DNA of 64,000 nucleotides. It comes from Limosilactobacillus antri DSM 16041. Lineage in GTDB: Bacteria; Bacillota; Bacilli; Lactobacillales; Lactobacillaceae. Below the pieces are notes generated by a model. That model had not been told where the DNA came from and searched no databases. It was given only the letters and a program-made list of their open reading frames with translations. The stretch spans positions 119,257 to 183,256 of the forward strand of contig NZ_GG700738.1 of NCBI RefSeq assembly GCF_000160835.1, read 5' to 3'. How positions within the stretch are numbered: the stretch's first letter is position 1; each line of letters opens with the position of its first letter. Shown here piece by piece: positions 1 through 64,000 of this stretch. A program made the translations under genes and the position numbers.

Positions 1-758
1 GGATTCTGAAGCAGGAAGGCGAAGTCGTGACCGCCTACAAGATGGCAGACTTTAGCGAATCAATGGGGGTTAACGACCGGATCGCACTGGCCAAGGCCAA
101 CCAGGTAATGCGTGACCGTATCAACAAGCACTGGATGCAGGAGGGGGTTTCAATGGTTGACCCGGCGACCACCTACATCGATGCTGGGGTTAAACTGGGC
201 CGGGATACCGTCCTTGAGGGCAACGTGGTGCTGAAGGGCAATACCGTGATCGGCGATGACTGTTACATCAGTGCCGGCTCCCGGATCACCGACTCTACGA
301 TCCACGATGGGGTGAAGGTTACCTCGTCAACGTTGGAGGGCGCAGAAATGCACAACGGCAGCGACATTGGGCCGAACAGCCACTTGCGGCCGGAAGCCGA
401 GATTGGCGAGAACGTGCACATTGGCAACTTCTGTGAGGTTAAGAAGTCCTATATCGGTGCGGAGACCAAGGTCGGCCACCTGACTTACATCGGCAATGCG
501 ACCCTCGGGAAGAACATTAACGTTGGCTGCGGGGTGGTCTTCGTTAACTACGACGGTACCAACAAGCACCATACCAATGTTGGCGACCACGCCTTTATCG
601 GTAGCAACAGCAACCTGGTCGCACCGGTTAACATTGCGGCGGATTCCTTTATTGCGGCAGGTTCGACGATTACCGACAGCACGGAGCAATACGACATGGC
701 AATTGCGCGGGCCCGGCAGACCAATAAGAAGGATTATGCCAAGAAGTTGCCATGGTAA
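1..758 (+). CDS. glmU: GlmU, C-terminal part (5' end outside window)
   Basis: This is the 3' part of the bifunctional UDP-GlcNAc pyrophosphorylase / glucosamine-1-phosphate acetyltransferase that makes UDP-GlcNAc for peptidoglycan. The reading frame is open from base 3, so the N-terminal uridylyltransferase domain lies outside the window. What remains is the linker and a left-handed beta-helix built of hexapeptide repeats. VGHLTYIG holds the expected catalytic histidine, and [10 protein letters not shown] is the usual acetyl-CoA-side segment. The protein ends KKLPW. prs follows after 86 bp, an order common in lactobacilli. The identification is secure; only the true start is missing. Confidence 0.95.
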
Positions 759-844
759 GCCGACTTTTGCTTGCTTTTTAACAGACCGCTTTATATCATA
801 GATAAGGATAGACAAAAGACTTACTTATACTTCCGGAGGCTCTA

Positions 845-1831
845 ATGACACAGTCGAATACTGATTCCAACTTAAAACTGTTTGCGCTCAATTCTAACCG
901 GCCCTTGGCAGAAAAAATTGCTCAACACCTGGGAATTGAGCTGGGGAAACTATCAGTGGACCGTTTTAGCGACGGTGAAATTCAAATCAACATTGAAGAA
1001 AGTGTCCGTGGCGACAACGTCTACGTCATTCAGTCAACGTCGGCGCCCGTTAACGACAACTTGATGGAATTGCTGATTATGGTGGATGCGTTGCGGCGGG
1101 CGAGTGCCAAGACGATTAACGTCGTCTTGCCTTACTACGGCTATGCACGGCAGGACCGGAAAGCACGGAGCCGGGAACCAATTACGGCCAAGTTAGTTGC
1201 TAATATGCTGCAAAACTCCGGGGTTGATCGGGTGATTGCCCTGGACCTGCACGCGGCCCAGATCCAAGGCTTCTTTGACATTCCAGTGGACCACCTGATG
1301 GGGGCGCCGCTGCTGGCCGAATACTTTATCAAGGAAGGCGTCGCTGACAACGCGGTCGTGATTTCACCCGACCACGGTGGGGTAACCCGGGCACGGGCCC
1401 TGGCCGAATTTTTGAAGTCGCCAATCGCGATTATCGATAAGCGCCGGCCCAAAGCCAACGTTGCCCAGGTGATGAACATCATCGGGGATGTTAAGGGCAA
1501 GACCTGCATCATGATTGATGACATGATTGATACCGCCGGAACGATCACCCTAGGCTCGCAGGCCTTGATCGACGCAGGGGCTAAGGAAGTTTACGCTTCG
1601 TGTACCCACGCGGTCTTGTCGGGGCCGGCAATTGAGCGGCTCGCCAAGTCGCCGTTAAAGGAAGTGGTCGTCACTGATTCCATTCAGCTGCCGAAGGAAA
1701 AGCAGATTGACAAGATTAAGCAGGTTTCCGTAGCACCGTTGATTGCGGCCGCAATCAAGCGGATTAACGAAAACCGCCCGGTGAGTCCCCTCTTTAAGCA
1801 GGTCTTTCAAAGCGCCAAGAAAATTAACTAA
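845..1831 (+). CDS. prs: Ribose-phosphate pyrophosphokinase
   Basis: This cytosolic enzyme makes PRPP from ribose 5-phosphate and ATP for purine, pyrimidine, NAD, histidine and tryptophan synthesis. The product has 328 residues, close to the usual 310-330. It shows the family motifs: [15 protein letters not shown] near the N-terminus, [18 protein letters not shown] in the middle, and the PRPP-binding loop [14 protein letters not shown] strong ribosome site (GGAGG at 835-839) precedes the ATG. It is probably cotranscribed with glmU and ends at the hairpin terminator at 1935. Confidence 0.97.
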
Positions 1832-1835
1832 TGGC

Positions 1836-1912
1836 TTTTTAAAAGGAGCTGTGACCCAACCCACGGTTAGGGACTGTAAAGCTAGCCTATCTGGGGTCAC
1901 GTGATATCTTTA
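1836..1912 (+). repeat. Hairpin element A, related to element B at 37859
   Basis: The element begins AAAAGGAGCTGTGACCC and closes with GGGGTCACGTGATATC, so GTGACCC and GGGGTCAC can pair around a 30-nt middle. The reverse complement of 37841-37905 has the same layout: AAAAGGAGGTGTGACCCCC, a hairpin, then GGGGGCTACATGATAC. The shared start, pairing core and TGATA tail suggest one dispersed element family. It lies just before the prs terminator. The function is unknown, and it may be a small structured RNA or a mobile palindrome. Confidence 0.4.
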
Positions 1913-1934
1913 AACTAGTCGGAACTAAAACGAG

Positions 1935-1973
1935 GGCCTGTGGCAAATGTTGTTTTGTCACAGGCCTGTTTTG
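1935..1973 (+). terminator. Rho-independent terminator after prs
   Basis: GGCCTGTG (1935-1942) pairs with CACAGGCC (1959-1966) and is followed by TGTTTTGTC. It closes the glmU-prs unit. Confidence 0.75.
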
Positions 1974-2046
1974 TCAAATTAGGTGACGTCCATTCTCCTC
2001 GCCGCTGGCGGTTACCGAGCGGAGAGCTTGCGTTTTTATTAAGATT

Positions 2047-2076
2047 TTGGGTCCGCTTGACCTTCCATGATATAAT
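2047..2076 (+). promoter_or_regulatory. Promoter for the lipoprotein gene
   Basis: A perfect -10 TATAAT lies at 2071-2076. A weak -35, TTGGGT (2047-2052), is 18 bp upstream. The start codon is 28 bp further on, behind an AAGGAGG ribosome site. Confidence 0.55.
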
Positions 2077-2103
2077 AGAAACGCAGTAGCTAAGGAGGAT
2101 AAC

Positions 2104-2790
2104 ATGCAAACTAAACCATTATTTAATAAGGTACTTACCGGATCGGCGGCCCTCGCCATCGCTTTGACGCTGGCGGGCTGTGGCCACCACGATACGACAA
2201 CTACAGAATCCAGTAGTTCATCGGTCCGCTCGGCAAAGACTGCTTCAACTAGCAAGCAGAGTAGTGCTTACCGGTCAGCTAACAAGCTGATTCAAAATGA
2301 GGACTACCAAGGGGCTTACGACCGTCTCAACAGTGCTAATAATCGTTCAACGCAGGAAGATAATCTTGCTACTGACTTGCAAAACTATATGAGTGCGCGC
2401 AATGCGTACCGGAGTGGTAACTATACCACTGCGGCGGCCACTTTGAAGGAACAAAAGTCTGCCAGTCCGGAAATGCGGAAGGCCAACAAGAAGCTGCAAA
2501 AGCAGATTGCCAAGGCACAAGACAGCAGCTCCTCAAGCAGCGTTGCCGGCAACAAGACCAGTAGCACTAGCCAAAGCAGCACCGACCAGACGAATGATGA
2601 CGTGGTGGTGGCATTTGCTAATAAGATGGGCTTTAGCGGCGACAAGGGCTACCAGATTGTCCAAACCGACAAGTCTGGCAACACCTATAAGTTTGAAGTG
2701 CGGCGGAGTAACAGTGATAACACCGTTGCTAACCTAGTGGGGATTTACCAATATAATAACCAAACCGGTGCCGTTACCAAGCTGAGCTAA
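2104..2790 (+). CDS. Putative Ser/Thr-rich lipoprotein
   Basis: This is a 228-residue exported lipoprotein of unknown function. The N-terminus is a type II signal peptide with lipobox LAGC near residue 26, so the Cys should be lipidated and the protein anchored outside the membrane. After it comes a Ser/Thr-rich linker, then an alpha-helical stretch rich in YRSAN, YQGAYDRL and YTTAAATL patterns resembling short tandem helical repeats. A second Ser-rich linker leads to a small C-terminal domain of about 60 residues ending QTGAVTKLS. It is monocistronic, with its own promoter and terminator. I do not recognise a characterised homologue. Confidence 0.8.
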   Translation: MQTKPLFNKVLTGSAALAIALTLAGCGHHDTTTTESSSSSVRSAKTASTSKQSSAYRSANKLIQNEDYQGAYDRLNSANNRSTQEDNLATDLQNYMSARNAYRSGNYTTAAATLKEQKSASPEMRKANKKLQKQIAKAQDSSSSSSVAGNKTSSTSQSSTDQTNDDVVVAFANKMGFSGDKGYQIVQTDKSGNTYKFEVRRSNSDNTVANLVGIYQYNNQTGAVTKLS

Positions 2791-2814
2791 TTAGTTATAC
2801 TGAGAAGATAATTT

Positions 2815-2850
2815 GGTCAGAGGAAATTAAGGGTTTCCGCTGGCCTTTTT
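2815..2850 (+). terminator. Terminator after the lipoprotein gene
   Basis: GGTCAG (2815-2820) with GGAAA pairs with TTTCC and CTGGCC (2840-2845), followed by a run of T. Confidence 0.75.
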
Positions 2851-2868
2851 TACTAGGGGGCGGTTAAC

Positions 2869-3741
2869 TTGTGTACGGTAATGGCCAGCAGCGGTCTGGT
2901 AGGACGGACAATGGACTTTCCGCCCCGCACGCCGTGGCACTTAACCTATCTGCCCGCCGGTTATCAATGGCAGCCAGCGACCGGGGACCGGGTAGTAATT
3001 AACCATCACCGGATTCTCGGCGGGATGCGTCACTTTGGCGGCCACTACCTGGCTGGCGATGGGGTTAACGATGCCGGACTATTTTGCGCCGAGCTGTTTT
3101 TCCCGGTTGCGGCAACTTACGAAGTGACGGTCCGGCCCGGAACTCGGGGGCTAACACCGCAGGACTTTATCCTGTGGGTGCTGGGAAAGCACGCAACGGT
3201 CGCTGAGCTGGCAGCGGACCTGGCTAACGTTACGGTCGTGGGGGCTAACTGGTTTGACGGCAACTACTATCCCTTCCACTGGCTATTGATGGACGCCAGT
3301 GGGACGTACGTGATTGAGCCAACCGGTGGCCGCTTGCGGATAAGCCGCAACCCGGCCGAAGTCCTGACCAATACGCCGGCGTTACCCGATCAAATTCGCC
3401 GCCTCAATGGGCGACTGGGGTTAACTGGTACGGCCTTTTGTGCCCAGGCAGTTACCAATTGCCGGGGGACCTGGCCAGCTGGCGGCAACTCAGCAACCCG
3501 TTTCCAGCAGGCAGCGTTACGACGCTGGCGGGTGAGACCAGGGACTGTTGCGGAGATGCAGGATTTCCTAAAAAGCGTGACGGTCCCGCATAACCAGGAT
3601 CATGAGAATAATTACACTCACTACTGGGCGGTGGTTGATCGGGACCAGACAGAGTATCGGTTTACCAGCTGCCGGGGTGGAAAGACCATCAAAAGAAACC
3701 TGCAGTCCCTGCTTGGGCCACGGGCGATCACGTTTGAATAA
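2869..3741 (+). CDS. Choloylglycine hydrolase / linear amide C-N hydrolase family protein
   Basis: This is an Ntn-hydrolase of the bile salt hydrolase / penicillin V acylase family, which cleaves linear amide bonds. The start is TTG at 2869, preceded by AGGGGG, and the next codon gives Cys2, the nucleophile exposed when Met is removed. The conserved GRTMDF, the ELFFP region, VLTNTPALPDQ and the NSATRF segment correspond to the usual Arg, Asp, Asn and Arg active-site positions. At 290 residues it is somewhat shorter than typical bile salt hydrolases (about 315-340). The substrate could therefore be conjugated bile acids, penicillin V or another N-acyl amide. The family is sure; the substrate is not. 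Confidence 0.85.
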   Translation: MCTVMASSGLVGRTMDFPPRTPWHLTYLPAGYQWQPATGDRVVINHHRILGGMRHFGGHYLAGDGVNDAGLFCAELFFPVAATYEVTVRPGTRGLTPQDFILWVLGKHATVAELAADLANVTVVGANWFDGNYYPFHWLLMDASGTYVIEPTGGRLRISRNPAEVLTNTPALPDQIRRLNGRLGLTGTAFCAQAVTNCRGTWPAGGNSATRFQQAALRRWRVRPGTVAEMQDFLKSVTVPHNQDHENNYTHYWAVVDRDQTEYRFTSCRGGKTIKRNLQSLLGPRAITFE

Positions 3742-3756
3742 GTTTGAATAATAAAA

Positions 3757-3803
3757 AGAAGTGTCAGAGATCTACTAATAAATCATCTGACACTTCTCTT
3801 TTT
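3757..3803. terminator. Bidirectional terminator
   Basis: AGAAGTGTCAGA (3757-3768) pairs perfectly with TCTGACACTTCT (3786-3797). A-rich and T-rich flanks on both sides serve both converging genes. Confidence 0.85.
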
Positions 3804-3807
3804 CTAG

Positions 3808-6800
3808 CTAAGCGAGACCATCAGTGGCCCCGTTAGCAAAACGGGCAATTGTGTCTGCTGGAGCAGTGCTGTTATTAACAGGGATAAAGTTAATCGTAAT
3901 AACGTTGCCCTTGGTAATTGCCAAGCTAATGTACTGCCGGTCGGCAATGTGGTTACCGGCATTTGGACCCCCATAATTCAAGAGAGCAGTGGTATGACCG
4001 CCGATGCCAAAAGGATTGTTGAACGGGCCATCGTTGAATAGCCAGGTTAGGATAGCGTTGTAAACACTCTGCTTTAAGCTATCGAGGGTGTAGACAAGAC
4101 TATAACCATCGGCGGAACGGGTACCCACGAGGTTACCGCTGTAACGGTTTTCACCAATCCAAGCATTAACGCCACTGGCCTCAGCCGCTGCTTTAGCAAC
4201 CGCTGGAAGATGACCTAGTTCCGTTCCATCGCCTCCCATATTTTGATTATAGCCATTGGTAACCACCGCCCCAAACTCGGCACTGGCGGGACTAGCATAG
4301 ACGAGGCCGTCACTGCTGGCCGGCATTTGTAGCCGAATCTTATTGATGACGCCGGCGGCAAATTCGTTTAGTGCGGCACGCGTTTGGTTATCCAGGTGGT
4401 AGGGGTCGTTGATAACAACCCGCTGGTCCTGGGGATTGTGGATGAAGCTCTTATTGGAGTTTTGTAATCCGAAGCCGTCAATGATATCGCCATTCATTGC
4501 GGCCCCAGTCCTTGCAATCTCCAAGTAGGTTTGGTCTAAGGCGTCATTATTAAATGTAGCGGCAACCGCTTGGTCATAACCATTTGGAATCAGGACGGTG
4601 CTTTGGTTACGACCGGCAACGACTGGCTGGTTGGTTAGCTGCTTAGCGTCGAACCAATAGTCAATCGGGTGGGTGCCATTACCGCCTTCATCATCCGTCC
4701 ACCGGCTGACGATCTGCAATTGGTGCCCCGCTAAGGAAGGGGTGTAGTTAAATTGAACGTTAAAACCAGAGTTGACGCAGTTTACTAATACCTGGGGGAA
4801 AGCGTTAGCGACGTCAGGACGGTAATTGTTATAATTAGTCCAGACTCGTTGTAATTCCCGGTTACCAGCTGTTTTATCAAGCAAAATGAGGTAGTGATAG
4901 TTCATCCCCATTGAAAGATTGGTGGCATGCCACCCTGCGGCGATAATTTTGTTATTTTCAACCTTAAATTCGTCCAGGGCCGCGCGGTTGGCAGTATCGG
5001 TTACGAGAGAGACGGGGTTAAACCAGTAATCGACGTAATTCTCGTTGGCATCCGCGCTGGTGCTGTAACGGCTAATGATTTGAACGGGGTGGATAGCCAT
5101 CGCTGGTTTCAGGTCCATCCTAATACTAAAACCAGAATCTTTGGCAGTGAGGATTCCAGGATAGGCGTTGGCAACGTCGGGCCGTGCGACGTTGGTAATT
5201 GTTTTCCGTTCCAATTCCCGGTGAGTCGTTGCGTCCAGGATAATAATGGTGTGGTAAGGCCGGCCTAGTGACTGGTTGGTGGCGTGCCAGCCACTGATGC
5301 TGAGATAGTTTGTTTCACCGGCAGTATTGTTAAACCGAATAATGTTGCCGGTGACTTTGGTCTGGTCTAACCAACCACGGTTGCTTTGGTCAGCTAATAA
5401 TTGTTTAGCTGGGAACCAGTAATCACAGTAATTGCTGTTGCCAGTGGGGTCACTGCTGTAACGGCTGATGAACTGAATCTGGTCAGTGCTCATTTCTGGC
5501 AAGAAGTTAAATGCAGCCGTGAAGCCACTTTGCCCAGCATTGGCAACCGTTGGAAAGGCATTAGCGACATCTTGGCGGACCGCTGGCTGGACTTCTGTCC
5601 GGGTTAGTTCCCGCCCCCGGTTCGCGTACCAGACAATGATAAAGTGATGGTTCATCTCGGTAGCCTGGTTAGCTGCGTGCCAACCGCTGACCTGGATTTG
5701 ATTTCCCTTAACCGCCACGTTATCCAGGCAGGCGTGGTTCCCGTGGTCAAATTGCATTGGTTGGAACCAGTAATCGGTGCGGCTGCCTTCACCGTAGTCA
5801 CCATCATTGGACCAGCGGCTAATTAGCCGCAGTGAGTGGTTGAGCAGCTGCGGACTAATCGTAAAGGAGCCGTTAAAACCACTTTGCCCGGCGTTGGGAA
5901 CATTTGGATAGGCCCGAGCGACATCTGGACGATTGACATTATCAACCATCACCCGGGCAATTTCTGAATTAGTGCTGCCATCGAAGAGAATTAGCCAGTG
6001 ATATGGTTGACTGCTGCTAGCCCCGTCGGCGTGCCAACCGCCAACGTGTAAGCTGGCTTGCCCTTGAGCGGTCTTTGAGAGCTGGTAGCCTTCCTGATAG
6101 GCATAATTGCCGGTATAATCATAGTTTCGCTGCTGATTGCCAAACAGGTACTGGGGAGCAAAGCGAAAATCGATATGGTTACCACTGCCGTCTTCATTTT
6201 CGGCCCACCGACTGATTAGCCGGATCTGGTCATTTTGGAGGGCCGATGAAAGGTCAAACGAAACCTCAAAGCCGGAGAAACCAGCGTTAACAACCTGAGG
6301 AAATTGAGAAACGAGGTCGCTACGTAATGAGCTGCTGTCACCAACAGAAGCTTGCCGCTGACCAATTGTTTGTCCGGTAGTGACATCGTAGGCAATGATG
6401 AAATGGTGATACAGAGTTGCTGCGGCATTGGTTGCATCATAGCCGGTAAAGCAGACCGTGTTATTCGAGACTACGGTATTTTCAATCTTAGCATGGTGGG
6501 TTAGGTCAAAGCTCACTGGTGCAAAGGCGTAGTCGGTGTAGGTGCCTTCACCATTTATCGGATCGTTGGAATAGCGGGCAATTAAGGTAAGCGAATCACC
6601 GATGCTGGTGTAAGGAATAAAGAGGTTCTCGTTAAAACCAGAATAGAGGCTATTGGCGGTGCTTGGGTAGGCTTGCTGAACATCTGGACGTTGCAAGGGG
6701 GTAATCCGCCGGCGCTCAATTTCCTGGTTAGTAGTATTGTCGCGAATAATTAGGTAGTAGTATGGCTGAGCCTTGCTAGCACTAGCGACGTGCCACCCCT

Positions 6801-7311
6801 GGACCATCCAGTGGGCGAGGTCTGGACTATCAGAAGTAGTTAACCGGTATCCATCAAAATGGCCAGCGTTGACACTATAATCAACGTTGCTGCTGTCAAT
6901 GTAGCTTGGAATTACCTTACGGGTATACGTTTCGTCATGTGGTAAGATTTCAACGTTTGACCAGTCATTCTGGTCCATGGGATCAAACTCGTACCCTTGG
7001 GGTGGTTGAACTTGATTAGCAACATTCTCTCCCTCATAGCCACCAAGCACCTGGTTGCCGACTTGCACATCATTTTGGTTGCAATAGTTGATGGTAACCG
7101 TATGGTAATCAGAATAGGTAGCAGTAGCAACCGCGCACTGAGTGCTAGTTGGAACGGGCACTTGCTGGGTAAGCGGCTCCGAGTTAGGCTGATTGCTGGT
7201 TGAATCTGCTGAGGCGGCTGATCCCGATGCAAATATCCCGATGGCCATGGCGAATAGGGTTGCTGTTAGCCAGTGCTTACCGGCCTTATACATCTTCTTG
7301 TGTTCTTTCAA
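3808..7311 (-). CDS. Large secreted repeat protein, KxYKxGKxW signal, PgrA/SEC10-like C-terminus
   Basis: This is a 1167-residue exported surface protein. The N-terminus contains KMYKAGKHW, matching the KxYKxGKxW signal motif, then a hydrophobic stretch and ASADS cleavage region. The TTG start at 7311, 8 nt after GGGGGAG, keeps that motif whole. Residues near 60-130 resemble a MucBP-type domain. About six tandem modules of roughly 100 residues follow; each has a GWHA or similar core, an R/PDV.AYP segment, SGF, and ISRYS...DYWF. The last 270 residues resemble the SEC10/PgrA surface exclusion domain. No LPxTG anchor is visible. A role in adhesion or aggregation is inferred only. Confidence 0.75.
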   Translation of the reverse strand: MKEHKKMYKAGKHWLTATLFAMAIGIFASGSAASADSTSNQPNSEPLTQQVPVPTSTQCAVATATYSDYHTVTINYCNQNDVQVGNQVLGGYEGENVANQVQPPQGYEFDPMDQNDWSNVEILPHDETYTRKVIPSYIDSSNVDYSVNAGHFDGYRLTTSDSPDLAHWMVQGWHVASASKAQPYYYLIIRDNTTNQEIERRRITPLQRPDVQQAYPSTANSLYSGFNENLFIPYTSIGDSLTLIARYSNDPINGEGTYTDYAFAPVSFDLTHHAKIENTVVSNNTVCFTGYDATNAAATLYHHFIIAYDVTTGQTIGQRQASVGDSSSLRSDLVSQFPQVVNAGFSGFEVSFDLSSALQNDQIRLISRWAENEDGSGNHIDFRFAPQYLFGNQQRNYDYTGNYAYQEGYQLSKTAQGQASLHVGGWHADGASSSQPYHWLILFDGSTNSEIARVMVDNVNRPDVARAYPNVPNAGQSGFNGSFTISPQLLNHSLRLISRWSNDGDYGEGSRTDYWFQPMQFDHGNHACLDNVAVKGNQIQVSGWHAANQATEMNHHFIIVWYANRGRELTRTEVQPAVRQDVANAFPTVANAGQSGFTAAFNFLPEMSTDQIQFISRYSSDPTGNSNYCDYWFPAKQLLADQSNRGWLDQTKVTGNIIRFNNTAGETNYLSISGWHATNQSLGRPYHTIIILDATTHRELERKTITNVARPDVANAYPGILTAKDSGFSIRMDLKPAMAIHPVQIISRYSTSADANENYVDYWFNPVSLVTDTANRAALDEFKVENNKIIAAGWHATNLSMGMNYHYLILLDKTAGNRELQRVWTNYNNYRPDVANAFPQVLVNCVNSGFNVQFNYTPSLAGHQLQIVSRWTDDEGGNGTHPIDYWFDAKQLTNQPVVAGRNQSTVLIPNGYDQAVAATFNNDALDQTYLEIARTGAAMNGDIIDGFGLQNSNKSFIHNPQDQRVVINDPYHLDNQTRAALNEFAAGVINKIRLQMPASSDGLVYASPASAEFGAVVTNGYNQNMGGDGTELGHLPAVAKAAAEASGVNAWIGENRYSGNLVGTRSADGYSLVYTLDSLKQSVYNAILTWLFNDGPFNNPFGIGGHTTALLNYGGPNAGNHIADRQYISLAITKGNVITINFIPVNNSTAPADTIARFANGATDGLA

Positions 7312-7343
7312 AGTGAATACTCCCCCTTTATATTAATGGATTA

Positions 7344-7372
7344 ATTATATAGTTAAACTTAGAAACAGTTAA
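7344..7372 (-). promoter_or_regulatory. Promoter of the large surface protein gene
   Basis: On the minus strand, TTAACT (7367-7372) and TATAAT (7344-7349) are separated by 17 bp. This is about 35 bp before the TTG start. Confidence 0.6.
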
Positions 7373-7500
7373 TCATTGAAGGGGAGGTTTGATTCATTCA
7401 TGGTAATTATTTTGCAGGGACCCCATATTAAATGTGAAAAAATAGAAAAGTCGAGCTAACCTGTGGGGAGCCCCCGTCGACGCACAACTAGTCTTTAGAA

Positions 7501-7562
7501 AGCACAAATAGGGTTTCAGAGTTCGGCTTTGCCGAGCACTGGAACCCATTTGCGTACTGCGC
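7501..7562 (+). repeat. Dispersed palindromic repeat, copy 1
   Basis: The core runs from AGCACAAATAGGG through GAGTTCGGCTTTGCCGAGC to CCCATTTGCGTACTGCGC. The two ends (CAAATAGGG and CCCATTTG) and the centre (CGGC and GCCG) are self-complementary. Nearly the same sequence is found at 17038-17094 and, inverted, at 47341-47402. A neighbouring block (7454-7476, containing TGTGGGGAGCCCCCG) is also shared with the third copy. The element fills most of the gene-free stretch 7312-7628. Confidence 0.8.
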
Positions 7563-7628
7563 CATTCGTATTTTATTTAAGTAAGAGAGCTTATGTCACA
7601 GCCCGACGTTTACTAAAGTTTTAGCTAA

Positions 7629-8453
7629 CTAATCCGTAAATACATACTTGTCAATCGCGGCGGCGACCCCGTCATGGTTATTGTCGGCAGTGACGTCGTC
7701 GGCAATTGCCAGGGTCTTCTCTACGGAATTGCCCATCGCGACCCCGTGCCCGGCAAATTCAAGCATCGAGTTGTCATTCTGGGCGTTCCCCAGGGCCATG
7801 ACTTCACTGGCACCAATTCCCAGTTCCTGGCACAGCATATCCAGCGCTTGGCCCTTGCTGACCCCCTTGCGCATGAATTCTAGGTAGAAGTCTTCGCTGC
7901 GGACGATGGAAAAGCGGCTCGCCAGCTCTTCTGGCAGGTCGGCGAGGGCCCGGTCAATGACCTCCTTTTCGTCAACCATCATTGCCTTGGCAATCACGTA
8001 CTGATCCCGGATCCGGGACATTTCATCCAGGGGGCGGTAACGAATCGGCATATCGACTAGTTCGGATTCATAAACGGTGTACTTGCTGATGTCCTGGTTG
8101 GTTGTGTAGATGTAGTCCCGGGTTTCCAGCTGCGAGTGGACGCCTTCCTTGAGGCAGTAATTTTCCCAGTCGGCATAGTCATTAAAGGAGAGGCTTTCGT
8201 CAACCATCACCTTGCCGCTGGTGGTTTGGGCCAGGCCGCCGTTAAAGCTGACCACGTATTCGTCGTCGCGGTTATTTAGGCCAAGCTGCTTTAAGTAGGC
8301 TCGCACTCCGGTCATCGGCCGCCCAGTACACAGGACGATTTTAACGCCCTGCTGGCTGGCTTTTTTTATTGCTGCGACCGTTTTGGGGGTGATTTCCCGC
8401 TGGTCGTTGATGAGGGTCCCGTCGATGTCGATTGCTACCATCTTAATTGTCAT
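7629..8453 (-). CDS. Cof-type HAD-IIB sugar-phosphatase family hydrolase
   Basis: This is a cytosolic haloacid-dehalogenase phosphatase of the Cof/YidA group, which dephosphorylates sugar phosphates or related metabolites. DIDGTLI near residue 8 holds the nucleophile Asp and the acid/base Asp. LCTGRP is motif II, a Lys near residue 200 is motif III, and GNAQNDNSML is motif IV. The length of 274 residues is normal. It lies 2 bp downstream of the HD-domain gene and is surely in the same transcript. The substrate is not deducible. Confidence 0.88.
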   Translation of the reverse strand: MTIKMVAIDIDGTLINDQREITPKTVAAIKKASQQGVKIVLCTGRPMTGVRAYLKQLGLNNRDDEYVVSFNGGLAQTTSGKVMVDESLSFNDYADWENYCLKEGVHSQLETRDYIYTTNQDISKYTVYESELVDMPIRYRPLDEMSRIRDQYVIAKAMMVDEKEVIDRALADLPEELASRFSIVRSEDFYLEFMRKGVSKGQALDMLCQELGIGASEVMALGNAQNDNSMLEFAGHGVAMGNSVEKTLAIADDVTADNNHDGVAAAIDKYVFTD

Positions 8454-8455
8454 TA

Positions 8456-9820
8456 TTAATTGTCCTCCTTGGGGTTCACGATATGGTTGTTTTTAATATA
8501 GCCTTGGAAACGTTCGTAAATTGGTTCAAACACTTCGATGTCCTGGTGCTTCTCCAACATTTCCTTGGGGAAGAAGAAGCGCTGGTCACCGGCTTCCCGG
8601 CCGGACACACTGGCAACCAGGGTTGAAACCTGGGACAGTTCGACAAACTCCCCGTTGGGCTGAACCAGTTCAATCTGGGTTTGCGGGTTAGAGTCCTGGG
8701 GGTTGTAGGTGTCGTAGGGCAGCTTGAAGCTATCGTTGACCGCAGTGTAGTAATCGCTGTTGAACCCAGCCGTCTGGATGAGGTTGCGCAGCTGCGGCAG
8801 GCAGGCGGCCGAGTGCTGGTCGTAAATTGCCGACTTGAAGGGGCGACGGTAGAGGAAGCGCCGGGCTAGGTCACTTAAAATATCATCACGGGAATGGGTC
8901 CAGTGGTTAAAATAGGTGGTCAAAACCCCATCATCTAAGGCCAGGTAGTCGTCCAGACTGAACTTGTGGTTAAAGAACGGCATCAGCATGTGGGGGGTAA
9001 ACTCGGGCTCAAAGTCGTTGGGGTGTTCGTAGATGTACTTGGCCCGCATCAGCAGGTGGTCTAGGATTACCTCCATTGCCCGGGAAACGGGGTGGAAGTA
9101 AATCTGCAGGTACATCTGCAAGCGGCTGATAATGTAGTCCTCCACCGCGTGCATTCCGGAAATTTCAAAGGCGATCCCGCCCTGAACCGGTCGCATTACG
9201 TGGAGCACCCGGTCGAGGTCAAACTTGCCGTAGTTGGTGCCAGTATAGTAGGAATCCCGCTGGAGGTAGTCCATCCGGTCGGCGTCGACCTGGCTGGAAA
9301 TCATTTGCACGACCTGCTGGTTTTTATAACTGTGGTCGATGACGCTGGCGACCTGGTGGGGAAACTCTGGCGAAACCCGCCGGAGGATCCGGTTAATGTT
9401 GGTTCCGGAGCTGGTAATCAGCTGGCGGGTGATCTGCTCGTGGTCCGTTTTGAAGATGTGTTCAAAGGTGTGGGAATACGGGCCGTGGCCAAGGTCATGC
9501 AGGAGGGCGGCACAGAGGGCGACGGGCCGTTCGCGGTCGTCCCAGCGGCCATCACCAGCCTGCTGGTGGGGATAATTTCGCTGGAAATAGTTGCACATTT
9601 CCCGGGTAATTTCGTAAACCCCGAGGCAGTGGCCGAAGCGGGAGTGCTCGGCACCGTGGAAGGTAAAGGAGGAGGTGCCGAGCTGCTTGATTCGCCGCAG
9701 CCGCTGGAATTCTGGGGTGTTGATTAAGTCAAGAATAATTTGGTTATCCACGATAATCTGGCCGTGGATGGGGTCCCGGAAGACCTTCTCCCGGGATAAC
9801 TGTTCGTCACTGAAGCGCAC
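8456..9820 (-). CDS. HD-domain phosphohydrolase (YwfO-like)
   Basis: This is a 454-residue HD-superfamily metal-dependent phosphohydrolase related to B. subtilis YwfO and to dNTP triphosphohydrolases. The metal ligands are visible in HSRFGHCLGVY and in LLHDLGHGPYSHTFE; a later Asp lies in SSQVDADRMDYLQRD. The domain covers roughly residues 45-230, followed by a family-specific C-terminal part. It is the middle gene of a three-gene minus-strand unit (lipoate ligase, HD, HAD). A dNTPase activity is plausible but unproven. Confidence 0.85.
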   Translation of the reverse strand: MRFSDEQLSREKVFRDPIHGQIIVDNQIILDLINTPEFQRLRRIKQLGTSSFTFHGAEHSRFGHCLGVYEITREMCNYFQRNYPHQQAGDGRWDDRERPVALCAALLHDLGHGPYSHTFEHIFKTDHEQITRQLITSSGTNINRILRRVSPEFPHQVASVIDHSYKNQQVVQMISSQVDADRMDYLQRDSYYTGTNYGKFDLDRVLHVMRPVQGGIAFEISGMHAVEDYIISRLQMYLQIYFHPVSRAMEVILDHLLMRAKYIYEHPNDFEPEFTPHMLMPFFNHKFSLDDYLALDDGVLTTYFNHWTHSRDDILSDLARRFLYRRPFKSAIYDQHSAACLPQLRNLIQTAGFNSDYYTAVNDSFKLPYDTYNPQDSNPQTQIELVQPNGEFVELSQVSTLVASVSGREAGDQRFFFPKEMLEKHQDIEVFEPIYERFQGYIKNNHIVNPKEDN

Positions 9821-9822
9821 GC

Positions 9823-10647
9823 TTAAACCTCCTTTGGTAGCCGTTCTTGCAGCTTGCTGATTGCGAGCCGTTCATCATTTAAGGACTTAATAAACCGCGG
9901 CTGCCAGCTAAACTGCTTGAAGGCCTGGGGGGCTGCCAAGTGGAAAACACTACGTAAGCGCTCTTGGGCAGCGGCCACCGTGAGCGGCTGGCCGAGCAGG
10001 TCAGAGATCGTCGTCATTGCCGCGGGCCACACGTCAGGGAAGTGCCATTGGTTAGGCGTTGTCTGCAGGCCGGCCGTGTAAAAGTCCCGGATCAATTCGC
10101 CCCGGGCAAGCTGGTTGCCGTTGACACTGAGGTAGAGCATGACTACACCCCCAGCCATGTTGCGGCGTTGGGAGATCCCACCGATTTTTTGCCCGTTGAC
10201 CTGGACGTCAAAGGTGCCGGGACAATAGGAGTGGGTAACTTCGCCAGTTGTGATTGCCAATTCTGGGAACGCGGCTTGGATGACGGTGACCATTCGTTGG
10301 TAGGCTTCATCAATCGTTAATTGGTGCGCTTCTAAGTGCCAGGGGAAGAAGAGCGAGCAGTTCAAGATCCCTTCATTGCTTACCACTGCCAGACCGCCGG
10401 AATTACGGAGAAAGTAGTGGAGCTGCCGCCGCTTCAGGAGGGCGAGGGCAGCGGGCAGGTGGGGGAGGCGCTGGTCTTTGAGGCCAAGGATGACGGTATC
10501 TGCTAACGTCCAAAAGTGGAGCAGGGGAGTAGGAAGGACATCGCTGTTGCGCAGAATGGCGTTTGTGTAGATAAACGAAGTGATATTATTTTGCGGCCGC
10601 AAGGGTTGGCAGAACTCGCTGACCGGTTGGCTTAAAAATGCTTTCAT
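9823..10647 (-). CDS. Lipoate-protein ligase / lipoyl transferase family protein
   Basis: This is a BPL/LPL-fold enzyme of 274 residues that attaches or transfers octanoyl or lipoyl groups to carrier domains. The conserved block SYCPGTFDVQVNGQKIGGISQRR region (spanning about residues 165-187) includes a Cys-Pro-Gly that matches the catalytic Cys of LipL/LipM-type amidotransferases. LRNSGGLAVV matches the RRxSGGGAV lipoyl-AMP region, but the second Arg-rich element is weakened. It lies 2 bp upstream of the HD gene. LipL-type transferase is the best guess; LplA-type ligase is the alternative. Confidence 0.78.
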   Translation of the reverse strand: MKAFLSQPVSEFCQPLRPQNNITSFIYTNAILRNSDVLPTPLLHFWTLADTVILGLKDQRLPHLPAALALLKRRQLHYFLRNSGGLAVVSNEGILNCSLFFPWHLEAHQLTIDEAYQRMVTVIQAAFPELAITTGEVTHSYCPGTFDVQVNGQKIGGISQRRNMAGGVVMLYLSVNGNQLARGELIRDFYTAGLQTTPNQWHFPDVWPAAMTTISDLLGQPLTVAAAQERLRSVFHLAAPQAFKQFSWQPRFIKSLNDERLAISKLQERLPKEV

Positions 10648-10763
10648 AATTCTGACTCTTCTTTAATTTTGGTTTATATAGCTATTATACAAGAAAGCGG
10701 GGGAAATTAACCCTAAACGGTCACCTTTTTCGGCAGTTTCAAGTATAATTGTGACGAAAGGGG

Positions 10764-11192
10764 ATGGGGAGAATTAAGAAAATTACACCGGTCCACGTTC
10801 ACCTGACCACGGTGATTGAACAGGAGGGCCAACGGGAACGCTTCAGCTTTGACGAAGCGGGGAACTTTGTCGAGCTCAACGGCAAGTATTATTTGCGTTA
10901 CCTGGAACACCAGCATGGCAAGGCCACGCCCGTCCAATTTCGGCTGGACGACCAGGTCCACCTGCACCGGAGCGGGGAAGTGACGACCCTGCTCAATTTT
11001 GACCTGACGAAAGCAAGGCCGACGCGGTACCAGACCCAGTATGGGGTCATCAACCTGGAAGTCGAAACCAGCCGCTTGGAGAAGAAAGTAATCCCCGCAA
11101 CTCCGGCTGGTCAGCTGGCGGTCGACTACGCCTTAGTGGCGGCCGGCCAGACGGTTGGAAGTTACCAACTTCGATTGCAATTTCAACCTTAG
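10764..11192 (+). CDS. DUF1934 family protein (YwiB-like)
   Basis: This 142-residue cytosolic protein belongs to the DUF1934 / YwiB family, which has a calycin-like barrel fold and no settled function. Alternating short strands such as HVHLTTVIEQEGQ, NGKYYLRYLE and PVQFRLDD are typical. It precedes rpoE, as it commonly does in Firmicutes. The ATG at 10764 follows GGGGATGGGG with poor spacing, so the exact start is uncertain by a few codons. Confidence 0.75.
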   Translation: MGRIKKITPVHVHLTTVIEQEGQRERFSFDEAGNFVELNGKYYLRYLEHQHGKATPVQFRLDDQVHLHRSGEVTTLLNFDLTKARPTRYQTQYGVINLEVETSRLEKKVIPATPAGQLAVDYALVAAGQTVGSYQLRLQFQP

Positions 11193-11237
11193 TATTGTAT
11201 GATGTAATTTAGACTTTTTGAAGGGATGTGCACCAAT

Positions 11238-11795
11238 TTGGAATTAAAGGTTTTTGACGGCCAAGACAAATCAGAACTTTCAATGGTTGAGGTAGCACAC
11301 GCGATTTTAGCTCATCACGGTGAGGCAATGGCGTTTGTGGACCTGACTAATGAAATTCAACAGTACCTGGGCAAGAGTGATGAGGAAATCCGGGAACGTC
11401 TCGCTCAATTCTACACTGATTTGAATGTCGACGGCAGTTTTATTTCCCTTGGTGACAATACCTGGGGCCTGCGGGCTTGGTACCCATTCGAATCCATTGA
11501 CGAAGCAACGGTTGGTGAAACCGAAGATGAAGAGGACCGCCCAAAGAAGAAGCGGCGTAAGGTCAACGCCTTCTTGGCCGACTCCGATGATGACGACGAT
11601 GTGATTGACTACGACAACGATGATCCGGAAGATGAAGACCTGGATGACCACGACGAAGCCGATGACAGCGATGATGACTACGACGAAGAAAACGATGACT
11701 TCAGTGAGGACGACGCTGACTTAGATGAAAACATCGAAGATCAGTTGTCCGAATTACACGAAGAAGATGAGGACGACGAAGACGACGGTGAATAA
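11238..11795 (+). CDS. rpoE: DNA-directed RNA polymerase delta subunit
   Basis: The delta factor binds RNA polymerase, reduces non-specific binding and speeds recycling. The N-terminal winged-helix (HARE-HTH) domain covers about residues 1-90 ([23 protein letters not shown]). The rest is a long Asp/Glu-rich disordered tail of about 90 residues. I prefer the TTG at 11238 because it gives the family-typical start MELKVF and places the AAGGG site at a workable distance. The in-frame ATG at 11226 directly abuts that site and adds four residues. Confidence 0.92.
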
Positions 11796-11810
11796 ATCTC
11801 GTCGGGAGCC

Positions 11811-11839
11811 TTGACTATTTTCCGGTGAGCTTGTATTAT
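11811..11839 (+). promoter_or_regulatory. pyrG promoter with GGGC start site
   Basis: TTGACT (11811-11816) and TATTAT (11834-11839) are separated by 17 bp. The expected start falls at 11847, giving a transcript beginning GGGC. In B. subtilis the same GGGC start permits CTP-sensitive repeated G addition on the pyrG leader. Confidence 0.75.
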
Positions 11840-11890
11840 CGTTCTTGGGCGCCTGTAAATTATGCAGGCGATAACGTTCTTAAATAAAAG

Positions 11891-11928
11891 AAGCTCCCTG
11901 TTTCAGCTGAAATGGGGAGCTTTTCTTT
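11891..11928 (+). terminator. pyrG leader attenuator
   Basis: AAGCTCCC (11891-11898) pairs with GGGGAGCTT (11914-11922), followed by a T-rich run. It lies in the leader 44 nt before the pyrG ATG. The C/U-rich 5' arm could be captured by a poly-G 5' end added when CTP is low, which would prevent termination. The mechanism is known for B. subtilis pyrG and inferred here. Confidence 0.75.
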
Positions 11929-11956
11929 ATTTTGGTTGGCACCTGAAATTAATTAA

Positions 11957-13576
<1,620 letters not shown>

Positions 13577-13765
13577 ACCGGGTAAATGGGGACAACCAGG
13601 TTCCATTGCAGCGGAAAGGTACTAACGCGATTGCACTAGTGCTGGCTAGTCGGCGTTTTAGTTGACTAACGGCACATCGACGGGGGAGGGGACAAATAAG
13701 GTCAGTACGACCGGTTCGCCGCCTCTTTTAATTTCCTTAAGATTACCGATAAAAGGTTGTAATTT

Positions 13766-13803
13766 AATAAACAATTAATTATCATTACTATTGATTGTTT
13801 ATT
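13766..13803. promoter_or_regulatory. AT-rich inverted repeat upstream of murA
   Basis: AATAAACAAT (13766-13775) and ATTGTTTATT (13794-13803) form a perfect 10-bp inverted repeat around 18 bp, about 60 bp before murA. The stretch 13577-13865 has no gene. It could be an operator, but no regulator is recognised. Confidence 0.45.
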
Positions 13804-13865
13804 AACAATAACTAAAAAAATAAAGCAAATAATAACTAACTATTTTTAAGTGAGGAAACACGGAA

Positions 13866-15143
13866 ATGAAACGAATGATCATTCAAGGAGGAAACCGGCT
13901 GTCGGGCGAAGTAACGATCGGCGGCGCGAAAAACAGCACCGTCGCGCTGATTCCGGCCGCAATTCTAGCGGATACACCTGTACAATTTGATACGGTACCG
14001 GATATCTTGGATGTTCACAATCTGATGATCATTTTGAAGTCGATGAACGTCAAGTCGGAGTTTAGCCATGGCGTTTTAGACATTGATCCAACACAAATCA
14101 TCGAAGCTGAACTTCCAAGCAAGGCAATCAAGAGCCTGCGGGCTTCTTATTACTTTATGGGCTCGCTGTTAGGTCGTTTCCACCGTGCTACGTTAACTTT
14201 TCCTGGTGGTGACAATATCGGGCCCCGGCCAATCGACCAGCACCTTAAAGCGTTTAAGGCTTTAGGCGCGACGGTCAGTGAGAACGGCGGGACCGTTCAC
14301 TTAGAGGCCCAAAATGGTCTTCACGGCGCCCGGATTTTTATGGACATGGTTTCCGTTGGGGCGACGATCAACGCGATCCTTGCGGCGGTACGGGCCGAGG
14401 GAACGACGGTGATTGAAAACGCCGCTCGGGAACCGGAAATCATTGATCTGGCAACGTTTTTGAATAACATGGGCGCCAAGATTCGGGGAGTGGGAACTGA
14501 TACCATCCGGATCACGGGGGTTAACACCCTCCAGTCGATGAATACCCACACGATTATTGCCGATCGGATTGAGTCGGGGACTTACCTGTCCCTAGCTGCA
14601 GCGCTTGGCGATGGCGTAATGATCCACAATGTGATCCCTGAGCACCTGGAATCATTCACCAGTAAGATGATTGAAATGGGCGTTGACTTGCAGATTGATA
14701 GCGACCGCATCTTTGTACCAAAGACCACTAGGTTTAAGCCAATCCATGTTAAGACGATGCCGTACCCGGGCTTTGCAACTGACCTGCAGCAGCCGTTGAC
14801 CCCGTTAATGTCATTGGCGGAAGGGGACAGCGTGATTGTCGATACGATCTACCCGAAGCGGGTTAAGCACGTCCCTGAATTACAGAAGATGGGGATGCAG
14901 ATTGAAGCCCATGACGGAACGATCGTCGTTAAACATACGGCTACCCTTCACGGGGCAAACGTGAGTGCCGGAGAAATTCGGGCCGGGGCCGCATTGACGA
15001 TTGCTGGTTTAATGGCTGACGGAACAACCGTAATTAATAACGCCGGCAACATCCTGCGGGGCTATGACCGGATTGTTTGGAAGCTGAACCGCCTCCACGC
15101 AAACGTTTCGATTGAAGACGATTCGTCGGTAAAAATTGGTTAG
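13866..15143 (+). CDS. murA: UDP-N-acetylglucosamine 1-carboxyvinyltransferase with Asp at the fosfomycin site
   Basis: The first committed enzyme of peptidoglycan synthesis, it transfers enolpyruvate from PEP to UDP-GlcNAc. The 425 residues are full length, with GGAKNSTVALIPAAIL at the N-terminus and RAGAALTIAGLMADG near the C-terminus. The loop reads FPGGDNIGPRP, so residue 116 is Asp where E. coli MurA has Cys115. Such Cys-to-Asp enzymes are known to resist fosfomycin. Firmicutes often have two MurA copies, and only this one is in the window. Confidence 0.93.
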   Translation: MKRMIIQGGNRLSGEVTIGGAKNSTVALIPAAILADTPVQFDTVPDILDVHNLMIILKSMNVKSEFSHGVLDIDPTQIIEAELPSKAIKSLRASYYFMGSLLGRFHRATLTFPGGDNIGPRPIDQHLKAFKALGATVSENGGTVHLEAQNGLHGARIFMDMVSVGATINAILAAVRAEGTTVIENAAREPEIIDLATFLNNMGAKIRGVGTDTIRITGVNTLQSMNTHTIIADRIESGTYLSLAAALGDGVMIHNVIPEHLESFTSKMIEMGVDLQIDSDRIFVPKTTRFKPIHVKTMPYPGFATDLQQPLTPLMSLAEGDSVIVDTIYPKRVKHVPELQKMGMQIEAHDGTIVVKHTATLHGANVSAGEIRAGAALTIAGLMADGTTVINNAGNILRGYDRIVWKLNRLHANVSIEDDSSVKIG

Positions 15144-15236
15144 GCGGTTGCGTTGCTAACTGATTCATGATATTCTATTAGGGTTGATTATCTATGTTTC
15201 AGGCAATGATTCATGGCAAAAGGAGCGTATAAAGTT

Positions 15237-15482
15237 ATGAAACAAGGAATTCATCCAGATTACCATCCAGTAGTGTTTGAAGATTCTTCTACTGGTTTCA
15301 AGTTTATCTCTGGTTCTACTGCTACTTCCAAGGAAACCATCAAGTGGGAAGACGGCAACGAATACCCACTGATCCGGGTTGAAGTTACCTCAGATTCACA
15401 CCCATTCTACACTGGTAAGCAAAAGTTTACCCAGGCCGATGGTGCGGTGGACAAGTTCAACAAAAAGTACGGTCTCAAGTAA
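15237..15482 (+). CDS. rpmE2: Ribosomal protein L31, type B
   Basis: This 81-residue large-subunit ribosomal protein has no zinc-binding CxxC pairs, which defines the type B (C-minus) form. The conserved [14 protein letters not shown] start and the tail [16 protein letters not shown] are present. The ATG at 15237 is chosen because AGGAG (15221-15225) lies about 11 nt upstream and homologues start MKQGIHP; a longer in-frame start at 15213 lacks such support. Confidence 0.95.
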
Positions 15483-15500
15483 GACCGCTAGCTTGGAGCA

Positions 15501-15546
15501 GGAGGGCGATGAACAAGGTGTGCTTGTTCATCGCCCTCCTTTTTTA
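15501..15546 (+). terminator. Terminator after rpmE2
   Basis: A perfect 17-bp stem (15501-15517 with 15523-15539) around a 5-nt loop is followed by six T. It is one of the strongest terminators in the window. Confidence 0.92.
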
Positions 15547-15593
15547 TTTATGGTAAACTGAACGCAGTCGAATGGAATAGAGGAGGACGGAAC

Positions 15594-16307
15594 GTGGAAA
15601 AAAAGAATAAGCGCGGATTGCCGAACTGGCTCCGGTGGACGTTGGTGGTAATCCTGCTGGTAATTTCGCTCTGCTTGATTTTTAACCAGCAGATCAAGGA
15701 GCAGCTGGTGGGCAACTACCGCCCCGCGATTACCCAGCAGACCATCAAACGGGACGCCGCAAAGAAGGCGACGTATAATTATAATGATGTTCAGGACCTG
15801 AACCTGCAGACGGTGGCCCGGGCGCGGGCCCAAAAGCAGCCGATTAACATTATCGGTGAAATTACTGTCCCGGCGGCGAACATGACGATTCCAATTGCCA
15901 ATGGGGTCAATAATACGACCCTAGCCTTAGCAGCGGGAACGATGCGGCCGGACATGAAGATGGGCCAGGGCAACTATGCGTTAGCTGGCCATAATATGGC
16001 GCACGGGAGTAAAATCTTATTTTCACCACTGTACTACCATGCTAAGGTGGGCCAGATGGTGTACATTACCGATTTAAAGCGGGTATATGAGTATAAGATC
16101 TACCAGCGCACCTTTATTGAGCCGACCCAGGTAGAAGTGGTCAACGACACCCCGCAGCGAATCATTACGTTAATCACTTGCAACGCTAACGGCGAACGGC
16201 GGTTAATGCTTCGGGGCCGGTTCATCCAGTCCGAGCCGTTCAAGCAGGCTCCCCAGCAGGTGCAGAAGAACTTTAGCAGTAAGTACACTACTGGACGGAA
16301 TTCGTAA
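15594..16307 (+). CDS. srtA: Class A sortase
   Basis: This membrane-anchored transpeptidase cleaves LPxTG-type motifs and links surface proteins to the cell wall. Residues 14-30 form the N-terminal membrane segment. The catalytic His is in LAGHNMAHG, the Cys in LITCNANGERR, and the Arg in the following ERRLMLRG. At 237 residues the length is normal. The GTG start at 15594 follows GAGGACGG. It is monocistronic. Confidence 0.93.
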   Translation: MEKKNKRGLPNWLRWTLVVILLVISLCLIFNQQIKEQLVGNYRPAITQQTIKRDAAKKATYNYNDVQDLNLQTVARARAQKQPINIIGEITVPAANMTIPIANGVNNTTLALAAGTMRPDMKMGQGNYALAGHNMAHGSKILFSPLYYHAKVGQMVYITDLKRVYEYKIYQRTFIEPTQVEVVNDTPQRIITLITCNANGERRLMLRGRFIQSEPFKQAPQQVQKNFSSKYTTGRNS

Positions 16308-16360
16308 TAGCTGGCTAATATCCCAAGGATAATATAACCTTAGTTGTGATTTGAATTTAT

Positions 16361-16379
16361 TTATCTAATGCTTAGATAA
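16361..16379. promoter_or_regulatory. Inverted repeat in promoter region of 16471 gene
   Basis: TTATCTAA and TTAGATAA are separated by TGC, followed by an AT-rich stretch with -10-like TATAAT sequences at 16382-16387 and 16400-16405. It is a possible operator for the downstream gene; the regulator is unknown. Confidence 0.4.
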
Positions 16380-16470
16380 TATATAATGTTAAATGATTGT
16401 ATAATTTAAATTATATTACTATAATGGTGACGTAAACGTAATAGTTTTACTTATTTAGGAGGTAGTTACT

Positions 16471-16911
16471 ATGGCTGATTACGCAAAACGTCAATTAAAA
16501 GCATTGGACCGGATCGCAAAGAAGATTGCCGATGCGGAAGGACACCTGACAAAGATTGAAGATAGTATTGATAATAAGAAGCACCGGACGGCCCAGCACG
16601 AAACGATTAAGGATATCAAGTCGATCTTGAAGCACGCTTATAAAGTCGACAAAGACGCTGATAAGTTAGAAGAGCGTGCTGGCGAAGGCCATAAGGATCC
16701 GGCTGAGAACCACTACATCTACATGGAAGATGAAGAGGTCGTTATTAAGGACTTGGAAAAGGCCTTTAAGGAACTTGATGACAAGCTTGGTCAATTGACG
16801 GATACCGAAGGGGATAAGGTTAAAGCTTTCCGGGCCGAACACCATTACCTTGAAAAAGCCAAGGATATTTTGCAAAAGGCGGGGAAGTACCACCCTGCTG
16901 ACCAGGACTGA
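16471..16911 (+). CDS. Hypothetical charged helical protein
   Basis: I do not recognise this 146-residue protein. It has no signal peptide or membrane segment. It is rich in Lys, Asp and Glu, and its heptad-like pattern suggests two or three long helices, for example RQLKALDRIAKKIADAEGHL near the start. Three His-containing segments (KHRTAQHE, EGHKDPAENHY, AEHHYLEKA) might bind metal, but this is speculation. A good ribosome site (AGGAGG) precedes the ATG and a terminator follows, so it is a real single-gene unit. Confidence 0.75.
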   Translation: MADYAKRQLKALDRIAKKIADAEGHLTKIEDSIDNKKHRTAQHETIKDIKSILKHAYKVDKDADKLEERAGEGHKDPAENHYIYMEDEEVVIKDLEKAFKELDDKLGQLTDTEGDKVKAFRAEHHYLEKAKDILQKAGKYHPADQD

Positions 16912-16978
16912 TTTTTAATAATTAGTAAGCGAAGCCGTTTATGCTGAGTGCTGATGGGAAGCTTGGGCTTTCGCTATT

Positions 16979-17011
16979 AGTTCAGGACGAATAAGTCGTT
17001 CTGGACTTTTT
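16979..17011 (+). terminator. Terminator after the 16471 gene
   Basis: A 12-bp stem (16979-16990 with 16996-17007, two G-U pairs) is followed by TTTT. Confidence 0.75.
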
Positions 17012-17037
17012 AGTTACTGCGGAGCTGGCTTTTAGGA

Positions 17038-17094
17038 AGCACAAATAAGGGCCTAGAGTTCGACATTGCCGAGCTTTAGGCCCCATTTGTGTAT
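17038..17094 (+). repeat. Dispersed palindromic repeat, copy 2
   Basis: It runs from AGCACAAATAAGGGCC through GAGTTCGACATTGCCGAGC to GGCCCCATTTGTGTATG. It matches copies 1 and 3 at the ends and centre, with compensated changes in the arms (GGGCC with GGCCC), as expected if the hairpin matters. Confidence 0.75.
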
Positions 17095-17188
17095 GATTTT
17101 TAGCTTAGTAATGATACCTATGCCGTATCCCCTCTCTACACCTGCTGCAGATAAGAGTTTCCGCAAAGAAAATCGGCAACCGGGTGGC

Positions 17189-17650
17189 TTACAGCTGGCC
17201 TTTAATCCGGTCTAGCCATTGGGGAAGGGCCCGCGATAAGCTTCGGTAGGTATCCTCGAAACGGTGGGTGTACCAAGGATCGGGAATCTCCTCGTTTTCG
17301 TGGCCCGCAACCACTTCATTTGCTAGATGGATTTTATGCTGGTCACCAGCAGGGGCCATGCGACGGAGGGCGGTCAGGTTCATCTGGTCCATGCAGATAA
17401 TGTAGTCCGCCCACGCAAAGTCGCGTTGAGTAATTGGGCGGGCAACCAGTCCCGCGGTGGGGAGCCCATGTTGTTCCATCGTCCGCCGCGCGCCGGGATA
17501 CGGCGGGTTGCCCGCTTCGTAGTCTGTGGTGCCAGCAGAGTCGACCTGGATTTGATTGCTAAGGTTTGCGCTGGCAACTAGTTGGCGAAACATGCTTTCT
17601 GCCATCGGTGACCGACAGATGTTGCCGAGACAGACAAATAGAACGTTCAT
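17189..17650 (-). CDS. Low-molecular-weight protein tyrosine phosphatase
   Basis: This 153-residue cytosolic phosphatase starts VLFVCLGNICRS, the CX5R phosphate-binding loop with the nucleophile Cys7. The general acid Asp lies in EEIPDPWY near residue 124. Such proteins act on phosphotyrosine, arginine phosphate or small phosphorylated metabolites; the target here is unknown. It is transcribed alone on the minus strand. Confidence 0.92.
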   Translation of the reverse strand: MNVLFVCLGNICRSPMAESMFRQLVASANLSNQIQVDSAGTTDYEAGNPPYPGARRTMEQHGLPTAGLVARPITQRDFAWADYIICMDQMNLTALRRMAPAGDQHKIHLANEVVAGHENEEIPDPWYTHRFEDTYRSLSRALPQWLDRIKGQL

Positions 17651-17730
17651 ATTAACACCTCATTGATTGATTTCTTTTAGTTTATCATACAAGAAATTCT
17701 AAAGTTTTGCTAAGGGGGCAGCGGGAGCTT

Positions 17731-17758
17731 TTCACTGGCGAATTAAATCTGGTAAAAT
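17731..17758 (+). promoter_or_regulatory. Promoter of lemA-htpX
   Basis: TTCACT (17731-17736) and TAAAAT (17753-17758) are 16 bp apart, about 30 bp before the lemA ATG. Confidence 0.5.
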
Positions 17759-17788
17759 ATTAACAATAATTTAAAGGAGGAGAGCAGA

Positions 17789-18349
17789 ATGGCTATTTTA
17801 ATTGTCATCCTGGTGCTGGTTGTCATCATCGGAATTTACGTTGTGATGTACAACGGGCTAGTCCAGTTACGGGTTCACGCCCAGGAGTCCTGGAGTCAGA
17901 TTGACGTTCAGCTTCAGCGGCGTAATGATTTGATCCCCAACTTAGTGTCAACGGTGAAGGGGTACAGTAAGTACGAAGCTTCAACGCTGGCGAAGGTTAC
18001 GGAGCTCCGCACGGCGTTGAATAATGTTCCTGACGATGATCACGCCAAGAAGATGGAGGTTTCAAACGAGCTGACGGGGACCCTACGGACTTTGTTTGCG
18101 GTTGCGGAAAACTATCCAGATTTAAAGGCGAGCACCGAATACCAGCAGCTGATGGAGGAGCTGAGCAATACGGAAAATAAGATTGCGTACTCCCGGCAGC
18201 TATACAATAGTACGGTGGCGGCGTTGAATGCCAAAATTCAGTCGTTCCCGAGCAATATCGTCGCTAAGCTGCACCACTTTGCGCAGATGGATTACTTGCA
18301 GGTGCCGGACAGTGCAAAGGAAACGCCTAAGGTTTCGTTTGACGATTAG
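17789..18349 (+). CDS. lemA: LemA family protein
   Basis: This 186-residue protein has one N-terminal membrane helix (residues 2-24) and a long antiparallel helical body. The family hallmark, YNGLVQLRVHAQESWSQIDV followed by QLQRRNDLIPNLVSTVKGY, is complete. Its function is not settled, but lemA-htpX pairing is widespread and suggests a role in membrane protein quality control. htpX follows after 10 bp. Confidence 0.93.
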   Translation: MAILIVILVLVVIIGIYVVMYNGLVQLRVHAQESWSQIDVQLQRRNDLIPNLVSTVKGYSKYEASTLAKVTELRTALNNVPDDDHAKKMEVSNELTGTLRTLFAVAENYPDLKASTEYQQLMEELSNTENKIAYSRQLYNSTVAALNAKIQSFPSNIVAKLHHFAQMDYLQVPDSAKETPKVSFDD

Positions 18350-18359
18350 GGTGAGATAG

Positions 18360-19256
18360 ATGTTATACCAGCAAATTGCACGAAATAAGCGAAGAACCGT
18401 GCTTGTGATGGCCGGCTTCTTCTTGCTCGTTGCTTTGATTGGGGCGGCAATTGGCTACCTGTTTGCCCGTTCTGCGTTTGGTGGGATTATCATTGCCGGA
18501 GTACTGGCCCTGATTTATATGGCTGTGATTATTGGCCAATCGACGGACGTAGTGATGAACATGAATAATGCTCACGAAATCCATTCCGCAAAGGAGGCAC
18601 CTGCACTGTGGCACGTGGTGGAGGATATGGCAATGGTGGCCCAGGTGCCAATGCCGCGGGTCTTTATTATTGACGACCCCAGTCCGAATGCCTTTGCGAC
18701 GGGAAATAACCCGGAGCACGCCGCGGTGGCGGCGACGACCGGCTTGATGGAAATTATGAACCGGGAAGAATTGGAAGCAGTGATGGGGCACGAGATGAGC
18801 CACGTGCGTAATTATGATATCCGCCTTCAAACGATTGCGCTGGCGTTGTCAGCGGCGATTAGTATGCTGGTTAACTTTGCCGGCAATTTTTGGTGGTTTG
18901 GTGGTAGCAGTAACGATGACGACGATGATAATAGCTGGGGTGTCTTCGCAATCCTAGGATCAGTATTGTTGATTATCCTGGCACCGTTGGCGGCCACCAT
19001 TGCTCAGATGGCGCTGTCGCGAAATCGTGAATACTTGGCGGATGCCGGTTCAGTTGAACTGACCCGAAATCCACACGGGATGATCAGCGCGTTAGAGAAG
19101 CTCAAAGGTGCTCAGCCGATGGAACACGTTGCTCCTAGCAGTAGCGGTTTATACATCAGTGATCCGGAGGAGAATGGTCACCACAGATGGTTTAGCGATT
19201 TATTCGCGACCCACCCACCACTGGATGCGCGCATCGAGCGGTTAGAGAAAATGTAA
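18360..19256 (+). CDS. htpX: Membrane zinc metalloprotease HtpX
   Basis: An M48-family protease that degrades misfolded membrane proteins. The 298 residues include membrane helices near residues 15-60 and 155-220. The zinc site HEMSH (within [12 protein letters not shown]) lies near residue 141, and a third Glu ligand is in [11 protein letters not shown]. An acidic DDDDDN loop sits between the later helices. It is cotranscribed with lemA and is the last backbone gene before the selenium/proline island. Confidence 0.94.
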
Positions 19257-19273
19257 ATTGTTTCGGTTGGACA

Positions 19274-19305
19274 GGGAACCACGGTGTGTGGTTGCCCGTT
19301 TTTTA
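19274..19305 (+). terminator. Terminator after htpX
   Basis: GGGAACCAC (19274-19282) pairs with GTGGTTGCCC (19288-19297), followed by GTTTTTT. The T run merges with the left direct repeat of the island. Confidence 0.8.
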
Positions 19306-19318
19306 ATTAAGATAGTTT
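19301..19318 (+). repeat. Left direct repeat flanking the island
   Basis: TTTTAATTAAGATAGTTT is repeated exactly at 37898-37915. After a divergent 8-10 bp, both copies continue ATGTCTTT. The two copies frame the AT-richer prd/sel segment and mark its probable insertion boundaries. Confidence 0.75.
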
Positions 19319-19360
19319 AGAAAATTATGTCTTTGAATTAGGATATTTACTTTATTACTT

Positions 19361-19397
19361 AGGAACCGTTTTCAACAACAAGTAATTGTGATATTAT
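19361..19397 (+). promoter_or_regulatory. prdC promoter with overlapping cre-like operator
   Basis: The -35 TTTTCA (19369-19374) and -10 TATTAT (19392-19397) are 17 bp apart. On the minus strand 19361-19375 reads TTGAAAACGGTTCCT, which fits the cre consensus WTGNAANCGNWNNCW (recalled from B. subtilis work) at every position. It overlaps the -35. TTGTGA at 19386-19391 also forms a Rex-like half site over the -10, but the other half is poor. Confidence 0.6.
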
Positions 19398-19404
19398 TAA
19401 CGTA

Positions 19405-19442
19405 GGTTTATGTGTGGTTTGTGCATTGAATAGGAGATGCAC
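19405..19442 (+). promoter_or_regulatory. prdC leader: segment complementary to prdA leader, and ribosome-site hairpin
   Basis: Bases 19410-19422 (ATGTGTGGTTTGT) are the exact complement of 23989-24001 in the prdA leader hairpin loop. Allowing G-U pairs, the match extends to 19 contiguous pairs (19405-19423). Next, GTGCAT (19421-19426) pairs with ATGCAC (19437-19442), which places the TAGGAG ribosome site in the loop. The two structures share bases 19421-19423, so they could compete. Confidence 0.5.
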
Positions 19443-19444
19443 TT

Positions 19445-20779
19445 ATGAGTAAGTTAGTGTTACCGCTGAAAGAGAGCGTTGGCGTTCCAGTTACACCAAT
19501 TGTTAATAAAGGCGACCATGTCAAACGTGGCCAACTGATTGGGAAGCCAGACGGGCTGGGTGCAAATTTGCACGCAAGTGTCTATGGTACAATTACTGAA
19601 ATTAATGATGAGGCAATTGTAATTGAAGCCGATGATGAACAGCCTGCAGATTTTGTGAAAATTCCAGACACTGATTCTAATTTAGAGGCAATTCGTGAAG
19701 CTGGTGTTATTGGTGCTGGTGGTGCAGGATTTCCAGCCGCTGCCAAATATTCGCGTCCAATTCCGGGTGGGCATTTATTTATTAATGCTGCAGAATGTGA
19801 ACCAATTCTGGGGCATAACGTTTCACGAATCACGACAGATGCTGAACAAATTATTCGGGGCGCTGAATACATCAAAGAAATCGTTCAAGCAAAAGATATT
19901 CATATTGCAATCAAGCGCTATCATACTAATGTTGTGGCCTTGCTTGAGGAATTGACACGAACTCATGATGATATTTCATTAGAGTTAATGTGGAACCGCT
20001 ACCCAGAAGGTGAAGAGCGGGCTGTTTTGCGTGATTCAGGTTTATATAAGAAGCCTGATGGCGAGAACGCGGTCTTAAAAACAACAGAATTACCATATGC
20101 CGCTAATGCGATTGTCACTAATGTAGAAACTGTTTACCGTGCAGCACGGGCAATTGAAAATCGTGAGCCAGTCATGAGTAAAGACATTACGGTTGCTGGC
20201 CGGTTGAATGGTGATAACAAAATGATATTGGTGCATAAGGATGTTCCAGTTGGTACTCTTGTTGGCGATATCTTAAGTGAATTCCCTGATATGGCGGATT
20301 ACGGAGAATTAATTATGGGTGGACCATTTACTGGTCATAGCACAACTCTAGATAGTCCGATTACTAAAGTTGATGGTGGTATTATTGCCACTATTCCGTT
20401 CCCTAATTTACACGGTGAAAAGGTGGGGTTGTTGGCCTGTGCCTGCAGCGCTACACCAGCACGGATGAAAGAGTTAGCGGAAAAAATGAATGCTGACGTA
20501 ACCGGTGTAGAATGGTGTAAAAATGCTGTAGTTAACCCGAAAACCGGTACTGCTAAGTGTAAGAACCCAGGAATTTGTCCTGGACAGGCACAAACCATCT
20601 TAAAACTACGTAAGGAAGGCGCCAAGACCTTGCTAGTAGGTAACTGTACTGACTGTACTAATACCGTTATGGGGGTAGCGCCAAAACTAAATATGCCCGT
20701 ATACCACACTACGGATTTTGCTCGGCGGGCAGTTGATATGCGGATTATGCGGAACATTTTGCCAGAAAATAACGAATAG
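19445..20779 (+). CDS. prdC: PrdC, RnfC-like electron transfer protein of D-proline reductase
   Basis: PrdC passes electrons, probably from NADH, to the D-proline reductase. The 444 residues resemble RnfC: a barrel-sandwich start (PVTPIVNKGDHVKRGQLIG) and the nucleotide-binding IGAGGAGFPAAAKY near residue 90. The Cys-rich C-terminus has GVEWCKNAVV, KCKNPGICPGQ and GNCTDCTNTVM. In some clostridial PrdC proteins I recall a selenocysteine in this region; here all positions are Cys, so no UGA decoding is needed. It has its own promoter and terminator, as the first gene of the island. Confidence 0.88.
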   Translation: MSKLVLPLKESVGVPVTPIVNKGDHVKRGQLIGKPDGLGANLHASVYGTITEINDEAIVIEADDEQPADFVKIPDTDSNLEAIREAGVIGAGGAGFPAAAKYSRPIPGGHLFINAAECEPILGHNVSRITTDAEQIIRGAEYIKEIVQAKDIHIAIKRYHTNVVALLEELTRTHDDISLELMWNRYPEGEERAVLRDSGLYKKPDGENAVLKTTELPYAANAIVTNVETVYRAARAIENREPVMSKDITVAGRLNGDNKMILVHKDVPVGTLVGDILSEFPDMADYGELIMGGPFTGHSTTLDSPITKVDGGIIATIPFPNLHGEKVGLLACACSATPARMKELAEKMNADVTGVEWCKNAVVNPKTGTAKCKNPGICPGQAQTILKLRKEGAKTLLVGNCTDCTNTVMGVAPKLNMPVYHTTDFARRAVDMRIMRNILPENNE

Positions 20780-20805
20780 GATTATTTTTAGTTGCTATTC
20801 TAAAA

Positions 20806-20853
20806 ATGCATAATACCAAGGGAACAACATTATTCCCTTATATTATGCATTTT
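20806..20853. terminator. Terminator after prdC
   Basis: ATGCATAATA (20806-20815) pairs with TATTATGCAT (20841-20850) and AAGGGAA with TTCCCTT inside it. An A run precedes and a T run follows, so it may work in both directions. The rest of the gap to 21093 holds only the dtpT promoter. Confidence 0.85.
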
Positions 20854-21008
20854 AATATCCAGTCACTTGCGCAATTATGAACAATGATTACTAATATTAG
20901 TGCTTGAATCACAGCTATTACCAAATTTTACAGTAATTGTTGGTTAACATACAATTGAGCAAGTATGGTACTGAATAGCTTAACTGCTAAGAATACTTTG
21001 TTTAGAAA

Positions 21009-21036
21009 TTGTCCGCAAATAAAAACTATTTAATAT
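21009..21036 (+). promoter_or_regulatory. Candidate promoter of the POT transporter gene
   Basis: TTGTCC (21009-21014) and TAATAT (21031-21036) are 16 bp apart, about 58 bp before the ATG. AAGGGA precedes the start codon. Confidence 0.45.
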
Positions 21037-21093
21037 GACTTGGCCTGTAGTAACAAATTATTTTTAAGCACTTTGTGAAGGGAATGGATTAAT

Positions 21094-22575
21094 ATGAGTA
21101 ATGATTCGCCGAGTGGAAGGCGAAACCAGGATACTGCATTTTTTGGTCATCCACACGGGTTATCAACGTTGTTCTTTACTGAAATGTGGGAACGATTTAG
21201 TTACTATAGCATGCATGCTATCTTGCTCTTCTATCTGATTGATAGTTTTAGCAAGGGTGGATTAGGAATGAACACTTCAATAGCAACATCAATTGTTGCT
21301 ATTTATGGTGCATTGATTTATATGTCAACTGTAATTGGTGGGTTCGTTAGCGATCGACTACTTGGACCACGGAAAACCGTTTTTTGGGGCGGTGTTCTGA
21401 TTGCTCTTGGGAATTTCATCTTAGTATTACCGCTTAAATTTGTTGGCTTATATGTGTCAATTGTAATTATCGTTTTGGGTACTGGCTTTTTGAAACCCAA
21501 TGTTTCTGATATGGTAGGTGGTCTATATTCTAAAAAAGATGACCGCCGTGATGCAGGGTTTAACATTTACTATATGGGAATAAATATTGGGGCACTGCTT
21601 GCGCCATTTATTGTTGGCTGGGTTGGACAAACGTATAGTTACCATGCCGGATTTGCACTCTCGACTATTGGAATGATTTTTGGACTAATTCAGTATTATA
21701 TTGGTAGTAAAAAATACTTGGGAAATGACGGATTATACCCTAATGATCCGATTAAACCAGAAGAAAAATCTAAGGTTATTAAACAGGTGAGTTGGGTAAC
21801 AGCAATTATAATTGTTGGCTTGTTGGTGATGTACTTTACTCATACTTTAAATGTTAATAATATTATCTTCATTATCACAATACTGGGTATTTTGTTACCA
21901 GCAATTTACTTTTTTAACATTTTTCGAAGTCCTAAGATCACCCCAAAGGATCGTAAAAATGTAATTGTCTACATTGTTGTTTTTGTTGCCAGTGTTTTCT
22001 TTTGGTCAATTTATGAACAAACGATGACGATCTTTCCATTGGTTGCGGAACAAATGACTAATTTAAAACTCTTTGGCCTTCATGTACAAGCTAGCCAGTT
22101 TACAGGATTTAATGCCTTGTTTGTCTTAATATATTCGCCAATTGTAGCGGCAATGTGGACCAAAATGGGAAAGCATCAACCATCTTCAACCTCTAAATTT
22201 ACAATCGGTTTGTTAGCTTCGGCATTTTCATTCTTGGTATTGCTAATTCCAATTGCGATTAATGGGGTCGGAGTTAAATTCTCCGGTTGGTGGTTAATCT
22301 TGAGTATTGCCATTGTGGAAATTGGAGAAGTATTCCTTTCTCCATCAGGATTATCACTGACAACAAAGCTAGCACCTAAAGCTTTTAATGCCCAAATGAT
22401 GAGTATTTGGTTTTTGGGTGATGCCGCTGCTCAATCATTTAATGCACAATTAGTAAAACTGTATAGTGTTCCCAATGCAACCATGTACTTTGGAGTTATG
22501 GGCGTTATTGCAATTATTATCGCAGTCATCCTATTTTCCATGCGTGGTATGCTGGCAAAACTTATCCAACTGTAG
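21094..22575 (+). CDS. dtpT: POT/PTR-family di-/tripeptide transporter
   Basis: A proton-coupled peptide importer of the major facilitator fold, with 493 residues and about 12-14 hydrophobic helices. The ExxERF motif is in TEMWERFSYYSM, and the PTR2 signature region reads FNIYYMGINIGALLAPFIVG. Lactobacilli carry DtpT-type transporters elsewhere, but this copy lies in the island beside a prolyl iminopeptidase. It probably supplies proline-containing peptides to the proline reductase. The selC promoter overlaps its stop codon. Confidence 0.9.
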   Translation: MSNDSPSGRRNQDTAFFGHPHGLSTLFFTEMWERFSYYSMHAILLFYLIDSFSKGGLGMNTSIATSIVAIYGALIYMSTVIGGFVSDRLLGPRKTVFWGGVLIALGNFILVLPLKFVGLYVSIVIIVLGTGFLKPNVSDMVGGLYSKKDDRRDAGFNIYYMGINIGALLAPFIVGWVGQTYSYHAGFALSTIGMIFGLIQYYIGSKKYLGNDGLYPNDPIKPEEKSKVIKQVSWVTAIIIVGLLVMYFTHTLNVNNIIFIITILGILLPAIYFFNIFRSPKITPKDRKNVIVYIVVFVASVFFWSIYEQTMTIFPLVAEQMTNLKLFGLHVQASQFTGFNALFVLIYSPIVAAMWTKMGKHQPSSTSKFTIGLLASAFSFLVLLIPIAINGVGVKFSGWWLILSIAIVEIGEVFLSPSGLSLTTKLAPKAFNAQMMSIWFLGDAAAQSFNAQLVKLYSVPNATMYFGVMGVIAIIIAVILFSMRGMLAKLIQL

Positions 22576-22576
22576 G

Positions 22577-22605
22577 TTGACGATTCTTACTGCTTTAGTT
22601 ACAAT
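22577..22605 (+). promoter_or_regulatory. selC promoter
   Basis: TTGACG (22577-22582) and TACAAT (22600-22605) are 17 bp apart. The predicted start, about 7 nt downstream, coincides with the 5' end of the tRNA at 22613. Confidence 0.7.
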
Positions 22606-22612
22606 GTTCAGT

Positions 22613-22709
22613 GGGAGTAGATGGGTTCTGGTGTGCCCCCTGGTCCTCAAAACCAGTGCGAGGAGTTAGAAGCTTCTTAGGTAGGTTCGATTCCTACGTA
22701 TTCCCGCCA
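22613..22709 (+). tRNA. selC: tRNA-Sec (anticodon UCA)
   Basis: The 97-nt sequence begins GGGAGTAG and ends TATTCCCGCCA, with CCA encoded. The acceptor pairs GGGAGTA with TATTCCC. The anticodon arm is CTGGT, loop CCTCAAA with anticodon TCA, then ACCAG. A long variable arm is formed by GAGGAG and CTTCTT, and the T arm is GTAGG, TTCGATT, CCTAC. UCA reads UGA. The eighth acceptor pair would be G-G. It serves the UGA in prdB, with SelA making Sec-tRNA and SelB delivering it. Confidence 0.95.
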
Positions 22710-22737
22710 GGATGAATATAAAGCTTTTAAAAGTAAT

Positions 22738-22767
22738 GAGAGTCGATCACTATCGGCTCTCTTTTTT
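22738..22767 (+). terminator. Terminator after selC
   Basis: GAGAGTCGAT (22738-22747) pairs with ATCGGCTCTC (22752-22761) and is followed by six T. It lies directly in front of pepI, whose mRNA must either read through it or start at an unseen promoter. Confidence 0.88.
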
Positions 22768-22789
22768 ATTTGATTTGGGAGTGAATAAA

Positions 22790-23680
22790 ATGACAGAAAT
22801 TCAAGAAGGTTATATGCCGTTTGGAGAGTATAAAACTTACTATCGGATTGTTGGCAAAAAGAGTAATAAGGCGCCCCTATTACTTTTGCACGGTGGACCT
22901 GGATCAACTCATAACTACTTTGAGCTACTTGACGATCTAGCTGAAAAGGATCAGCGGCAACTGGTAATGTATGATCAAATTGGTTGCGGCAAGTCTTCGA
23001 TGCCTGATGATAAGGCTGACGAGGTTTACAATGCTAAAACTTGGGTAGCAGAATTAAAAGCTCTTCGCGAGTATTTAGAACTTGAGCAGATTCACGTGTT
23101 AGGACAATCATGGGGCGGCATGCTTGAAATTATATATCTTTGCGATGAACAACCAAAGGGAATAAAGTCGGGAATCCTTGCTAGTACCTTGCCGGCATCA
23201 TGGATGTGGGACAAGGAACTTCACAGAATGATTAAATTTATGGATCCAAGTGATCAAAAAGCAATTGCAGACGCGGAGACTAAAGGGGATTTTACTAGTC
23301 CGGAGTATCAACGGGCTAACGCTAAATTTATGGAAATGCATTGTAATTCTGCTCCTACTTCCACTGACCCAGAACCACTTCGTCGGAAGAAAAATGCGGG
23401 AACAGTCGCATACATTACTGGATGGGGACCAAATGAATATAATCCTGAGGGCAATTTAAAAGACTATGATTACATGGATAAATTACAAGATATTCACGTG
23501 CCGGTTTTGGTTACAAGTGGCACCGACGACTTATGTACTCCATATACAGCAAAGTCGATGTATGATCGGATCCCAAATGCTAAATGGCATTTGTTCGAAT
23601 ATTGTCGTCATATGGCATTTGTAGAACGAAAGGATGACTATGAAAAAGCTCTGATGGAATGGCTTGACGAGCACGACTAA
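22790..23680 (+). CDS. pepI: Prolyl iminopeptidase (alpha/beta hydrolase)
   Basis: A serine peptidase that removes N-terminal proline from peptides. The 296-residue product has the oxyanion motif HGGPGS, the nucleophile elbow GQSWGG, and a late Asp (SGTDDLCTP) and His (CRHMAF), as in lactobacillus PepI. The ATG at 22790 follows GGGAG at a good distance. A longer frame from 22712 would run through the terminator and is rejected. With the peptide importer upstream and proline reductase downstream, its likely job is to free L-proline from imported peptides. Confidence 0.88.
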   Translation: MTEIQEGYMPFGEYKTYYRIVGKKSNKAPLLLLHGGPGSTHNYFELLDDLAEKDQRQLVMYDQIGCGKSSMPDDKADEVYNAKTWVAELKALREYLELEQIHVLGQSWGGMLEIIYLCDEQPKGIKSGILASTLPASWMWDKELHRMIKFMDPSDQKAIADAETKGDFTSPEYQRANAKFMEMHCNSAPTSTDPEPLRRKKNAGTVAYITGWGPNEYNPEGNLKDYDYMDKLQDIHVPVLVTSGTDDLCTPYTAKSMYDRIPNAKWHLFEYCRHMAFVERKDDYEKALMEWLDEHD

Positions 23681-23718
23681 ACTAGAGTTGCGTAGACAAA
23701 CCGATAAACTTTTAACTT

Positions 23719-23749
23719 AGAACCAAGGAAGAATTTCTTGGTTCTTTTT
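23719..23749 (+). terminator. Terminator after pepI
   Basis: AGAACCAAG (23719-23727) pairs with CTTGGTTCT (23737-23745), followed by TTTTC. Confidence 0.85.
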
Positions 23750-23871
23750 CTTGATTAGTGAAGGAATATGCTTTTGATTGTGCTTAACTGAATAAGCCAA
23801 TTCCATCTAAAAAATATAATAATAATTAGTGATTTCTGTAAAAATGAGCATTAATTTAATCCTATATTTGA

Positions 23872-23900
23872 TTGAAAACGGTTCAAAAATAAAATATAAT
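23872..23900 (+). promoter_or_regulatory. prdA promoter with overlapping cre-like operator
   Basis: TTGAAA (23872-23877) and TATAAT (23895-23900) are 17 bp apart, a near-consensus promoter. The palindrome TTGAA-AACGG-TTCAA (23872-23886) covers the -35. It shares 13 nt with the prdC operator in the opposite orientation and fits the cre consensus with one mismatch. Confidence 0.7.
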
Positions 23901-23905
23901 GAAAT

Positions 23906-23936
23906 TGCTTGATAGAAGCTGCAATGATATCAAGCA
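23906..23936 (+). promoter_or_regulatory. prdA leader hairpin 1
   Basis: TGCTTGATA (23906-23914) pairs perfectly with TATCAAGCA (23928-23936) around a 13-nt loop. It lies at the predicted 5' end of the mRNA. No T run follows, so it is not a terminator. It may stabilise the transcript. Confidence 0.55.
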
Positions 23937-23962
23937 GGATTATAGGTTGGTTATGTCGTGAT

Positions 23963-23980
23963 TTGTAAGTAGATTCACAA
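23963..23980 (+). promoter_or_regulatory. Rex-like operator in prdA leader
   Basis: TTGTAAGTAGATTCACAA fits the Rex consensus TTGTGAANNNNTTCACAA except at two positions. Rex senses NADH/NAD+, and in C. difficile it controls proline reductase genes. The site is about 60 bp downstream of the predicted start, where it could block elongation. Confidence 0.5.
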
Positions 23981-24020
23981 TAAATGATACAAACCACACA
24001 TGAATCATCAATCTACTTAC
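23965..24020 (+). promoter_or_regulatory. prdA leader hairpin 2
   Basis: GTAAGTAGATT (23965-23975) pairs perfectly with AATCTACTTAC (24010-24020). Inside it ATGAT (23984-23988) pairs with ATCAT (24004-24008), leaving loop 23989-24003. This loop contains the 13 nt complementary to the prdC leader. An alternative inner pairing, GATTCA with TGAATC, also exists. The ribosome site AAGGAGG lies about 27 nt after it. Confidence 0.6.
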
Positions 24021-24059
24021 GGACGCGGCTAACTGAACATTATTTAAGGAGGTTGGCCT

Positions 24060-25946
24060 ATGTCTATTTCAGTTGAAACTGCTAAGGAGCACCTCAACGA
24101 CCCGGCTGTCTTATGCTGTCGGCGCGAAAAGGGTAAGCTACTAGAGGCTTCCGACTTGGAAGATCCTACGCTTTTCCCTGATTATGAGGATTCAGGTCTG
24201 CTAGAATTACCTGACAATGTCTTGAAAATTGGTCAGGTATTAGGAGCAACTCTAGACAAGACTATGGATGCTTTGCTGCCATTAACGCCGGATGTTGTTG
24301 ACAATATTCAGGATCCTTCAGCACAAGATGATGAGGAAGACACGGATAATGCACCTGCTACAGAAGATGCTACTCCTGCTTCTCCAGATGTAACTGCCAC
24401 GGTTGCCAACGGTAATGTTTCTAATGGTGTTGTTCACCTTTCTGTGAAGGAAGGTAAGGGCATCGAATTGGATGTACCGTTAGCAATGGTAAACCAAGGT
24501 GCTGTTAAGAATGCACCTTCTGCTGGTGAGACGAAGGAAACTACTTCTCAACAAGAACCAGAAGTTGATGAAGAAGTTGTTCGGACTCTGACCCGGAAGC
24601 ATTTCAAGATTGACAAGGTTGAGTTTGGGGATGAAACCAAGATTGACGGTACTACGTTGGTTATTGGTAACACAGACGAACTTTGCAAGGAAGCACTTGA
24701 AAATCACGAAATCGTTAAGGATATTTCGGTTAGTGTTATTACTCCTGACGATTACCACAAATACACCAATAGTATCATGGACGTTCAACCAATTGCCACG
24801 AAGGAAGAGGGCGAACTTGGTGAAGGTGTAACCCGTGTCCTTGACGGTGTTGTCACTGTTCTGACTGGTACTGATGAGAACGGTGTTCAAGTTGGTGAAT
24901 TTGGTTCCTCCGAAGGTTACGTTGATGAAAACGTTATGTGGGGCCGTCCAGGTGCTATTGACAAGGGTGAAATTATGCTTGTCATTAACGCAACTGTTCA
25001 AGCCGGTACTAACCGTGAACGTCGTGGACCACGTGGTGCTCACGAAGCTGCCGACACAATTGTCGAACATATTCGTGAAGCTCTTAAGAAGGCTGACGAC
25101 AGTTTGGTTGTTGATACCGAAAAGATTGAGCAAAAGCGTCGTTTCGGTAACAAACGGGTCCTTTTAGTTAAGGAAATTATGGGCCAAGGTGCTATGCACG
25201 ATAACCTAATTCTGCCAAAGGAACCGGTTGGTACTTTAGGTGCTCAGGCGAATGTTGACCTTGGTAATTTACCAATCATGCTTTCACCACTGGAAGTTCT
25301 TGATGGTGGTATCCATGCTCTGACTTGTATTGGACCCGCATCGAAGGAAACTTCACGTCACTACTGGCGTGAACCGCTAGTTGAAGAAGCCCTTAAGGAT
25401 GAAGACATTGATGTTGTCGGTGTCTGCCTAATTGGCTCACCACAAGCAAACACTCAAAAGAGCTATGTTTCCAAGCGCCTTGGAATGTGGGCTGAAGCCA
25501 TGGGACTTGATGGTGCGATTGTGACTACCGAAGGGTTCGGTAATAACCACATTGACTATGGTGAAAACATCGAAGCAATTGGCTCACGCGGTGTTCCAGT
25601 TGTAGGTATTACCTACTCGGCTATTCAGGGTGAACTGGTAACTGGTAATAAGTACATGGACGCTATTGTTGATAATAACAAGTCCAAGTGGGGAATCGAA
25701 AACGAAGTTCTTGAAAACAATACGCTTTGTCAAGAAGATGCTATTCGGGCCCTGGCAATGCTTGAAACCAAGATGGCTGGTGGAAAGATTAAGAAGCCTG
25801 AACGTAAGTGGAATCCTAACGTTAAGTTAAACAACATTGACTTAATCGAAAAGGCTACTGGTAAGAAGATTGAACTGGCCAAAAATGAGCAGAGTTTACC
25901 AATGAGTAAGAAGCGTAAGGAACATTATGAGAAGGATGTTGACTAA
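24060..25946 (+). CDS. prdA: D-proline reductase proprotein PrdA
   Basis: PrdA is the precursor of the pyruvoyl-containing subunits of D-proline reductase, which cleaves the ring of D-proline to 5-aminovalerate. In Clostridium sticklandii the 68-kDa proprotein is cut at Cys421, which becomes the pyruvoyl group. Here, in 628 residues, GGIHALTCIGPASKET places the matching cysteine at 423. The N-terminal half holds an acidic low-complexity stretch (about residues 88-112), and the LPKEPVGTLGAQ region precedes the cleavage site. It has a strong promoter, a structured leader and an AAGGAGG ribosome site. The next gene overlaps its stop by one base. Confidence 0.95.
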   Translation: MSISVETAKEHLNDPAVLCCRREKGKLLEASDLEDPTLFPDYEDSGLLELPDNVLKIGQVLGATLDKTMDALLPLTPDVVDNIQDPSAQDDEEDTDNAPATEDATPASPDVTATVANGNVSNGVVHLSVKEGKGIELDVPLAMVNQGAVKNAPSAGETKETTSQQEPEVDEEVVRTLTRKHFKIDKVEFGDETKIDGTTLVIGNTDELCKEALENHEIVKDISVSVITPDDYHKYTNSIMDVQPIATKEEGELGEGVTRVLDGVVTVLTGTDENGVQVGEFGSSEGYVDENVMWGRPGAIDKGEIMLVINATVQAGTNRERRGPRGAHEAADTIVEHIREALKKADDSLVVDTEKIEQKRRFGNKRVLLVKEIMGQGAMHDNLILPKEPVGTLGAQANVDLGNLPIMLSPLEVLDGGIHALTCIGPASKETSRHYWREPLVEEALKDEDIDVVGVCLIGSPQANTQKSYVSKRLGMWAEAMGLDGAIVTTEGFGNNHIDYGENIEAIGSRGVPVVGITYSAIQGELVTGNKYMDAIVDNNKSKWGIENEVLENNTLCQEDAIRALAMLETKMAGGKIKKPERKWNPNVKLNNIDLIEKATGKKIELAKNEQSLPMSKKRKEHYEKDVD

Positions 25947-26275
25947 TGACTGACAAACGAATGGATTATTCCTCTGAAATCGACAAGTTAAAATATTCAT
26001 CGACTGAACGTGTTTTCGAAGGTGTAATTACCGAAGTCAATGATGTTAGTGTTAAAATTGATTTCAAAGGGCGGATGGGGAAGATGGATATTCCCCGACG
26101 TCTCCTAATTACGGAGTATGATCCAAAAGTTGGTGAAGAAGTCGGTTGGCTAATGTCATATCCTGAAGTTCTTGACACTGAAGCCAACCAGAAATATCTG
26201 GGTGCGCTTCATGAATACAAAAAGCGAATGGCCAAAATTGCCAAAGAAAAAGAGAAAGGAAGGACAAAGGAATGA
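25946..26275 (+). CDS. CBO2463/CBO2479-type small protein of the proline reductase cluster
   Basis: This 109-residue protein lies between prdA and prdB, overlapping each by one to four bases, so translation is coupled. It has a small beta-rich core (RVFEGVITEVNDVSVKIDFKGRMGKMDIPRRLLI) resembling an OB/S1-like barrel, then a basic helical tail ending KEKEKGRTKE. The same position in clostridial prd operons is filled by the CBO2463/CBO2479-domain protein, whose function I do not know. A role in maturation of PrdA/PrdB is conceivable but not shown. Confidence 0.75.
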   Translation: MTDKRMDYSSEIDKLKYSSTERVFEGVITEVNDVSVKIDFKGRMGKMDIPRRLLITEYDPKVGEEVGWLMSYPEVLDTEANQKYLGALHEYKKRMAKIAKEKEKGRTKE

Positions 26276-26997
26276 GCTTATTAAATATTGATGGCTTACA
26301 GTCTGAAGTCTTCGTTCCAATTACTCCAAAGCCGGTCTTTGCTAAAGTAACAAAGCCGCTTAAGGACATGAAGATTGCGATTGTTACTGCCGCCGGTGTT
26401 CATATGAAAAAAGATAAGCCGTTTAACCTCGCCGGTGATACTAGTTACCGGGTAGTTCCAAGTTCTGCAACGGATGATGAGCTAATGGTTTCACACGGTG
26501 GATATGATAACACCGATGTTAACAAGGACATTAACTGTATGTTCCCAATTGACCGTTTGCGTGAATTGGCGGATGAAGGATTTATCGGTTCTCTTGCACC
26601 TAACTTCTACACTTGTATGGGTGGTGGTGGAGACGTTAAAGTCTTCACTGAAGAAACTGGTCCAGCAATTGCTAAAAAGATTAAGGAAGAAAACGTCGAT
26701 GGCGTTATTCTGACTGCTGGTTGAGGTACCTGCCACAGAACTGCCGTGATCGTGCAGCGAGCTATTGAATCTCTAGGGATTCCTACTATTATCATTGCAG
26801 CGTTACCTCCAGTAGTACGTCAGCAGGGTACGCCACGTGCCGTTGCTCCTCGTGTACCGATGGGTGCCAATGCCGGCGAACCAAATAACGTGGAGATGCA
26901 AACTGGTATCGTAAAAGACACGTTAAAACAACTGGTGGAAATTGACCAACCTGGCAAGATCGTACCACTTCCGTACGAATATGTTGCTGATATTTAA
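26272..26997 (+). CDS. prdB: D-proline reductase selenoprotein PrdB (UGA = Sec151)
   Basis: The frame from ATG 26272 meets TGA at 26722-26724 and then continues to TAA at 26995. Read as selenocysteine, it gives 241 residues with ILTAG-U-GTCHRTAV at position 151, the UxxC redox centre of the PrdB/GrdB family. The selenol is known to attack the substrate held on the PrdA pyruvoyl group. The downstream half (RAIESLGIPTIIIAALPPV) is well conserved, and all Sec machinery lies in the same island. A conventional gene caller would break this into two fragments. Translation is coupled to the upstream gene through an ATGA overlap. Confidence 0.96.
26722..26757 (+). promoter_or_regulatory. UGA-Sec codon and candidate bacterial SECIS
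   Basis: The UGA (26722-26724) is followed by a small hairpin: CTGC (26741-26744) pairs with GCAG (26754-26757) around a 9-nt loop CGTGATCGT. The loop begins 20 nt after the UGA and has G as its second base. This fits the bSECIS rules I recall: loop 16-37 nt from the UGA, with an early loop G. The stem is only 4 bp, and UGCCAC with GUGCA offers an alternative pairing. Confidence 0.6.
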
Positions 26998-27014
26998 CCT
27001 CAATTTAGGCTAAT

Positions 27015-27058
27015 AAGGCGCGGCTATATGAGATTGTTTGTATGGCCGGGCCTTTTTT
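27015..27058 (+). terminator. Internal terminator between prdB and prdD
   Basis: AAGGC-G-CGGC (27015-27024) pairs with GCCG-G-GCC (27045-27052) across one G-G mismatch, followed by TTTTTT. It probably lets prdAB be expressed more strongly than prdDEF. Confidence 0.7.
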
Positions 27059-27075
27059 GAAAAGAGGGAAGTCTA

Positions 27076-27822
27076 GTGGTAAATGATATTTTAAAAATTA
27101 AAGCATTTAATGTTCAGACTGTTTCTTTTGGTGATGAATATAAATTTAATGCTGGCCACTTAATAATTCCACAGCAGGCTAATTTAAAACTTCCTTCGTA
27201 CTATGATTCGATTAAAATTCGTATAATTCGTCCACATCATCATAATGTCCAGGTAAATTCTATTATGGACATCGTGCCAATTTCGACAAAAGTATTGGGG
27301 GAGATTGGAACCGGATTAACTCATACGTTAACTGGGGTCGTTCTTATAATCACTGGCGCCGATATTACAGGAAAGCAATTACATGACTTTGGATCTTCTG
27401 CTGGGATTTTACAAGATCAGTTGCAGCTGGGCACTCCCGGGACTCCGGGACCAGATGATTATATTATTTCGTTTGACGTTATGTTGGGAGAAAAATATGA
27501 ATATAGTCGTAAACTGTTTACGGATATTTTTAAGTATGCTGATGATTACCTTCAACCGATTCGTAAAATTATGAAAATGATTGACGGGCGTGAGGCTAGT
27601 GAAACTCATGAGTATCACAACTACCCTAACCAAGGTAAGGGTAAACCGAACGTGGCTATTGTAAAACAGGTTTCGGGTCAGGGAGCCATGTATGACAACC
27701 TACTATTTCCAACGGAACCAAGCGGTATGCGTGGAGGAGAATCTATTATTGATATGGATAATTTCCCGGTACTACTAACACCGAACGAATATCGTGATGG
27801 TGCAATTCATGCAATGGTTTAG
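27076..27822 (+). CDS. prdD: PrdD, homologue of the PrdA N-terminal part
   Basis: This 248-residue protein is related to residues of about 180-420 of PrdA. Paired segments include FGDEYKFNAGHLII, NSIMDIVPISTKVLGEIGTGLTHTLTGV, QGAMYDNLLFPTEPSG and the end YRDGAIHAMV. It stops where PrdA has its cleavage cysteine. The catalytic role of PrdD is not known; an accessory subunit is likely. The GTG start at 27076 follows GAGGGA. prdE begins 14 bp downstream. Confidence 0.85.
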   Translation: MVNDILKIKAFNVQTVSFGDEYKFNAGHLIIPQQANLKLPSYYDSIKIRIIRPHHHNVQVNSIMDIVPISTKVLGEIGTGLTHTLTGVVLIITGADITGKQLHDFGSSAGILQDQLQLGTPGTPGPDDYIISFDVMLGEKYEYSRKLFTDIFKYADDYLQPIRKIMKMIDGREASETHEYHNYPNQGKGKPNVAIVKQVSGQGAMYDNLLFPTEPSGMRGGESIIDMDNFPVLLTPNEYRDGAIHAMV

Positions 27823-27836
27823 AGGAGGAATTACTT

Positions 27837-28310
27837 ATGGGTGTTGGGCCGTCGACTAAGGAAACTACGCTTCATCACTTTCATGATCCACTGGTCCAAG
27901 TTTTTGGCAGTGATCCGGACATTAACCTTCAGGGAGTAATTGTTGTCGGCACACCGGAGGACAATACCTTGAAGCACTTGGTAGGCAAACGGACTGCTAA
28001 GTGGCTTGAGGGAATGTCAACCCAGGGCGCCGTAATTGCAGCGGATGGCTGGGGTAATTCGGACGTCGACTTTATGAACACTATGTCTGCAATAGGCGAT
28101 GAAGGTATTTCAATTATTGGCTTAAAGTTCATTGGTAAACAGGCTACATTTGTGGTCAGTAACGAATATACGAAGTATGTACTTGATATTAATAAGTCTG
28201 TACAGGGAATTGAAACCACAGTTGTTGGTGAAAACAGTCTTGATTTGCATGATGCAAATAAGGCACTCGGCTTACTAAAGCTTAAAATGCGGGCCGACGG
28301 AAATGGATAG
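27837..28310 (+). CDS. prdE: PrdE, homologue of the PrdA C-terminal part
   Basis: The 157 residues begin MGVGPSTKETTLHHFHDPLV, aligning with PrdA just after its processed cysteine (IGPASKETSRHYWREPLV). Further shared segments are GVIVVGTPEDNT, WLEGMSTQGAVIAADGWGN and the EAIGSRGV-like SAIGDEGISIIG. The pyruvoyl-forming Cys is absent, so PrdD plus PrdE look like a permanently split, non-self-processing PrdA relative. The ribosome site GAGGAGG is strong. Confidence 0.85.
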   Translation: MGVGPSTKETTLHHFHDPLVQVFGSDPDINLQGVIVVGTPEDNTLKHLVGKRTAKWLEGMSTQGAVIAADGWGNSDVDFMNTMSAIGDEGISIIGLKFIGKQATFVVSNEYTKYVLDINKSVQGIETTVVGENSLDLHDANKALGLLKLKMRADGNG

Positions 28311-28327
28311 ACTGGAGGTATATTAAA

Positions 28328-29344
28328 ATGAAATTCAATCGAATGTTAAGTGTCATTGATTCACATACCGCTGGTGAAGCTGCTCGAATTGTTATTGGTG
28401 GTATTCCCAAATTAGAGGGGAACACTATTGCTGAAGAAAAGCAATATTTAATTGATCATCATGATGATTTGAGAAAATCAATTATGCTTGAACCTCGTGG
28501 CCATAGTGAAATGTTTGGGGCATTTTTAGTACCTGCTAAGAACCCTGAAGCTGATTTTGGCATTATTTTCATGGATACTGGTGGTTACCTTAATATGTGT
28601 GGCCACAATACAATTGCTGCGGTGACAGCAATTGTTGAAACTGGTATGGTCGACGTTAAGGAAACCGATCGTGAAAAAGAGGTCGTTTTAGAGGCACCAG
28701 CTGGAATTATTCGGGCAACTGCTCATATGTCAGAACCATTTGTTGTTGATAGTGTATCGTTCCAAAATGTCCCAGCATTTCTGTACAAGAAGGACGTTAC
28801 AATTGACGTACCAGATCTTGGAAAGGTTACATTGGATGTTTCATTTGGTGGCAGCTTCTTTGCTATCCTGCCAGTTGCAGAAGTAAAGGAAAAGATCTCA
28901 CCAGAAAACTCATCTAAGTTAGCTGAAGTTGGGATGAAGATTCTTCATGCTGCTAATAAGCAAATTGAGGTTCAACATCCAACTATGCCATATATTAACA
29001 CAATTGACTTAGTTGAAATGTACGGTGATCCAAAGTCCGATGATGCTACAAAGCAAAACGTAGTTGTCTTTGGTGATGGACAGGTTGATCGCTCACCATG
29101 TGGTACTGGGACAAGTGCTAAGATGGCGACCTTATATGCTAAGGGTGAATTAGGTTTAAACGAGAAATTTGTTTATGAGAGTATTCTACAGACTAAGTTT
29201 GTTGGTAGGGTTCTGAAGGAAACGACAATAGGAGACCAAAAAGCAGCTATCCCAGAAGTTACTGGCTCTGCTTACATTACTGGCCTTAATACCTTACTAT
29301 TTGATCCGCATGATCCACTATCGGGAGGATTTAACCTCAAATAA
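28328..29344 (+). CDS. prdF: Proline racemase PrdF
   Basis: It interconverts L- and D-proline without a cofactor, using two cysteines. Both are present in the 338 residues: Cys91 in MCGHNTI and Cys258 in SPCGTGTSA. DSHTAGE near the N-terminus is also conserved. Hydroxyproline epimerases share this fold, but the prd operon context and the Cys/Cys pair support proline racemase. It makes the D-proline used by PrdAB from L-proline, which PepI may release. It lies in the prdDEF transcript. Confidence 0.93.
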   Translation: MKFNRMLSVIDSHTAGEAARIVIGGIPKLEGNTIAEEKQYLIDHHDDLRKSIMLEPRGHSEMFGAFLVPAKNPEADFGIIFMDTGGYLNMCGHNTIAAVTAIVETGMVDVKETDREKEVVLEAPAGIIRATAHMSEPFVVDSVSFQNVPAFLYKKDVTIDVPDLGKVTLDVSFGGSFFAILPVAEVKEKISPENSSKLAEVGMKILHAANKQIEVQHPTMPYINTIDLVEMYGDPKSDDATKQNVVVFGDGQVDRSPCGTGTSAKMATLYAKGELGLNEKFVYESILQTKFVGRVLKETTIGDQKAAIPEVTGSAYITGLNTLLFDPHDPLSGGFNLK

Positions 29345-29368
29345 AAAAGCGTAGGAGGTATTTAAGGT

Positions 29369-30262
29369 ATGAATGGAACAACAATTGTCCGGATTATCCT
29401 GGGCATTATGTCGGTATATATTGTAATTATTTTCGGTCGCGATTTAATTGTTAATCGAAAGAAGATTAATGATGGAAACTGGATTGTGACCGGAATTATC
29501 GGATTCATTACAAACTTCTTTGATACACTGGGAATTGGCTCCTATGCACCAACAACCATGTTTCTGAAATTAACGCACTCACTTAAGAGTGACAAGTTGT
29601 TACCAGGGACATTAACGGTTGCTTGTTCAATCCCTGTGTTAGTGGAAGCGTTTCTCTATACTGGTACTGTTAAAGTAGAAAGTACGACTCTTTTGGTAAT
29701 GGTTGTTGCAGCTATCCTTGGTTCTTGGTTAGGTTCTAAGGTGGTTGCTAAACTTGATGAAAAGAAAATTCAAGTAGTGATGGGGATTGCCTTAGCCGTT
29801 ACCGCAATTTTAATGGTTTTATCAGCTACTGGAGTTACAGCAGCTCTTGGTGCTGGTAATACTGCTATGGGAATTCACGGTTGGAAGTTATGGTTAGCGG
29901 CAATTGTCAACTTTATTTTGGGAGCATTGATGACAGCCGGAATTGGACTTTATGCTCCCTGCTTAGCATTAGTTTACCTAATGGGAATGAACCCACTGGT
30001 AACCTTCCCAATTATGATGGCCTCATGCGCATCGTTGATGCCTGTTGCTGCTCATACTTTTATCAAAAATAATGATTATGCACGTGTACCATCAATTGCA
30101 ATTACTATTGCCGGTTCTATCGGTGTTTACGTTGCCTATACTTTTGTTAAGAGCATGAATGTCAAGATGCTGACTTGGCTTGTTATTATTGTAATGGTTT
30201 ATACTTCAATTTTGATGCTAGTCGAAGGTATTAAGAAGTTTAAGGCTCAAAATAAGGCCTAG
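29369..30262 (+). CDS. TSUP (TauE/SafE-like) membrane protein, paralogue 1
   Basis: A 297-residue integral membrane protein with about eight hydrophobic helices in two related halves, typical of the sulfite exporter TauE/SafE superfamily. The first half carries TNFFDTLGIGSYAPTT, the second TAGIGLYAPCLALVYLMG. A paralogue with the same motifs lies at 36872, so the two copies bracket the sel genes. The substrate is unknown: selenite, another oxyanion, proline or 5-aminovalerate are all possible. A ribosome site GGAGG precedes the ATG. Confidence 0.78.
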   Translation: MNGTTIVRIILGIMSVYIVIIFGRDLIVNRKKINDGNWIVTGIIGFITNFFDTLGIGSYAPTTMFLKLTHSLKSDKLLPGTLTVACSIPVLVEAFLYTGTVKVESTTLLVMVVAAILGSWLGSKVVAKLDEKKIQVVMGIALAVTAILMVLSATGVTAALGAGNTAMGIHGWKLWLAAIVNFILGALMTAGIGLYAPCLALVYLMGMNPLVTFPIMMASCASLMPVAAHTFIKNNDYARVPSIAITIAGSIGVYVAYTFVKSMNVKMLTWLVIIVMVYTSILMLVEGIKKFKAQNKA

Positions 30263-30289
30263 GATTTTTTAAGCATTGAAACAGCGATC

Positions 30290-30330
30290 GACCATGGGTA
30301 ACCATGGTCATACATAGGATGGAACCATCC
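30290..30330 (+). promoter_or_regulatory. Tandem hairpins in the selD leader
   Basis: GACCATGG (30290-30297), loop GTAA, CCATGGTC (30302-30309) is a perfect 8-bp stem closed by a GNRA-type tetraloop. GGATGG (30317-30322), AA, CCATCC (30325-30330) follows. No T run is present. They sit 24 nt before the selD ATG and may control translation or mRNA processing. Confidence 0.55.
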
Positions 30331-30353
30331 ATTAAATAAAAGGAGTGAACGCT

Positions 30354-31394
30354 ATGCCGTCAACCGAGAAGGATTTTTTAACCGTTTGCGGTGGTTGTAA
30401 TGCTAAAATTGGCGCTGGTAATTTAGCAGCAATTTTAAAATCACTGCCACGACCGAAAAAGAGTGATCGATTACTGGTTGGATATAATTCAGACGATGAT
30501 GCAGCTGTTTATAAGATCGATGATCAAACCGCCATTATTCAAACGTTAGATTTCTTTCCGTCAATGGTGACAGATCCGTACCTATTTGGGAAAATAGCGG
30601 CGACTAATGCTTTGTCAGATGTATTCGCGATGGGCGGTGATGTGGTTACTTGTCTAAATATTGTGTGTTTTCCAGAAGACAGTAACATGAAAATTTTGGA
30701 ACAGATATTAAAAGGAGGCGCAGAAAAGGTTAAGGAAGCGGGAGGAATCCTTGCTGGAGGGCATTCGATTCACGATCATCGTGCAAAGTATGGTCTCTCC
30801 GTAATGGGGAAGGTGGCTCCCGATAAGATTCTGCGCAACGATAATGTTCAGGATGGGGATGTTTTAATTCTTACTAAGCCCTTGGGAGTTGGAATTATTG
30901 TTCCGGCGTATAATACCGGCCAGGTTGATGAAGAAGCCTTCAAAGCAGCTACTGATTCAATGACCACGTTGAACAAGTATGCAGCGGATATTATGCGTGA
31001 TTATCCGGTTGATTCATGTACGGATATTACTGGATTTGGTTTGGCGGGACATTTAACGGAGATGTTGCACGGTGAGTATCAGGCCCGGTTAACTGCAGAA
31101 AACATTCCAATGATTCCAGAGGCATATGAATGTGCTGGTGAATTTTTGACTACCGCTGGTGGTCAACGTAACCGAGACTTTTTAGGTAAGCGGATTGATT
31201 TTACTTTTGATGATTACGCATTACAAGAAGTGCTGTTTGATCCGCAAACTTCAGGTGGCTTGTTAATTGCTGTTCAGCCGCAGTATGCAGATGTAATGAT
31301 GAATAGGCTGAAAAAGCTTACTACACGGTCAGCTGTTATTGGTAAGATTACTAAAAAAGATCCAAATGACCAAACGGAAATTATTGTGGATTAA
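30354..31394 (+). CDS. selD: Selenide, water dikinase
   Basis: It makes selenophosphate from selenide and ATP, the selenium donor for Sec-tRNA. The 346-residue protein has TVCGGCNAKIGAG near the N-terminus, where the Cys replaces the Sec found in some homologues. The ATP-binding DDAAVYKI and GGHSI segments are conserved. The ATG at 30354 is preferred, 8 nt after AGGAG; the upstream GTG at 30345 overlaps that ribosome site. It heads a tight run of selenium genes. Confidence 0.95.
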   Translation: MPSTEKDFLTVCGGCNAKIGAGNLAAILKSLPRPKKSDRLLVGYNSDDDAAVYKIDDQTAIIQTLDFFPSMVTDPYLFGKIAATNALSDVFAMGGDVVTCLNIVCFPEDSNMKILEQILKGGAEKVKEAGGILAGGHSIHDHRAKYGLSVMGKVAPDKILRNDNVQDGDVLILTKPLGVGIIVPAYNTGQVDEEAFKAATDSMTTLNKYAADIMRDYPVDSCTDITGFGLAGHLTEMLHGEYQARLTAENIPMIPEAYECAGEFLTTAGGQRNRDFLGKRIDFTFDDYALQEVLFDPQTSGGLLIAVQPQYADVMMNRLKKLTTRSAVIGKITKKDPNDQTEIIVD

Positions 31395-31414
31395 GGAAAG
31401 GGAGATTATTAATT

Positions 31415-32068
31415 ATGCAAACTGTTGATGCAATGGGGAAAGCATGTCCAACACCAGTAATTATGACACGGAAGGCGCTTCGCGATAATGATGTTGTGGT
31501 GACTAGAGTAAGCGAAGAAATTGCCACAGAAAATATTTCAAAAATGGCGGCCCAACTTGGATATAAATGCTCGGTTGAACAAAAAGGAGATCATGAATGG
31601 GCAGTTACGGTAGAAAAGCAGGATGTAAAATCTGCCAATGCCTGTCGAATGGCCATTAATGAATACTCAGTTACCGGTGATGATGAGCAACATATTGAGC
31701 CAGCCGCTATCAATAATATACGGCTTTCTGACGGTTACATTGTTGTTCTTAATTCAGATGAAGTTGGCCGTGGTGATTCTACTCTTGGTAAGCAATTAGC
31801 GAAGAGCTTTGTTTCCTCACTGACGGAACAGGATGTTTTACCGGAATACATTTTGATGTACAACAGTGGTGTTAAACTGGCTATTAACGATGCTGATACA
31901 CTGGAAGACCTGCAGGACCTGGAAAAAATGGGGGTTAAGATCATGGAGTGTGGAATTTGTGTTAACTTCTTTGACATTAAGGACCAACTAGGCGTTGGCT
32001 CCATCACTAATATGTTTCAAATTACCGAATTGATGCGGAGTGCTCAGCGGGTTGTTAAGCCTTCATAA
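31415..32068 (+). CDS. yedF: Selenium metabolism protein YedF
   Basis: This 217-residue protein has an N-terminal TusA/SirA-like domain with the conserved GKACPTPVI cysteine, and a C-terminal DsrE-like domain (residues of about 100-205) with MECGICVNFF. Proteins of this layout track the selenium trait across bacteria and may carry selenium between enzymes. It lies 20 bp after selD and 15 bp before the DUF3343 gene, consistent with a selenium relay to SelD. Confidence 0.87.
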   Translation: MQTVDAMGKACPTPVIMTRKALRDNDVVVTRVSEEIATENISKMAAQLGYKCSVEQKGDHEWAVTVEKQDVKSANACRMAINEYSVTGDDEQHIEPAAINNIRLSDGYIVVLNSDEVGRGDSTLGKQLAKSFVSSLTEQDVLPEYILMYNSGVKLAINDADTLEDLQDLEKMGVKIMECGICVNFFDIKDQLGVGSITNMFQITELMRSAQRVVKPS

Positions 32069-32083
32069 GGATGGGGATGTAAA

Positions 32084-32347
32084 ATGCATGCAGAATATGG
32101 CTTAGTGGTGTTTGATTCAACGCATGAGGCGATTAAAACGGAAACGCTTGCTAAGAATAATCATTTTCATGCCCGTTTAATTGGTACTCCAGGTAAAATT
32201 GTAGCTGGTTGCGGTTTGAGTTTGCGGTTTGAAATGGATGATACGAACCAGTTGAAAAAATTGTTGGATAATAATAATGTGAGTTATAAGGGATTCTATC
32301 ATGCCCTTCGTGATGGAATTAAGAGTAGTTATACAGTAATCAAGTAA
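32084..32347 (+). CDS. DUF3343 protein, putative selenium-associated
   Basis: This small protein of 87 residues belongs to the DUF3343 family. It has EYGLVVFDSTHEAIKTE at the start and VAGCGLSLRFE near residue 45, with a single conserved Cys. The family is often next to yedF and sel genes, and its biochemical role is not established. Here it sits between yedF and selB, which supports a selenium-handling role by context only. Confidence 0.8.
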   Translation: MHAEYGLVVFDSTHEAIKTETLAKNNHFHARLIGTPGKIVAGCGLSLRFEMDDTNQLKKLLDNNNVSYKGFYHALRDGIKSSYTVIK

Positions 32348-32369
32348 AGAAAGTAGGGCTATCATAGTT

Positions 32370-34247
32370 ATGGACTATATTGTTGCTGCAACCGCAGGAC
32401 ATGTTGATCATGGTAAAACAACCCTTATCAAACGACTTACAGGAATCGATACTGATACTGCTCCGGAAGAGAAAAAGCGGGGCCTAACCATTAACTTAGG
32501 CTTCGCTTATTTTGATTTACCGAGCAAAAAGCGAATTGCCTTTGTTGACGTTCCGGGCCATGAGAAATTCCTCAAAAACATGATTTCTGGATTGACAGGG
32601 ATTGATATGGCGTTACTAGTGGTTGATGCTGGCGAGGGTGTGATGCCTCAGACTGAAGAACATGCTGCAATTTTGTCGCTGCTAGGAATTAAGAATTTTG
32701 TAATTGCGGTAACCAAGGCAGATACGGTTGATCCGGAAATGTGTCAGTTAACTATAGAAGATATTCGAGAACACTTTAAGAACGGGCCACTAGAGAAAGC
32801 ACCACTGGTGGTGACCGATGCGGTTAGTGGTCGGGGAATTAAAGAGCTAATCGCCGTGATGGATGAAACTGCTTCAAAAATTAAGAAACACCGTGCTGGA
32901 AGTAACCCCCGTTTGAACATTGATCGGGTTTTCACCATCAAGGGACATGGAACGGTGGTTACCGGAACGTTAATTGATGGTTTTATCAAAGCTAATGACA
33001 ACCTGGAAATTTACCCGTCTCAGATTCCCGTCCGGGTGAAAAACATTCAAGTTAATGATCAGGATCAACTAGTCGCTCAGCCAGACCACCGGGTTGCACT
33101 TAATCTTGATGTCAAATCATCGGATATTCATAAGGGTGAAATAGTTACAGTCCCTGGCAATGTTACCTCAAGTAAGTTACTGGATGTGCAATTAAATATG
33201 CTGCCGAACGTCCCCAGTCTAAAGCTCAATGAACGTTTTCGGCTGTACGTGGGGTCTGTTGAAGTTTTTGGGCGTCTTTACCCTATGGTTGAAGACGAGG
33301 TTAAAGCTGGCACAAACTGTCTAGCACAGTTGCGTTTAGAAACCCCAGTTGCTGTAAAAAATGGAGATCGTTTTATTGTGCGAACTTACTCCCCAATGGT
33401 TACTGTAGCTGGGGGAACAATTTTATCGGCTAATGCTAAGCATCATTCGCGTAATAACCAATCAATTATTAACACGCTAAGGATTCGCGCAGGTGGTGAC
33501 GAAAAGGCAATTATTGTGGATTACCTTCAAAATTCAGGCAAAACGGTGGCGACGACTAGAGAGTTAGCCAGTCTTATTGATGTTGATACCAAAGAACTTC
33601 AGAAGGATCTTCAGCAACTTCTTGATGCCCATCAACTAGTAGCAATTGATGATTATTATTTTACAAGTAATAATATTGACAATGTAATGCAACAGGTTGT
33701 TAGGTCCTTGGCGGACGCCCAAGAAAAGCACCCGTTAAGGAGGGGAGTTCCACGGCCAGAATTAATATCGAGGCTTAATAAGGCACTTCAGGTGCCAGTT
33801 GGGGCCAGCCTGATTAAAATGATGAAAGATCAGGAGCAGGTAAAGCTTGTTAATGATCTAGTAGCAACTAAGGAGTTTAAGGTTGTCCTGACGCCACAAC
33901 AAGAAAAGTTGAAGGCTGAGTTACTTAAAAAGCTTAATACTGGTGACCTGATTCCGGTGAGTGTCGAACAACTAGGTGAGCAATCTCAAGTCTTGCCACT
34001 TTTAGAATCCTTTGATGGAGAAGATTTTGTTTACCTAGGGGATGGCTATTGTCTGAGCTGGAAAACTTACCAGGAAATTATTCAAAAAGTACGTAATTAC
34101 TTAGCCAGTCATTCAGCAGGAATTGGTTTGAGTGAGTATCGTGATTTAACCGAGAGTTCCCGGAAGTACGCGATAATGGTATTGGAGCGCTTAGATAAGG
34201 ATGGAGTTACTAAACGAATGAATCGGGTGCATATTTTAAATGGATGA
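32370..34247 (+). CDS. selB: Selenocysteine-specific elongation factor SelB
   Basis: SelB binds GTP, Sec-tRNA and the SECIS hairpin to insert Sec at UGA. The 625-residue protein has G1 GHVDHGKT (residues 10-17), G3 DVPGHEKF and G4 TKAD, then EF-Tu-like domains 2 and 3. The C-terminal part of about 250 residues has the winged-helix repeats that contact the SECIS (for example GVPRPELISRLNKAL and GLSEYRDLTESSRKYAIMVLERLD). The length matches bacterial SelB. The next gene overlaps its end by 8 bp. Confidence 0.95.
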   Translation: MDYIVAATAGHVDHGKTTLIKRLTGIDTDTAPEEKKRGLTINLGFAYFDLPSKKRIAFVDVPGHEKFLKNMISGLTGIDMALLVVDAGEGVMPQTEEHAAILSLLGIKNFVIAVTKADTVDPEMCQLTIEDIREHFKNGPLEKAPLVVTDAVSGRGIKELIAVMDETASKIKKHRAGSNPRLNIDRVFTIKGHGTVVTGTLIDGFIKANDNLEIYPSQIPVRVKNIQVNDQDQLVAQPDHRVALNLDVKSSDIHKGEIVTVPGNVTSSKLLDVQLNMLPNVPSLKLNERFRLYVGSVEVFGRLYPMVEDEVKAGTNCLAQLRLETPVAVKNGDRFIVRTYSPMVTVAGGTILSANAKHHSRNNQSIINTLRIRAGGDEKAIIVDYLQNSGKTVATTRELASLIDVDTKELQKDLQQLLDAHQLVAIDDYYFTSNNIDNVMQQVVRSLADAQEKHPLRRGVPRPELISRLNKALQVPVGASLIKMMKDQEQVKLVNDLVATKEFKVVLTPQQEKLKAELLKKLNTGDLIPVSVEQLGEQSQVLPLLESFDGEDFVYLGDGYCLSWKTYQEIIQKVRNYLASHSAGIGLSEYRDLTESSRKYAIMVLERLDKDGVTKRMNRVHILNG

Positions 34248-35400
34248 TGAAAAGAAAATGATTTATCTTGATAATGGAGCGACTACGGTCCATAAGCCAG
34301 CGATTGTCGCAAAGGCAGTGTACCAGGTATTGAGTAGCGGCCAGTACGGCAATCCTTCTCGGGGAACGTACCAAATTGCCGTTAATGCGAGCGAGCTGGT
34401 TTATCAAACTCGTCAAAAGATTGCCAAGTTCTTTAACGTCCCAGATAGTTCCCTGGTAGTCTTTACCAAAAATGTTACAGAGGCATTGAACACGGTTATT
34501 AAGGGTTATCTAAAGCCGGGTGACGATGTAATTGCAACAATGTATGATCATAATTCGGTTTTACGGCCAATTTATCAAATGGTGAAGTATAATGTCAGTC
34601 ACACATTCTTGCCTCTAGATGCTCAGACTAACTTAGTAGATCTGACTACGTTGGAAAAATCAATTAAGCCCAACACCAAAATGGTTGTTTGTACCCACGC
34701 TTCAAACGTTATCGGCAACTTAGTTGATTTAAAGAAGGTAGCAGAGATCTGCCATCGTCACCACATCCTTTTTGTGGTAGATGCGGCACAAACGGCTGGT
34801 GTTTTACCAATTGATATGCAAAAAATAGGTATTGACGTTCTTTGCTTTACTGGTCATAAATCTTTGTATGGTCCAGAAGGTACCGGTGGAATTTGCTTTA
34901 GCCACCAAATTGACATCGAGCCGCTGATTGTTGGCGGTAGTGGGATTGATTCGTATAATCACTCAATGCCGAAGCGCTTTCCCGAATGTTTAGAGGGAGG
35001 AACAGCCAATGTTCCCGGAATTGCTGGTTTGGGTGCTGGAATAGATTATTTGATGAGTCATGACTATGTGAAACTTGGCCAGGAAACTAGAAAATTGGCG
35101 GATTATTTTGTTCAAGAAATTAAAGATCATTCTAATATCCACATCTATACTAACTTAGTGGCGCCCCATGTCGCGACAATTGGGCTAAATATTGCTGGAA
35201 TGAATTCAGCTGATGTTAGTGCTTATTTAAGTGAATATGGAATTGCTACACGGTCTGGTGCCCATTGTGCTCCGCTGATTCATCAAACATTAGGAACCGT
35301 GGAGCAGGGAATTGTCCGTTTCTCGTTCTGTTCTTTTAATACCGAAGATGAGGCATTAGCGGCCAGCGAAGTTATCAAAGAAATTGCTGAGCAAGTGTAG
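34240..35400 (+). CDS. Class V aminotransferase-fold cysteine desulfurase / selenocysteine lyase
   Basis: This 386-residue PLP enzyme of the NifS/SufS/CsdB family releases sulfur or selenium from cysteine or selenocysteine. The PLP lysine is in FTGHKSLYGPEGTGG, and the mobile-loop catalytic Cys is in RSGAHCAPLIH, close to the group II motif RSGHHCA. It lies between selB (8-bp overlap) and selA, so its likely role is providing selenide to YedF or SelD rather than Fe-S assembly. A Suf-like role cannot be excluded from sequence. Confidence 0.87.
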   Translation: MDDEKKMIYLDNGATTVHKPAIVAKAVYQVLSSGQYGNPSRGTYQIAVNASELVYQTRQKIAKFFNVPDSSLVVFTKNVTEALNTVIKGYLKPGDDVIATMYDHNSVLRPIYQMVKYNVSHTFLPLDAQTNLVDLTTLEKSIKPNTKMVVCTHASNVIGNLVDLKKVAEICHRHHILFVVDAAQTAGVLPIDMQKIGIDVLCFTGHKSLYGPEGTGGICFSHQIDIEPLIVGGSGIDSYNHSMPKRFPECLEGGTANVPGIAGLGAGIDYLMSHDYVKLGQETRKLADYFVQEIKDHSNIHIYTNLVAPHVATIGLNIAGMNSADVSAYLSEYGIATRSGAHCAPLIHQTLGTVEQGIVRFSFCSFNTEDEALAASEVIKEIAEQV

Positions 35401-35413
35401 TAGGAGAAAAATA

Positions 35414-36811
35414 GTGATAAATAAAAATACACGCGAAGAACTTTTCAGGGAGATCCCATCCGTGAATGATTTAATTCATCATTCACGGATAGAACCTTTA
35501 ATTACCGAGATGGGTAGCCAAGAGGTAAAAAAACTAATTAATTCGGTACTGACTGAAGTCCGCCAATCCATTATCAGCGGTAAAGTTACCAGTATTGCCC
35601 TAGATCAAATCGTTCAGTCAATTATTGACGAATGTACGTTGAAACGTCGTCCATCTCTTGAACCTGTCATTAACGGGACGGGGGTAATACTACATACCAA
35701 TCTAGGCCGTTCGTTACTCAGTCCTGCGATTAAAGATTACATTAACCGGATCATGTTCTCGTATTCTAATTTAGAATACAATTTGCAGGAGAAGAGACGA
35801 GGATTGCGTTATCATCATGTGGAGAAAGTTTTGCGTGAGCTTACGGGAGCTGAAGACGTTTTAGTTGTTAATAATAACGCAGCGGCCGTAATGTTAACGC
35901 TAGATACCCTAGTACCGAGTAAAGAGGTAATTGTTTCACGGGGGGAGTTGGTAGAAATTGGTGGTTCTTTCCGCATTCCTGAAATTATTACCAAGGGCGG
36001 CGGAACCCTCCATGAAGTTGGAACGACTAATAAGACCCATCTAAGCGATTACCAGGCAGCCTTAAATGAAGATACGGGTGCTATTTTAAAGGTTCACACC
36101 AGTAATTACCGTATTATTGGCTTTACCGAACGACCATCGACAGCCGAATTACAGCAATTAGCGGAGGTTGCGGATATCCCGATGATTAATGACCTAGGAA
36201 GTGGCCTGTTTATTGACCTAAGTAAGTATGGCTTACCAAAGGAGCCACTGATTCAAGAAGCAGTGGCCAACAGCGATATTGTCACCTTTTCTGGTGATAA
36301 GCTCCTCGGTGGTCCGCAGGCAGGGATCATTGCGGGAAAACATTCATTAATTGAAAAGATTAAGAGTAACCAGCTATTGCGTGCATTGCGGGTTGATAAG
36401 TTAACATTAGCCGCATTAGAAGCGACGCTGGATCTGTATCGTAACCCTAAAAGGGCAGTAAGAGAGATTCCAACTTTAAGAATGATTACTTTAGAGATGG
36501 ATGAACTAACACGGTGCGCAAATGATTTAGCAAACAAGCTCAACACCGTCAATGGGCTTTCAGTTAAAGTGATTCCTGGTAGCTCTCAAGTGGGTGGCGG
36601 TTCCTTTCCCGGCTACGAGATTCCAACGGCGTTAGTAAGCGTTCAGCTCCCTGAAGATTATTCAGCAACCCGATTTGAGCAGCTATTACGGACGGGTCCA
36701 ATACCGATTATTGCACGTTTAGAACATGATCAAATTCTTTTGGATGTACGGACGCTGCAAGCGGGTGATACCGAAATAATTTATAATCGAATTGCGGAAT
36801 TGGTAAAGTAA
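35414..36811 (+). CDS. selA: L-seryl-tRNA(Sec) selenium transferase
   Basis: SelA converts seryl-tRNA(Sec) to selenocysteyl-tRNA using selenophosphate and PLP. The GTG at 35414, 6 nt after TAGGAGA, is chosen. It gives 465 residues (E. coli SelA has 463); a longer TTG start at 35384 would overlap the previous gene. INGTGVILHTNLGRSLLS near residue 80, the PLP lysine in TFSGDKLLGGPQAGII, and GSSQVGGGSFPG are conserved. It completes selABCD within the island. Confidence 0.95.
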   Translation: MINKNTREELFREIPSVNDLIHHSRIEPLITEMGSQEVKKLINSVLTEVRQSIISGKVTSIALDQIVQSIIDECTLKRRPSLEPVINGTGVILHTNLGRSLLSPAIKDYINRIMFSYSNLEYNLQEKRRGLRYHHVEKVLRELTGAEDVLVVNNNAAAVMLTLDTLVPSKEVIVSRGELVEIGGSFRIPEIITKGGGTLHEVGTTNKTHLSDYQAALNEDTGAILKVHTSNYRIIGFTERPSTAELQQLAEVADIPMINDLGSGLFIDLSKYGLPKEPLIQEAVANSDIVTFSGDKLLGGPQAGIIAGKHSLIEKIKSNQLLRALRVDKLTLAALEATLDLYRNPKRAVREIPTLRMITLEMDELTRCANDLANKLNTVNGLSVKVIPGSSQVGGGSFPGYEIPTALVSVQLPEDYSATRFEQLLRTGPIPIIARLEHDQILLDVRTLQAGDTEIIYNRIAELVK

Positions 36812-36871
36812 CTAAGAGAGATATTTAATTAATTTTTTATCTTTCTTGCCCATCAACCAGGAGTGGTCGAA

Positions 36872-37765
36872 ATGAATACAACACTAATAACTCAATTAAT
36901 TCTTGGCGTTTTACTACTTTTTCAAGTTTATAATTATGGTCGAGATATTTTTAAGAATCGTAAGTGCTTGAATGACGGTAACCGAAACCCAGCTGTGACC
37001 GGGCTGATTGGTTTTACAACTAATTTCTTTGATACCCTTGGAATCGGGTCTTACGCACCCACGACGATGTTACTTAAACTAACTAAGTCGTTAAAAAATG
37101 ATCGGTTATTGCCTGGAACGTTGAACGTTGGATGTGCCATCCCGGTTATGACAGAAGCGTTTATGTATATTAAAACAGTTAAAGTTGACGGAATGACATT
37201 GTTGTCAATGGTTTTTGCGGCTATGCTAGGTTCCTTTATTGGTGCCAAAGTGGTAGCACGTTTTGATGAAAAGAAAGTTCAAGTTGTCATGGGGAGTGCC
37301 TTAGCAATTACAGCAATTTTAATGATTTTGTCTGCAACTGGTGTAACTACTAGATTAGGGGCACATAATGTGGCCACAGGTTTTTACGGCTGGAAACTTT
37401 ACGTGGCCTGTGGTGTTAACTTTGCTTTAGGGGCTTTAATGACCGCTGGGATTGGATTATATGCGCCTTGTTTGGCCCTCGTTTACTTACTGGGGTTAAA
37501 CCCAGTAGTTGCCTTTCCAATCATGATGTCATCAAGTGCGTCGGTGATGCCAATTGCCGCGCGTGAGTTTATCAAGAAAGGAGATTATGCCCGGGTACCG
37601 GCAATCTCTATTACAATTTGTGGTTGTATGGGTGTGTTTGTTGCAATTACATTCGTTAAGCGCCTTAACTTAACGCTCTTGATGTGGCTTGTAATTGGTG
37701 TAATGATCTACACGTCAATTCTGATGCTTGTAGAGGGAATTCGCAAGTTTAAGACAGTTTGTTAA
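36872..37765 (+). CDS. TSUP (TauE/SafE-like) membrane protein, paralogue 2
   Basis: This is a close paralogue of the gene at 29369, with the same 297-residue length, helix layout and motifs (TNFFDTLGIGSYAPTT, TAGIGLYAPCLALVYLLG). The ATG at 36872 follows CCAGGAG at a proper distance; the GTG at 36863 overlaps the ribosome site. It is the last gene of the island. The duplication suggests two related transport steps, or dosage, linked to selenium or proline use. Confidence 0.78.
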   Translation: MNTTLITQLILGVLLLFQVYNYGRDIFKNRKCLNDGNRNPAVTGLIGFTTNFFDTLGIGSYAPTTMLLKLTKSLKNDRLLPGTLNVGCAIPVMTEAFMYIKTVKVDGMTLLSMVFAAMLGSFIGAKVVARFDEKKVQVVMGSALAITAILMILSATGVTTRLGAHNVATGFYGWKLYVACGVNFALGALMTAGIGLYAPCLALVYLLGLNPVVAFPIMMSSSASVMPIAAREFIKKGDYARVPAISITICGCMGVFVAITFVKRLNLTLLMWLVIGVMIYTSILMLVEGIRKFKTVC

Positions 37766-37790
37766 ATGATTATGGTAAAAGTTAAAGGGA

Positions 37791-37830
37791 GCCTGTGATA
37801 AAATGAAATTTTGTCGTAGGCCCCTGTTTT
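37791..37830 (+). terminator. Terminator after the second TSUP gene
   Basis: A 14-bp stem (37791-37804 with 37808-37821, three G-U pairs, loop GAA) is followed by CCCTGTTTTGG. It resembles the prs terminator in layout. Confidence 0.65.
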
Positions 37831-37858
37831 GGTTACAAATATTTTAAGAGTATCATGT

Positions 37859-37902
37859 AGCCCCCAGGAGCCTGTAGTCCTTGGGGGTCACACCTCCTTT
37901 TA
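37859..37902 (-). repeat. Hairpin element B, related to element A at 1836
   Basis: Read on the minus strand it runs AAAAGGAGGTGTGACCCCC, AAGGA, spacer, TCCTGGGGG. The CCCCC/GGGGG and AGGA/TCCT parts pair. It shares the start, the pairing core and the TGATA-containing tail with element A. It directly abuts the right direct repeat of the island. Confidence 0.4.
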
Positions 37903-37915
37903 ATTAAGATAGTTT
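37898..37915 (+). repeat. Right direct repeat flanking the island
   Basis: TTTTAATTAAGATAGTTT is identical to 19301-19318, followed in both by ATGTCTTT after 8-10 divergent bases. This copy lies in the murF promoter region, suggesting that the htpX-murF gap was the target site. Confidence 0.75.
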
Positions 37916-37948
37916 TTCTTAAAGAATGTCTTTATTTCCCGACGGTGG

Positions 37949-37954
37949 TATAAT
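37949..37954 (+). promoter_or_regulatory. murF -10 element
   Basis: TATAAT lies at 37949-37954, with a weak ATGTCT (37926-37931) 17 bp upstream as a possible -35. The murF ATG is 43 bp downstream. Confidence 0.5.
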
Positions 37955-37997
37955 TAAAAAGCTAGACCAAAGTATCAAAAGAAGAGGTAGCTTTTCA

Positions 37998-39377
37998 ATG
38001 AAGATGAAGTTAGCGGAGATTGCGAAGGCAATTAACGCGCAAAATGAGATTGAACAATGGAAGGACATTGAGGTAACCAGTGTTTCTTTCGATAGCCGCC
38101 ATTTGGAAAGGGGAGCACTGTTTATTCCCCTCCAGGGAGCGCATGATGGTCACCAATACGTTGAAACCGCCTTTACCAATGGTGCGGCTGCCACGCTATG
38201 GGCTAGTGATCACGAATTGACTAATAACGGTCACCCTGTTTTAGTAGTAACTGATCCCCTGAAAGCCCTCCAACAATTAGGAAAATACTACTTGCACAAA
38301 ATTAACCCGATTGTCGTTGCTGTTACGGGAAGTAATGGGAAAACCACTACTAAAGATATGATTGCTTCCATATTGAGCACCCAGCTTAACGTTACCAAGA
38401 CCTACGCCAACTTCAACAATGAGATCGGCGTACCGGTTACCCTGCTCAACATGGAGGCCAATACAGAAGTGGTAGTTGTCGAAATGGGGATGGATCGTTT
38501 CGGTCAACTCGACTTTCTAAGTAAGCTGGTTAGTCCGGACATTGCGGTTATCACCATGATCGGTGAAGCCCACATCGAATTCTTCGGGACCCGTGACCGG
38601 ATTGCGGACGCTAAAATGGAAATCGTTAACGGTCTAAAAGAAGACGGCCTCTTGGTTTATGATGGCGACGAACCATTACTGAATGAACGTGCCGCCAAAG
38701 TTGCTCAGCAGACCAGCCGTTTCGGCCGGCAGCTAACGGATGACCTGTACGCGACAAGCGTCACTGCCGGTCCGCGTTCGATTAGTTTTAAAGTTAACGA
38801 GTGGCCCGACGAGCAGTTTACGATTCCAATGGTCGGCGAATACAACGTTAATAATGCCCTTGCCGCAATGGTTGTTGCCAAACGCTTGCACATCAGTCCG
38901 GCTCATATCAAGACGGCGTTAGCCAACGTTGAATTAACGGAAAACCGGGCGGAATGGTTTAAGAGCAAGAACGGTGCCCAAATTCTAAGTGACGTCTACA
39001 ATTCTAATCCGACAGCGGCAAAGCAGGTCTTAAAGACGCTTGCTGCAATGCCGGTCCAAGGGCGGCGGATTGCGGTTCTCGGCGATATGCTCGAACTGGG
39101 TGACGCAGCCCCGCGCTTGCACGCCAGTTTAGCGACGGAAATTAACCCTGCACAGATCCAAGAAGTGTACTTGATCGGGACAGAGATGGTTCACCTGCAG
39201 TCTAAACTACTAGAACAGGGCTATCCTGCAACGGCAATCCACTATTACCATGCCAACCAGCTTGGTCAACTGACCGCTACGCTGGAAGCTGACCTTACCG
39301 CCAGTGATATGGTCTTGTTAAAAGCCAGTCATGGCCTTCACCTTGAGCAGGTCCTAGCAGCAATTAAAGAACGATAG
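37998..39377 (+). CDS. murF: UDP-MurNAc-tripeptide--D-Ala-D-Ala ligase
   Basis: It adds D-Ala-D-Ala to the peptidoglycan precursor in the cytosol. The ATG at 37998 follows AGAGGTAG and gives 459 residues. The N-terminal UDP-binding domain contains SVSFDSRHLERGALFIPLQG. The ATP loop is VTGSNGKTTTKDM. The central segment NNALAAMVVAKRL and DVYNSNPTAAKQ are typical. It returns to the GC-richer codon use of the backbone. cshA follows. Confidence 0.95.
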   Translation: MKMKLAEIAKAINAQNEIEQWKDIEVTSVSFDSRHLERGALFIPLQGAHDGHQYVETAFTNGAAATLWASDHELTNNGHPVLVVTDPLKALQQLGKYYLHKINPIVVAVTGSNGKTTTKDMIASILSTQLNVTKTYANFNNEIGVPVTLLNMEANTEVVVVEMGMDRFGQLDFLSKLVSPDIAVITMIGEAHIEFFGTRDRIADAKMEIVNGLKEDGLLVYDGDEPLLNERAAKVAQQTSRFGRQLTDDLYATSVTAGPRSISFKVNEWPDEQFTIPMVGEYNVNNALAAMVVAKRLHISPAHIKTALANVELTENRAEWFKSKNGAQILSDVYNSNPTAAKQVLKTLAAMPVQGRRIAVLGDMLELGDAAPRLHASLATEINPAQIQEVYLIGTEMVHLQSKLLEQGYPATAIHYYHANQLGQLTATLEADLTASDMVLLKASHGLHLEQVLAAIKER

Positions 39378-39443
39378 AAACTGATTACCAGCCGATTGGT
39401 GATGTTTTCACCTGTCGACTGGTCATTTTTAGGAGGAAATTTT

Positions 39444-40940
39444 TTGAATTTTAGCGAATTAGGTTTATCGCAAAGTCTATTAAAAGCGATTAAGCGGAGC
39501 GGCTATGAAGAGGCCACCCCAATTCAGGAACAGACGATTCCGATGGTCTTAAAGGGGCAGGACGTTATTGGTCAGGCCCAGACGGGGACCGGGAAAACCG
39601 CCGCGTTTGGTCTACCGATCATTGAGCACGTTGATACTGACAACCCCAATATCCAGGCGCTCATCATCTCACCAACCCGGGAACTGGTAATTCAAACCCA
39701 GGAGGAACTTTACCGGCTGGGCAAGGATAAGCACGTCCGGGTTCAAGTAGTGTATGGAGGTGCGGATATTCGGCGGCAGATCAAGAGCCTCAAGCACCAT
39801 CCCCAAATTCTTGTTGGAACTCCCGGTCGGCTCCGTGACCATATCAACCGCCATACCGTCAAGCTGGGTCATATCCAAACCCTGGTGCTAGATGAAGCTG
39901 ACGAAATGCTGAATATGGGCTTCTTAGAGGACATCGAGGCGATCATCAAGGAAACACCAGCAGAGCGGCAAACCCTCCTTTTCTCGGCGACGATGCCGCC
40001 AGAAATCAAGCGGATTGGCGAACAGTTTATGACCGATCCGGAAACCGTCCGCATCAAGGCCAAGGAATTGACGACCGACCTGGTGGATCAATACTATGTG
40101 CGGGCCCGGGACTACGAGAAGTTTGATATTATGACCCGCCTGATTGATGTCCAAGACCCGGACCTGACGATTGTCTTTGGCCGCACCAAGCGCCGGGTTG
40201 ACGAACTGTCAAAGGGGTTAATTGCCCGTGGATACAACGCCGCCGGCATTCATGGCGACCTGACCCAGGACCGGCGGACGAAGATCATGAAGAAGTTTAA
40301 GCATGGCGACCTGGACATCCTGGTTGCGACCGATGTGGCCGCCCGGGGACTGGATATTTCCGGTGTGACCCACGTTTATAATTACGACATCCCGTCGGAC
40401 CCGGACAGCTACGTTCACCGGATTGGCCGGACGGGTCGGGCTGGGCACCATGGAACGTCACTGACCTTCGTGACGCCGAACGAAATGGAGTACCTGCACG
40501 AAATTGAAAAGCTGACCCGGGTACGGATGCTGCCGCTAAAGCCGCCGTCCGCTGAGGAGGCCTTCAAGGGGCAGGTTGCGAGCGCCTTTAACGACATTGA
40601 CGAGCTAATCGCGCAGGATTCCACCGACCGGTATAAGGAGGCCGCAGAGCAGCTCTTAGAGAGCCACGACGCGACCGACCTGGTTGCGGCCCTCCTCAAT
40701 AACATGACAAAGGAAGCGGCCAGTGAGGTGCCAGTTAAGATTACCCCAGAACGCCCATTGCCGCGCCACCACCGTGGTGGGAAACGCACCGATTATCATG
40801 GCGGGAACCACTACCGGCACCGCGATAGCCGCCGGGGGAACGGTCACTACCGTTCGCATGGTCACCGTACGGATAACCACGGTCATAGCCACTCCAGCCG
40901 CCATGCCTTTAATATCCGGCACCGAAAGGATAAGGCTTAA
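39444..40940 (+). CDS. cshA: DEAD-box RNA helicase (CshA type)
   Basis: An ATP-dependent RNA helicase for ribosome assembly and mRNA decay, often with the degradosome. TTG at 39444 is chosen, 8 nt after AGGAGG, giving a 498-residue protein starting MNFSELGLS. The Q motif (TPIQEQTIP), AQTGTGKT, PTREL, DEAD, SAT and HRIGRTGRAG are all present. The C-terminal tail is rich in His, Arg and Gly (RHHRGGKRTDYHGGNHYRH) and probably binds RNA. Confidence 0.93.
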   Translation: MNFSELGLSQSLLKAIKRSGYEEATPIQEQTIPMVLKGQDVIGQAQTGTGKTAAFGLPIIEHVDTDNPNIQALIISPTRELVIQTQEELYRLGKDKHVRVQVVYGGADIRRQIKSLKHHPQILVGTPGRLRDHINRHTVKLGHIQTLVLDEADEMLNMGFLEDIEAIIKETPAERQTLLFSATMPPEIKRIGEQFMTDPETVRIKAKELTTDLVDQYYVRARDYEKFDIMTRLIDVQDPDLTIVFGRTKRRVDELSKGLIARGYNAAGIHGDLTQDRRTKIMKKFKHGDLDILVATDVAARGLDISGVTHVYNYDIPSDPDSYVHRIGRTGRAGHHGTSLTFVTPNEMEYLHEIEKLTRVRMLPLKPPSAEEAFKGQVASAFNDIDELIAQDSTDRYKEAAEQLLESHDATDLVAALLNNMTKEAASEVPVKITPERPLPRHHRGGKRTDYHGGNHYRHRDSRRGNGHYRSHGHRTDNHGHSHSSRHAFNIRHRKDKA

Positions 40941-40960
40941 CACGAGCCCCATTCTATGAA

Positions 40961-40999
40961 AAAAGCCACTGATGACTAGTAGATCATCAGTGGCTTTTA
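40961..40999. terminator. Bidirectional terminator between cshA and dltD
   Basis: AAAAGCCACTGATGA (40961-40975) pairs with TCATCAGTGGCTTTT (40984-40998). It serves both converging units. Confidence 0.9.
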
Positions 41000-41001
41000 T
41001 A

Positions 41002-42291
41002 TTACTTCAATTCTTCCTTGAAGCGCTGTAAGTTCGTCGGGGTTGGATTAAGGTTCGCCCATTGTTGGGTCAAGAAGCGGTCGCTCAACCGGTAATGCGG
41101 CGTTGGCTGCTTGCTAGTAATGAAACTATTAGAGACTCGATCAAATTTGACCCAGCCAGCCCAGCCGATGTGAATAGTATCTTCCATAAAGGAAGTCTTA
41201 TCACCGTCATGGGAGAGGTCGAGGACGTTATCGAAGCCCTGTTCGTGGAGTTGGAACTTAATCTTTTCCACCGACCGATAATACATCTGCATATCTAAAC
41301 CGGTGAACTGTTCCCACTTCGCGTTGACCGGTGGGATTACAAACAGCACGTTGGTATTTGTGTTCTTAAATTGGTTTAAGACGACCTGAAGATCCCCGTA
41401 CTCTGGGGATTGGGTGTAATTCAGGCTGCGTTGGCTGCCCGCCAGCCGCTTTTCGTGCGGCTTAATCTTCTTCGTGTAGAAACTATTTTTAACCCGGAAA
41501 CGGTTGTTGGTGGTATCCCGCTCACCGGTTGCCTCGGCTTCCTTGTAAAGCCGGTCGTAGTTATACTTTTTCGGCAACTTGTCAATGTTGGGCAGGATGT
41601 GTTTCTGGTAGTTTTCGTTAATTTGGAACTCAGAAAAGAGGGCGTCCTCATGCTTCAGCATCCCGACCCGCGTGTTGATCACCAACCGGTCCCAACCGCT
41701 GAGGGCGTGGCCAGCGGCAATCTTGCGGGCCGCAGCCCCAATCGTCCCGTCTGTCCCTCGCAGGGCCAGTAAACGGCGCGCAGTGTAACGATCGTAAGGC
41801 GACCGCGGGTTGGCCTTTTGCAGCCAGGTCAGGTCGGCAAAGGTCCCGTTATAAAACTTGAACGCTGGTGTCTTGACCCCCTGCTTGGTAAACCATTGGG
41901 GTGAGATGATGTAAACCGCCTTTTGGTCCGTCAGCTGGTTTTCCATGGAGTTAATGTTGAAAAACTGGGGCAGTGACTGGGTCCCCCGGGAACCAAAGAG
42001 GAAGGGCGTGTAATTATGGTACCGCGCGGCCATTACGGATGGGTGATACTTATCCATCCGCCGCAGCTCGCTGGAACCAAAAAAGGGCACAAATTTGGTC
42101 TGCTGATTGCTCAGGGCCTGCTGCTTGATTGACTGGTTTTTGAAGACAACTGGGCTGAGCGAAACGGCCGCTTGCTTTTCCATTGCGGTGCTATGCTTGT
42201 TTTTAATTGGCAACGAGAACAGCACCACGATCAGGACAAACGCCAGGAGAACAGGGCCAAAGATGGACCACAGTTTCCGGCCGTTATGCAT
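41002..42291 (-). CDS. dltD: D-alanyl-lipoteichoic acid biosynthesis protein DltD
   Basis: This 429-residue protein is anchored by an N-terminal helix (residues 10-27) with an extracellular SGNH-like domain. It transfers or proofreads D-alanine on lipoteichoic acid. FFGSSELRRMDKYHPS contains the Ser of the hydrolase-like block, and DTIHIGWAGWVKFD near the C-terminus holds the Asp/His. Its start overlaps dltC by 8 bp. It is the last gene of dltXABCD. Confidence 0.93.
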   Translation of the reverse strand: MHNGRKLWSIFGPVLLAFVLIVVLFSLPIKNKHSTAMEKQAAVSLSPVVFKNQSIKQQALSNQQTKFVPFFGSSELRRMDKYHPSVMAARYHNYTPFLFGSRGTQSLPQFFNINSMENQLTDQKAVYIISPQWFTKQGVKTPAFKFYNGTFADLTWLQKANPRSPYDRYTARRLLALRGTDGTIGAAARKIAAGHALSGWDRLVINTRVGMLKHEDALFSEFQINENYQKHILPNIDKLPKKYNYDRLYKEAEATGERDTTNNRFRVKNSFYTKKIKPHEKRLAGSQRSLNYTQSPEYGDLQVVLNQFKNTNTNVLFVIPPVNAKWEQFTGLDMQMYYRSVEKIKFQLHEQGFDNVLDLSHDGDKTSFMEDTIHIGWAGWVKFDRVSNSFITSKQPTPHYRLSDRFLTQQWANLNPTPTNLQRFKEELK

Positions 42292-42523
42292 TTTGAAGCT
42301 CCTTTACCCGTTGTTCGATCTTTTCAATCGTGTTCCATTGGCTCCGGTCAAATTCGGAAACCGGAACTTGGACGTCAAAGGCGTCTTGGAGGCCTAACAA
42401 GAGGCTGACCGTTGCCATCGAGTCCAGCAGGCCGCTGGTAAACAGGTCTTGGGAAGCATCGCTAAAGTCAGCCGCGTCACGGCCAGTTGCGTCAGCTAAA
42501 ATGTTAATAATTTGTTCTTGCAT
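42284..42523 (-). CDS. dltC: D-alanine--poly(phosphoribitol) ligase carrier protein DltC
   Basis: A 79-residue acyl-carrier-type protein that carries D-alanine on a phosphopantetheine arm. The attachment Ser lies in SGLLDSMATV near residue 35. It is charged by DltA and hands D-alanine to the DltB/DltD membrane machinery. Confidence 0.95.
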   Translation of the reverse strand: MQEQIINILADATGRDAADFSDASQDLFTSGLLDSMATVSLLLGLQDAFDVQVPVSEFDRSQWNTIEKIEQRVKELQNA

Positions 42524-42553
42524 AATAATAAATCCTCCTATAAAGCGGTGTGG

Positions 42554-43771
42554 TTAGCTAAAGAAAAAGGTATCCAGGAAACCACTAAAAATCAAAAAGG
42601 TAAACATTACAAAGTTAAAAGTAACAAAGATGGCGATTCCCGTGGTCAGCTTATTGTGGGGCAGATTTGGCAGGTGTTTGCGCTTGAACCGCATCCACCA
42701 GTCATTCGCCACCAGGGCAAAGCCATGCAGGAAACCGTACAGGATATAGTACCAGGTAATGCCGTGCCAAAAGCCCATCAAAACCATGTTAAGCATATAG
42801 GCGGTCGATGACAAGGCATTCCGGTTCTTAAACCAGCGCTTTTTGGTTGCCATGAAGACAAAGCGCATGAAGATGTAATCGCGGAACCAGAACGACAGGC
42901 TGATGTGCCAACGGTTCCAGAATTCCTTGATGTTCTTGGACTTAAACGGCTGCTTGAAGTTCATCGGGGTCTGAACACCCATAAAGTAGGAGATGGCGAC
43001 CGCAAAGAGCGAGTAGCCAGCAAAGTCAAAGAAGAGGTAAAAACCGTAGGTATACATAACTCCCAGCATACTCCAGGAGAACAGACTGTGGTTGGTCATT
43101 GCCAGCTGCTCAAAGAACGGGTAGAAGCGTTGACCGAAGAAATAACCGATCACGAACTTATACAAAAAGCCGAGGAAGAGGTAGAAAATCCCCTTGCTGA
43201 CCAGGTTTAAGTAGTCTCCGCGGGCCGGGACCTGCCGGTAGTCCTTTTCAAAGCGCCGGTAGCGGTCGATCGGCCCGGAAGTAATCGTTGGCATAAATAG
43301 GATAAAACGGATAAACTTCCAGGGAGAAATTTCCTTAATCATCCCGTCCCGGGTTTCAATAATGGTGCCGACCGCCCGGAAAGTCAGGTAAGAGATTCCC
43401 AAAAAGCCGAGCAGTGAATTATGGCCAACCATTGCCGGCGACAGCTTCACGATTACCAAGGGCAGGATCGATAATCCCGCGAGGAGGTAGAAGACACCGG
43501 CACTATTCTGCTGTCGGCGGTACCGGGAGTAAAACATCACGAGCAGGGTTTCATAAATTACGTAGACGATCAATGAAATTCCCTGTTGCCAGCTGCTACC
43601 GTCAAACATTAAGAAAATAAAGACAAAGCTGACCAGCGCCTCGTACCAGCTGAAACGCTTGCCAAAGTAAAGGCCAATCCCCAGTGGTAGAAGGGCAAGA
43701 ATTAGGTAAATAAAGTAAACCGGGGTTCCGTAGGCGCTAAAGTTTGGCAGACTTGAGATCCAATTAACCAT
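42554..43771 (-). CDS. dltB: D-alanyl transfer protein DltB (MBOAT family)
   Basis: A membrane-bound O-acyltransferase of 405 residues with about 11 hydrophobic segments. It moves D-alanine from DltC across the membrane. The MBOAT histidine lies in MGFWHGITWYYILYG, and FWNRWHISLSFWFRDY is the other family hallmark. It overlaps dltA by its first bases, so translation is coupled. Confidence 0.95.
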   Translation of the reverse strand: MVNWISSLPNFSAYGTPVYFIYLILALLPLGIGLYFGKRFSWYEALVSFVFIFLMFDGSSWQQGISLIVYVIYETLLVMFYSRYRRQQNSAGVFYLLAGLSILPLVIVKLSPAMVGHNSLLGFLGISYLTFRAVGTIIETRDGMIKEISPWKFIRFILFMPTITSGPIDRYRRFEKDYRQVPARGDYLNLVSKGIFYLFLGFLYKFVIGYFFGQRFYPFFEQLAMTNHSLFSWSMLGVMYTYGFYLFFDFAGYSLFAVAISYFMGVQTPMNFKQPFKSKNIKEFWNRWHISLSFWFRDYIFMRFVFMATKKRWFKNRNALSSTAYMLNMVLMGFWHGITWYYILYGFLHGFALVANDWWMRFKRKHLPNLPHNKLTTGIAIFVTFNFVMFTFLIFSGFLDTFFFS

Positions 43772-45303
43772 TATTGGTTGACCTCTTTAATCATTTGCTT
43801 CACTGCAATCTTGCCATTTGCAGACATGGGGAAGGATTCGTGGTAAACGAATTGGGTGGGCATCATGTAGGGCATGATGAGTTCCTTGAGGCTCTCCCGA
43901 ATTTTAGCGGTCAGCTGGTTGGGCTCCTCAGTGGCGAAGTCCTTCTTTGGAATCACCGCCGCGATCAAGTGGGTAACCTTGCCGTCCCGGTTGTACTTTG
44001 GTAGGGCAACCGCCTGCTTGATGTAGGGACTCTTTTCCAGACTAGCCCGCACTTCATCCAATTCGATCCGGTAGCCATGGAGCTTAATTTGGAAGTCCAT
44101 CCGTCCCTTGTGGTGGAGCAGGCCATCCGCATCGAGGACGCCAGCATCCCCGGTTCGGTATGCCGGCTGGCCATTCAGCTTGAAGAAGGCCTGAGCGGTC
44201 TTTTCAGGGTTATTCATGTAGCCGTGGGCAACACTGTCACCGGCGATGATAATCTCTCCCTGTTCTCCCGGGGTAGTTACCTGCTGGTCACCCTGCCAAA
44301 TTGACAGTTCGACACCTGGCTTGGCATAGCCGACGGGCAGACGGTCATTGTTCGCCGCAATCTCCGGGGTAATTTCAATTCCTGAAACGGCCACCGTGGC
44401 CTCCGTCGGCCCGTATGTGTTGAAAATATGGGCGTGGGGGAAGTGCTTCTGCAGGTTCTGGGCGGTTTTGACCGTTAGTTCTTCACCGCAGAATAGGAAA
44501 TCAGTGATTCCCGGCATTTGCTGTTCGCTAAAGGCCGGGCTCAGCATCAGCATATCCGCAAATGAAGGGGTGCCGACAAAGACGTTTAAGTCCAGCTTTG
44601 GCAGGGCCGTGAAGAGCTGGCCGAAGTTTTCGACCACTTCATGCGGCAGGGCCTTGATCGTACTACCGCTCATCAGGGCCGGATACAGGAACATATTTGA
44701 AAGGTCAAAGGAGTAGGGTGGCTGGCCCAAGTAATTGGCGTGGGCCGGCAGGTTAAACTCGTCACTCAGCATCCAATTGGTAAAGGTTACCAGATTATCG
44801 TGGCTGACCTCCACCCCCTTGGGTGACCCCGTAGTTCCCGACGTAAACAGGACGTACGCCAGTTCATCGCCCGTCACCGGGTCCGGGTCGTCAAACGCTT
44901 CCTGAGCAGCGATGGCCTGGCTAATGGTATCCCGCTTGACGACCGGTGCACTTACCGTCAGCTGGTCACCAGGGAAATCATCAACCGCAAACACCAGGCT
45001 CGGCTTTCCAGTGTCGAGGATTGACTGGATCCGCGGTAAGGCTGAGTCCGCAGCAACTGGAATGTAGGCGTGCCCCGTTTTTAGGGCTGCCCAGAAGCAG
45101 GCCAGCATCTCGGCTTGATGGTCACCAAATACTAAAATTGGGCTGTGGTCCGGTAATGACTGCTGGTCGAGCCAAGCAGCCAGACTGTCCGCAGCCGCCT
45201 TCAATTCACCGTAAGTAGTGCTCTTGCCCATTTCGTCGTAGGCCAGCCGGTCCTGGTTAGCCTGAGCAATCTGGTCAAAAGCATCAACAAGATTTGTAAT
45301 CAA
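43771..45303 (-). CDS. dltA: D-alanine--DltC ligase DltA
   Basis: An adenylate-forming enzyme that activates D-alanine and loads DltC. The core motifs LFTSGTTGSPKGV, NTYGPTEATV, YRTGD and the C-terminal NGKIAVKQ lysine are present. I place the start at TTG 45303, 7-8 nt after GGAGG, giving 510 residues, the normal length. The frame open to 45360 would overlap dltX and lacks a ribosome site. Confidence 0.94.
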   Translation of the reverse strand: MITNLVDAFDQIAQANQDRLAYDEMGKSTTYGELKAAADSLAAWLDQQSLPDHSPILVFGDHQAEMLACFWAALKTGHAYIPVAADSALPRIQSILDTGKPSLVFAVDDFPGDQLTVSAPVVKRDTISQAIAAQEAFDDPDPVTGDELAYVLFTSGTTGSPKGVEVSHDNLVTFTNWMLSDEFNLPAHANYLGQPPYSFDLSNMFLYPALMSGSTIKALPHEVVENFGQLFTALPKLDLNVFVGTPSFADMLMLSPAFSEQQMPGITDFLFCGEELTVKTAQNLQKHFPHAHIFNTYGPTEATVAVSGIEITPEIAANNDRLPVGYAKPGVELSIWQGDQQVTTPGEQGEIIIAGDSVAHGYMNNPEKTAQAFFKLNGQPAYRTGDAGVLDADGLLHHKGRMDFQIKLHGYRIELDEVRASLEKSPYIKQAVALPKYNRDGKVTHLIAAVIPKKDFATEEPNQLTAKIRESLKELIMPYMMPTQFVYHESFPMSANGKIAVKQMIKEVNQ

Positions 45304-45319
45304 TTTATTTTCCTCCACG

Positions 45320-45448
45320 TTAGAATTCATTATAAATAAACGGCTCTTGTCCTGCTCCATAATAACCGTATAGGTAAATTAGCAGAAGAATTACAACAAA
45401 GTAAAAAGCCGTTTTTAAGATGAACTTTAGTGTGGGATGATTCTTAAT
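45320..45448 (-). CDS. dltX: DltX small membrane protein, unusual start
   Basis: The minus strand encodes KNHPTLKFILKTAFYF, then VVILLLIYLYGYYG, ending PFIYNEF, just upstream of dltA. This is the DltX family: one membrane helix and a conserved FIYNEF end required for D-alanylation. No ATG, GTG or TTG occurs in this frame before the upstream stop. The given end is at an ATT codon (45446-45448). A GTG near the ribosome site (45471-45473) opens VIRNLFQKY in another frame, ending in TAA exactly where the conserved part begins, so a one-base frameshift is likely. Confidence 0.7.
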   Translation of the reverse strand: MKNHPTLKFILKTAFYFVVILLLIYLYGYYGAGQEPFIYNEF

Positions 45449-45708
45449 ACTTTTGGAAAAGATTACGAATCACTCCTTTCGCTTATAAGAAGATACCACG
45501 TTTTACTAAAATAGTGAATCAACTATGGTAATTTTAGTTAATTTATAAGCAAATCACCAGTAAAACGCAACAATAGAATTATATATCAATTCCCGGCGCG
45601 TGGGGGAACTAATCTTAGGGATTTTGCAACTTGAGTTGTGCGTCTGACCGTGATTTTTGATAAAATTGTAGTCGATGCAAAATTTTTAATTGAGAAAGTG
45701 AGTAATAA

Positions 45709-46833
45709 ATGATAAGTGGACGTCTCCGCAATACGGAATATGTAATTAACCTGCGGGCACTTGGGGAGAATATCCAGGCCCAAAAAGCTGCCTTACCAGC
45801 TGATAGCAAAATCTTGGCGGTCGTTAAGGCCAATGCTTATGGTCACGGCCTGGTCCCGGTTGCCCAGGCTGCCCTCCGCGCTGGGGCGACTGGCATGTGC
45901 GTGGCAATCCTTGACGAAGCATTAGAAATCCGGGATAGCGGCCTTGACGTCATCACCCTGGTTCTGGGAATTACGCCGGTCGAAGAGGCCAACGTCGCTG
46001 CCGAGGCTGGCGTTTCCCTGACCGTGGGTTCACTGGACTGGCTGACGAAGTACCACCAGTTTGCCCGCCAGTTCAACTGGAAAAAACCGCTTAAGATCCA
46101 CCTGGCCGTCGATACCGGGATGGGGCGGATCGGCTTTACTAACGTGGCCGAGTTTAACCAGGCCGTTAAGATTCTGCGGCGCTATCCCGAATTTGAATTC
46201 GAGGGGATGTTTACCCACTTTGCGACGGCGGATAGCGCCGACCACACTTATTTTGACCGCCAGTACGCCCTCTGGCAGAAATTTATCGCGAGCCTGGATG
46301 AGCTGCCGCCGTACACCCACATGGCGAACTCGGCGACCGGCTTGTGGCACCGCGACCAGATTACCGCCAACACGATTCGGATGGGGCTGTCGATGTACGG
46401 CTATAACCCGTCTGGAACGGACCTGCCGGAGGACTTGCACCTCCAGCCGGTCGGGACGCTCCGTTCGTCGATCAGCTTCGTAAAAAAGCTGGCCGCGGGG
46501 GAGGCGGTCAGCTATGGCGCCACGTACACCGCTAAACACGACGAGTGGCTGGCGACGGTGCCGATTGGCTACGCGGATGGCTACCCGCGCTGCATGACCG
46601 GGTTTAAGGTGCTGGTCGATGGACAGTACTGTCCAATCGCGGGCCGGGTCTGCATGGACCAGATGATGGTTCGGCTGCCGAAATACTACCCGGTCGATAC
46701 GCCAGTGGTTTTGATGGGCCGGTCGGGGGCCTTGACGATTACCGCCGAGGAAATGGCGGAGCAGGCCCAGACGATCAACTACGAGATCCTGACGAACTTT
46801 AATAACCGGATTCATCGCACTTATCACTATTAA
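45709..46833 (+). CDS. alr: Alanine racemase
   Basis: A PLP enzyme making D-alanine for peptidoglycan and for the dlt system encoded divergently upstream. The 374-residue protein has the PLP lysine in VVKANAYGHGL, the second catalytic Tyr near AVSYGATYTA, and RVCMDQMMV. The gap to dltX (45449-45708) is AT-rich and should hold both divergent promoters; I see no clear consensus pair. mazF follows after 15 bp. Confidence 0.96.
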   Translation: MISGRLRNTEYVINLRALGENIQAQKAALPADSKILAVVKANAYGHGLVPVAQAALRAGATGMCVAILDEALEIRDSGLDVITLVLGITPVEEANVAAEAGVSLTVGSLDWLTKYHQFARQFNWKKPLKIHLAVDTGMGRIGFTNVAEFNQAVKILRRYPEFEFEGMFTHFATADSADHTYFDRQYALWQKFIASLDELPPYTHMANSATGLWHRDQITANTIRMGLSMYGYNPSGTDLPEDLHLQPVGTLRSSISFVKKLAAGEAVSYGATYTAKHDEWLATVPIGYADGYPRCMTGFKVLVDGQYCPIAGRVCMDQMMVRLPKYYPVDTPVVLMGRSGALTITAEEMAEQAQTINYEILTNFNNRIHRTYHY

Positions 46834-46848
46834 TAAAGGAGCGGGAAG

Positions 46849-47214
46849 ATGACGAGCAAGCGGGTAAAACGGGGTGAGATTTTTTACGCGGACCTCTCCC
46901 CAGTAGTTGGGTCAGAGCAAGGGGGCGTCCGGCCCGTCCTGATTTTACAAAATGACGTTGGCAACCATTATAGTCCGACGGTGATTGTGGCGGCGATTAC
47001 TACCCAATTACAAAAGAGCCGGCTGCCGACCCACGTGTTCTTACCCCACAAGGAAAGTTCCCTGACCCGCAATTCGGTAATTCTCTTGGAACAGGTGCGC
47101 ACGATTGATAAACAGCGCTTGCAGGACCGGATTGCCAAGATCGGCCCGGCACGGATGACGGCAGTGAACCACGCGCTCCAGATCAGTTTGGGCCTGGGGA
47201 AAAAGGAAAAGTGA
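46849..47214 (+). CDS. mazF: MazF/NdoA-type endoribonuclease toxin without adjacent antitoxin
   Basis: The 121 residues match the MazF/PemK family: VKRGEIFYADLSPVVGSEQGGVRPVLILQN at the start and the RNA-cleavage residues in this loop, then LLEQVRTIDKQRL. Such toxins cut mRNA at short sequences. In B. subtilis the antitoxin ndoAI sits between alr and ndoA; here only 15 bp separates alr and mazF, with no room for one. The antitoxin must be elsewhere, or the protein is attenuated. Confidence 0.88.
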   Translation: MTSKRVKRGEIFYADLSPVVGSEQGGVRPVLILQNDVGNHYSPTVIVAAITTQLQKSRLPTHVFLPHKESSLTRNSVILLEQVRTIDKQRLQDRIAKIGPARMTAVNHALQISLGLGKKEK

Positions 47215-47340
47215 TTGAGAGTGGGAGTGGGAAACAACCTCCTTGACAAGGCGTATGGGGAACTGCCAGCCAGCTACTGCGCTGTTGCATTACTAGCTTT
47301 AAAATAGCAAAGAGACTGTTATTGAGATAAAAAGTGAACA

Positions 47341-47402
47341 GCGCGGTACACAAATGGGCTTCAGTGCTCGGCAAAGCCGAACTCTAAAGCCCTATTTGTG
47401 CT
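47341..47402 (-). repeat. Dispersed palindromic repeat, copy 3
   Basis: On the minus strand it reads AGCACAAATAGGGCTTTAGA, then GTTCGGCTTTGCCGAGC, then CCCATTTGTGTACCGCGC, nearly identical to copy 1. The adjacent block with TGTGGGGAGCCCCCG (47405-47428) is also shared with copy 1, but copy 1 has an extra insert of about 25 bp between the two blocks. Confidence 0.8.
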
Positions 47403-47435
47403 CGCGGGGGCTCCCCACAGGCTAGCTGCGCGTCG

Positions 47436-47459
47436 AAAAACGAAGTCGTAACCGACTTC
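47436..47459 (-). terminator. Terminator after the CBS-ACT gene
   Basis: On the minus strand GAAGTCG and CGACTTC pair around a 4-nt loop and are followed by GTTTTT. The rest of 47215-47497 holds repeat copy 3 and no gene. Confidence 0.75.
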
Positions 47460-47497
47460 TGTCTCGCTCCCTTTGTCGTTTATTCTTGTGACAGCTT

Positions 47498-48136
47498 TTA
47501 GTATCCGTGGTGCAGGTCTTCAATTTCGGCGACCTCAAAGCCCTTTTTCTGCAACCGGTGGACGATTTTTTCCATCTTAGCGTGGTCCACGTCCGCTGGC
47601 AGGGTGAAGAGGACCTGCTTCATTGGCGAATGCTCCGGGTCGAACGAGAGCACGTTGACAATCTGACAATAGCGGGTAATTTCCTTGCTAGCAGTCATCA
47701 GCGATCCCCGCTCGTCGGGAGTCGTGACCGTTAGGACGTAGCTCCCGTTATTAACGTTCCAGCCCGCTGCAAGAACCCGCAGCATACTATGGTGGGTTAG
47801 GATGCCATAGAACTGGTTGTCGTCATTGAGGACGGCGATGTATGGCAGGTCCCGCATTGCGAAGAAGACGGAAAAGAAGGCCGAATTAATGGAAACAAAC
47901 TTAGTGGCGTTTTTTAACAGGGCGGTCACGGGTTGGTGCATATCGCCGCCGCGCGACTTGTGGCGATACAGGTGCATCTTATAGATGTTCCCCCGAAAGA
48001 TGCGTCCCGACTTATCAAGGACAGGGACACAGCGGTAGCCGCTATTTTCGAGAACTGTCAGTGCTTCTTCCAGAGTGGCCGTTTCCGGCAGGGTGGTCAG
48101 CTGGTCTTTGGTTTTAATCAGTGAGCTAAAAATCAT
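47498..48136 (-). CDS. CBS-CBS-ACT domain protein (CbpA-like)
   Basis: A 212-residue cytosolic protein with two CBS motifs (residues of about 5-65 and 70-130) and a C-terminal ACT-like domain (residues of about 138-205). Its layout matches the c-di-AMP-binding protein CbpA of Listeria. It has no enzyme domain, so it probably senses a nucleotide and acts on a partner. Ligand and partner are not deducible here. It is transcribed alone, divergent from pth. Confidence 0.75.
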   Translation of the reverse strand: MIFSSLIKTKDQLTTLPETATLEEALTVLENSGYRCVPVLDKSGRIFRGNIYKMHLYRHKSRGGDMHQPVTALLKNATKFVSINSAFFSVFFAMRDLPYIAVLNDDNQFYGILTHHSMLRVLAAGWNVNNGSYVLTVTTPDERGSLMTASKEITRYCQIVNVLSFDPEHSPMKQVLFTLPADVDHAKMEKIVHRLQKKGFEVAEIEDLHHGY

Positions 48137-48244
48137 TATACGAACGTCTCCTGCTTTGTATTAAGTGCACTAATCATCATACCATATATTTGGAAAAGAT
48201 GAGAGAAAAATGAGAAACAATAAAGAGGGGTGGACTGAATCACT

Positions 48245-48272
48245 TTGGTTTGCTTCGCGGCTAAGGTATAAT
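48245..48272 (+). promoter_or_regulatory. Promoter of pth
   Basis: TTGGTT (48245-48250) and TATAAT (48267-48272) are 16 bp apart. A GC hairpin (ACGGGG at 48291-48296 with CCCCGT at 48301-48306), then GCGGCCTTTTT, follows and may act as a weak attenuator. Confidence 0.5.
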
Positions 48273-48349
48273 AAAGGAAATCAATGCTGGACGGGGGAGT
48301 CCCCGTGCGGCCTTTTTGTATTTTTAACTGCGAAGGGATGAAGAAAAGA

Positions 48350-48910
48350 ATGAAAATGATTGTGGGCTTAGGAAACATCGGTAGCCGCTATGACGAGACA
48401 CGGCATAACACGGGCTTCATGGTGGTTGACCAGCTGGCACGCGACTACCAGCTCGGTGCGTTTAGCCACCTCAAACAGGAGGCAGTCGCGGCGAGCGGGG
48501 TGATTAATGGTGAGAAGGTAATGCTGGTTAAGCCGACGACCTTTATGAATGACTCCGGCAGGGCGGTAGGACCGCTGGTGGACTATTACCAGCTGGATCT
48601 TGCGGACCTGGTAATAGTCAATGATGACCTGGATATGCCGGTTGGCCGGGTGCGGTTGAAAACCCACGGGGCGTCTGGCGGTCACAATGGCTTAAAGAGC
48701 ATTATCAATGCGCTGGGGACGAAGAACTTTAACCGGGTGAAACTTGGCATTGACCACCCCCAACATGGGACGGTGGTTAGCCACGTCTTAGGAAAGTTTA
48801 CCCCCGCAGAACGCCCGCAGTTTGATGATGCGGTTGAAGAGGCCGAACACGCCTTAGAGGATTGGATTAAGGGCGAAGATTTCGCCCAGCTGATGAACGA
48901 CTATAATTAA
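48350..48910 (+). CDS. pth: Peptidyl-tRNA hydrolase
   Basis: It frees tRNA from peptidyl-tRNAs that drop off ribosomes. The start MKMIVGLGNIGSRYDETRHNTGF carries the catalytic His, and KPTTFMNDSGRAV and HNGLKSII are conserved. With the ATG at 48350 the product has 186 residues, the usual length; upstream in-frame codons look like leader. It begins the pth-mfd-rqcP-divIC run. Confidence 0.95.
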   Translation: MKMIVGLGNIGSRYDETRHNTGFMVVDQLARDYQLGAFSHLKQEAVAASGVINGEKVMLVKPTTFMNDSGRAVGPLVDYYQLDLADLVIVNDDLDMPVGRVRLKTHGASGGHNGLKSIINALGTKNFNRVKLGIDHPQHGTVVSHVLGKFTPAERPQFDDAVEEAEHALEDWIKGEDFAQLMNDYN

Positions 48911-48932
48911 TTTGCAAGGGGGCAAGCACGCG

Positions 48933-51900
48933 GTGCGTCTAACAAACTTTATTGAACAATCACCTGAGTTTAAGCAGCTGCTCCAGCAACGGCAGCCGGG
49001 CACGCGGCAACTGGTAACCGGTATTTCCGGCTCGGCACGGACACTGCTGTTAGCGGGACTGGTGGAACAAAGCCAGCAACCAGTTTTGGCGGTAGTCGAC
49101 AGTTTAAGTCAGGTGGAGGAGCTGGCCGATGACCTTGCCAACTTGCTGCCCCCCGACCGGGTTTACCAGTTTCCGGTTGAGGAAGTCTTAGCGGCAGAGG
49201 TGGCAACCAGCTCGCCCAATTACCGTCTGCAACGGGTTCAGGCCCTGGACGCGTTGGATAGTCAGCGCCCGGCAGTGGTTGTAACCTCGGTAGCCGGGCT
49301 GCGGCGGAACGTGTTCGCTCCCGAATTCTTTGCCCAGGCGACCCTGAAGGTGGCCGTCGGCGGCGAATTGGACCCGGAACGGGCTCGGCAACAGCTGAGC
49401 GCCATGGGCTACCAGTTGCAGAAAATGGTCCTGCGTCCGGGCGATTTTGCCATCCGGGGGTCGATCATTGACGTTTACGCCCTTAACACCGACAACCCGG
49501 TGCGGATTGACCTCTTTGATACCGAGGTAGACTCGCTTCGGTATTTCGATGCCAGCACCCAAAAGAGCGTCGGCAACGCTGAGGAGGTGGAGATTTTACC
49601 GGCAACGGACCTGATCCTGCCACCCGCGGAGTTTTCCCGGGTTCAAGCGGCGGTAAAGCAGCAGTTTGACCAGCTCAAGGCGGAATTGCAGGATGGGGAT
49701 GCGGATATCCTCCAGCAGGTCAATAACCGCTTTACTCCCCTGCTGACGGCGCTGCAGGAACGGCGGCTGCCTAATGAAATGCTGGAGTTCGGCGACCTCG
49801 TTTACCCGACCCGGCACTCGCTGCTTGACTACCTGGCAGCGGATGGTGCACTCTACCTGGATGATTATTCCCGCCTGAAGGACCGGGCAGGGAAGCTGGC
49901 GGACGAGGACCAGGGGTGGCTGGAAGAAAAGGTCAAGTACCACCAGCTGGTCAGCGTCCCCAGCCTGAGCAACGAGTTTGCGAAACTGGTTAAGGCCGAC
50001 CAGCACGCCCAGCTCTTCGGGGCCCTGTTTAAAAAGGGGGCGGGGAACCTCCGCTTCAGTCAGCTGGTCGAGATTACCAGCCGGCCAATGCAGCGTTTCT
50101 TTGGGCAAATGCCGTTGCTCAAAACCGAACTGCAGCGGTGGACTGACCAGGGGCAAACCATCATTATCATGGCTGACGGTAATGAGCGGCGCCAGCAGAT
50201 TGCCCGCACGCTGACCGACTTTGGCATCCCGGTGATTGAAACGGCCGCCGACCAGCTCCAGGTCAATACCGTTCAGCTGGTCGCGGCCAGTCTGAATAAT
50301 GGCTTTGAAATGCCGGCGGCCGGCCTGGTAGTCATCACGGAGGGGGAGCTGTTCAAACAGGTCAAGAAACGCCGCCACCGGGCCCAAAAGCTGGCCAATG
50401 CGGAGCGAATCAAGAGCTATACCGACCTTAAGCCGGGGGACTACGTGGTCCACGTCAACCACGGGATCGGGATCTTCAGCGGGATTAAGACGATGGAAGT
50501 TGATGGCGTCCACCAGGACTACATGATTATCAACTACCGGAATAACGCCCAGATCTTTGTCCCGGTCACTCAGCTGAACCTCGTCCAGAAGTACGTTTCC
50601 GCGGAATCAAAGACACCCCGGATCAACCGCCTTGGCGGGAACGAATGGGCCAAGACGAAGCGGCGGGTCGCATCGAAGGTTGAAGACATTGCTGACGAAC
50701 TGGTCGACCTGTATGCTAAGCGGGAGGCTGCCAAGGGCTATGCTTTCCCGGCGGATGACTACCTCCAGGCTCAGTTCGATGCCAACTTCCCCTACACCGA
50801 AACCCGGGACCAGCTTCGCAGCATTAAGGAGGTTAAACGGGATATGGAAAAGCCGCGGCCGATGGACCGCCTCCTCGTCGGGGACGTTGGCTACGGGAAA
50901 ACGGAAGTGGCAATGCGGGCCATCTTTAAAGCGGTCACGGGCGGCAAACAGGTGGCCTTCTTGGTCCCGACGACGGTCTTGGCCCAGCAGCACTTTGACA
51001 CCCTTAGCAAGCGGTTCGCTGGCTTCCCGGTGAAGATTGCCCTGATGTCCCGGTTTAAAACCAACCAGGAGTTGAAGGAAACCGACGCGGGCCTGGCCGC
51101 CGGCAGTATCGACATTGTCGTCGGCACCCACCGGATCCTGTCCAAAGATGTTCAATTTAGGGACCTGGGCCTGGTCATCGTTGATGAGGAACAGCGGTTT
51201 GGGGTCAAGCACAAGGAACGACTAAAGGAATTGAAGAACAACGTCGATGTGTTAACGCTGACGGCAACCCCGATTCCCCGGACGCTGAATATGTCGATGC
51301 TTGGCGTGCGGGACTTGTCGGTACTTGAAACCCCGCCGGCGGGTCGCTTCCCAATTCAGACCTACGTGATGGAACAAAATGGCGGGGCCATCCGTGACGG
51401 CATTACCCGGGAACTAAACCGCGGCGGCCAAGTATACTACCTGCATAACCGGGTCAGCGACATTGAAGAAACGGTGATGAAGTTACAGGCCCTGGTCCCG
51501 GATGCCCGCATTGGCTACATTCATGGCAAGATGGGGGAAAACGAACTGGAAACGGTCCTGTATGACTTCATCCAGGGAAATTACGACGTGCTAGTGACCA
51601 CCTCAATCATCGAAACCGGGGTCGATATTCCAAACGTCAACACCCTTTTTGTCGAAAACGCCGATCACCTGGGCCTGGCCCAGCTATACCAGATCCGGGG
51701 CCGGATTGGACGAAGTAACCGGGTTGCTTACGCCTACTTTATGTACCAGCCGAATAAGGTCCTGACGGAACTGGGCGAGAAACGGCTGGCGGCCATCCGG
51801 GACTTTACCGAGCTGGGGTCCGGTTTTAAGATTGCGATGCGGGACCTGGCAATTCGTGGTGCGGGCAATATTCTCGGCAAGCAGCAGCACGGCTTCATCG

Positions 51901-52469
51901 ACTCGGTCGGCTACGACCTCTACTCCTCAATGCTGAACGAGGCGGTGGCCCGCAAGCAGGGGAAGAAGAGGGCTGCCCGGGCAGATGCGGAGGTTGAACT
52001 CGGGGTCGAAGCCTATTTGCCCGACAGCTACGTCAATGACCAACGGCAGAAGATTGAGCTGTATAAGGCAATTCGCCAGGCCCAGACCGATGATGAGCTG
52101 CTGGAAATTCAGGGGGACCTGCTTGATCGCTTTGGCGACTACCCGGCCGCCGTTGGCAACTTATTGCTGATTAGCAAGCTCAAGCAGCACGCCGATGAGG
52201 CAATGATCGAACAGATTAAGCGGCAACGGGATAGCATCCTGATTACCTTCACCCCGGCTGGCAGCCACCTGGTTAAGGCTCCCCAGATCATCAAGCTCCT
52301 GGCAAAGACAAAGTTTAAGGCAACGCTGGGGGAGCATGAAGGCCAGCTGACGGTGCGCCTGGTGATCCAGCCGAAGATGACGCAGACCGACTGGTTAAAC
52401 CAGCTCTTGGACTTTGCTAGCGGCCTTAGCCGGGCCGTTGCCGAAGCAAACACACAGACAAGCAAGTAA
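48933..52469 (+). CDS. mfd: Transcription-repair coupling factor Mfd
   Basis: A DNA translocase that removes stalled RNA polymerase and recruits UvrA. The GTG at 48933 follows AAGGGGG and gives 1178 residues. Domains run in the usual order: UvrB-like N-terminal part, the RNA polymerase interaction domain near residues 490-560 ([16 protein letters not shown]), RecG-like helicase motifs ([35 protein letters not shown]) and the C-terminal TRCF domain. Its end is 13 bp before rqcP. Confidence 0.96.
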
Positions 52470-52482
52470 TGGAGGAAGCAAT

Positions 52483-52746
52483 ATGCGGTTAGACAAGTTC
52501 TTAAAGGTATCTCGGATTATTAAACGGCGCTCAGTCGCCAAGGAAATCGCGGACCAGGGTCGGATTCTGGTCAATAATCTCCCAGCCAAGTCCTCGACCA
52601 AGGTTAAGGCTGGCGACACCTTGACGATTAAATTCGGCAATAAGACCGAGACGGTTAAAATCAACCAAATCGTGGAAACGACTAAGAAGAGCGAAGCGGA
52701 AGAGATGTACGAAATTGTCGACGAAACGTATGCAGAGAACTTTTAA
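52483..52746 (+). CDS. rqcP: S4-domain RNA-binding protein RqcP
   Basis: An 87-residue S4 protein (formerly YabO, Hsp15 family) that works with RqcH in ribosome-associated quality control of stalled 50S subunits. [21 protein letters not shown] is the S4 start, followed by GRILVNN. The ATG at 52483 follows GGAGGAAG. The position after mfd is typical of Bacilli. Confidence 0.92.
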
Positions 52747-52849
52747 TGGATTTTTATAAAAAAATTGATAATTTTCCCGCTTAATATAGACAGTTGGCGG
52801 GTAAACTTGCTATACTGATACTATTATCAGTAAAAAGCGGGGGAAAGTT

Positions 52850-53206
52850 ATGTCAAGGCAGGGCAACAGTAAGGTTTCACAGTTGGAAACACCATATGTT
52901 CACCAGGTTTCAGCTGATCAGCAGAAACGGCAGGTGCACGCCAAACGGTGTCGACGGATTATGCTCGTCTTTTTAGTGCTTTTTATCATTTTGGGAATCC
53001 AGATTTTCCAAAGCAAGCGGACGCTGGCGAAGGTCAATGCCAACATTGCTCAGTACCAGACTAGTCTGCACAAACAGCGCAGCACCAGCCGGCAGCTCAA
53101 GCAGCAGATCAAGCTCTTGCATGACCCGGAGTATGCGCAGCAGGTTGCCCGTGCCAAGTACAATTATTCCAAGAAGGGCGAAACTATCTATAATTTAGAT
53201 AATTAG
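52850..53206 (+). CDS. divIC: Septum formation protein DivIC (FtsB-like)
   Basis: A bitopic membrane protein of the divisome that forms a complex with FtsL and DivIB. The 118 residues comprise a cytoplasmic N-terminus, one helix at about residues 38-54 (LVFLVLFIILGIQIF), and an extracellular coiled coil that ends in the ARAKYNYSKKGETIYNL segment typical of the family. Confidence 0.9.
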   Translation: MSRQGNSKVSQLETPYVHQVSADQQKRQVHAKRCRRIMLVFLVLFIILGIQIFQSKRTLAKVNANIAQYQTSLHKQRSTSRQLKQQIKLLHDPEYAQQVARAKYNYSKKGETIYNLDN

Positions 53207-53289
53207 TTCCTTTTTCGGAAGTGGGTATGGTATACTCAACTACAATTAATCACAAATTCTGGATGATTTGAGGAGGAACTACTAGTTTC

Positions 53290-53787
53290 ATGGCAATTGA
53301 AGTGGGAGCAAAGGTTTCCGGCAAGGTTTCGGGAATCACGAATTTCGGGGCGTTTGTCGATTTAGATGATAACCAAACGGGACTGGTGCACATCAGTCAA
53401 ATCTCTGATAAGTATATTAAGGACGTTCATGATGTTTTAGCTGTTGGCGACACCGTCACGGCAAAGGTAACCCGGATTGGTGACGATGGGAAGATTGCCC
53501 TGTCAATGAAGGCGGCCGCACCACATGAACAAAAAGAAGAGCATGGCGGCCACCATGCTGAAAACAAGCACCACTTCCACCATGAAAACCGTCAGCATGA
53601 CTTCCACAGCCACCAGAATAACTACTGGGGTGGCTTCGGCAACGGCGGTCACCATGGGTACGGCCGCCAGCATGAGGACTTCAACGATATGCTGGCCGGC
53701 TACCTCAAAGAAAGCGAGTCCCGCCTGTCAACCCTCAAGCGGCAGACTGACGGTAAGCGCGGCGGTCGTGGCGGCCGGCGGAGCTAA
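53290..53787 (+). CDS. S1 RNA-binding protein with His-rich tail (YabR-like)
   Basis: A 165-residue protein with an N-terminal S1 domain (VGAKVSGKVSGITNFGAFVDL, residues 5-75). The low-complexity tail is crowded with His, Asn and Gly (HHAENKHHFHHENRQH), ending in GKRGGRGGRRS. The position between divIC and tilS is that of YabR / general stress protein 13. The His-rich tail could bind metal, but this is only a compositional note. Confidence 0.87.
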   Translation: MAIEVGAKVSGKVSGITNFGAFVDLDDNQTGLVHISQISDKYIKDVHDVLAVGDTVTAKVTRIGDDGKIALSMKAAAPHEQKEEHGGHHAENKHHFHHENRQHDFHSHQNNYWGGFGNGGHHGYGRQHEDFNDMLAGYLKESESRLSTLKRQTDGKRGGRGGRRS

Positions 53788-53791
53788 GCTG

Positions 53792-55171
53792 ATGGTCAAA
53801 CTCGAAGAACAGTTTAAGCGGCACCTGCAAGGGGGTCGCTTTTTTGATAAGCGCGACCGGGTGGTGGTGGCTGTTTCGGCGGGGGTCGACTCGATGGTCC
53901 TGCTATCCCTGGTGACCCGCTTGCCCGCCCCGTTGCGGCCGACAGTTACCGTTGCCCACGTTAACCATGAACTGCGCCGGCAGAGCTGGCAGGAGGAGGA
54001 GTACCTCCGCCAATATTGTCGTGCTCACGACTTACCGTTATTGGTCAAGCACTGGCCACGGTCGGCCCATCCGCAAACCGGGATTGAAGAGGCAGCCCGG
54101 CGCTTTCGCTACCACTTTTTTGCCGAGGTGATGGCAGCTCGGCAGAGCCCAATCCTCCTGACGGCCCACCACCAAAATGACCTGGCGGAGACAATCCTGA
54201 TGAAGCTGGTGCGCGGCGGCCAGCTGAGCCAGCTAGTCGGGATCAATGCCGTCCGTCCCTTTACGGGCGGCCGGCTAATACGGCCCCTCCTCCCCTTTAG
54301 CAAGGAACAGCTGCGGGCCTATGCCGTTGCCGCAGGAATCCGCTGGTATGAGGATACGACCAACCAGGATTTGACAATCAGCCGGAACCGCTATCGGCAC
54401 GAGATTATTCCAGCCTTGGAACGGGAAAATCCCCAATTCGTTCAGCACCTGGCCAGTTACCGCCAGCAGCTGACTGACCTGCTTGCCTGGCAGGACCAGG
54501 AAGTGCAGGGCCAGCTGGACCGGGTTCAAGACGGGGAAGAATTGTGTCTGGACAAGTGGGGACAACTGCCGGAGACCGCCCAGCGCTTGGTTCTCCAACG
54601 TTGGCTTGAACAGCGGCTGCCCAACATCAAACAGCGTTTGCTGGATGAAGTGGTCGGGTTGCTGAAAAACTCCACCGTTCCCCAGCGGAGTCTCGCGCTT
54701 CCCGGCGGTGAACGGTTAATTAAGGACTACCAGCGCTGCCGGATTGCCGAGGCCAAGAAAAATCCGGGAAAAGGGCAACATGAATTATCGACTGTGGTAG
54801 AATTGGGCCAATGGTACCGCATCAGCGACCGGCAGGCGATCCGGGTCGGGACTGCCACGGGGAGTGGACCGGACCACTTAGCGGGGCAGGAGATGTGGCT
54901 GGCGCCCGACCAGTTCCCCCTGCGGCTACGCCCTTGGCAAGCGGGCGACGCATTGCGTCTGAAACAGGGCGGCCACCAGCTGGTCCGCCGGATTCTGATC
55001 GACCAAAAGGTTCCCAATGCTGCCCGCCAGCACCAGCTGGTCCTCGTGGACGCTCACGATGAGCCGGTCTGGTTGCTTGGCCGAAAGTGGGCCTGGTTTA
55101 CCCGCCCGGTCGATTACCGGCAGCGCTGGCGCCACGTGATAATTAGCATGAAGAAGGATAAAGGAGATTAA
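53792..55171 (+). CDS. tilS: tRNA(Ile)-lysidine synthetase
   Basis: It converts the wobble C34 of tRNA-Ile(CAU) to lysidine using ATP and lysine. The ATG at 53792 follows GGAG and gives 459 residues. The PP-loop reads VVVAVSAGVDSMVLL, where many homologues have SGGxDS. HVNHELR and TAHHQNDLAETILM are conserved, and the C-terminal TilS domain ends YRQRWRHVIISM. hpt follows 2 bp after its stop. Confidence 0.94.
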   Translation: MVKLEEQFKRHLQGGRFFDKRDRVVVAVSAGVDSMVLLSLVTRLPAPLRPTVTVAHVNHELRRQSWQEEEYLRQYCRAHDLPLLVKHWPRSAHPQTGIEEAARRFRYHFFAEVMAARQSPILLTAHHQNDLAETILMKLVRGGQLSQLVGINAVRPFTGGRLIRPLLPFSKEQLRAYAVAAGIRWYEDTTNQDLTISRNRYRHEIIPALERENPQFVQHLASYRQQLTDLLAWQDQEVQGQLDRVQDGEELCLDKWGQLPETAQRLVLQRWLEQRLPNIKQRLLDEVVGLLKNSTVPQRSLALPGGERLIKDYQRCRIAEAKKNPGKGQHELSTVVELGQWYRISDRQAIRVGTATGSGPDHLAGQEMWLAPDQFPLRLRPWQAGDALRLKQGGHQLVRRILIDQKVPNAARQHQLVLVDAHDEPVWLLGRKWAWFTRPVDYRQRWRHVIISMKKDKGD

Positions 55172-55173
55172 CC

Positions 55174-55716
55174 ATGAACAACGACATTGAAAAAGTGCTG
55201 TACAGCGAGGAAGATATTCAAGCCGCGATTGCCCGCCTGGCTAAGCAAGTGGCGGCTGATTACCAGGACAAGGACCCGCTGATTGTGTCCGTCCTGTCTG
55301 GAGCAGTGCTGTTTACCGTCGACCTGATTAAGAAGATGGACATCATGGCCCAGCTTGACTTTATCGACGTTTCGACCTACTTCGGGGGGACTGCAACGAC
55401 GGGGCACCTCAAGCTGATTCATGACCTGACGACCGATGTTAAGGGCCGCAACGTGCTAATTACCGAGGACATCGTTGACAGCGGCCGGACCTTGGAATAC
55501 CTGGTCCAGCTCTTCAAAGGCCGCGGTGCCAAGAGTGTTAAGACGGTTTCACTGCTCAACAAGCCGGATGGCCGGGAATTTGACGTCACGGTTGAATACT
55601 ACGGTTTTAAGGTTCCCAATGAATTCCTGGTCGGCTACGGCCTGGACTACAAGGGCTACTACCGGAACCTGCCGTACGTCGGCGTCTTGAAGCCGTCCGT
55701 GTATAGTGAAAACTAA
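55174..55716 (+). CDS. hpt: Hypoxanthine phosphoribosyltransferase
   Basis: A purine salvage enzyme of 180 residues that makes IMP or GMP from the base and PRPP. VSVLSGAVLFTVDL and the PRPP loop ITEDIVDSGRTLEYL are diagnostic. tilS-hpt-ftsH is the classic Bacilli order. Confidence 0.95.
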   Translation: MNNDIEKVLYSEEDIQAAIARLAKQVAADYQDKDPLIVSVLSGAVLFTVDLIKKMDIMAQLDFIDVSTYFGGTATTGHLKLIHDLTTDVKGRNVLITEDIVDSGRTLEYLVQLFKGRGAKSVKTVSLLNKPDGREFDVTVEYYGFKVPNEFLVGYGLDYKGYYRNLPYVGVLKPSVYSEN

Positions 55717-55730
55717 TGCTGGCGATTTAA

Positions 55731-55759
55731 TGGTCAATGATTGTCAAGTATGCTATTAT
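55731..55759 (+). promoter_or_regulatory. ftsH promoter with CtsR-like operator
   Basis: TGGTCA (55731-55736) and TATTAT (55754-55759) are 17 bp apart. GGTCAATGATTGTCAAG (55732-55748) fits the CtsR heptad repeat GGTCAAANANRGTCAAA at 12 of 15 fixed positions and covers the -35. CtsR control of ftsH is known in L. plantarum. Confidence 0.6.
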
Positions 55760-55803
55760 AGTTGGTACAATTAAATTAAGTTGCTGGTAGATAGGAGGTT
55801 GTT

Positions 55804-57924
55804 ATGAACAACAATCGGCGTAATAATAATTTTACTCATAACGTTCTCTTCTACGCAGTGATGTTCTTGTGTATTATGGGCATTGCCTACTTTTTCTTCG
55901 GGGGTAACCAATCCACCGGGCAGAGTAAGACGGTTACCCAGAGCGAGTTTATCTCTGAACTGAAGAGCAACAAGATTAAGAGTGTCCAGCTTCAGCCAAA
56001 TGGTGGGGTCTACAAGGTGACCGGGAGCTACCGGAAGCCACAGACAAACAATAGTAGCTCCAACAATGGCTTTGCTTTAACCACGCAACGCAACAACAAG
56101 GTTTCACAATTCCAGAGTTCGGTCCTCGAAAGTGACGTGACGGTTAGCCAGCTGCAAAAGTATGCTAACAAGCACAACGTTAAACTGAGCACTAAGGCTG
56201 AGGAATCCAACAGTATCTGGATGAACCTGCTGTTGACGGTCTTGCCACTGGTCATCATGATTTTCTTCTTCTACATGATGATGGGCCAAGCCGGCCAAGG
56301 CGGTGGCGGCCGTGGGGTAATGAGCTTTGGAAAGACCAAGGCCAAACCAGCGGATGCCAAGAAGAATAAAGTTCGTTTCTCAGACGTTGCCGGTGAAGAG
56401 GAAGAAAAGCAGGAACTGGTCGAAGTTGTTGAATTCTTAAAGAATCCAAAGAAGTTCACCAAGCTGGGTGCCAAGATTCCGTCTGGGGTCCTGCTGGAGG
56501 GGCCTCCGGGTACTGGTAAGACCCTGCTGGCCAAGGCGGTCGCTGGTGAATCAGGGGTACCGTTCTTCTCCATTTCTGGTTCTGACTTCGTGGAAATGTT
56601 TGTCGGGGTTGGGGCATCTCGTGTCCGGGACCTCTTTGACCAGGCAAAGAAGGCGGCCCCCGCGATTATCTTCATTGATGAAATCGATGCGGTTGGTCGC
56701 CGCCGTGGCAACGGCATGGGCGGTGGTCACGACGAACGTGAACAAACGCTGAACCAACTGCTGGTTGAGATGGATGGTTTCCAGGGCGACGAAGGGGTCA
56801 TCGTGATGGCTGCTACCAACCGTTCTGATGTCCTTGACCCGGCCCTCCTGCGGCCCGGCCGGTTTGACCGGAAGATCCTGGTGGGCCGTCCAGATGTTAA
56901 GGGCCGTGAAGCCATCTTACGGGTTCACGCCAAGAACAAGCCGCTGTCTCCGGATGTAGACCTCAAGGAAATTGCCAAGCAGACCCCTGGCTTTGTGGGG
57001 GCCGATTTGGCCAACCTGCTGAATGAGGCGGCCCTGCTGGCGGCCCGGCGGAACAAGACTGAGATTGACGCGGCCGACCTAGACGAAGCCGAAGACCGGG
57101 TAATCGCCGGTCCAGCTAAGCATGACCGGGTTCAATCTCCGCAAGAACGCAAGACCGTCGCCTACCACGAAGCCGGCCATACCATTGTCGGCTTAGTTCT
57201 AAACGATGCCCGGGTAGTTCACAAGGTTACGATTGTACCACGGGGCCGGGCAGGCGGTTACGCGATTATGCTGCCGCGGGAAGACCAGATGCTGATGTCC
57301 AAGAAGAACGCCGAAGAACAGATCGCCGGTTTAATGGGTGGTCGGGCTGCCGAAGAGTTGATCTTCAAGTCCCAGTCTTCGGGTGCTTCAAACGACTTTG
57401 AACAGGCGACCCAGATTGCACGGGCCATGGTAACCCAGTACGGGATGAGCGACAAGATCGGGCCGGTTGAGCTGCAAAGCTCTGGTCAGGTCTTCACTGG
57501 TCAAGGCTACGACCAGTCACCATACTCCGAAAAGACCGCGGCCTTGGTGGATGAAGAAGTTCGCCGGATCCTGAATGAGGGGCATGAACAAGCCCTCCAC
57601 ATTCTGGAAACCCACCGGGAGCAGCATAAGGTAATTGCTGAAGCGCTGCTGAAGTACGAAACGCTGGATGAAAAGGAAATCCTGAGCCTGTACAAGACGG
57701 GCAAGATTCCGAACAAGGACCACGCGGAAGCCGACGAAAAGGCCTACGCCCAGACTTTTGAAGAATCGAAGCGGGCCTTGGAACGGCTGGAAGATGAAAA
57801 GCGGACTGACAAGGCCAACGAAAAGGCCGGCCGTCAAGACGCGGATCAGCAGGATCAGCCAGCTGATGACTCGACAACGCCAACTGACCACCAGTCAGAC
57901 GATGACGATGATCACCAAGCTTAA
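55804..57924 (+). CDS. ftsH: ATP-dependent membrane zinc protease FtsH
   Basis: A hexameric membrane protease for quality control and stress. The 706 residues have two membrane helices (about residues 15-33 and 139-161) and an extracellular loop between them. The AAA module has [21 protein letters not shown] and the arginine region RPGRFDR. The zinc site is HEAGH near residue 459. The tail of about 60 residues is highly charged (ends SDDDDDHQA). Confidence 0.97.
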
Positions 57925-57932
57925 TCAATGTT

Positions 57933-57977
57933 AAAATAGGAGTGACACGCCTTAATGGCGGGGCTCCTATTTTGTTT
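57933..57977 (+). terminator. Terminator after ftsH
   Basis: AAAATAGGAG (57933-57942) pairs with CTCCTATTTT (57964-57973), with an inner CGCC/GGCG stem, followed by GTTTT. Confidence 0.85.
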
Positions 57978-57994
57978 TGCAAGGAGGAATAATC

Positions 57995-58954
57995 ATGACA
58001 AAAACAACGGATTACCTAGTAAAAAGTATGACGAAGGATGGCAAGTTTCGGGCGTACGCGGTCAACGCCACCCAGCTGGTCGAGAAGGCTCACGAAATTC
58101 ACGATACCTGGTCGGCATCATCGGCTGCCCTGGGGCGGACCCTGATTGGGACCCTCTTGTTAGCTACGGCTGGTCTGGAAGGCGAAGCCGGGATGACGGT
58201 CAAAATCCAGGGGAACGGCCCGGTTGGCTACATCGTCGCTGACGGGACTGCCGATGGAACGGTCAAGGGCTACATGGGCAACCCGCACGTCAACCTGCCG
58301 GCTAATAGCAAGGGCAAGATTGACGTAGCTGGGGCTGTGGGGACGAAGGGGACCCTCTCCGTTACCAAAATGGCGCCTGGCGACAAGACCCCTTACACTG
58401 GGGAAGTTAACCTGGTTTCTGGCGAGCTGGGGGATGACTTTACCTACTACCTGGCCCAGTCTGAGCAGATCCCGTCCGCGGTTGGTCTGTCCGTCTTCGT
58501 TAACCCTGATGAGAGCATCCAGGTGGCCGGCGGCTTTATGATCCAAGTGCTGCCGGGGGCCAGCGATGAGGAAATCAGCAAGCTGGAAGAGAAACTCAAG
58601 GGCCTGCCATTAGTTTCTGAGATGCTTCGTGATGGCGATACGCCTGAGGATATTTTAGGCAAACTCTTCGGTGACCAGCTCAAGATTTTGGCTAAAATGC
58701 CGGTCCGCTACGAGTGTAACTGCAACAAGCAGCGCTTTGCCCACGCCCTGGAGAGTATCAGTGCGGACGACCTAAAGCAATTAATTAATGAAGACCACCA
58801 TGCTGAAACAGTTTGCCAATTCTGCGGGAAGAAGTACGACTTTTCCGAAGACGAATTACAGCTGATTTACGATAAGAAACTGGCTGACGCGGCGGCCGAT
58901 CAGGAAACCGCTGCTCAGGAGAACCAGGCCGCCAAGCAAGATGACCAGAAGTAG
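57995..58954 (+). CDS. hslO: Redox-regulated chaperone Hsp33
   Basis: An oxidation-activated holdase. The ATG at 57995 follows AAGGAGG and gives 319 residues. The N-terminal domain is typical (YLVKSMTKDGKFRAYAVN). The zinc-binding cysteines are present as CNCNK near residue 237 and CQFCGK near residue 270. A Gln/Ala/Asp-rich tail of about 35 residues extends beyond the usual end. Confidence 0.94.
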   Translation: MTKTTDYLVKSMTKDGKFRAYAVNATQLVEKAHEIHDTWSASSAALGRTLIGTLLLATAGLEGEAGMTVKIQGNGPVGYIVADGTADGTVKGYMGNPHVNLPANSKGKIDVAGAVGTKGTLSVTKMAPGDKTPYTGEVNLVSGELGDDFTYYLAQSEQIPSAVGLSVFVNPDESIQVAGGFMIQVLPGASDEEISKLEEKLKGLPLVSEMLRDGDTPEDILGKLFGDQLKILAKMPVRYECNCNKQRFAHALESISADDLKQLINEDHHAETVCQFCGKKYDFSEDELQLIYDKKLADAAADQETAAQENQAAKQDDQK

Positions 58955-59067
58955 TTACTTGGTTCTGACCACCGGGGTGTGCTATGATGGTTGGGTTATC
59001 GAACCACAAATCAAATGCACAATTGAAGCCAGCTCACTTGTGCCGAATTAAGTAATGAGGTGAACGT

Positions 59068-60066
59068 ATGAAGTGGAAGATTGGTGAGGTTGAAATTCCG
59101 AACCAGGTGGTGGTTGCACCGATGGCCGGGGTGACCAACTCGGCCTTCCGGGTAATCTGCAAGGAATTTGGTGCGGGCTACGTGGTGTGTGAGATGATTT
59201 CCGACCGGGGAATTATGTACCATAACCAAAAGACCCTGAACATGATGGACGTCGACCCGACTGAACACCCAATGGGCATCCAGATTTTCGGCGGGACGAA
59301 GGAAACGCTGGTGGAAGCGGCGAAGTACGTGGACGAGCACACTGCGGCGGATGTCATCGACATCAACATGGGCTGCCCCGTCAACAAGGTCGTTAAAACC
59401 GATGCCGGGGCTCGGTGGCTGCTGGACCCGCAGAAGGTCTATGAGATGGTTTCCTACGTGACTGACGCGGTTAAGAAGCCGGTGACGGTCAAAATGCGGA
59501 CGGGCTGGGATGATAAGCACATTTACGCCGTAGAAAACGCCCTAGCCGCTGAACGGGCCGGGGCGGCTGCAATTGCCATGCACGGCCGGACCCGAAAACA
59601 GATGTATACGGGCCACGCTGATTGGAATATACTAAAGGAAGTAGCTAATCAGCTGACAATCCCGTTCATGGCGAATGGTGATATTCGGACACCAGAAGAT
59701 GCCAAAAAGGTGCTCGAAATGACCGGGGCCACCGCCGCAATGATCGGTCGGGCCGCAATGGGCAATCCGTGGATGCTGACCCGGACGGCCCATTACCTGG
59801 AAACCGGGGAACTGCTTCCGGAAGCGAGCGCGGAAAAGAAGATTAAGATGGCCAAGGAACACCTGAACCGCCTGATTGATCTAAAGGGGGAATACGTCGG
59901 TGTCCGGGAGTTCCGCGGCCTGTCAACCTACTACCTCAAAGGAATTCCCCGGTCGGCCCGGACAAAGGCCGCACTGGTCGAAGCCGAAACGCGGCAGGAG
60001 ATGAATGACATCTTTGACCGCTTTGCCGAAAAGACTGCTGAACGGGAACAGCAAAGTGTAAATTAA
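59068..60066 (+). CDS. dusB: tRNA-dihydrouridine synthase (DusB type)
   Basis: An FMN enzyme that reduces uridines in tRNA D-loops. [15 protein letters not shown] at the start, [12 protein letters not shown] with the catalytic Cys, and KMRTGWDD are conserved. [12 protein letters not shown] and [10 protein letters not shown] bind FMN phosphate. The length of 332 residues is normal. lysS follows, the usual pairing. Confidence 0.94.
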
Positions 60067-60089
60067 ACTCAACAGAGGAGGAGAAATCT

Positions 60090-61613
60090 GTGTCTCAAGA
60101 ACTAGATCAAATGCGTGTTCGTCGGGAAAAGATGGAAGAACTCAAGGAGGCCGGGATTGAGCCATTTGGCCGCCGCTTCAAGCGTGACCACCTGGCCCAG
60201 GACCTGCACGATGAATATGACCAATACGACAAGGATGAACTGAACGAAAAGGGTGAGATGGTTACGATTGCCGGCCGGATGACCCGGAAGCGGAGCAGCG
60301 GCAAGGCGGGCTTTGCAGACTTCGTTGACCGGACTGGCAAGATCCAAGTTTACGCCCGGAAGGACATGGTCGGGGACGAACAGTACCACATTTTTAAGCG
60401 GGCCGACATTGGCGACTTCCTCGGGATTGAAGGAGACGTCATTAAGACCAATACCGGTGAATTAACCGTGCGGGCCCACAAGATCACCTTCTTGTCCAAG
60501 GCGTTGCGGCCGTTGCCGAATAAGTGGGAAGGGGTCACGGACCCGGAGACTATCTACCGGCAGCGCTACCTGGACCTGATTTCCAATCCGGAGAGTTTCA
60601 AGCGCTTCCACCAGCGGACGGCAATTATCAAGGCCGTGCGGGAGTACATGGATGACCACGGCTTTACCGAAGTGGAAACGCCAATCCTGAACACCCAGGC
60701 CGGTGGGGCCAATGCGCGGCCGTTCGTGACCCACCATAACGCCCTGGACATCGATATGTACCTGCGGATTGCGACCGAGCTTTACCTGAAGCGCCTGATC
60801 GTCGGCGGCTTTGAGCGGGTATACGAACTCGGCCGGATCTTCCGGAACGAGGGGATGGACCCGCACCACAACCCAGAGTTTACAACGATGGAAACCTACG
60901 CGGCCTACTTTGACTTCCAAGACGTGATGGACGAAACGGAAGGGATCGTTAAGGCGGCGGCCAAGGTAGTTTCTGACGACGGTAAGATTACTTACCAGGG
61001 CCGGGAAATTGACCTCGGTGGCGACTTTAAGCGGATTACGATGGTCGACGCGGTGAAGGAAAAGACTGGTATCGACTTTGGCGACGACGCGATGACCGAT
61101 GACGACGCCAAGAAGCTGGCGGAAGAACACAAGATTGAGTTTAAGCCGTACTGGACGAAGGGCCACATTCTGAACGCCTTCTTTGAAGAATACGTGGAGG
61201 ACACCCTGATTCAGCCGACCTTTGTCTATGAATATCCAGTCGAAGTTTCCCCGCTAGCCAAGCGGAATAAGGACAACCCGGCCATGACTGACCGCTTTGA
61301 ACTATACGTTGACGGTAGCGAGCTGGGGAACGCCTTTAGCGAACTGAACGACCCGATTGACCAGAAGGAGCGGTTCGAGATGCAGGCGAAGGAAAAGGCC
61401 AACGGAAACGATGAAGCCGAACCAGTCGACCTCGATTACGTTCAGGCGCTCGAATACGGGATGCCGCCAACCGGGGGCCTCGGGATTGGGATTGACCGTC
61501 TGGTAATGCTTTTAACCGACGCCAAGTCAATCCGGGACGTGATCTTGTTCCCAACCATGCGTCCCGAAAAGGAAGAAAAGAACGGTAAGAAGAAAAAGAA
61601 CAAGAAGAAGTAA
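60090..61613 (+). CDS. lysS: Lysyl-tRNA synthetase (class II)
   Basis: The 507-residue enzyme has an N-terminal OB-fold (residues of about 60-160), motif 2 [15 protein letters not shown] and motif 3 [13 protein letters not shown]. The GTG at 60090 follows GAGGAGGA. The last 20 residues are an unusual Lys/Asn-rich tail ([13 protein letters not shown]), beyond the catalytic core. No T-box leader precedes it. Confidence 0.97.
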
Positions 61614-61741
61614 GACCAGTAATTGTTGTAATGCTGGGCTTCGAGGGCAATTTAAGCCTTTACTTTATCTTGCTTACTAGTATTGAAATTGCTTATAAAA
61701 AATGGTGTGTACACCAAAAATACACCAATTTTAAAAATAAG

Positions 61742-61777
61742 AGACTCGTACCTGATTTGCAGTGTACGGGTCTTTTT
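61742..61777 (+). terminator. Terminator downstream of lysS
   Basis: GACTCGTAC (61743-61751) pairs with GTACGGGTC (61764-61772), one T-G pair, followed by TTTTT. Confidence 0.75.
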
Positions 61778-61798
61778 AAATGTTAATATTGAGAGAAT

Positions 61799-63211
61799 TT
61801 AATTATTATTTTTGGCTGGTGATGGTTTATTATAGCCATAAGTTCCAGGGACTGAAACCGTATTGTTTGGATTGAGGCTCGGATCAGCAGCTCCTGGTAG
61901 GTGAAACTCGCTATTAGCTGGCGGAGTTACTGCTACTTCTGTTGAATGAGATAATTGGGGGATCCAATCATAAGGGATTCGATAAGCACGATAAATTAGA
62001 TGATCAGCAATATATGGATAAATATATTCCCAAACTATTTCATGACTTGGCGTAACCTCTAAGAAACGTCCGCCGGCACCTTCGTCAATTAATGTATTTC
62101 CATTTGGAAGCCGTTGGACGCTACCTTGTAATGGAGAGTAAAAGTAATTAGCGTGGGCTGCTGCTTTATAGCCCATATCTTTTGCAGAAAAGCTCCATTT
62201 CTTTTCTAAGGTAATTGGGTTAAATTCAATAACCTCTGATCCATCAATGCGTGTTGTTTTCATTCCGGTTGACGAGGTCTGGTTAGGTGCGCCATAGCCA
62301 GCCCAGCCTCCGTTATTGAGAGCAAGAATATTTCCGGCGCCAGGTAAACCTTTAGGAATTAAATGCACATTATGCATCCCTACTAGGGGTCCTAATTTAC
62401 GTAAAGCAAAACTCTTAGTAAAGTCAGGACCTAATAGCCAAACGATTTTCCCAGTATCGTGGTCAACAATCCAACTCATCATTGCTTCACGCGATCCCAT
62501 TAGAATGTTATTCGGTTTGAATCGCTGGTCACCTTGATCAAACCATTTATTTGGTCCAAGATAACTAGCATAATTAATATGAAATACGTCCCCTTCATTA
62601 CTAGTAGATTGAAAGTTGGGGTTCTTAAAGATTGCATTTTTTTGTTCATCAGTTAATGGAAAATCATTAAAATGATCTAGTGTACTCCAAGACCAAAGCT
62701 TGTTACCATCGCGGTCAATTTCTAATAAGACATGATCAAGAAGGGGATAGGGTGATATTGGATCAATTTTTCGATCATGGTGAGTAAGAAGTAAAACTTT
62801 TTTAAAGTCATCTTTTGTTTCTTGCCCAGGTACGAAATACCCCACCGGATTTCCTTCAAGTTGATAATCGTGGTGGACTCTTGCAACCCATGTTTTTCCT
62901 ATCCCTTGATCGGTAACTTCTTCATTGTGGGTAAATGACCATCGAATATTACCGTCCCAATCAATTTCGGTTAAATCGGCATAGTCTTGATAAGCGTCAC
63001 TGCTTTTTCGACAGCGTAAAGAGCCGAAAACTTTACCACCATTAATCATTTTATTAGGGAAGCCCTGTAAATCTTTCCATTCGTGAACAACTTTTCCGTT
63101 CATATCGATTAAGATTGTACCTTTATTTTTAGCATTGAATAGTGTATAACCCGACCAAGTTTTACTAGGTTTGAAGTTAGTAACTCCGGTTGGAAATATT
63201 GATTGTCCCAT
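61799..63211 (-). CDS. Arylsulfotransferase (ASST)-like beta-propeller protein
   Basis: A 470-residue protein with the repeated blades of ASST-family enzymes: GTILIDMNGKVVHEW, LTEIDWDGNIRWSF, LLEIDRDGNKLWSW and IEFNPITLEKKWSF, with a His-rich centre (VARVHHDYQ, LLTHHDR, VGMHNVHLIP). True ASSTs move sulfate between phenols through a histidine. No signal peptide is visible, so it appears cytosolic. The ATG at 63211 follows AAAGGAG. Its AT-rich codon use differs from lysS next door and suggests separate acquisition. The substrate is unknown. Confidence 0.75.
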   Translation of the reverse strand: MGQSIFPTGVTNFKPSKTWSGYTLFNAKNKGTILIDMNGKVVHEWKDLQGFPNKMINGGKVFGSLRCRKSSDAYQDYADLTEIDWDGNIRWSFTHNEEVTDQGIGKTWVARVHHDYQLEGNPVGYFVPGQETKDDFKKVLLLTHHDRKIDPISPYPLLDHVLLEIDRDGNKLWSWSTLDHFNDFPLTDEQKNAIFKNPNFQSTSNEGDVFHINYASYLGPNKWFDQGDQRFKPNNILMGSREAMMSWIVDHDTGKIVWLLGPDFTKSFALRKLGPLVGMHNVHLIPKGLPGAGNILALNNGGWAGYGAPNQTSSTGMKTTRIDGSEVIEFNPITLEKKWSFSAKDMGYKAAAHANYFYSPLQGSVQRLPNGNTLIDEGAGGRFLEVTPSHEIVWEYIYPYIADHLIYRAYRIPYDWIPQLSHSTEVAVTPPANSEFHLPGAADPSLNPNNTVSVPGTYGYNKPSPAKNNN

Positions 63212-63220
63212 TTTTTCCAC

Positions 63221-63660
63221 TCCTTTGATTATTCAAAACTTAGAAAGTAGTAAATGCAAGTTAGAGAGATTTTTTACTGTTGCGAAGATAGCAGATTCTG
63301 TGGTATTTAGACCAGTAATCACGAAATAATCTGGTGCTTTTAACAGGATCCGTTCTTAACGGTTTTCAGATATCGCTTACATTATTGACCAAATAAATAT
63401 TATAATCAATAATTTTGCAAAGCGAAGGATTGTCAATTGCTTAATCACTTTAAGGTTGGCGTGTCGGAGTGAATATAATAGCTTTAAATTTGAAGCCAAG
63501 AGTCGCGGTAATTAACTGAGATTCTTGGTTTTATTCTGGAAAAATAGAAAAGTCAATTTTAGCGTTTATTTTAGTTGGCCAAGTTAGATGGTAGTAGAAG
63601 GAACTTTTTTGGAAAAGTTAGTGTTGGAGATTACGTGAGTTTTACTAAATAAAGAAGTGT
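63221..63660. other. AT-rich intergenic region, no gene seen
   Basis: About 440 bp upstream of the ASST-like gene contain no credible reading frame on either strand and no recognisable RNA gene. It should contain the promoter of the minus-strand gene, but no clear consensus pair was found. Confidence 0.6.
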
Positions 63661-63967
63661 TTGACAATTATTTTTGCTTTAATACATACAATTTAATTCA
63701 AAAAAAGTATAAAGTTCGGCTATTTAAAATCGTGAAAAAAGTTGATAAAAAAGTGTTGACGAGGGAGTGAAATCCATGTATAGTAATTACCGTTGTCAAA
63801 ACAGTGCAGTGCTGTTGAGATGATTCAAGTTAAAATTATAAATAATTGTTGACATCTAATTGACAACATGATATATTGATAAAGTTGCTGATTGAGTTAT
63901 TGATCAGAAGGAATTCAAAATTAATTAAAATTTCTTCTTGACAAGTTAAATTGATATATGATATAAG
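63661..63967 (+). promoter_or_regulatory. Cluster of promoter-like sequences pointing right
   Basis: Four near-consensus pairs face the right edge: TTGACA 63661 with TACATA 63683; TTGACG 63756 with TATAGT 63779; TTGACA 63849 with TATATT 63872; TTGACA 63938 with TATAAG 63962. Spacers are 16-18 bp. No gene follows before base 64000. Such stacking is typical of rRNA or other highly expressed operons. Confidence 0.55.
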
Positions 63968-64000
63968 AAACATGTTGATTGACTGCTTAGTTAGTTAACT

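Follow-up and report, generated by a model that had tools for sequence, protein, structure and literature searches.

A genomic island of Limosilactobacillus antri with an apparently complete gene set for selenocysteine-dependent D-proline reductase

The window analyzed here, a 64,000-nucleotide stretch of the L. antri DSM 16041 contig NZ_GG700738.1, contains an 18.6-kb D-proline reductase island (19303–37915), which lies between the housekeeping genes htpX and murF and ends in a direct repeat (Table 1). All of its 17 protein genes are open except for the single UGA of prdB. We assigned families by the curated NCBIfam cut-offs for all 17 proteins and searched seven of them against Pfam as well. 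These searches recovered every gene named in the initial annotation, namely prdC, prdA, prdB, prdD, prdE, prdF, selA, selB, selC, selD, yedF, DUF3343 and the lyase-like gene. Most of these labels stand above the respective cut-offs, but PrdE has no model of its own and matches only the C-terminal part of PrdA and GrdG, whereas PrdF, with 491 bits against a proline racemase cut-off of 556, and the ‘selenocysteine lyase’ stay below theirs. The latter also fails as SclA (NF040779, 322 bits vs a cut-off of 525) and is called lyase-like only. Not listed in the initial annotation were a POT symporter, a proline iminopeptidase, a CBO2463-domain gene and two TSUP genes, the second of which is 71% identical to the first over 300 nt. 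The mechanical pepI frame begins at 22712; the NF045945 match begins at residue 29 of this longer frame, and the start given in Table 1 was chosen after checking the ATG positions. In selA, the first ATG does not occur before residue 43.

Table 1. Features of the island and its ends, with positions in the window; sites and hairpins are predictions
Feature	Position	Strand	Remarks
Direct repeat, left copy, 16 bp, TTAATTAAGATAGTTT	19303..19318	+	3' of htpX; exact match to right copy
cre-like operator (predicted), 5' of prdC	19361..19375	.	contains 13-mer; in G001 at equal distance
Weak Rex-like site (predicted), 5' of prdC	19386..19402	+	1 mismatch to pattern; p 0.27
prdC, electron transfer protein (RnfC-like)	19445..20779	+	TIGR04481 628 bits, cut-off 490
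POT-family oligopeptide:H+ symporter	21094..22575	+	TIGR00924 383 bits, PF00854
Promoter-like site (predicted), directly 5' of tRNA-Sec	22577..22605	+	TTGACG-17-TACAAT, 10/12
selC, tRNA-Sec, UCA anticodon	22613..22709	+	ARAGORN; RF01852 64.8 bits vs 47
Terminator-like hairpin, 3' of tRNA-Sec	22738..22761	+	10-pair stem + T run
pepI, proline iminopeptidase	22790..23680	+	NF045945 492 bits vs 400; start 22790 inferred
Promoter-like site, 5' of prdA	23872..23900	+	TTGAAA-17-TATAAT, 11/12, best of 49 matches
Rex-like palindrome (predicted), 5' of prdA, TTGTAAGTAGATTCACAA	23963..23980	.	2 mismatches; 0/100 shuffles equal
prdA, D-proline reductase proprotein	24060..25946	+	TIGR04480 995 bits, cut-off 700; cleavage motif HALTC
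CBO2463-domain protein, between prdA and prdB	25946..26275	+	NF041553 92 bits vs 50
prdB	26272..26997	+	in-frame UGA 26722-26724 (predicted Sec151, motif UGTC); TIGR04483 407 bits read through UGA, cut-off 300
SECIS hairpin (predicted), shortly 3' of UGA, CUGCCGUGAUCGUGCAG	26741..26757	+	strongest synonymous-site constraint in prdB
prdD	27076..27822	+	TIGR04482 357 bits, cut-off 320
prdE	27837..28310	+	matches PrdA profile 415-564
prdF, proline racemase-like	28328..29344	+	PF05544 407 bits; both catalytic Cys motifs
TSUP (TauE/SafE) transporter 1	29369..30262	+	PF01925
selD	30345..31394	+	TIGR00476 382 bits, cut-off 125
yedF	31415..32068	+	TIGR03527 197 bits, cut-off 110
DUF3343, putative Se/S carrier	32084..32347	+	PF11823 77 bits vs 25
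selB	32370..34247	+	TIGR00475 342 bits, cut-off 242
Cysteine desulfurase / selenocysteine lyase-like enzyme	34240..35400	+	TIGR01977 376.5 bits vs 377, just below
selA, start codon uncertain	35384..36811	+	TIGR00474 593 bits, cut-off 268
TSUP (TauE/SafE) transporter 2	36863..37765	+	PF01925
Direct repeat, right copy, 16 bp	37900..37915	+	5' of murF; homologous to empty site in L144/L145

PrdA, PrdB, PrdC and PrdD all exceed the cut-offs of the D-proline reductase equivalogs, and the selenocysteine-decoding set of SelA, SelB, SelD and tRNA-Sec likewise lies above cut-off throughout. The HALTC motif, whose cysteine we take to be the cleavage site that gives the pyruvoyl group, is present in 85 of 86 PrdA rows, and a CBO2463-domain gene occurs in every prd locus counted (41/41 in Bacilli, 28/28 in Clostridia). 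The family assignments support a complete gene set for selenocysteine-dependent D-proline reductase.

Among 93 prdB rows with the motif, the UGA position is TGA in 90 and TGC in three divergent paralogues; in this count the shortened, motif-less L054 row is dropped, some rows represent one genome twice, and the TGA rows include one GrdB (L190). Shortly downstream lies the predicted SECIS hairpin. Across 82 prdB genes, codons 157–163 show the minimum wobble entropy of 235 seven-codon windows, and sites 157, 158, 159 and 161 are the four lowest of 87 fourfold sites. These constrained sites lie 6–12 codons 3' of the UGA, as a SECIS hairpin demands, and none of the three Cys-type prdB genes retains both hairpin arms. 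The hairpin folds no more stably than shuffled sequences do, with z values of +0.67 (50 nt) and +1.48 (60 nt), and the stem is nearly invariant and shows no covariation. It is the synonymous constraint that points to a conserved stem-loop soon after the UGA, the hallmark of a bacterial SECIS element, with the hairpin itself being a prediction.

The boundaries proposed in the initial annotation (19301–37915) were right, as each end is marked by a copy of an exact 16-bp repeat, for which 100 shuffles gave no match; the related empty site, which has no island, contains a single similar copy. The island splits htpX and murF, which are neighbors in 29 of the 30 related loci inspected. Its GC content is 41.1%, compared to 51.0% and 53.5% in the flanks, and the GC3 values of the 14 island genes measured, out of 17 (0.29–0.43), fall below those of 11 hand-picked flank genes (0.58–0.73). 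Composition and the interrupted gene pair thus bear out the earlier proposal of a foreign segment within a Limosilactobacillus-like backbone, and its flanks mark the island as chromosomal. A self-mobile element (ICE, prophage or transposon) was considered and rejected, as there is no recombinase, conjugation or replication gene among the family matches of the 17 proteins (NCBIfam for all, Pfam for seven).

The D-proline reductase trait is usually credited to clostridia. The search for PrdA and SelB in lactobacilli that the initial annotation had proposed recovered PrdA above cut-off in 13 of 397 Lactobacillaceae genomes and SelB in one of 50 Limosilactobacillus species genomes. SelA is likewise found in 13 of the 397, in 12 of them together with PrdA (P 6e-21 without correction for kinship). 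The two exceptions have a cysteine-type PrdB in one case and a glycine reductase carrying UGA codons in the other; in a further genome (G146), SelA is cut off by the contig end and PrdA was not found. In L. salivarius, the cluster resides on plasmids (five records), and public databases already annotate D-proline reductase in several lactobacilli. A 2014 study lists the prd genes of an L. salivarius plasmid, describing prdB as a probable pseudogene and attributing the interconversion of L- and D-proline to three genes (PMC4165912). Contrary to what had been supposed, the trait is therefore not without description in lactobacilli. Furthermore, PrdA sits within a Lactobacillaceae clade and does not look like a recent clostridial import.

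These data also bear on the possibility that the island was imported and is now decaying or silent, its genes being intact by chance or recent arrival, with no selenocysteine insertion and a reductase that is inactive in lactobacilli. While the patchy occurrence of SelB and the lack of a recombinase among the island proteins would fit, we consider it improbable in view of the open reading frames, the wobble constraint across 82 genes, the co-occurrence of prd and sel genes in 12 genomes with two consistent exceptions, and the common clade of Lactobacillaceae PrdA. Slightly more improbable is a substrate other than D-proline, such as a different cyclic or N-alkyl amino acid (e.g. a hydroxyproline or proline betaine derivative). 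PrdF, besides falling under the racemase cut-off, also scores with hydroxyproline epimerase models, and the substrate residues cannot be read from structure, because sequence searches found no solved relative for PrdA and PrdB. However, the four reductase subunits match D-proline reductase equivalogs, the island encodes a proline iminopeptidase, and the best solved relative of PrdF is a proline racemase (7pb3, AsProR, E 4e-116), presumably that of Acetoanaerobium sticklandii. Finally, an assembly or binning artefact joining clostridial DNA to a lactobacillus contig, which the sharp difference in GC and GC3 might suggest, is very unlikely, and so is the contamination considered in the initial annotation, because a second genome (G001) has the same cluster, diverged in sequence, at the same htpX/murF site, near-identical proteins named L. 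antri exist at NCBI, public PrdA (L. antri, L. panis, L. reuteri) and SelB (L. antri, L. oris) proteins carry Limosilactobacillus names, and the PrdA tree groups the protein from the window with lactobacilli, apart from clostridial rows.

Regarding regulation, a cre-like 13-mer occurs twice in the window, 5' of prdC and 5' of prdA (23872–23884), where it opens with the -35 hexamer of the promoter-like site. Single cre-like matches are no better than shuffles (p 0.31–0.36), and, with up to one mismatch allowed, the pattern is no more frequent in the window than expected (22 vs 29.8). For the Rex-like pattern with up to two mismatches, the window has nine matches vs 6.5 expected, and G001 has a Rex-like site at the same distance from prdA; in the other loci scanned, both types of site are inconsistent. 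Promoter-like matches of any grade between 19200 and 38000 number 49, compared to 49.6 in shuffles. In C. difficile, CcpA is described to bind 5' of prdA and to exert positive control, with pepI being co-regulated (PMC3510511); our scan recovered this site at -293. The direction may differ, as the control is positive there, while the predicted cre-like site here overlaps the -35 box. Clostridial-type regulation by PrdR was rejected: neither a PrdR-like nor a sigma-54 activator family is found among the 17 island proteins (NCBIfam for all, Pfam for seven), and the sigma-54 activator domain (PF00158) yields only 33–41-bit matches in G001 (top 41.1), compared to at least 140 bits in seven of 14 genomes. 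This agrees with the earlier view that nothing essential is missing except a PrdR-type activator. The island is likely controlled by CcpA and Rex instead.

The closest known systems share much of this arrangement. The C. difficile prd locus (L034) has the order prdA-CBO-prdB(UGA)-prdD-prdE-(second prdE-like)-prdF-TSUP and a CcpA site before prdA, but the 17.7 kb examined contain no sel gene, and the PrdA belongs to another clade; we assume that this organism has PrdR and Rnf. The L. salivarius plasmid pMP1046A (L085) shares prdA-CBO-prdB(UGA)-prdD-prdE-prdF-TSUP and yedF-DUF3343-selB-lyase-like-selA, plus prdC, selD and tRNA-Sec. By contrast, it is a megaplasmid, with an annotated APC permease and YedE and no POT or PepI match. 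Many loci of Enterococcus, Vagococcus and Companilactobacillus share the order up to selD-yedF-DUF3343-selB-lyase-like-selA, but differ in their flanks and have a PrdC from another branch. In several Enterococcus loci pepI adjoins prd; counting all Bacilli loci whose flanks are long enough, it does so in 10 of 31, compared to none of 22 in Clostridia. In Terrisporobacter, prd and selA, selB, selC and selD are combined on compact 21-kb plasmids, for which the authors report that they found no PrdR (PMC10564238). Unlike the chromosomal island, which has no replication or recombination gene, these are replicating plasmids in a clostridium.

We consider it probable (roughly 0.8) that the island constitutes a self-contained selenocysteine-dependent D-proline reductase trait, likely a peptide-fed, soluble NADH sink. 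From the gene families, the UGA, the tRNA-Sec, the insertion site and the phylogeny, which are read from the sequence, we infer the following metabolic steps. The POT symporter would import peptides, from which PepI would free proline, and PrdF would convert L-proline to D-proline. PrdA, self-cleaved at the HALTC cysteine to a pyruvoyl enzyme, would open the ring together with selenocysteine-bearing PrdB to yield 5-aminovalerate, PrdC would relay the electrons from NADH, and one of the TSUP proteins may serve to transport either the product or a counter-ion. Selenophosphate would come from the lyase-like enzyme, YedF, DUF3343 and SelD, SelA would form Sec-tRNA, and SelB would insert selenocysteine with the help of the hairpin after the UGA. 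NADH reoxidation would then allow sugar-derived acetyl-phosphate to be converted to acetate and ATP, not to ethanol. This last step reflects general knowledge of the genus Limosilactobacillus, because phosphoketolase, although present in 13 of the 14 genomes searched (carriers or relatives), lacks a match in G001, the sole Limosilactobacillus among them and a metagenome-assembled genome without completeness estimate. Rnf-coupled energy conservation was rejected, with RnfD found in none of these 14 genomes, compared to a signal in four of 14 control genomes. Since RnfD is not found and G001 gave no PrdR-type activator, a soluble, peptide-fed sink appears likely. The proline-driven NADH sink envisaged earlier is likely as well, and the trait, while not unprecedented in lactobacilli, would likely enable a lactic acid bacterium to dispose of excess electrons by passing them to proline.

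To our knowledge, lactobacilli are not usually counted as selenocysteine users. In a 2006 survey, E. faecalis is given as the sole SelD-bearing member of the Lactobacillales (PMC1794560), and the available part of a review of the selenoproteome of prokaryotes, published in 2026, contains no word starting with ‘lactobacill’ (PMC13188914). More tentatively, at a little under even odds, the selenocysteine code of lactobacilli may be a cassette that travels with its client: Prd, Grd or both, together with tRNA-Sec, SelA, SelB and SelD, while clientless lineages have no SelA. In Limosilactobacillus, one UGA in one gene would then pay for the whole apparatus, and ‘half a Stickland reaction’ would provide a soluble proline sink, fed by peptides, through which sugar yields more ATP with neither Rnf nor the oxidation of amino acids. 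With Prd/Grd and SelA so tightly coupled, a single well-sampled family offers a direct test of how the 21st amino acid is gained and lost. A proline sink would also alter models of carbon and redox balance in probiotic and food lactobacilli, raise the possibility that selenium is a growth factor for them, and cast its carriers as candidate proline consumers; C. difficile is described to compete for this amino acid in the gut (PMC7918557). The prdB of L. salivarius that was published as a ‘probable pseudogene’ should receive a new annotation, which RefSeq already gives.

The island holds 17 protein-coding genes and a tRNA-Sec gene, all on the + strand, with htpX on one side and murF on the other. 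PrdC, PrdA, PrdB, PrdD, SelD, YedF, SelB and SelA exceed their curated NCBIfam cut-offs and the tRNA-Sec its own Rfam cut-off, while prdB forms a single frame only if an internal UGA is read through. The initial annotation, which had described a complete selenocysteine (Sec)-dependent D-proline reductase system, is thus borne out: the gene set is real and complete and, judging from the sequences, a biochemical role as proline reductase and electron sink is likely. The GC content is 41.1% in the island versus 51.0% and 53.5% in the flanks, and the GC3 ranges of the 14 island genes measured and of 11 hand-picked flank genes do not overlap.

Coordinates of features in the window and, where a locus number precedes the colon, in fetched loci
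Feature	Position	Remark
Repeat-module protein	3808-7311	
htpX	ends 19256	left flank of island
Island	19303-37915	
16-bp repeat, left copy	19303-19318	
prdC	19445-20779	
CBO2463-domain gene	25946-26275	
In-frame UGA of prdB	26722-26724	
Predicted SECIS hairpin	26741-26757	CUGCCGUGAUCGUGCAG
TSUP gene, first copy	29369-30262	
TSUP gene, second copy	36863-37765	
16-bp repeat, right copy	37900-37915	
murF	ORF from 37926	right flank; start 37998 judged likelier by ribosome site
Second low-GC stretch	61799-64000	
LSJ_2018 (pMP1046A)	L085:18214-18939	
Glycine reductase-type genes (G085)	L190:12565-18807	
SelA piece (G146)	L195:16142-16645	
Cysteine-type loci	L189:7123-13150; L055:2039-7600; L039:5609	G268, Asaccharospora, Megasphaera cerevisiae

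Among PrdB rows with the motif, the catalytic codon is TGA in 90 and TGC in three, a count from which one incomplete row was dropped and in which some TGA rows represent one genome twice and one of the 90 (from G085) is GrdB. Wobble entropy, computed from a codon alignment of 82 Sec-type genes, has a mean of 1.35 bits over degenerate codons. It drops to an average of 0.23 at prdB codons 157–163, the minimum among 235 windows, and this stretch also contains the four sites of lowest entropy among 87 fourfold ones (codons 157, 158, 159 and 161). These codons of strongest synonymous constraint coincide with the predicted SECIS hairpin, which we propose because of that constraint, the folding energy giving no signal on its own. 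Both hairpin arms are kept in none of the three cysteine-type genes, of which the one in L039 alone retains the 5′ arm.

The accompanying suggestion that lactobacilli lack a standard description of such a system needs correction. For the Ligilactobacillus salivarius plasmid pMP1046A, the relevant text of PMC4165912 lists prdA, a proline racemase, selA, selD, the SelB gene and, at the prdB position, a ‘probable pseudogene’ proline reductase, so that prd–sel genes had been recorded; it takes three of these genes as interconverting L- and D-proline, but describes neither a selenoenzyme nor an electron sink. The RefSeq annotation of pMP1046A now includes prdB, and LSJ_2018, the gene published as a probable pseudogene, is a prdB that has the conserved hairpin as well as an in-frame UGA. 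The relevant text of PMC5029168 reports Sec proline reductase in 110 organisms without naming lactobacilli, and our literature search returned no paper on proline reductase in Limosilactobacillus, nor on prdB and selenocysteine in lactobacilli. As far as the literature searched shows, the system has been little noticed in this group. Prd and selABCD genes also occur together on Terrisporobacter plasmids (PMC10564238, in the relevant text), and 23 plasmid records have a PrdA match, five of them from L. salivarius.

The exact 16-bp repeat at both island ends (0 in 100 shuffles) delimits the insertion. htpX is present in 48 of 50 Limosilactobacillus species genomes, and murF lies directly 3′ of it in 29 of 30 returned loci, with 61–268 nt between the aligned parts; in the thirtieth, from the metagenome-assembled Limosilactobacillus genome G001, a cluster of the window's type occupies the gap, and the 16-bp repeat was not seen. 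Among these genomes, the closest relatives (G031 and G032, htpX 83% identical) have an empty site with a single repeat-like copy, TTTTAGCAAGATAGTTT. The left repeat copy follows the htpX terminator, and beyond the right one the sequence is homologous to the empty site. Since no recombinase is found among the 17 island proteins, the island probably relied on outside functions for its arrival.

Across 397 Lactobacillaceae genomes, PrdA and SelA each exceed the cut-off in 13, and both do so in 12 (P 6e-21, uncorrected for kinship). The only genome with PrdA and no SelA match, G268, contains a divergent cluster with TGC (cysteine) as the catalytic codon of PrdB; the only one with SelA over the cut-off and no PrdA, G085, carries glycine reductase genes with UGA in both GrdA and GrdB. 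In G146, where a search for PrdA found none, a SelA piece of 169 bits, below the cut-off, reaches to within 64 nt of a contig end, and this 16.7-kb contig yielded no further island gene, glycine reductase gene or tRNA-Sec. SelB exceeds the cut-off in just one of 50 Limosilactobacillus species genomes, yet named entries in protein databases include PrdA of L. antri, L. panis and L. reuteri, and SelB of L. antri as well as L. oris; the trait therefore seems to vary from strain to strain.

A midpoint-rooted PrdA tree, built from 86 rows by a quick method under one model, draws mostly on the best 80 of 469 loci and under-samples distant clostridia. In it, the lactobacilli, represented by 16 rows from 14 distinct genomes, group as one clade (SH-aLRT 99) nested within a set of 52 rows; Bacilli make up most of this set, which also includes Megasphaera and Turicibacter and has no row labelled Clostridia. 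On this phylogeny, the prd–sel system appears to be old in the family, not a fresh clostridial gift. The window-type PrdC groups with those of L. salivarius, Bombilactobacillus and Xylocopilactobacillus, followed by Peptostreptococcus, two C. difficile rows, Asaccharospora, Megasphaera cerevisiae and a Lachnospiraceae row (14 rows, support 100); Companilactobacillus PrdC lies elsewhere. The PrdA proteins of the four genera with window-type PrdC and of Companilactobacillus are sister clades, while their PrdC branches differ; PrdC is thus mosaic, and the electron-transfer partner was apparently replaced. Within the same best 80 loci, leaving out six without class label, Bacilli prd loci with enough flank (n = 31) have linked selB in 24, DUF3343 in 21, the lyase-like gene in 20 and pepI in 10; of 22 Clostridia loci, seven have linked selB and none the other three, absence here meaning within 10–12 kb or no match to the window's own proteins, rather than from the genome. 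In Bacilli, selenium genes often belong to the prd cluster.

As to its working, a peptide symporter and proline iminopeptidase would supply L-proline, which PrdF, whose closest PDB relative is the proline racemase AsProR, would convert to D-proline for reduction by PrdA/PrdB with electrons delivered via PrdC. The HALTC site is kept in the window's PrdA and present in 85 of 86 PrdA rows. RnfD was found in none of 14 carrier or related genomes scanned, so that Rnf coupling is unlikely and the gain would therefore be redox balance, with proline as an outside electron acceptor. In heterofermentative lactobacilli, such an acceptor frees acetyl-phosphate for acetate and ATP; Limosilactobacillus would gain the same step. 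Phosphoketolase was found in 13 of the 14 genomes, the exception being G001.

Candidate control elements include a cre-like 13-mer, TTGAAAACGGTTC, upstream of both prdA and prdC, with no third copy in the window at one mismatch allowed; its prdA copy overlaps the -35 box of the region's best promoter-like site (11 of 12). A predicted Rex-like palindrome starts 97 nt upstream of prdA (none of 100 shuffles as good), another lies at the same distance in G001, and Rex-type N-domains occur in 13 of the 14 genomes. Taken singly, cre-like sites are no better than shuffles; in C. difficile, the relevant text of PMC3510511 reports a CcpA site upstream of prdA and co-regulation of pepI.

Several further observations concern neighbouring or related genes. 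GrdA and GrdB with in-frame TGA, of glycine reductase type, occur in seven of the 14 genomes searched (including G085, G221 at L193 and G417 at L194), six of which also have prdB; no paper title on glycine reductase in Lactobacillaceae was found in the literature search. In G085, the genes for component B, GrdA, GrdB, TrxB, a thioredoxin-like protein and component C lie consecutively, and its GrdB passes the glycine reductase cut-off (694 versus 602 bits) and falls below the sarcosine-type one (691 versus 800). Divergent PrdA/PrdB pairs with cysteine (TGC) in place of Sec are found in the lactobacillus G268 and in Asaccharospora, and a cysteine-type (TGC) PrdB also in Megasphaera cerevisiae; these pairs possibly act on a different substrate, and G268 shows no CBO2463, TSUP or sel match near its prdA/prdB. 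In every Sec-type prd locus counted (41/41 Bacilli, 28/28 Clostridia), prdA and prdB are separated by the gene for the CBO2463-domain protein; with 18–19 invariant columns, a predicted fold of small barrel plus helix and no Pfam family, this protein is possibly an obligatory part of D-proline reductase. A TSUP (TauE/SafE) gene, duplicated in the window, is linked to prd in 31/31 Bacilli and 21/22 Clostridia loci with enough flank and is a candidate product or anion transporter. A second low-GC stretch (35%) runs from after lysS to the window end and encodes a 473-aa protein that looks arylsulfotransferase-like from its sequence. Near the other end, a probably secreted 1167-aa protein of repeated modules may be a surface or lysin-type protein.
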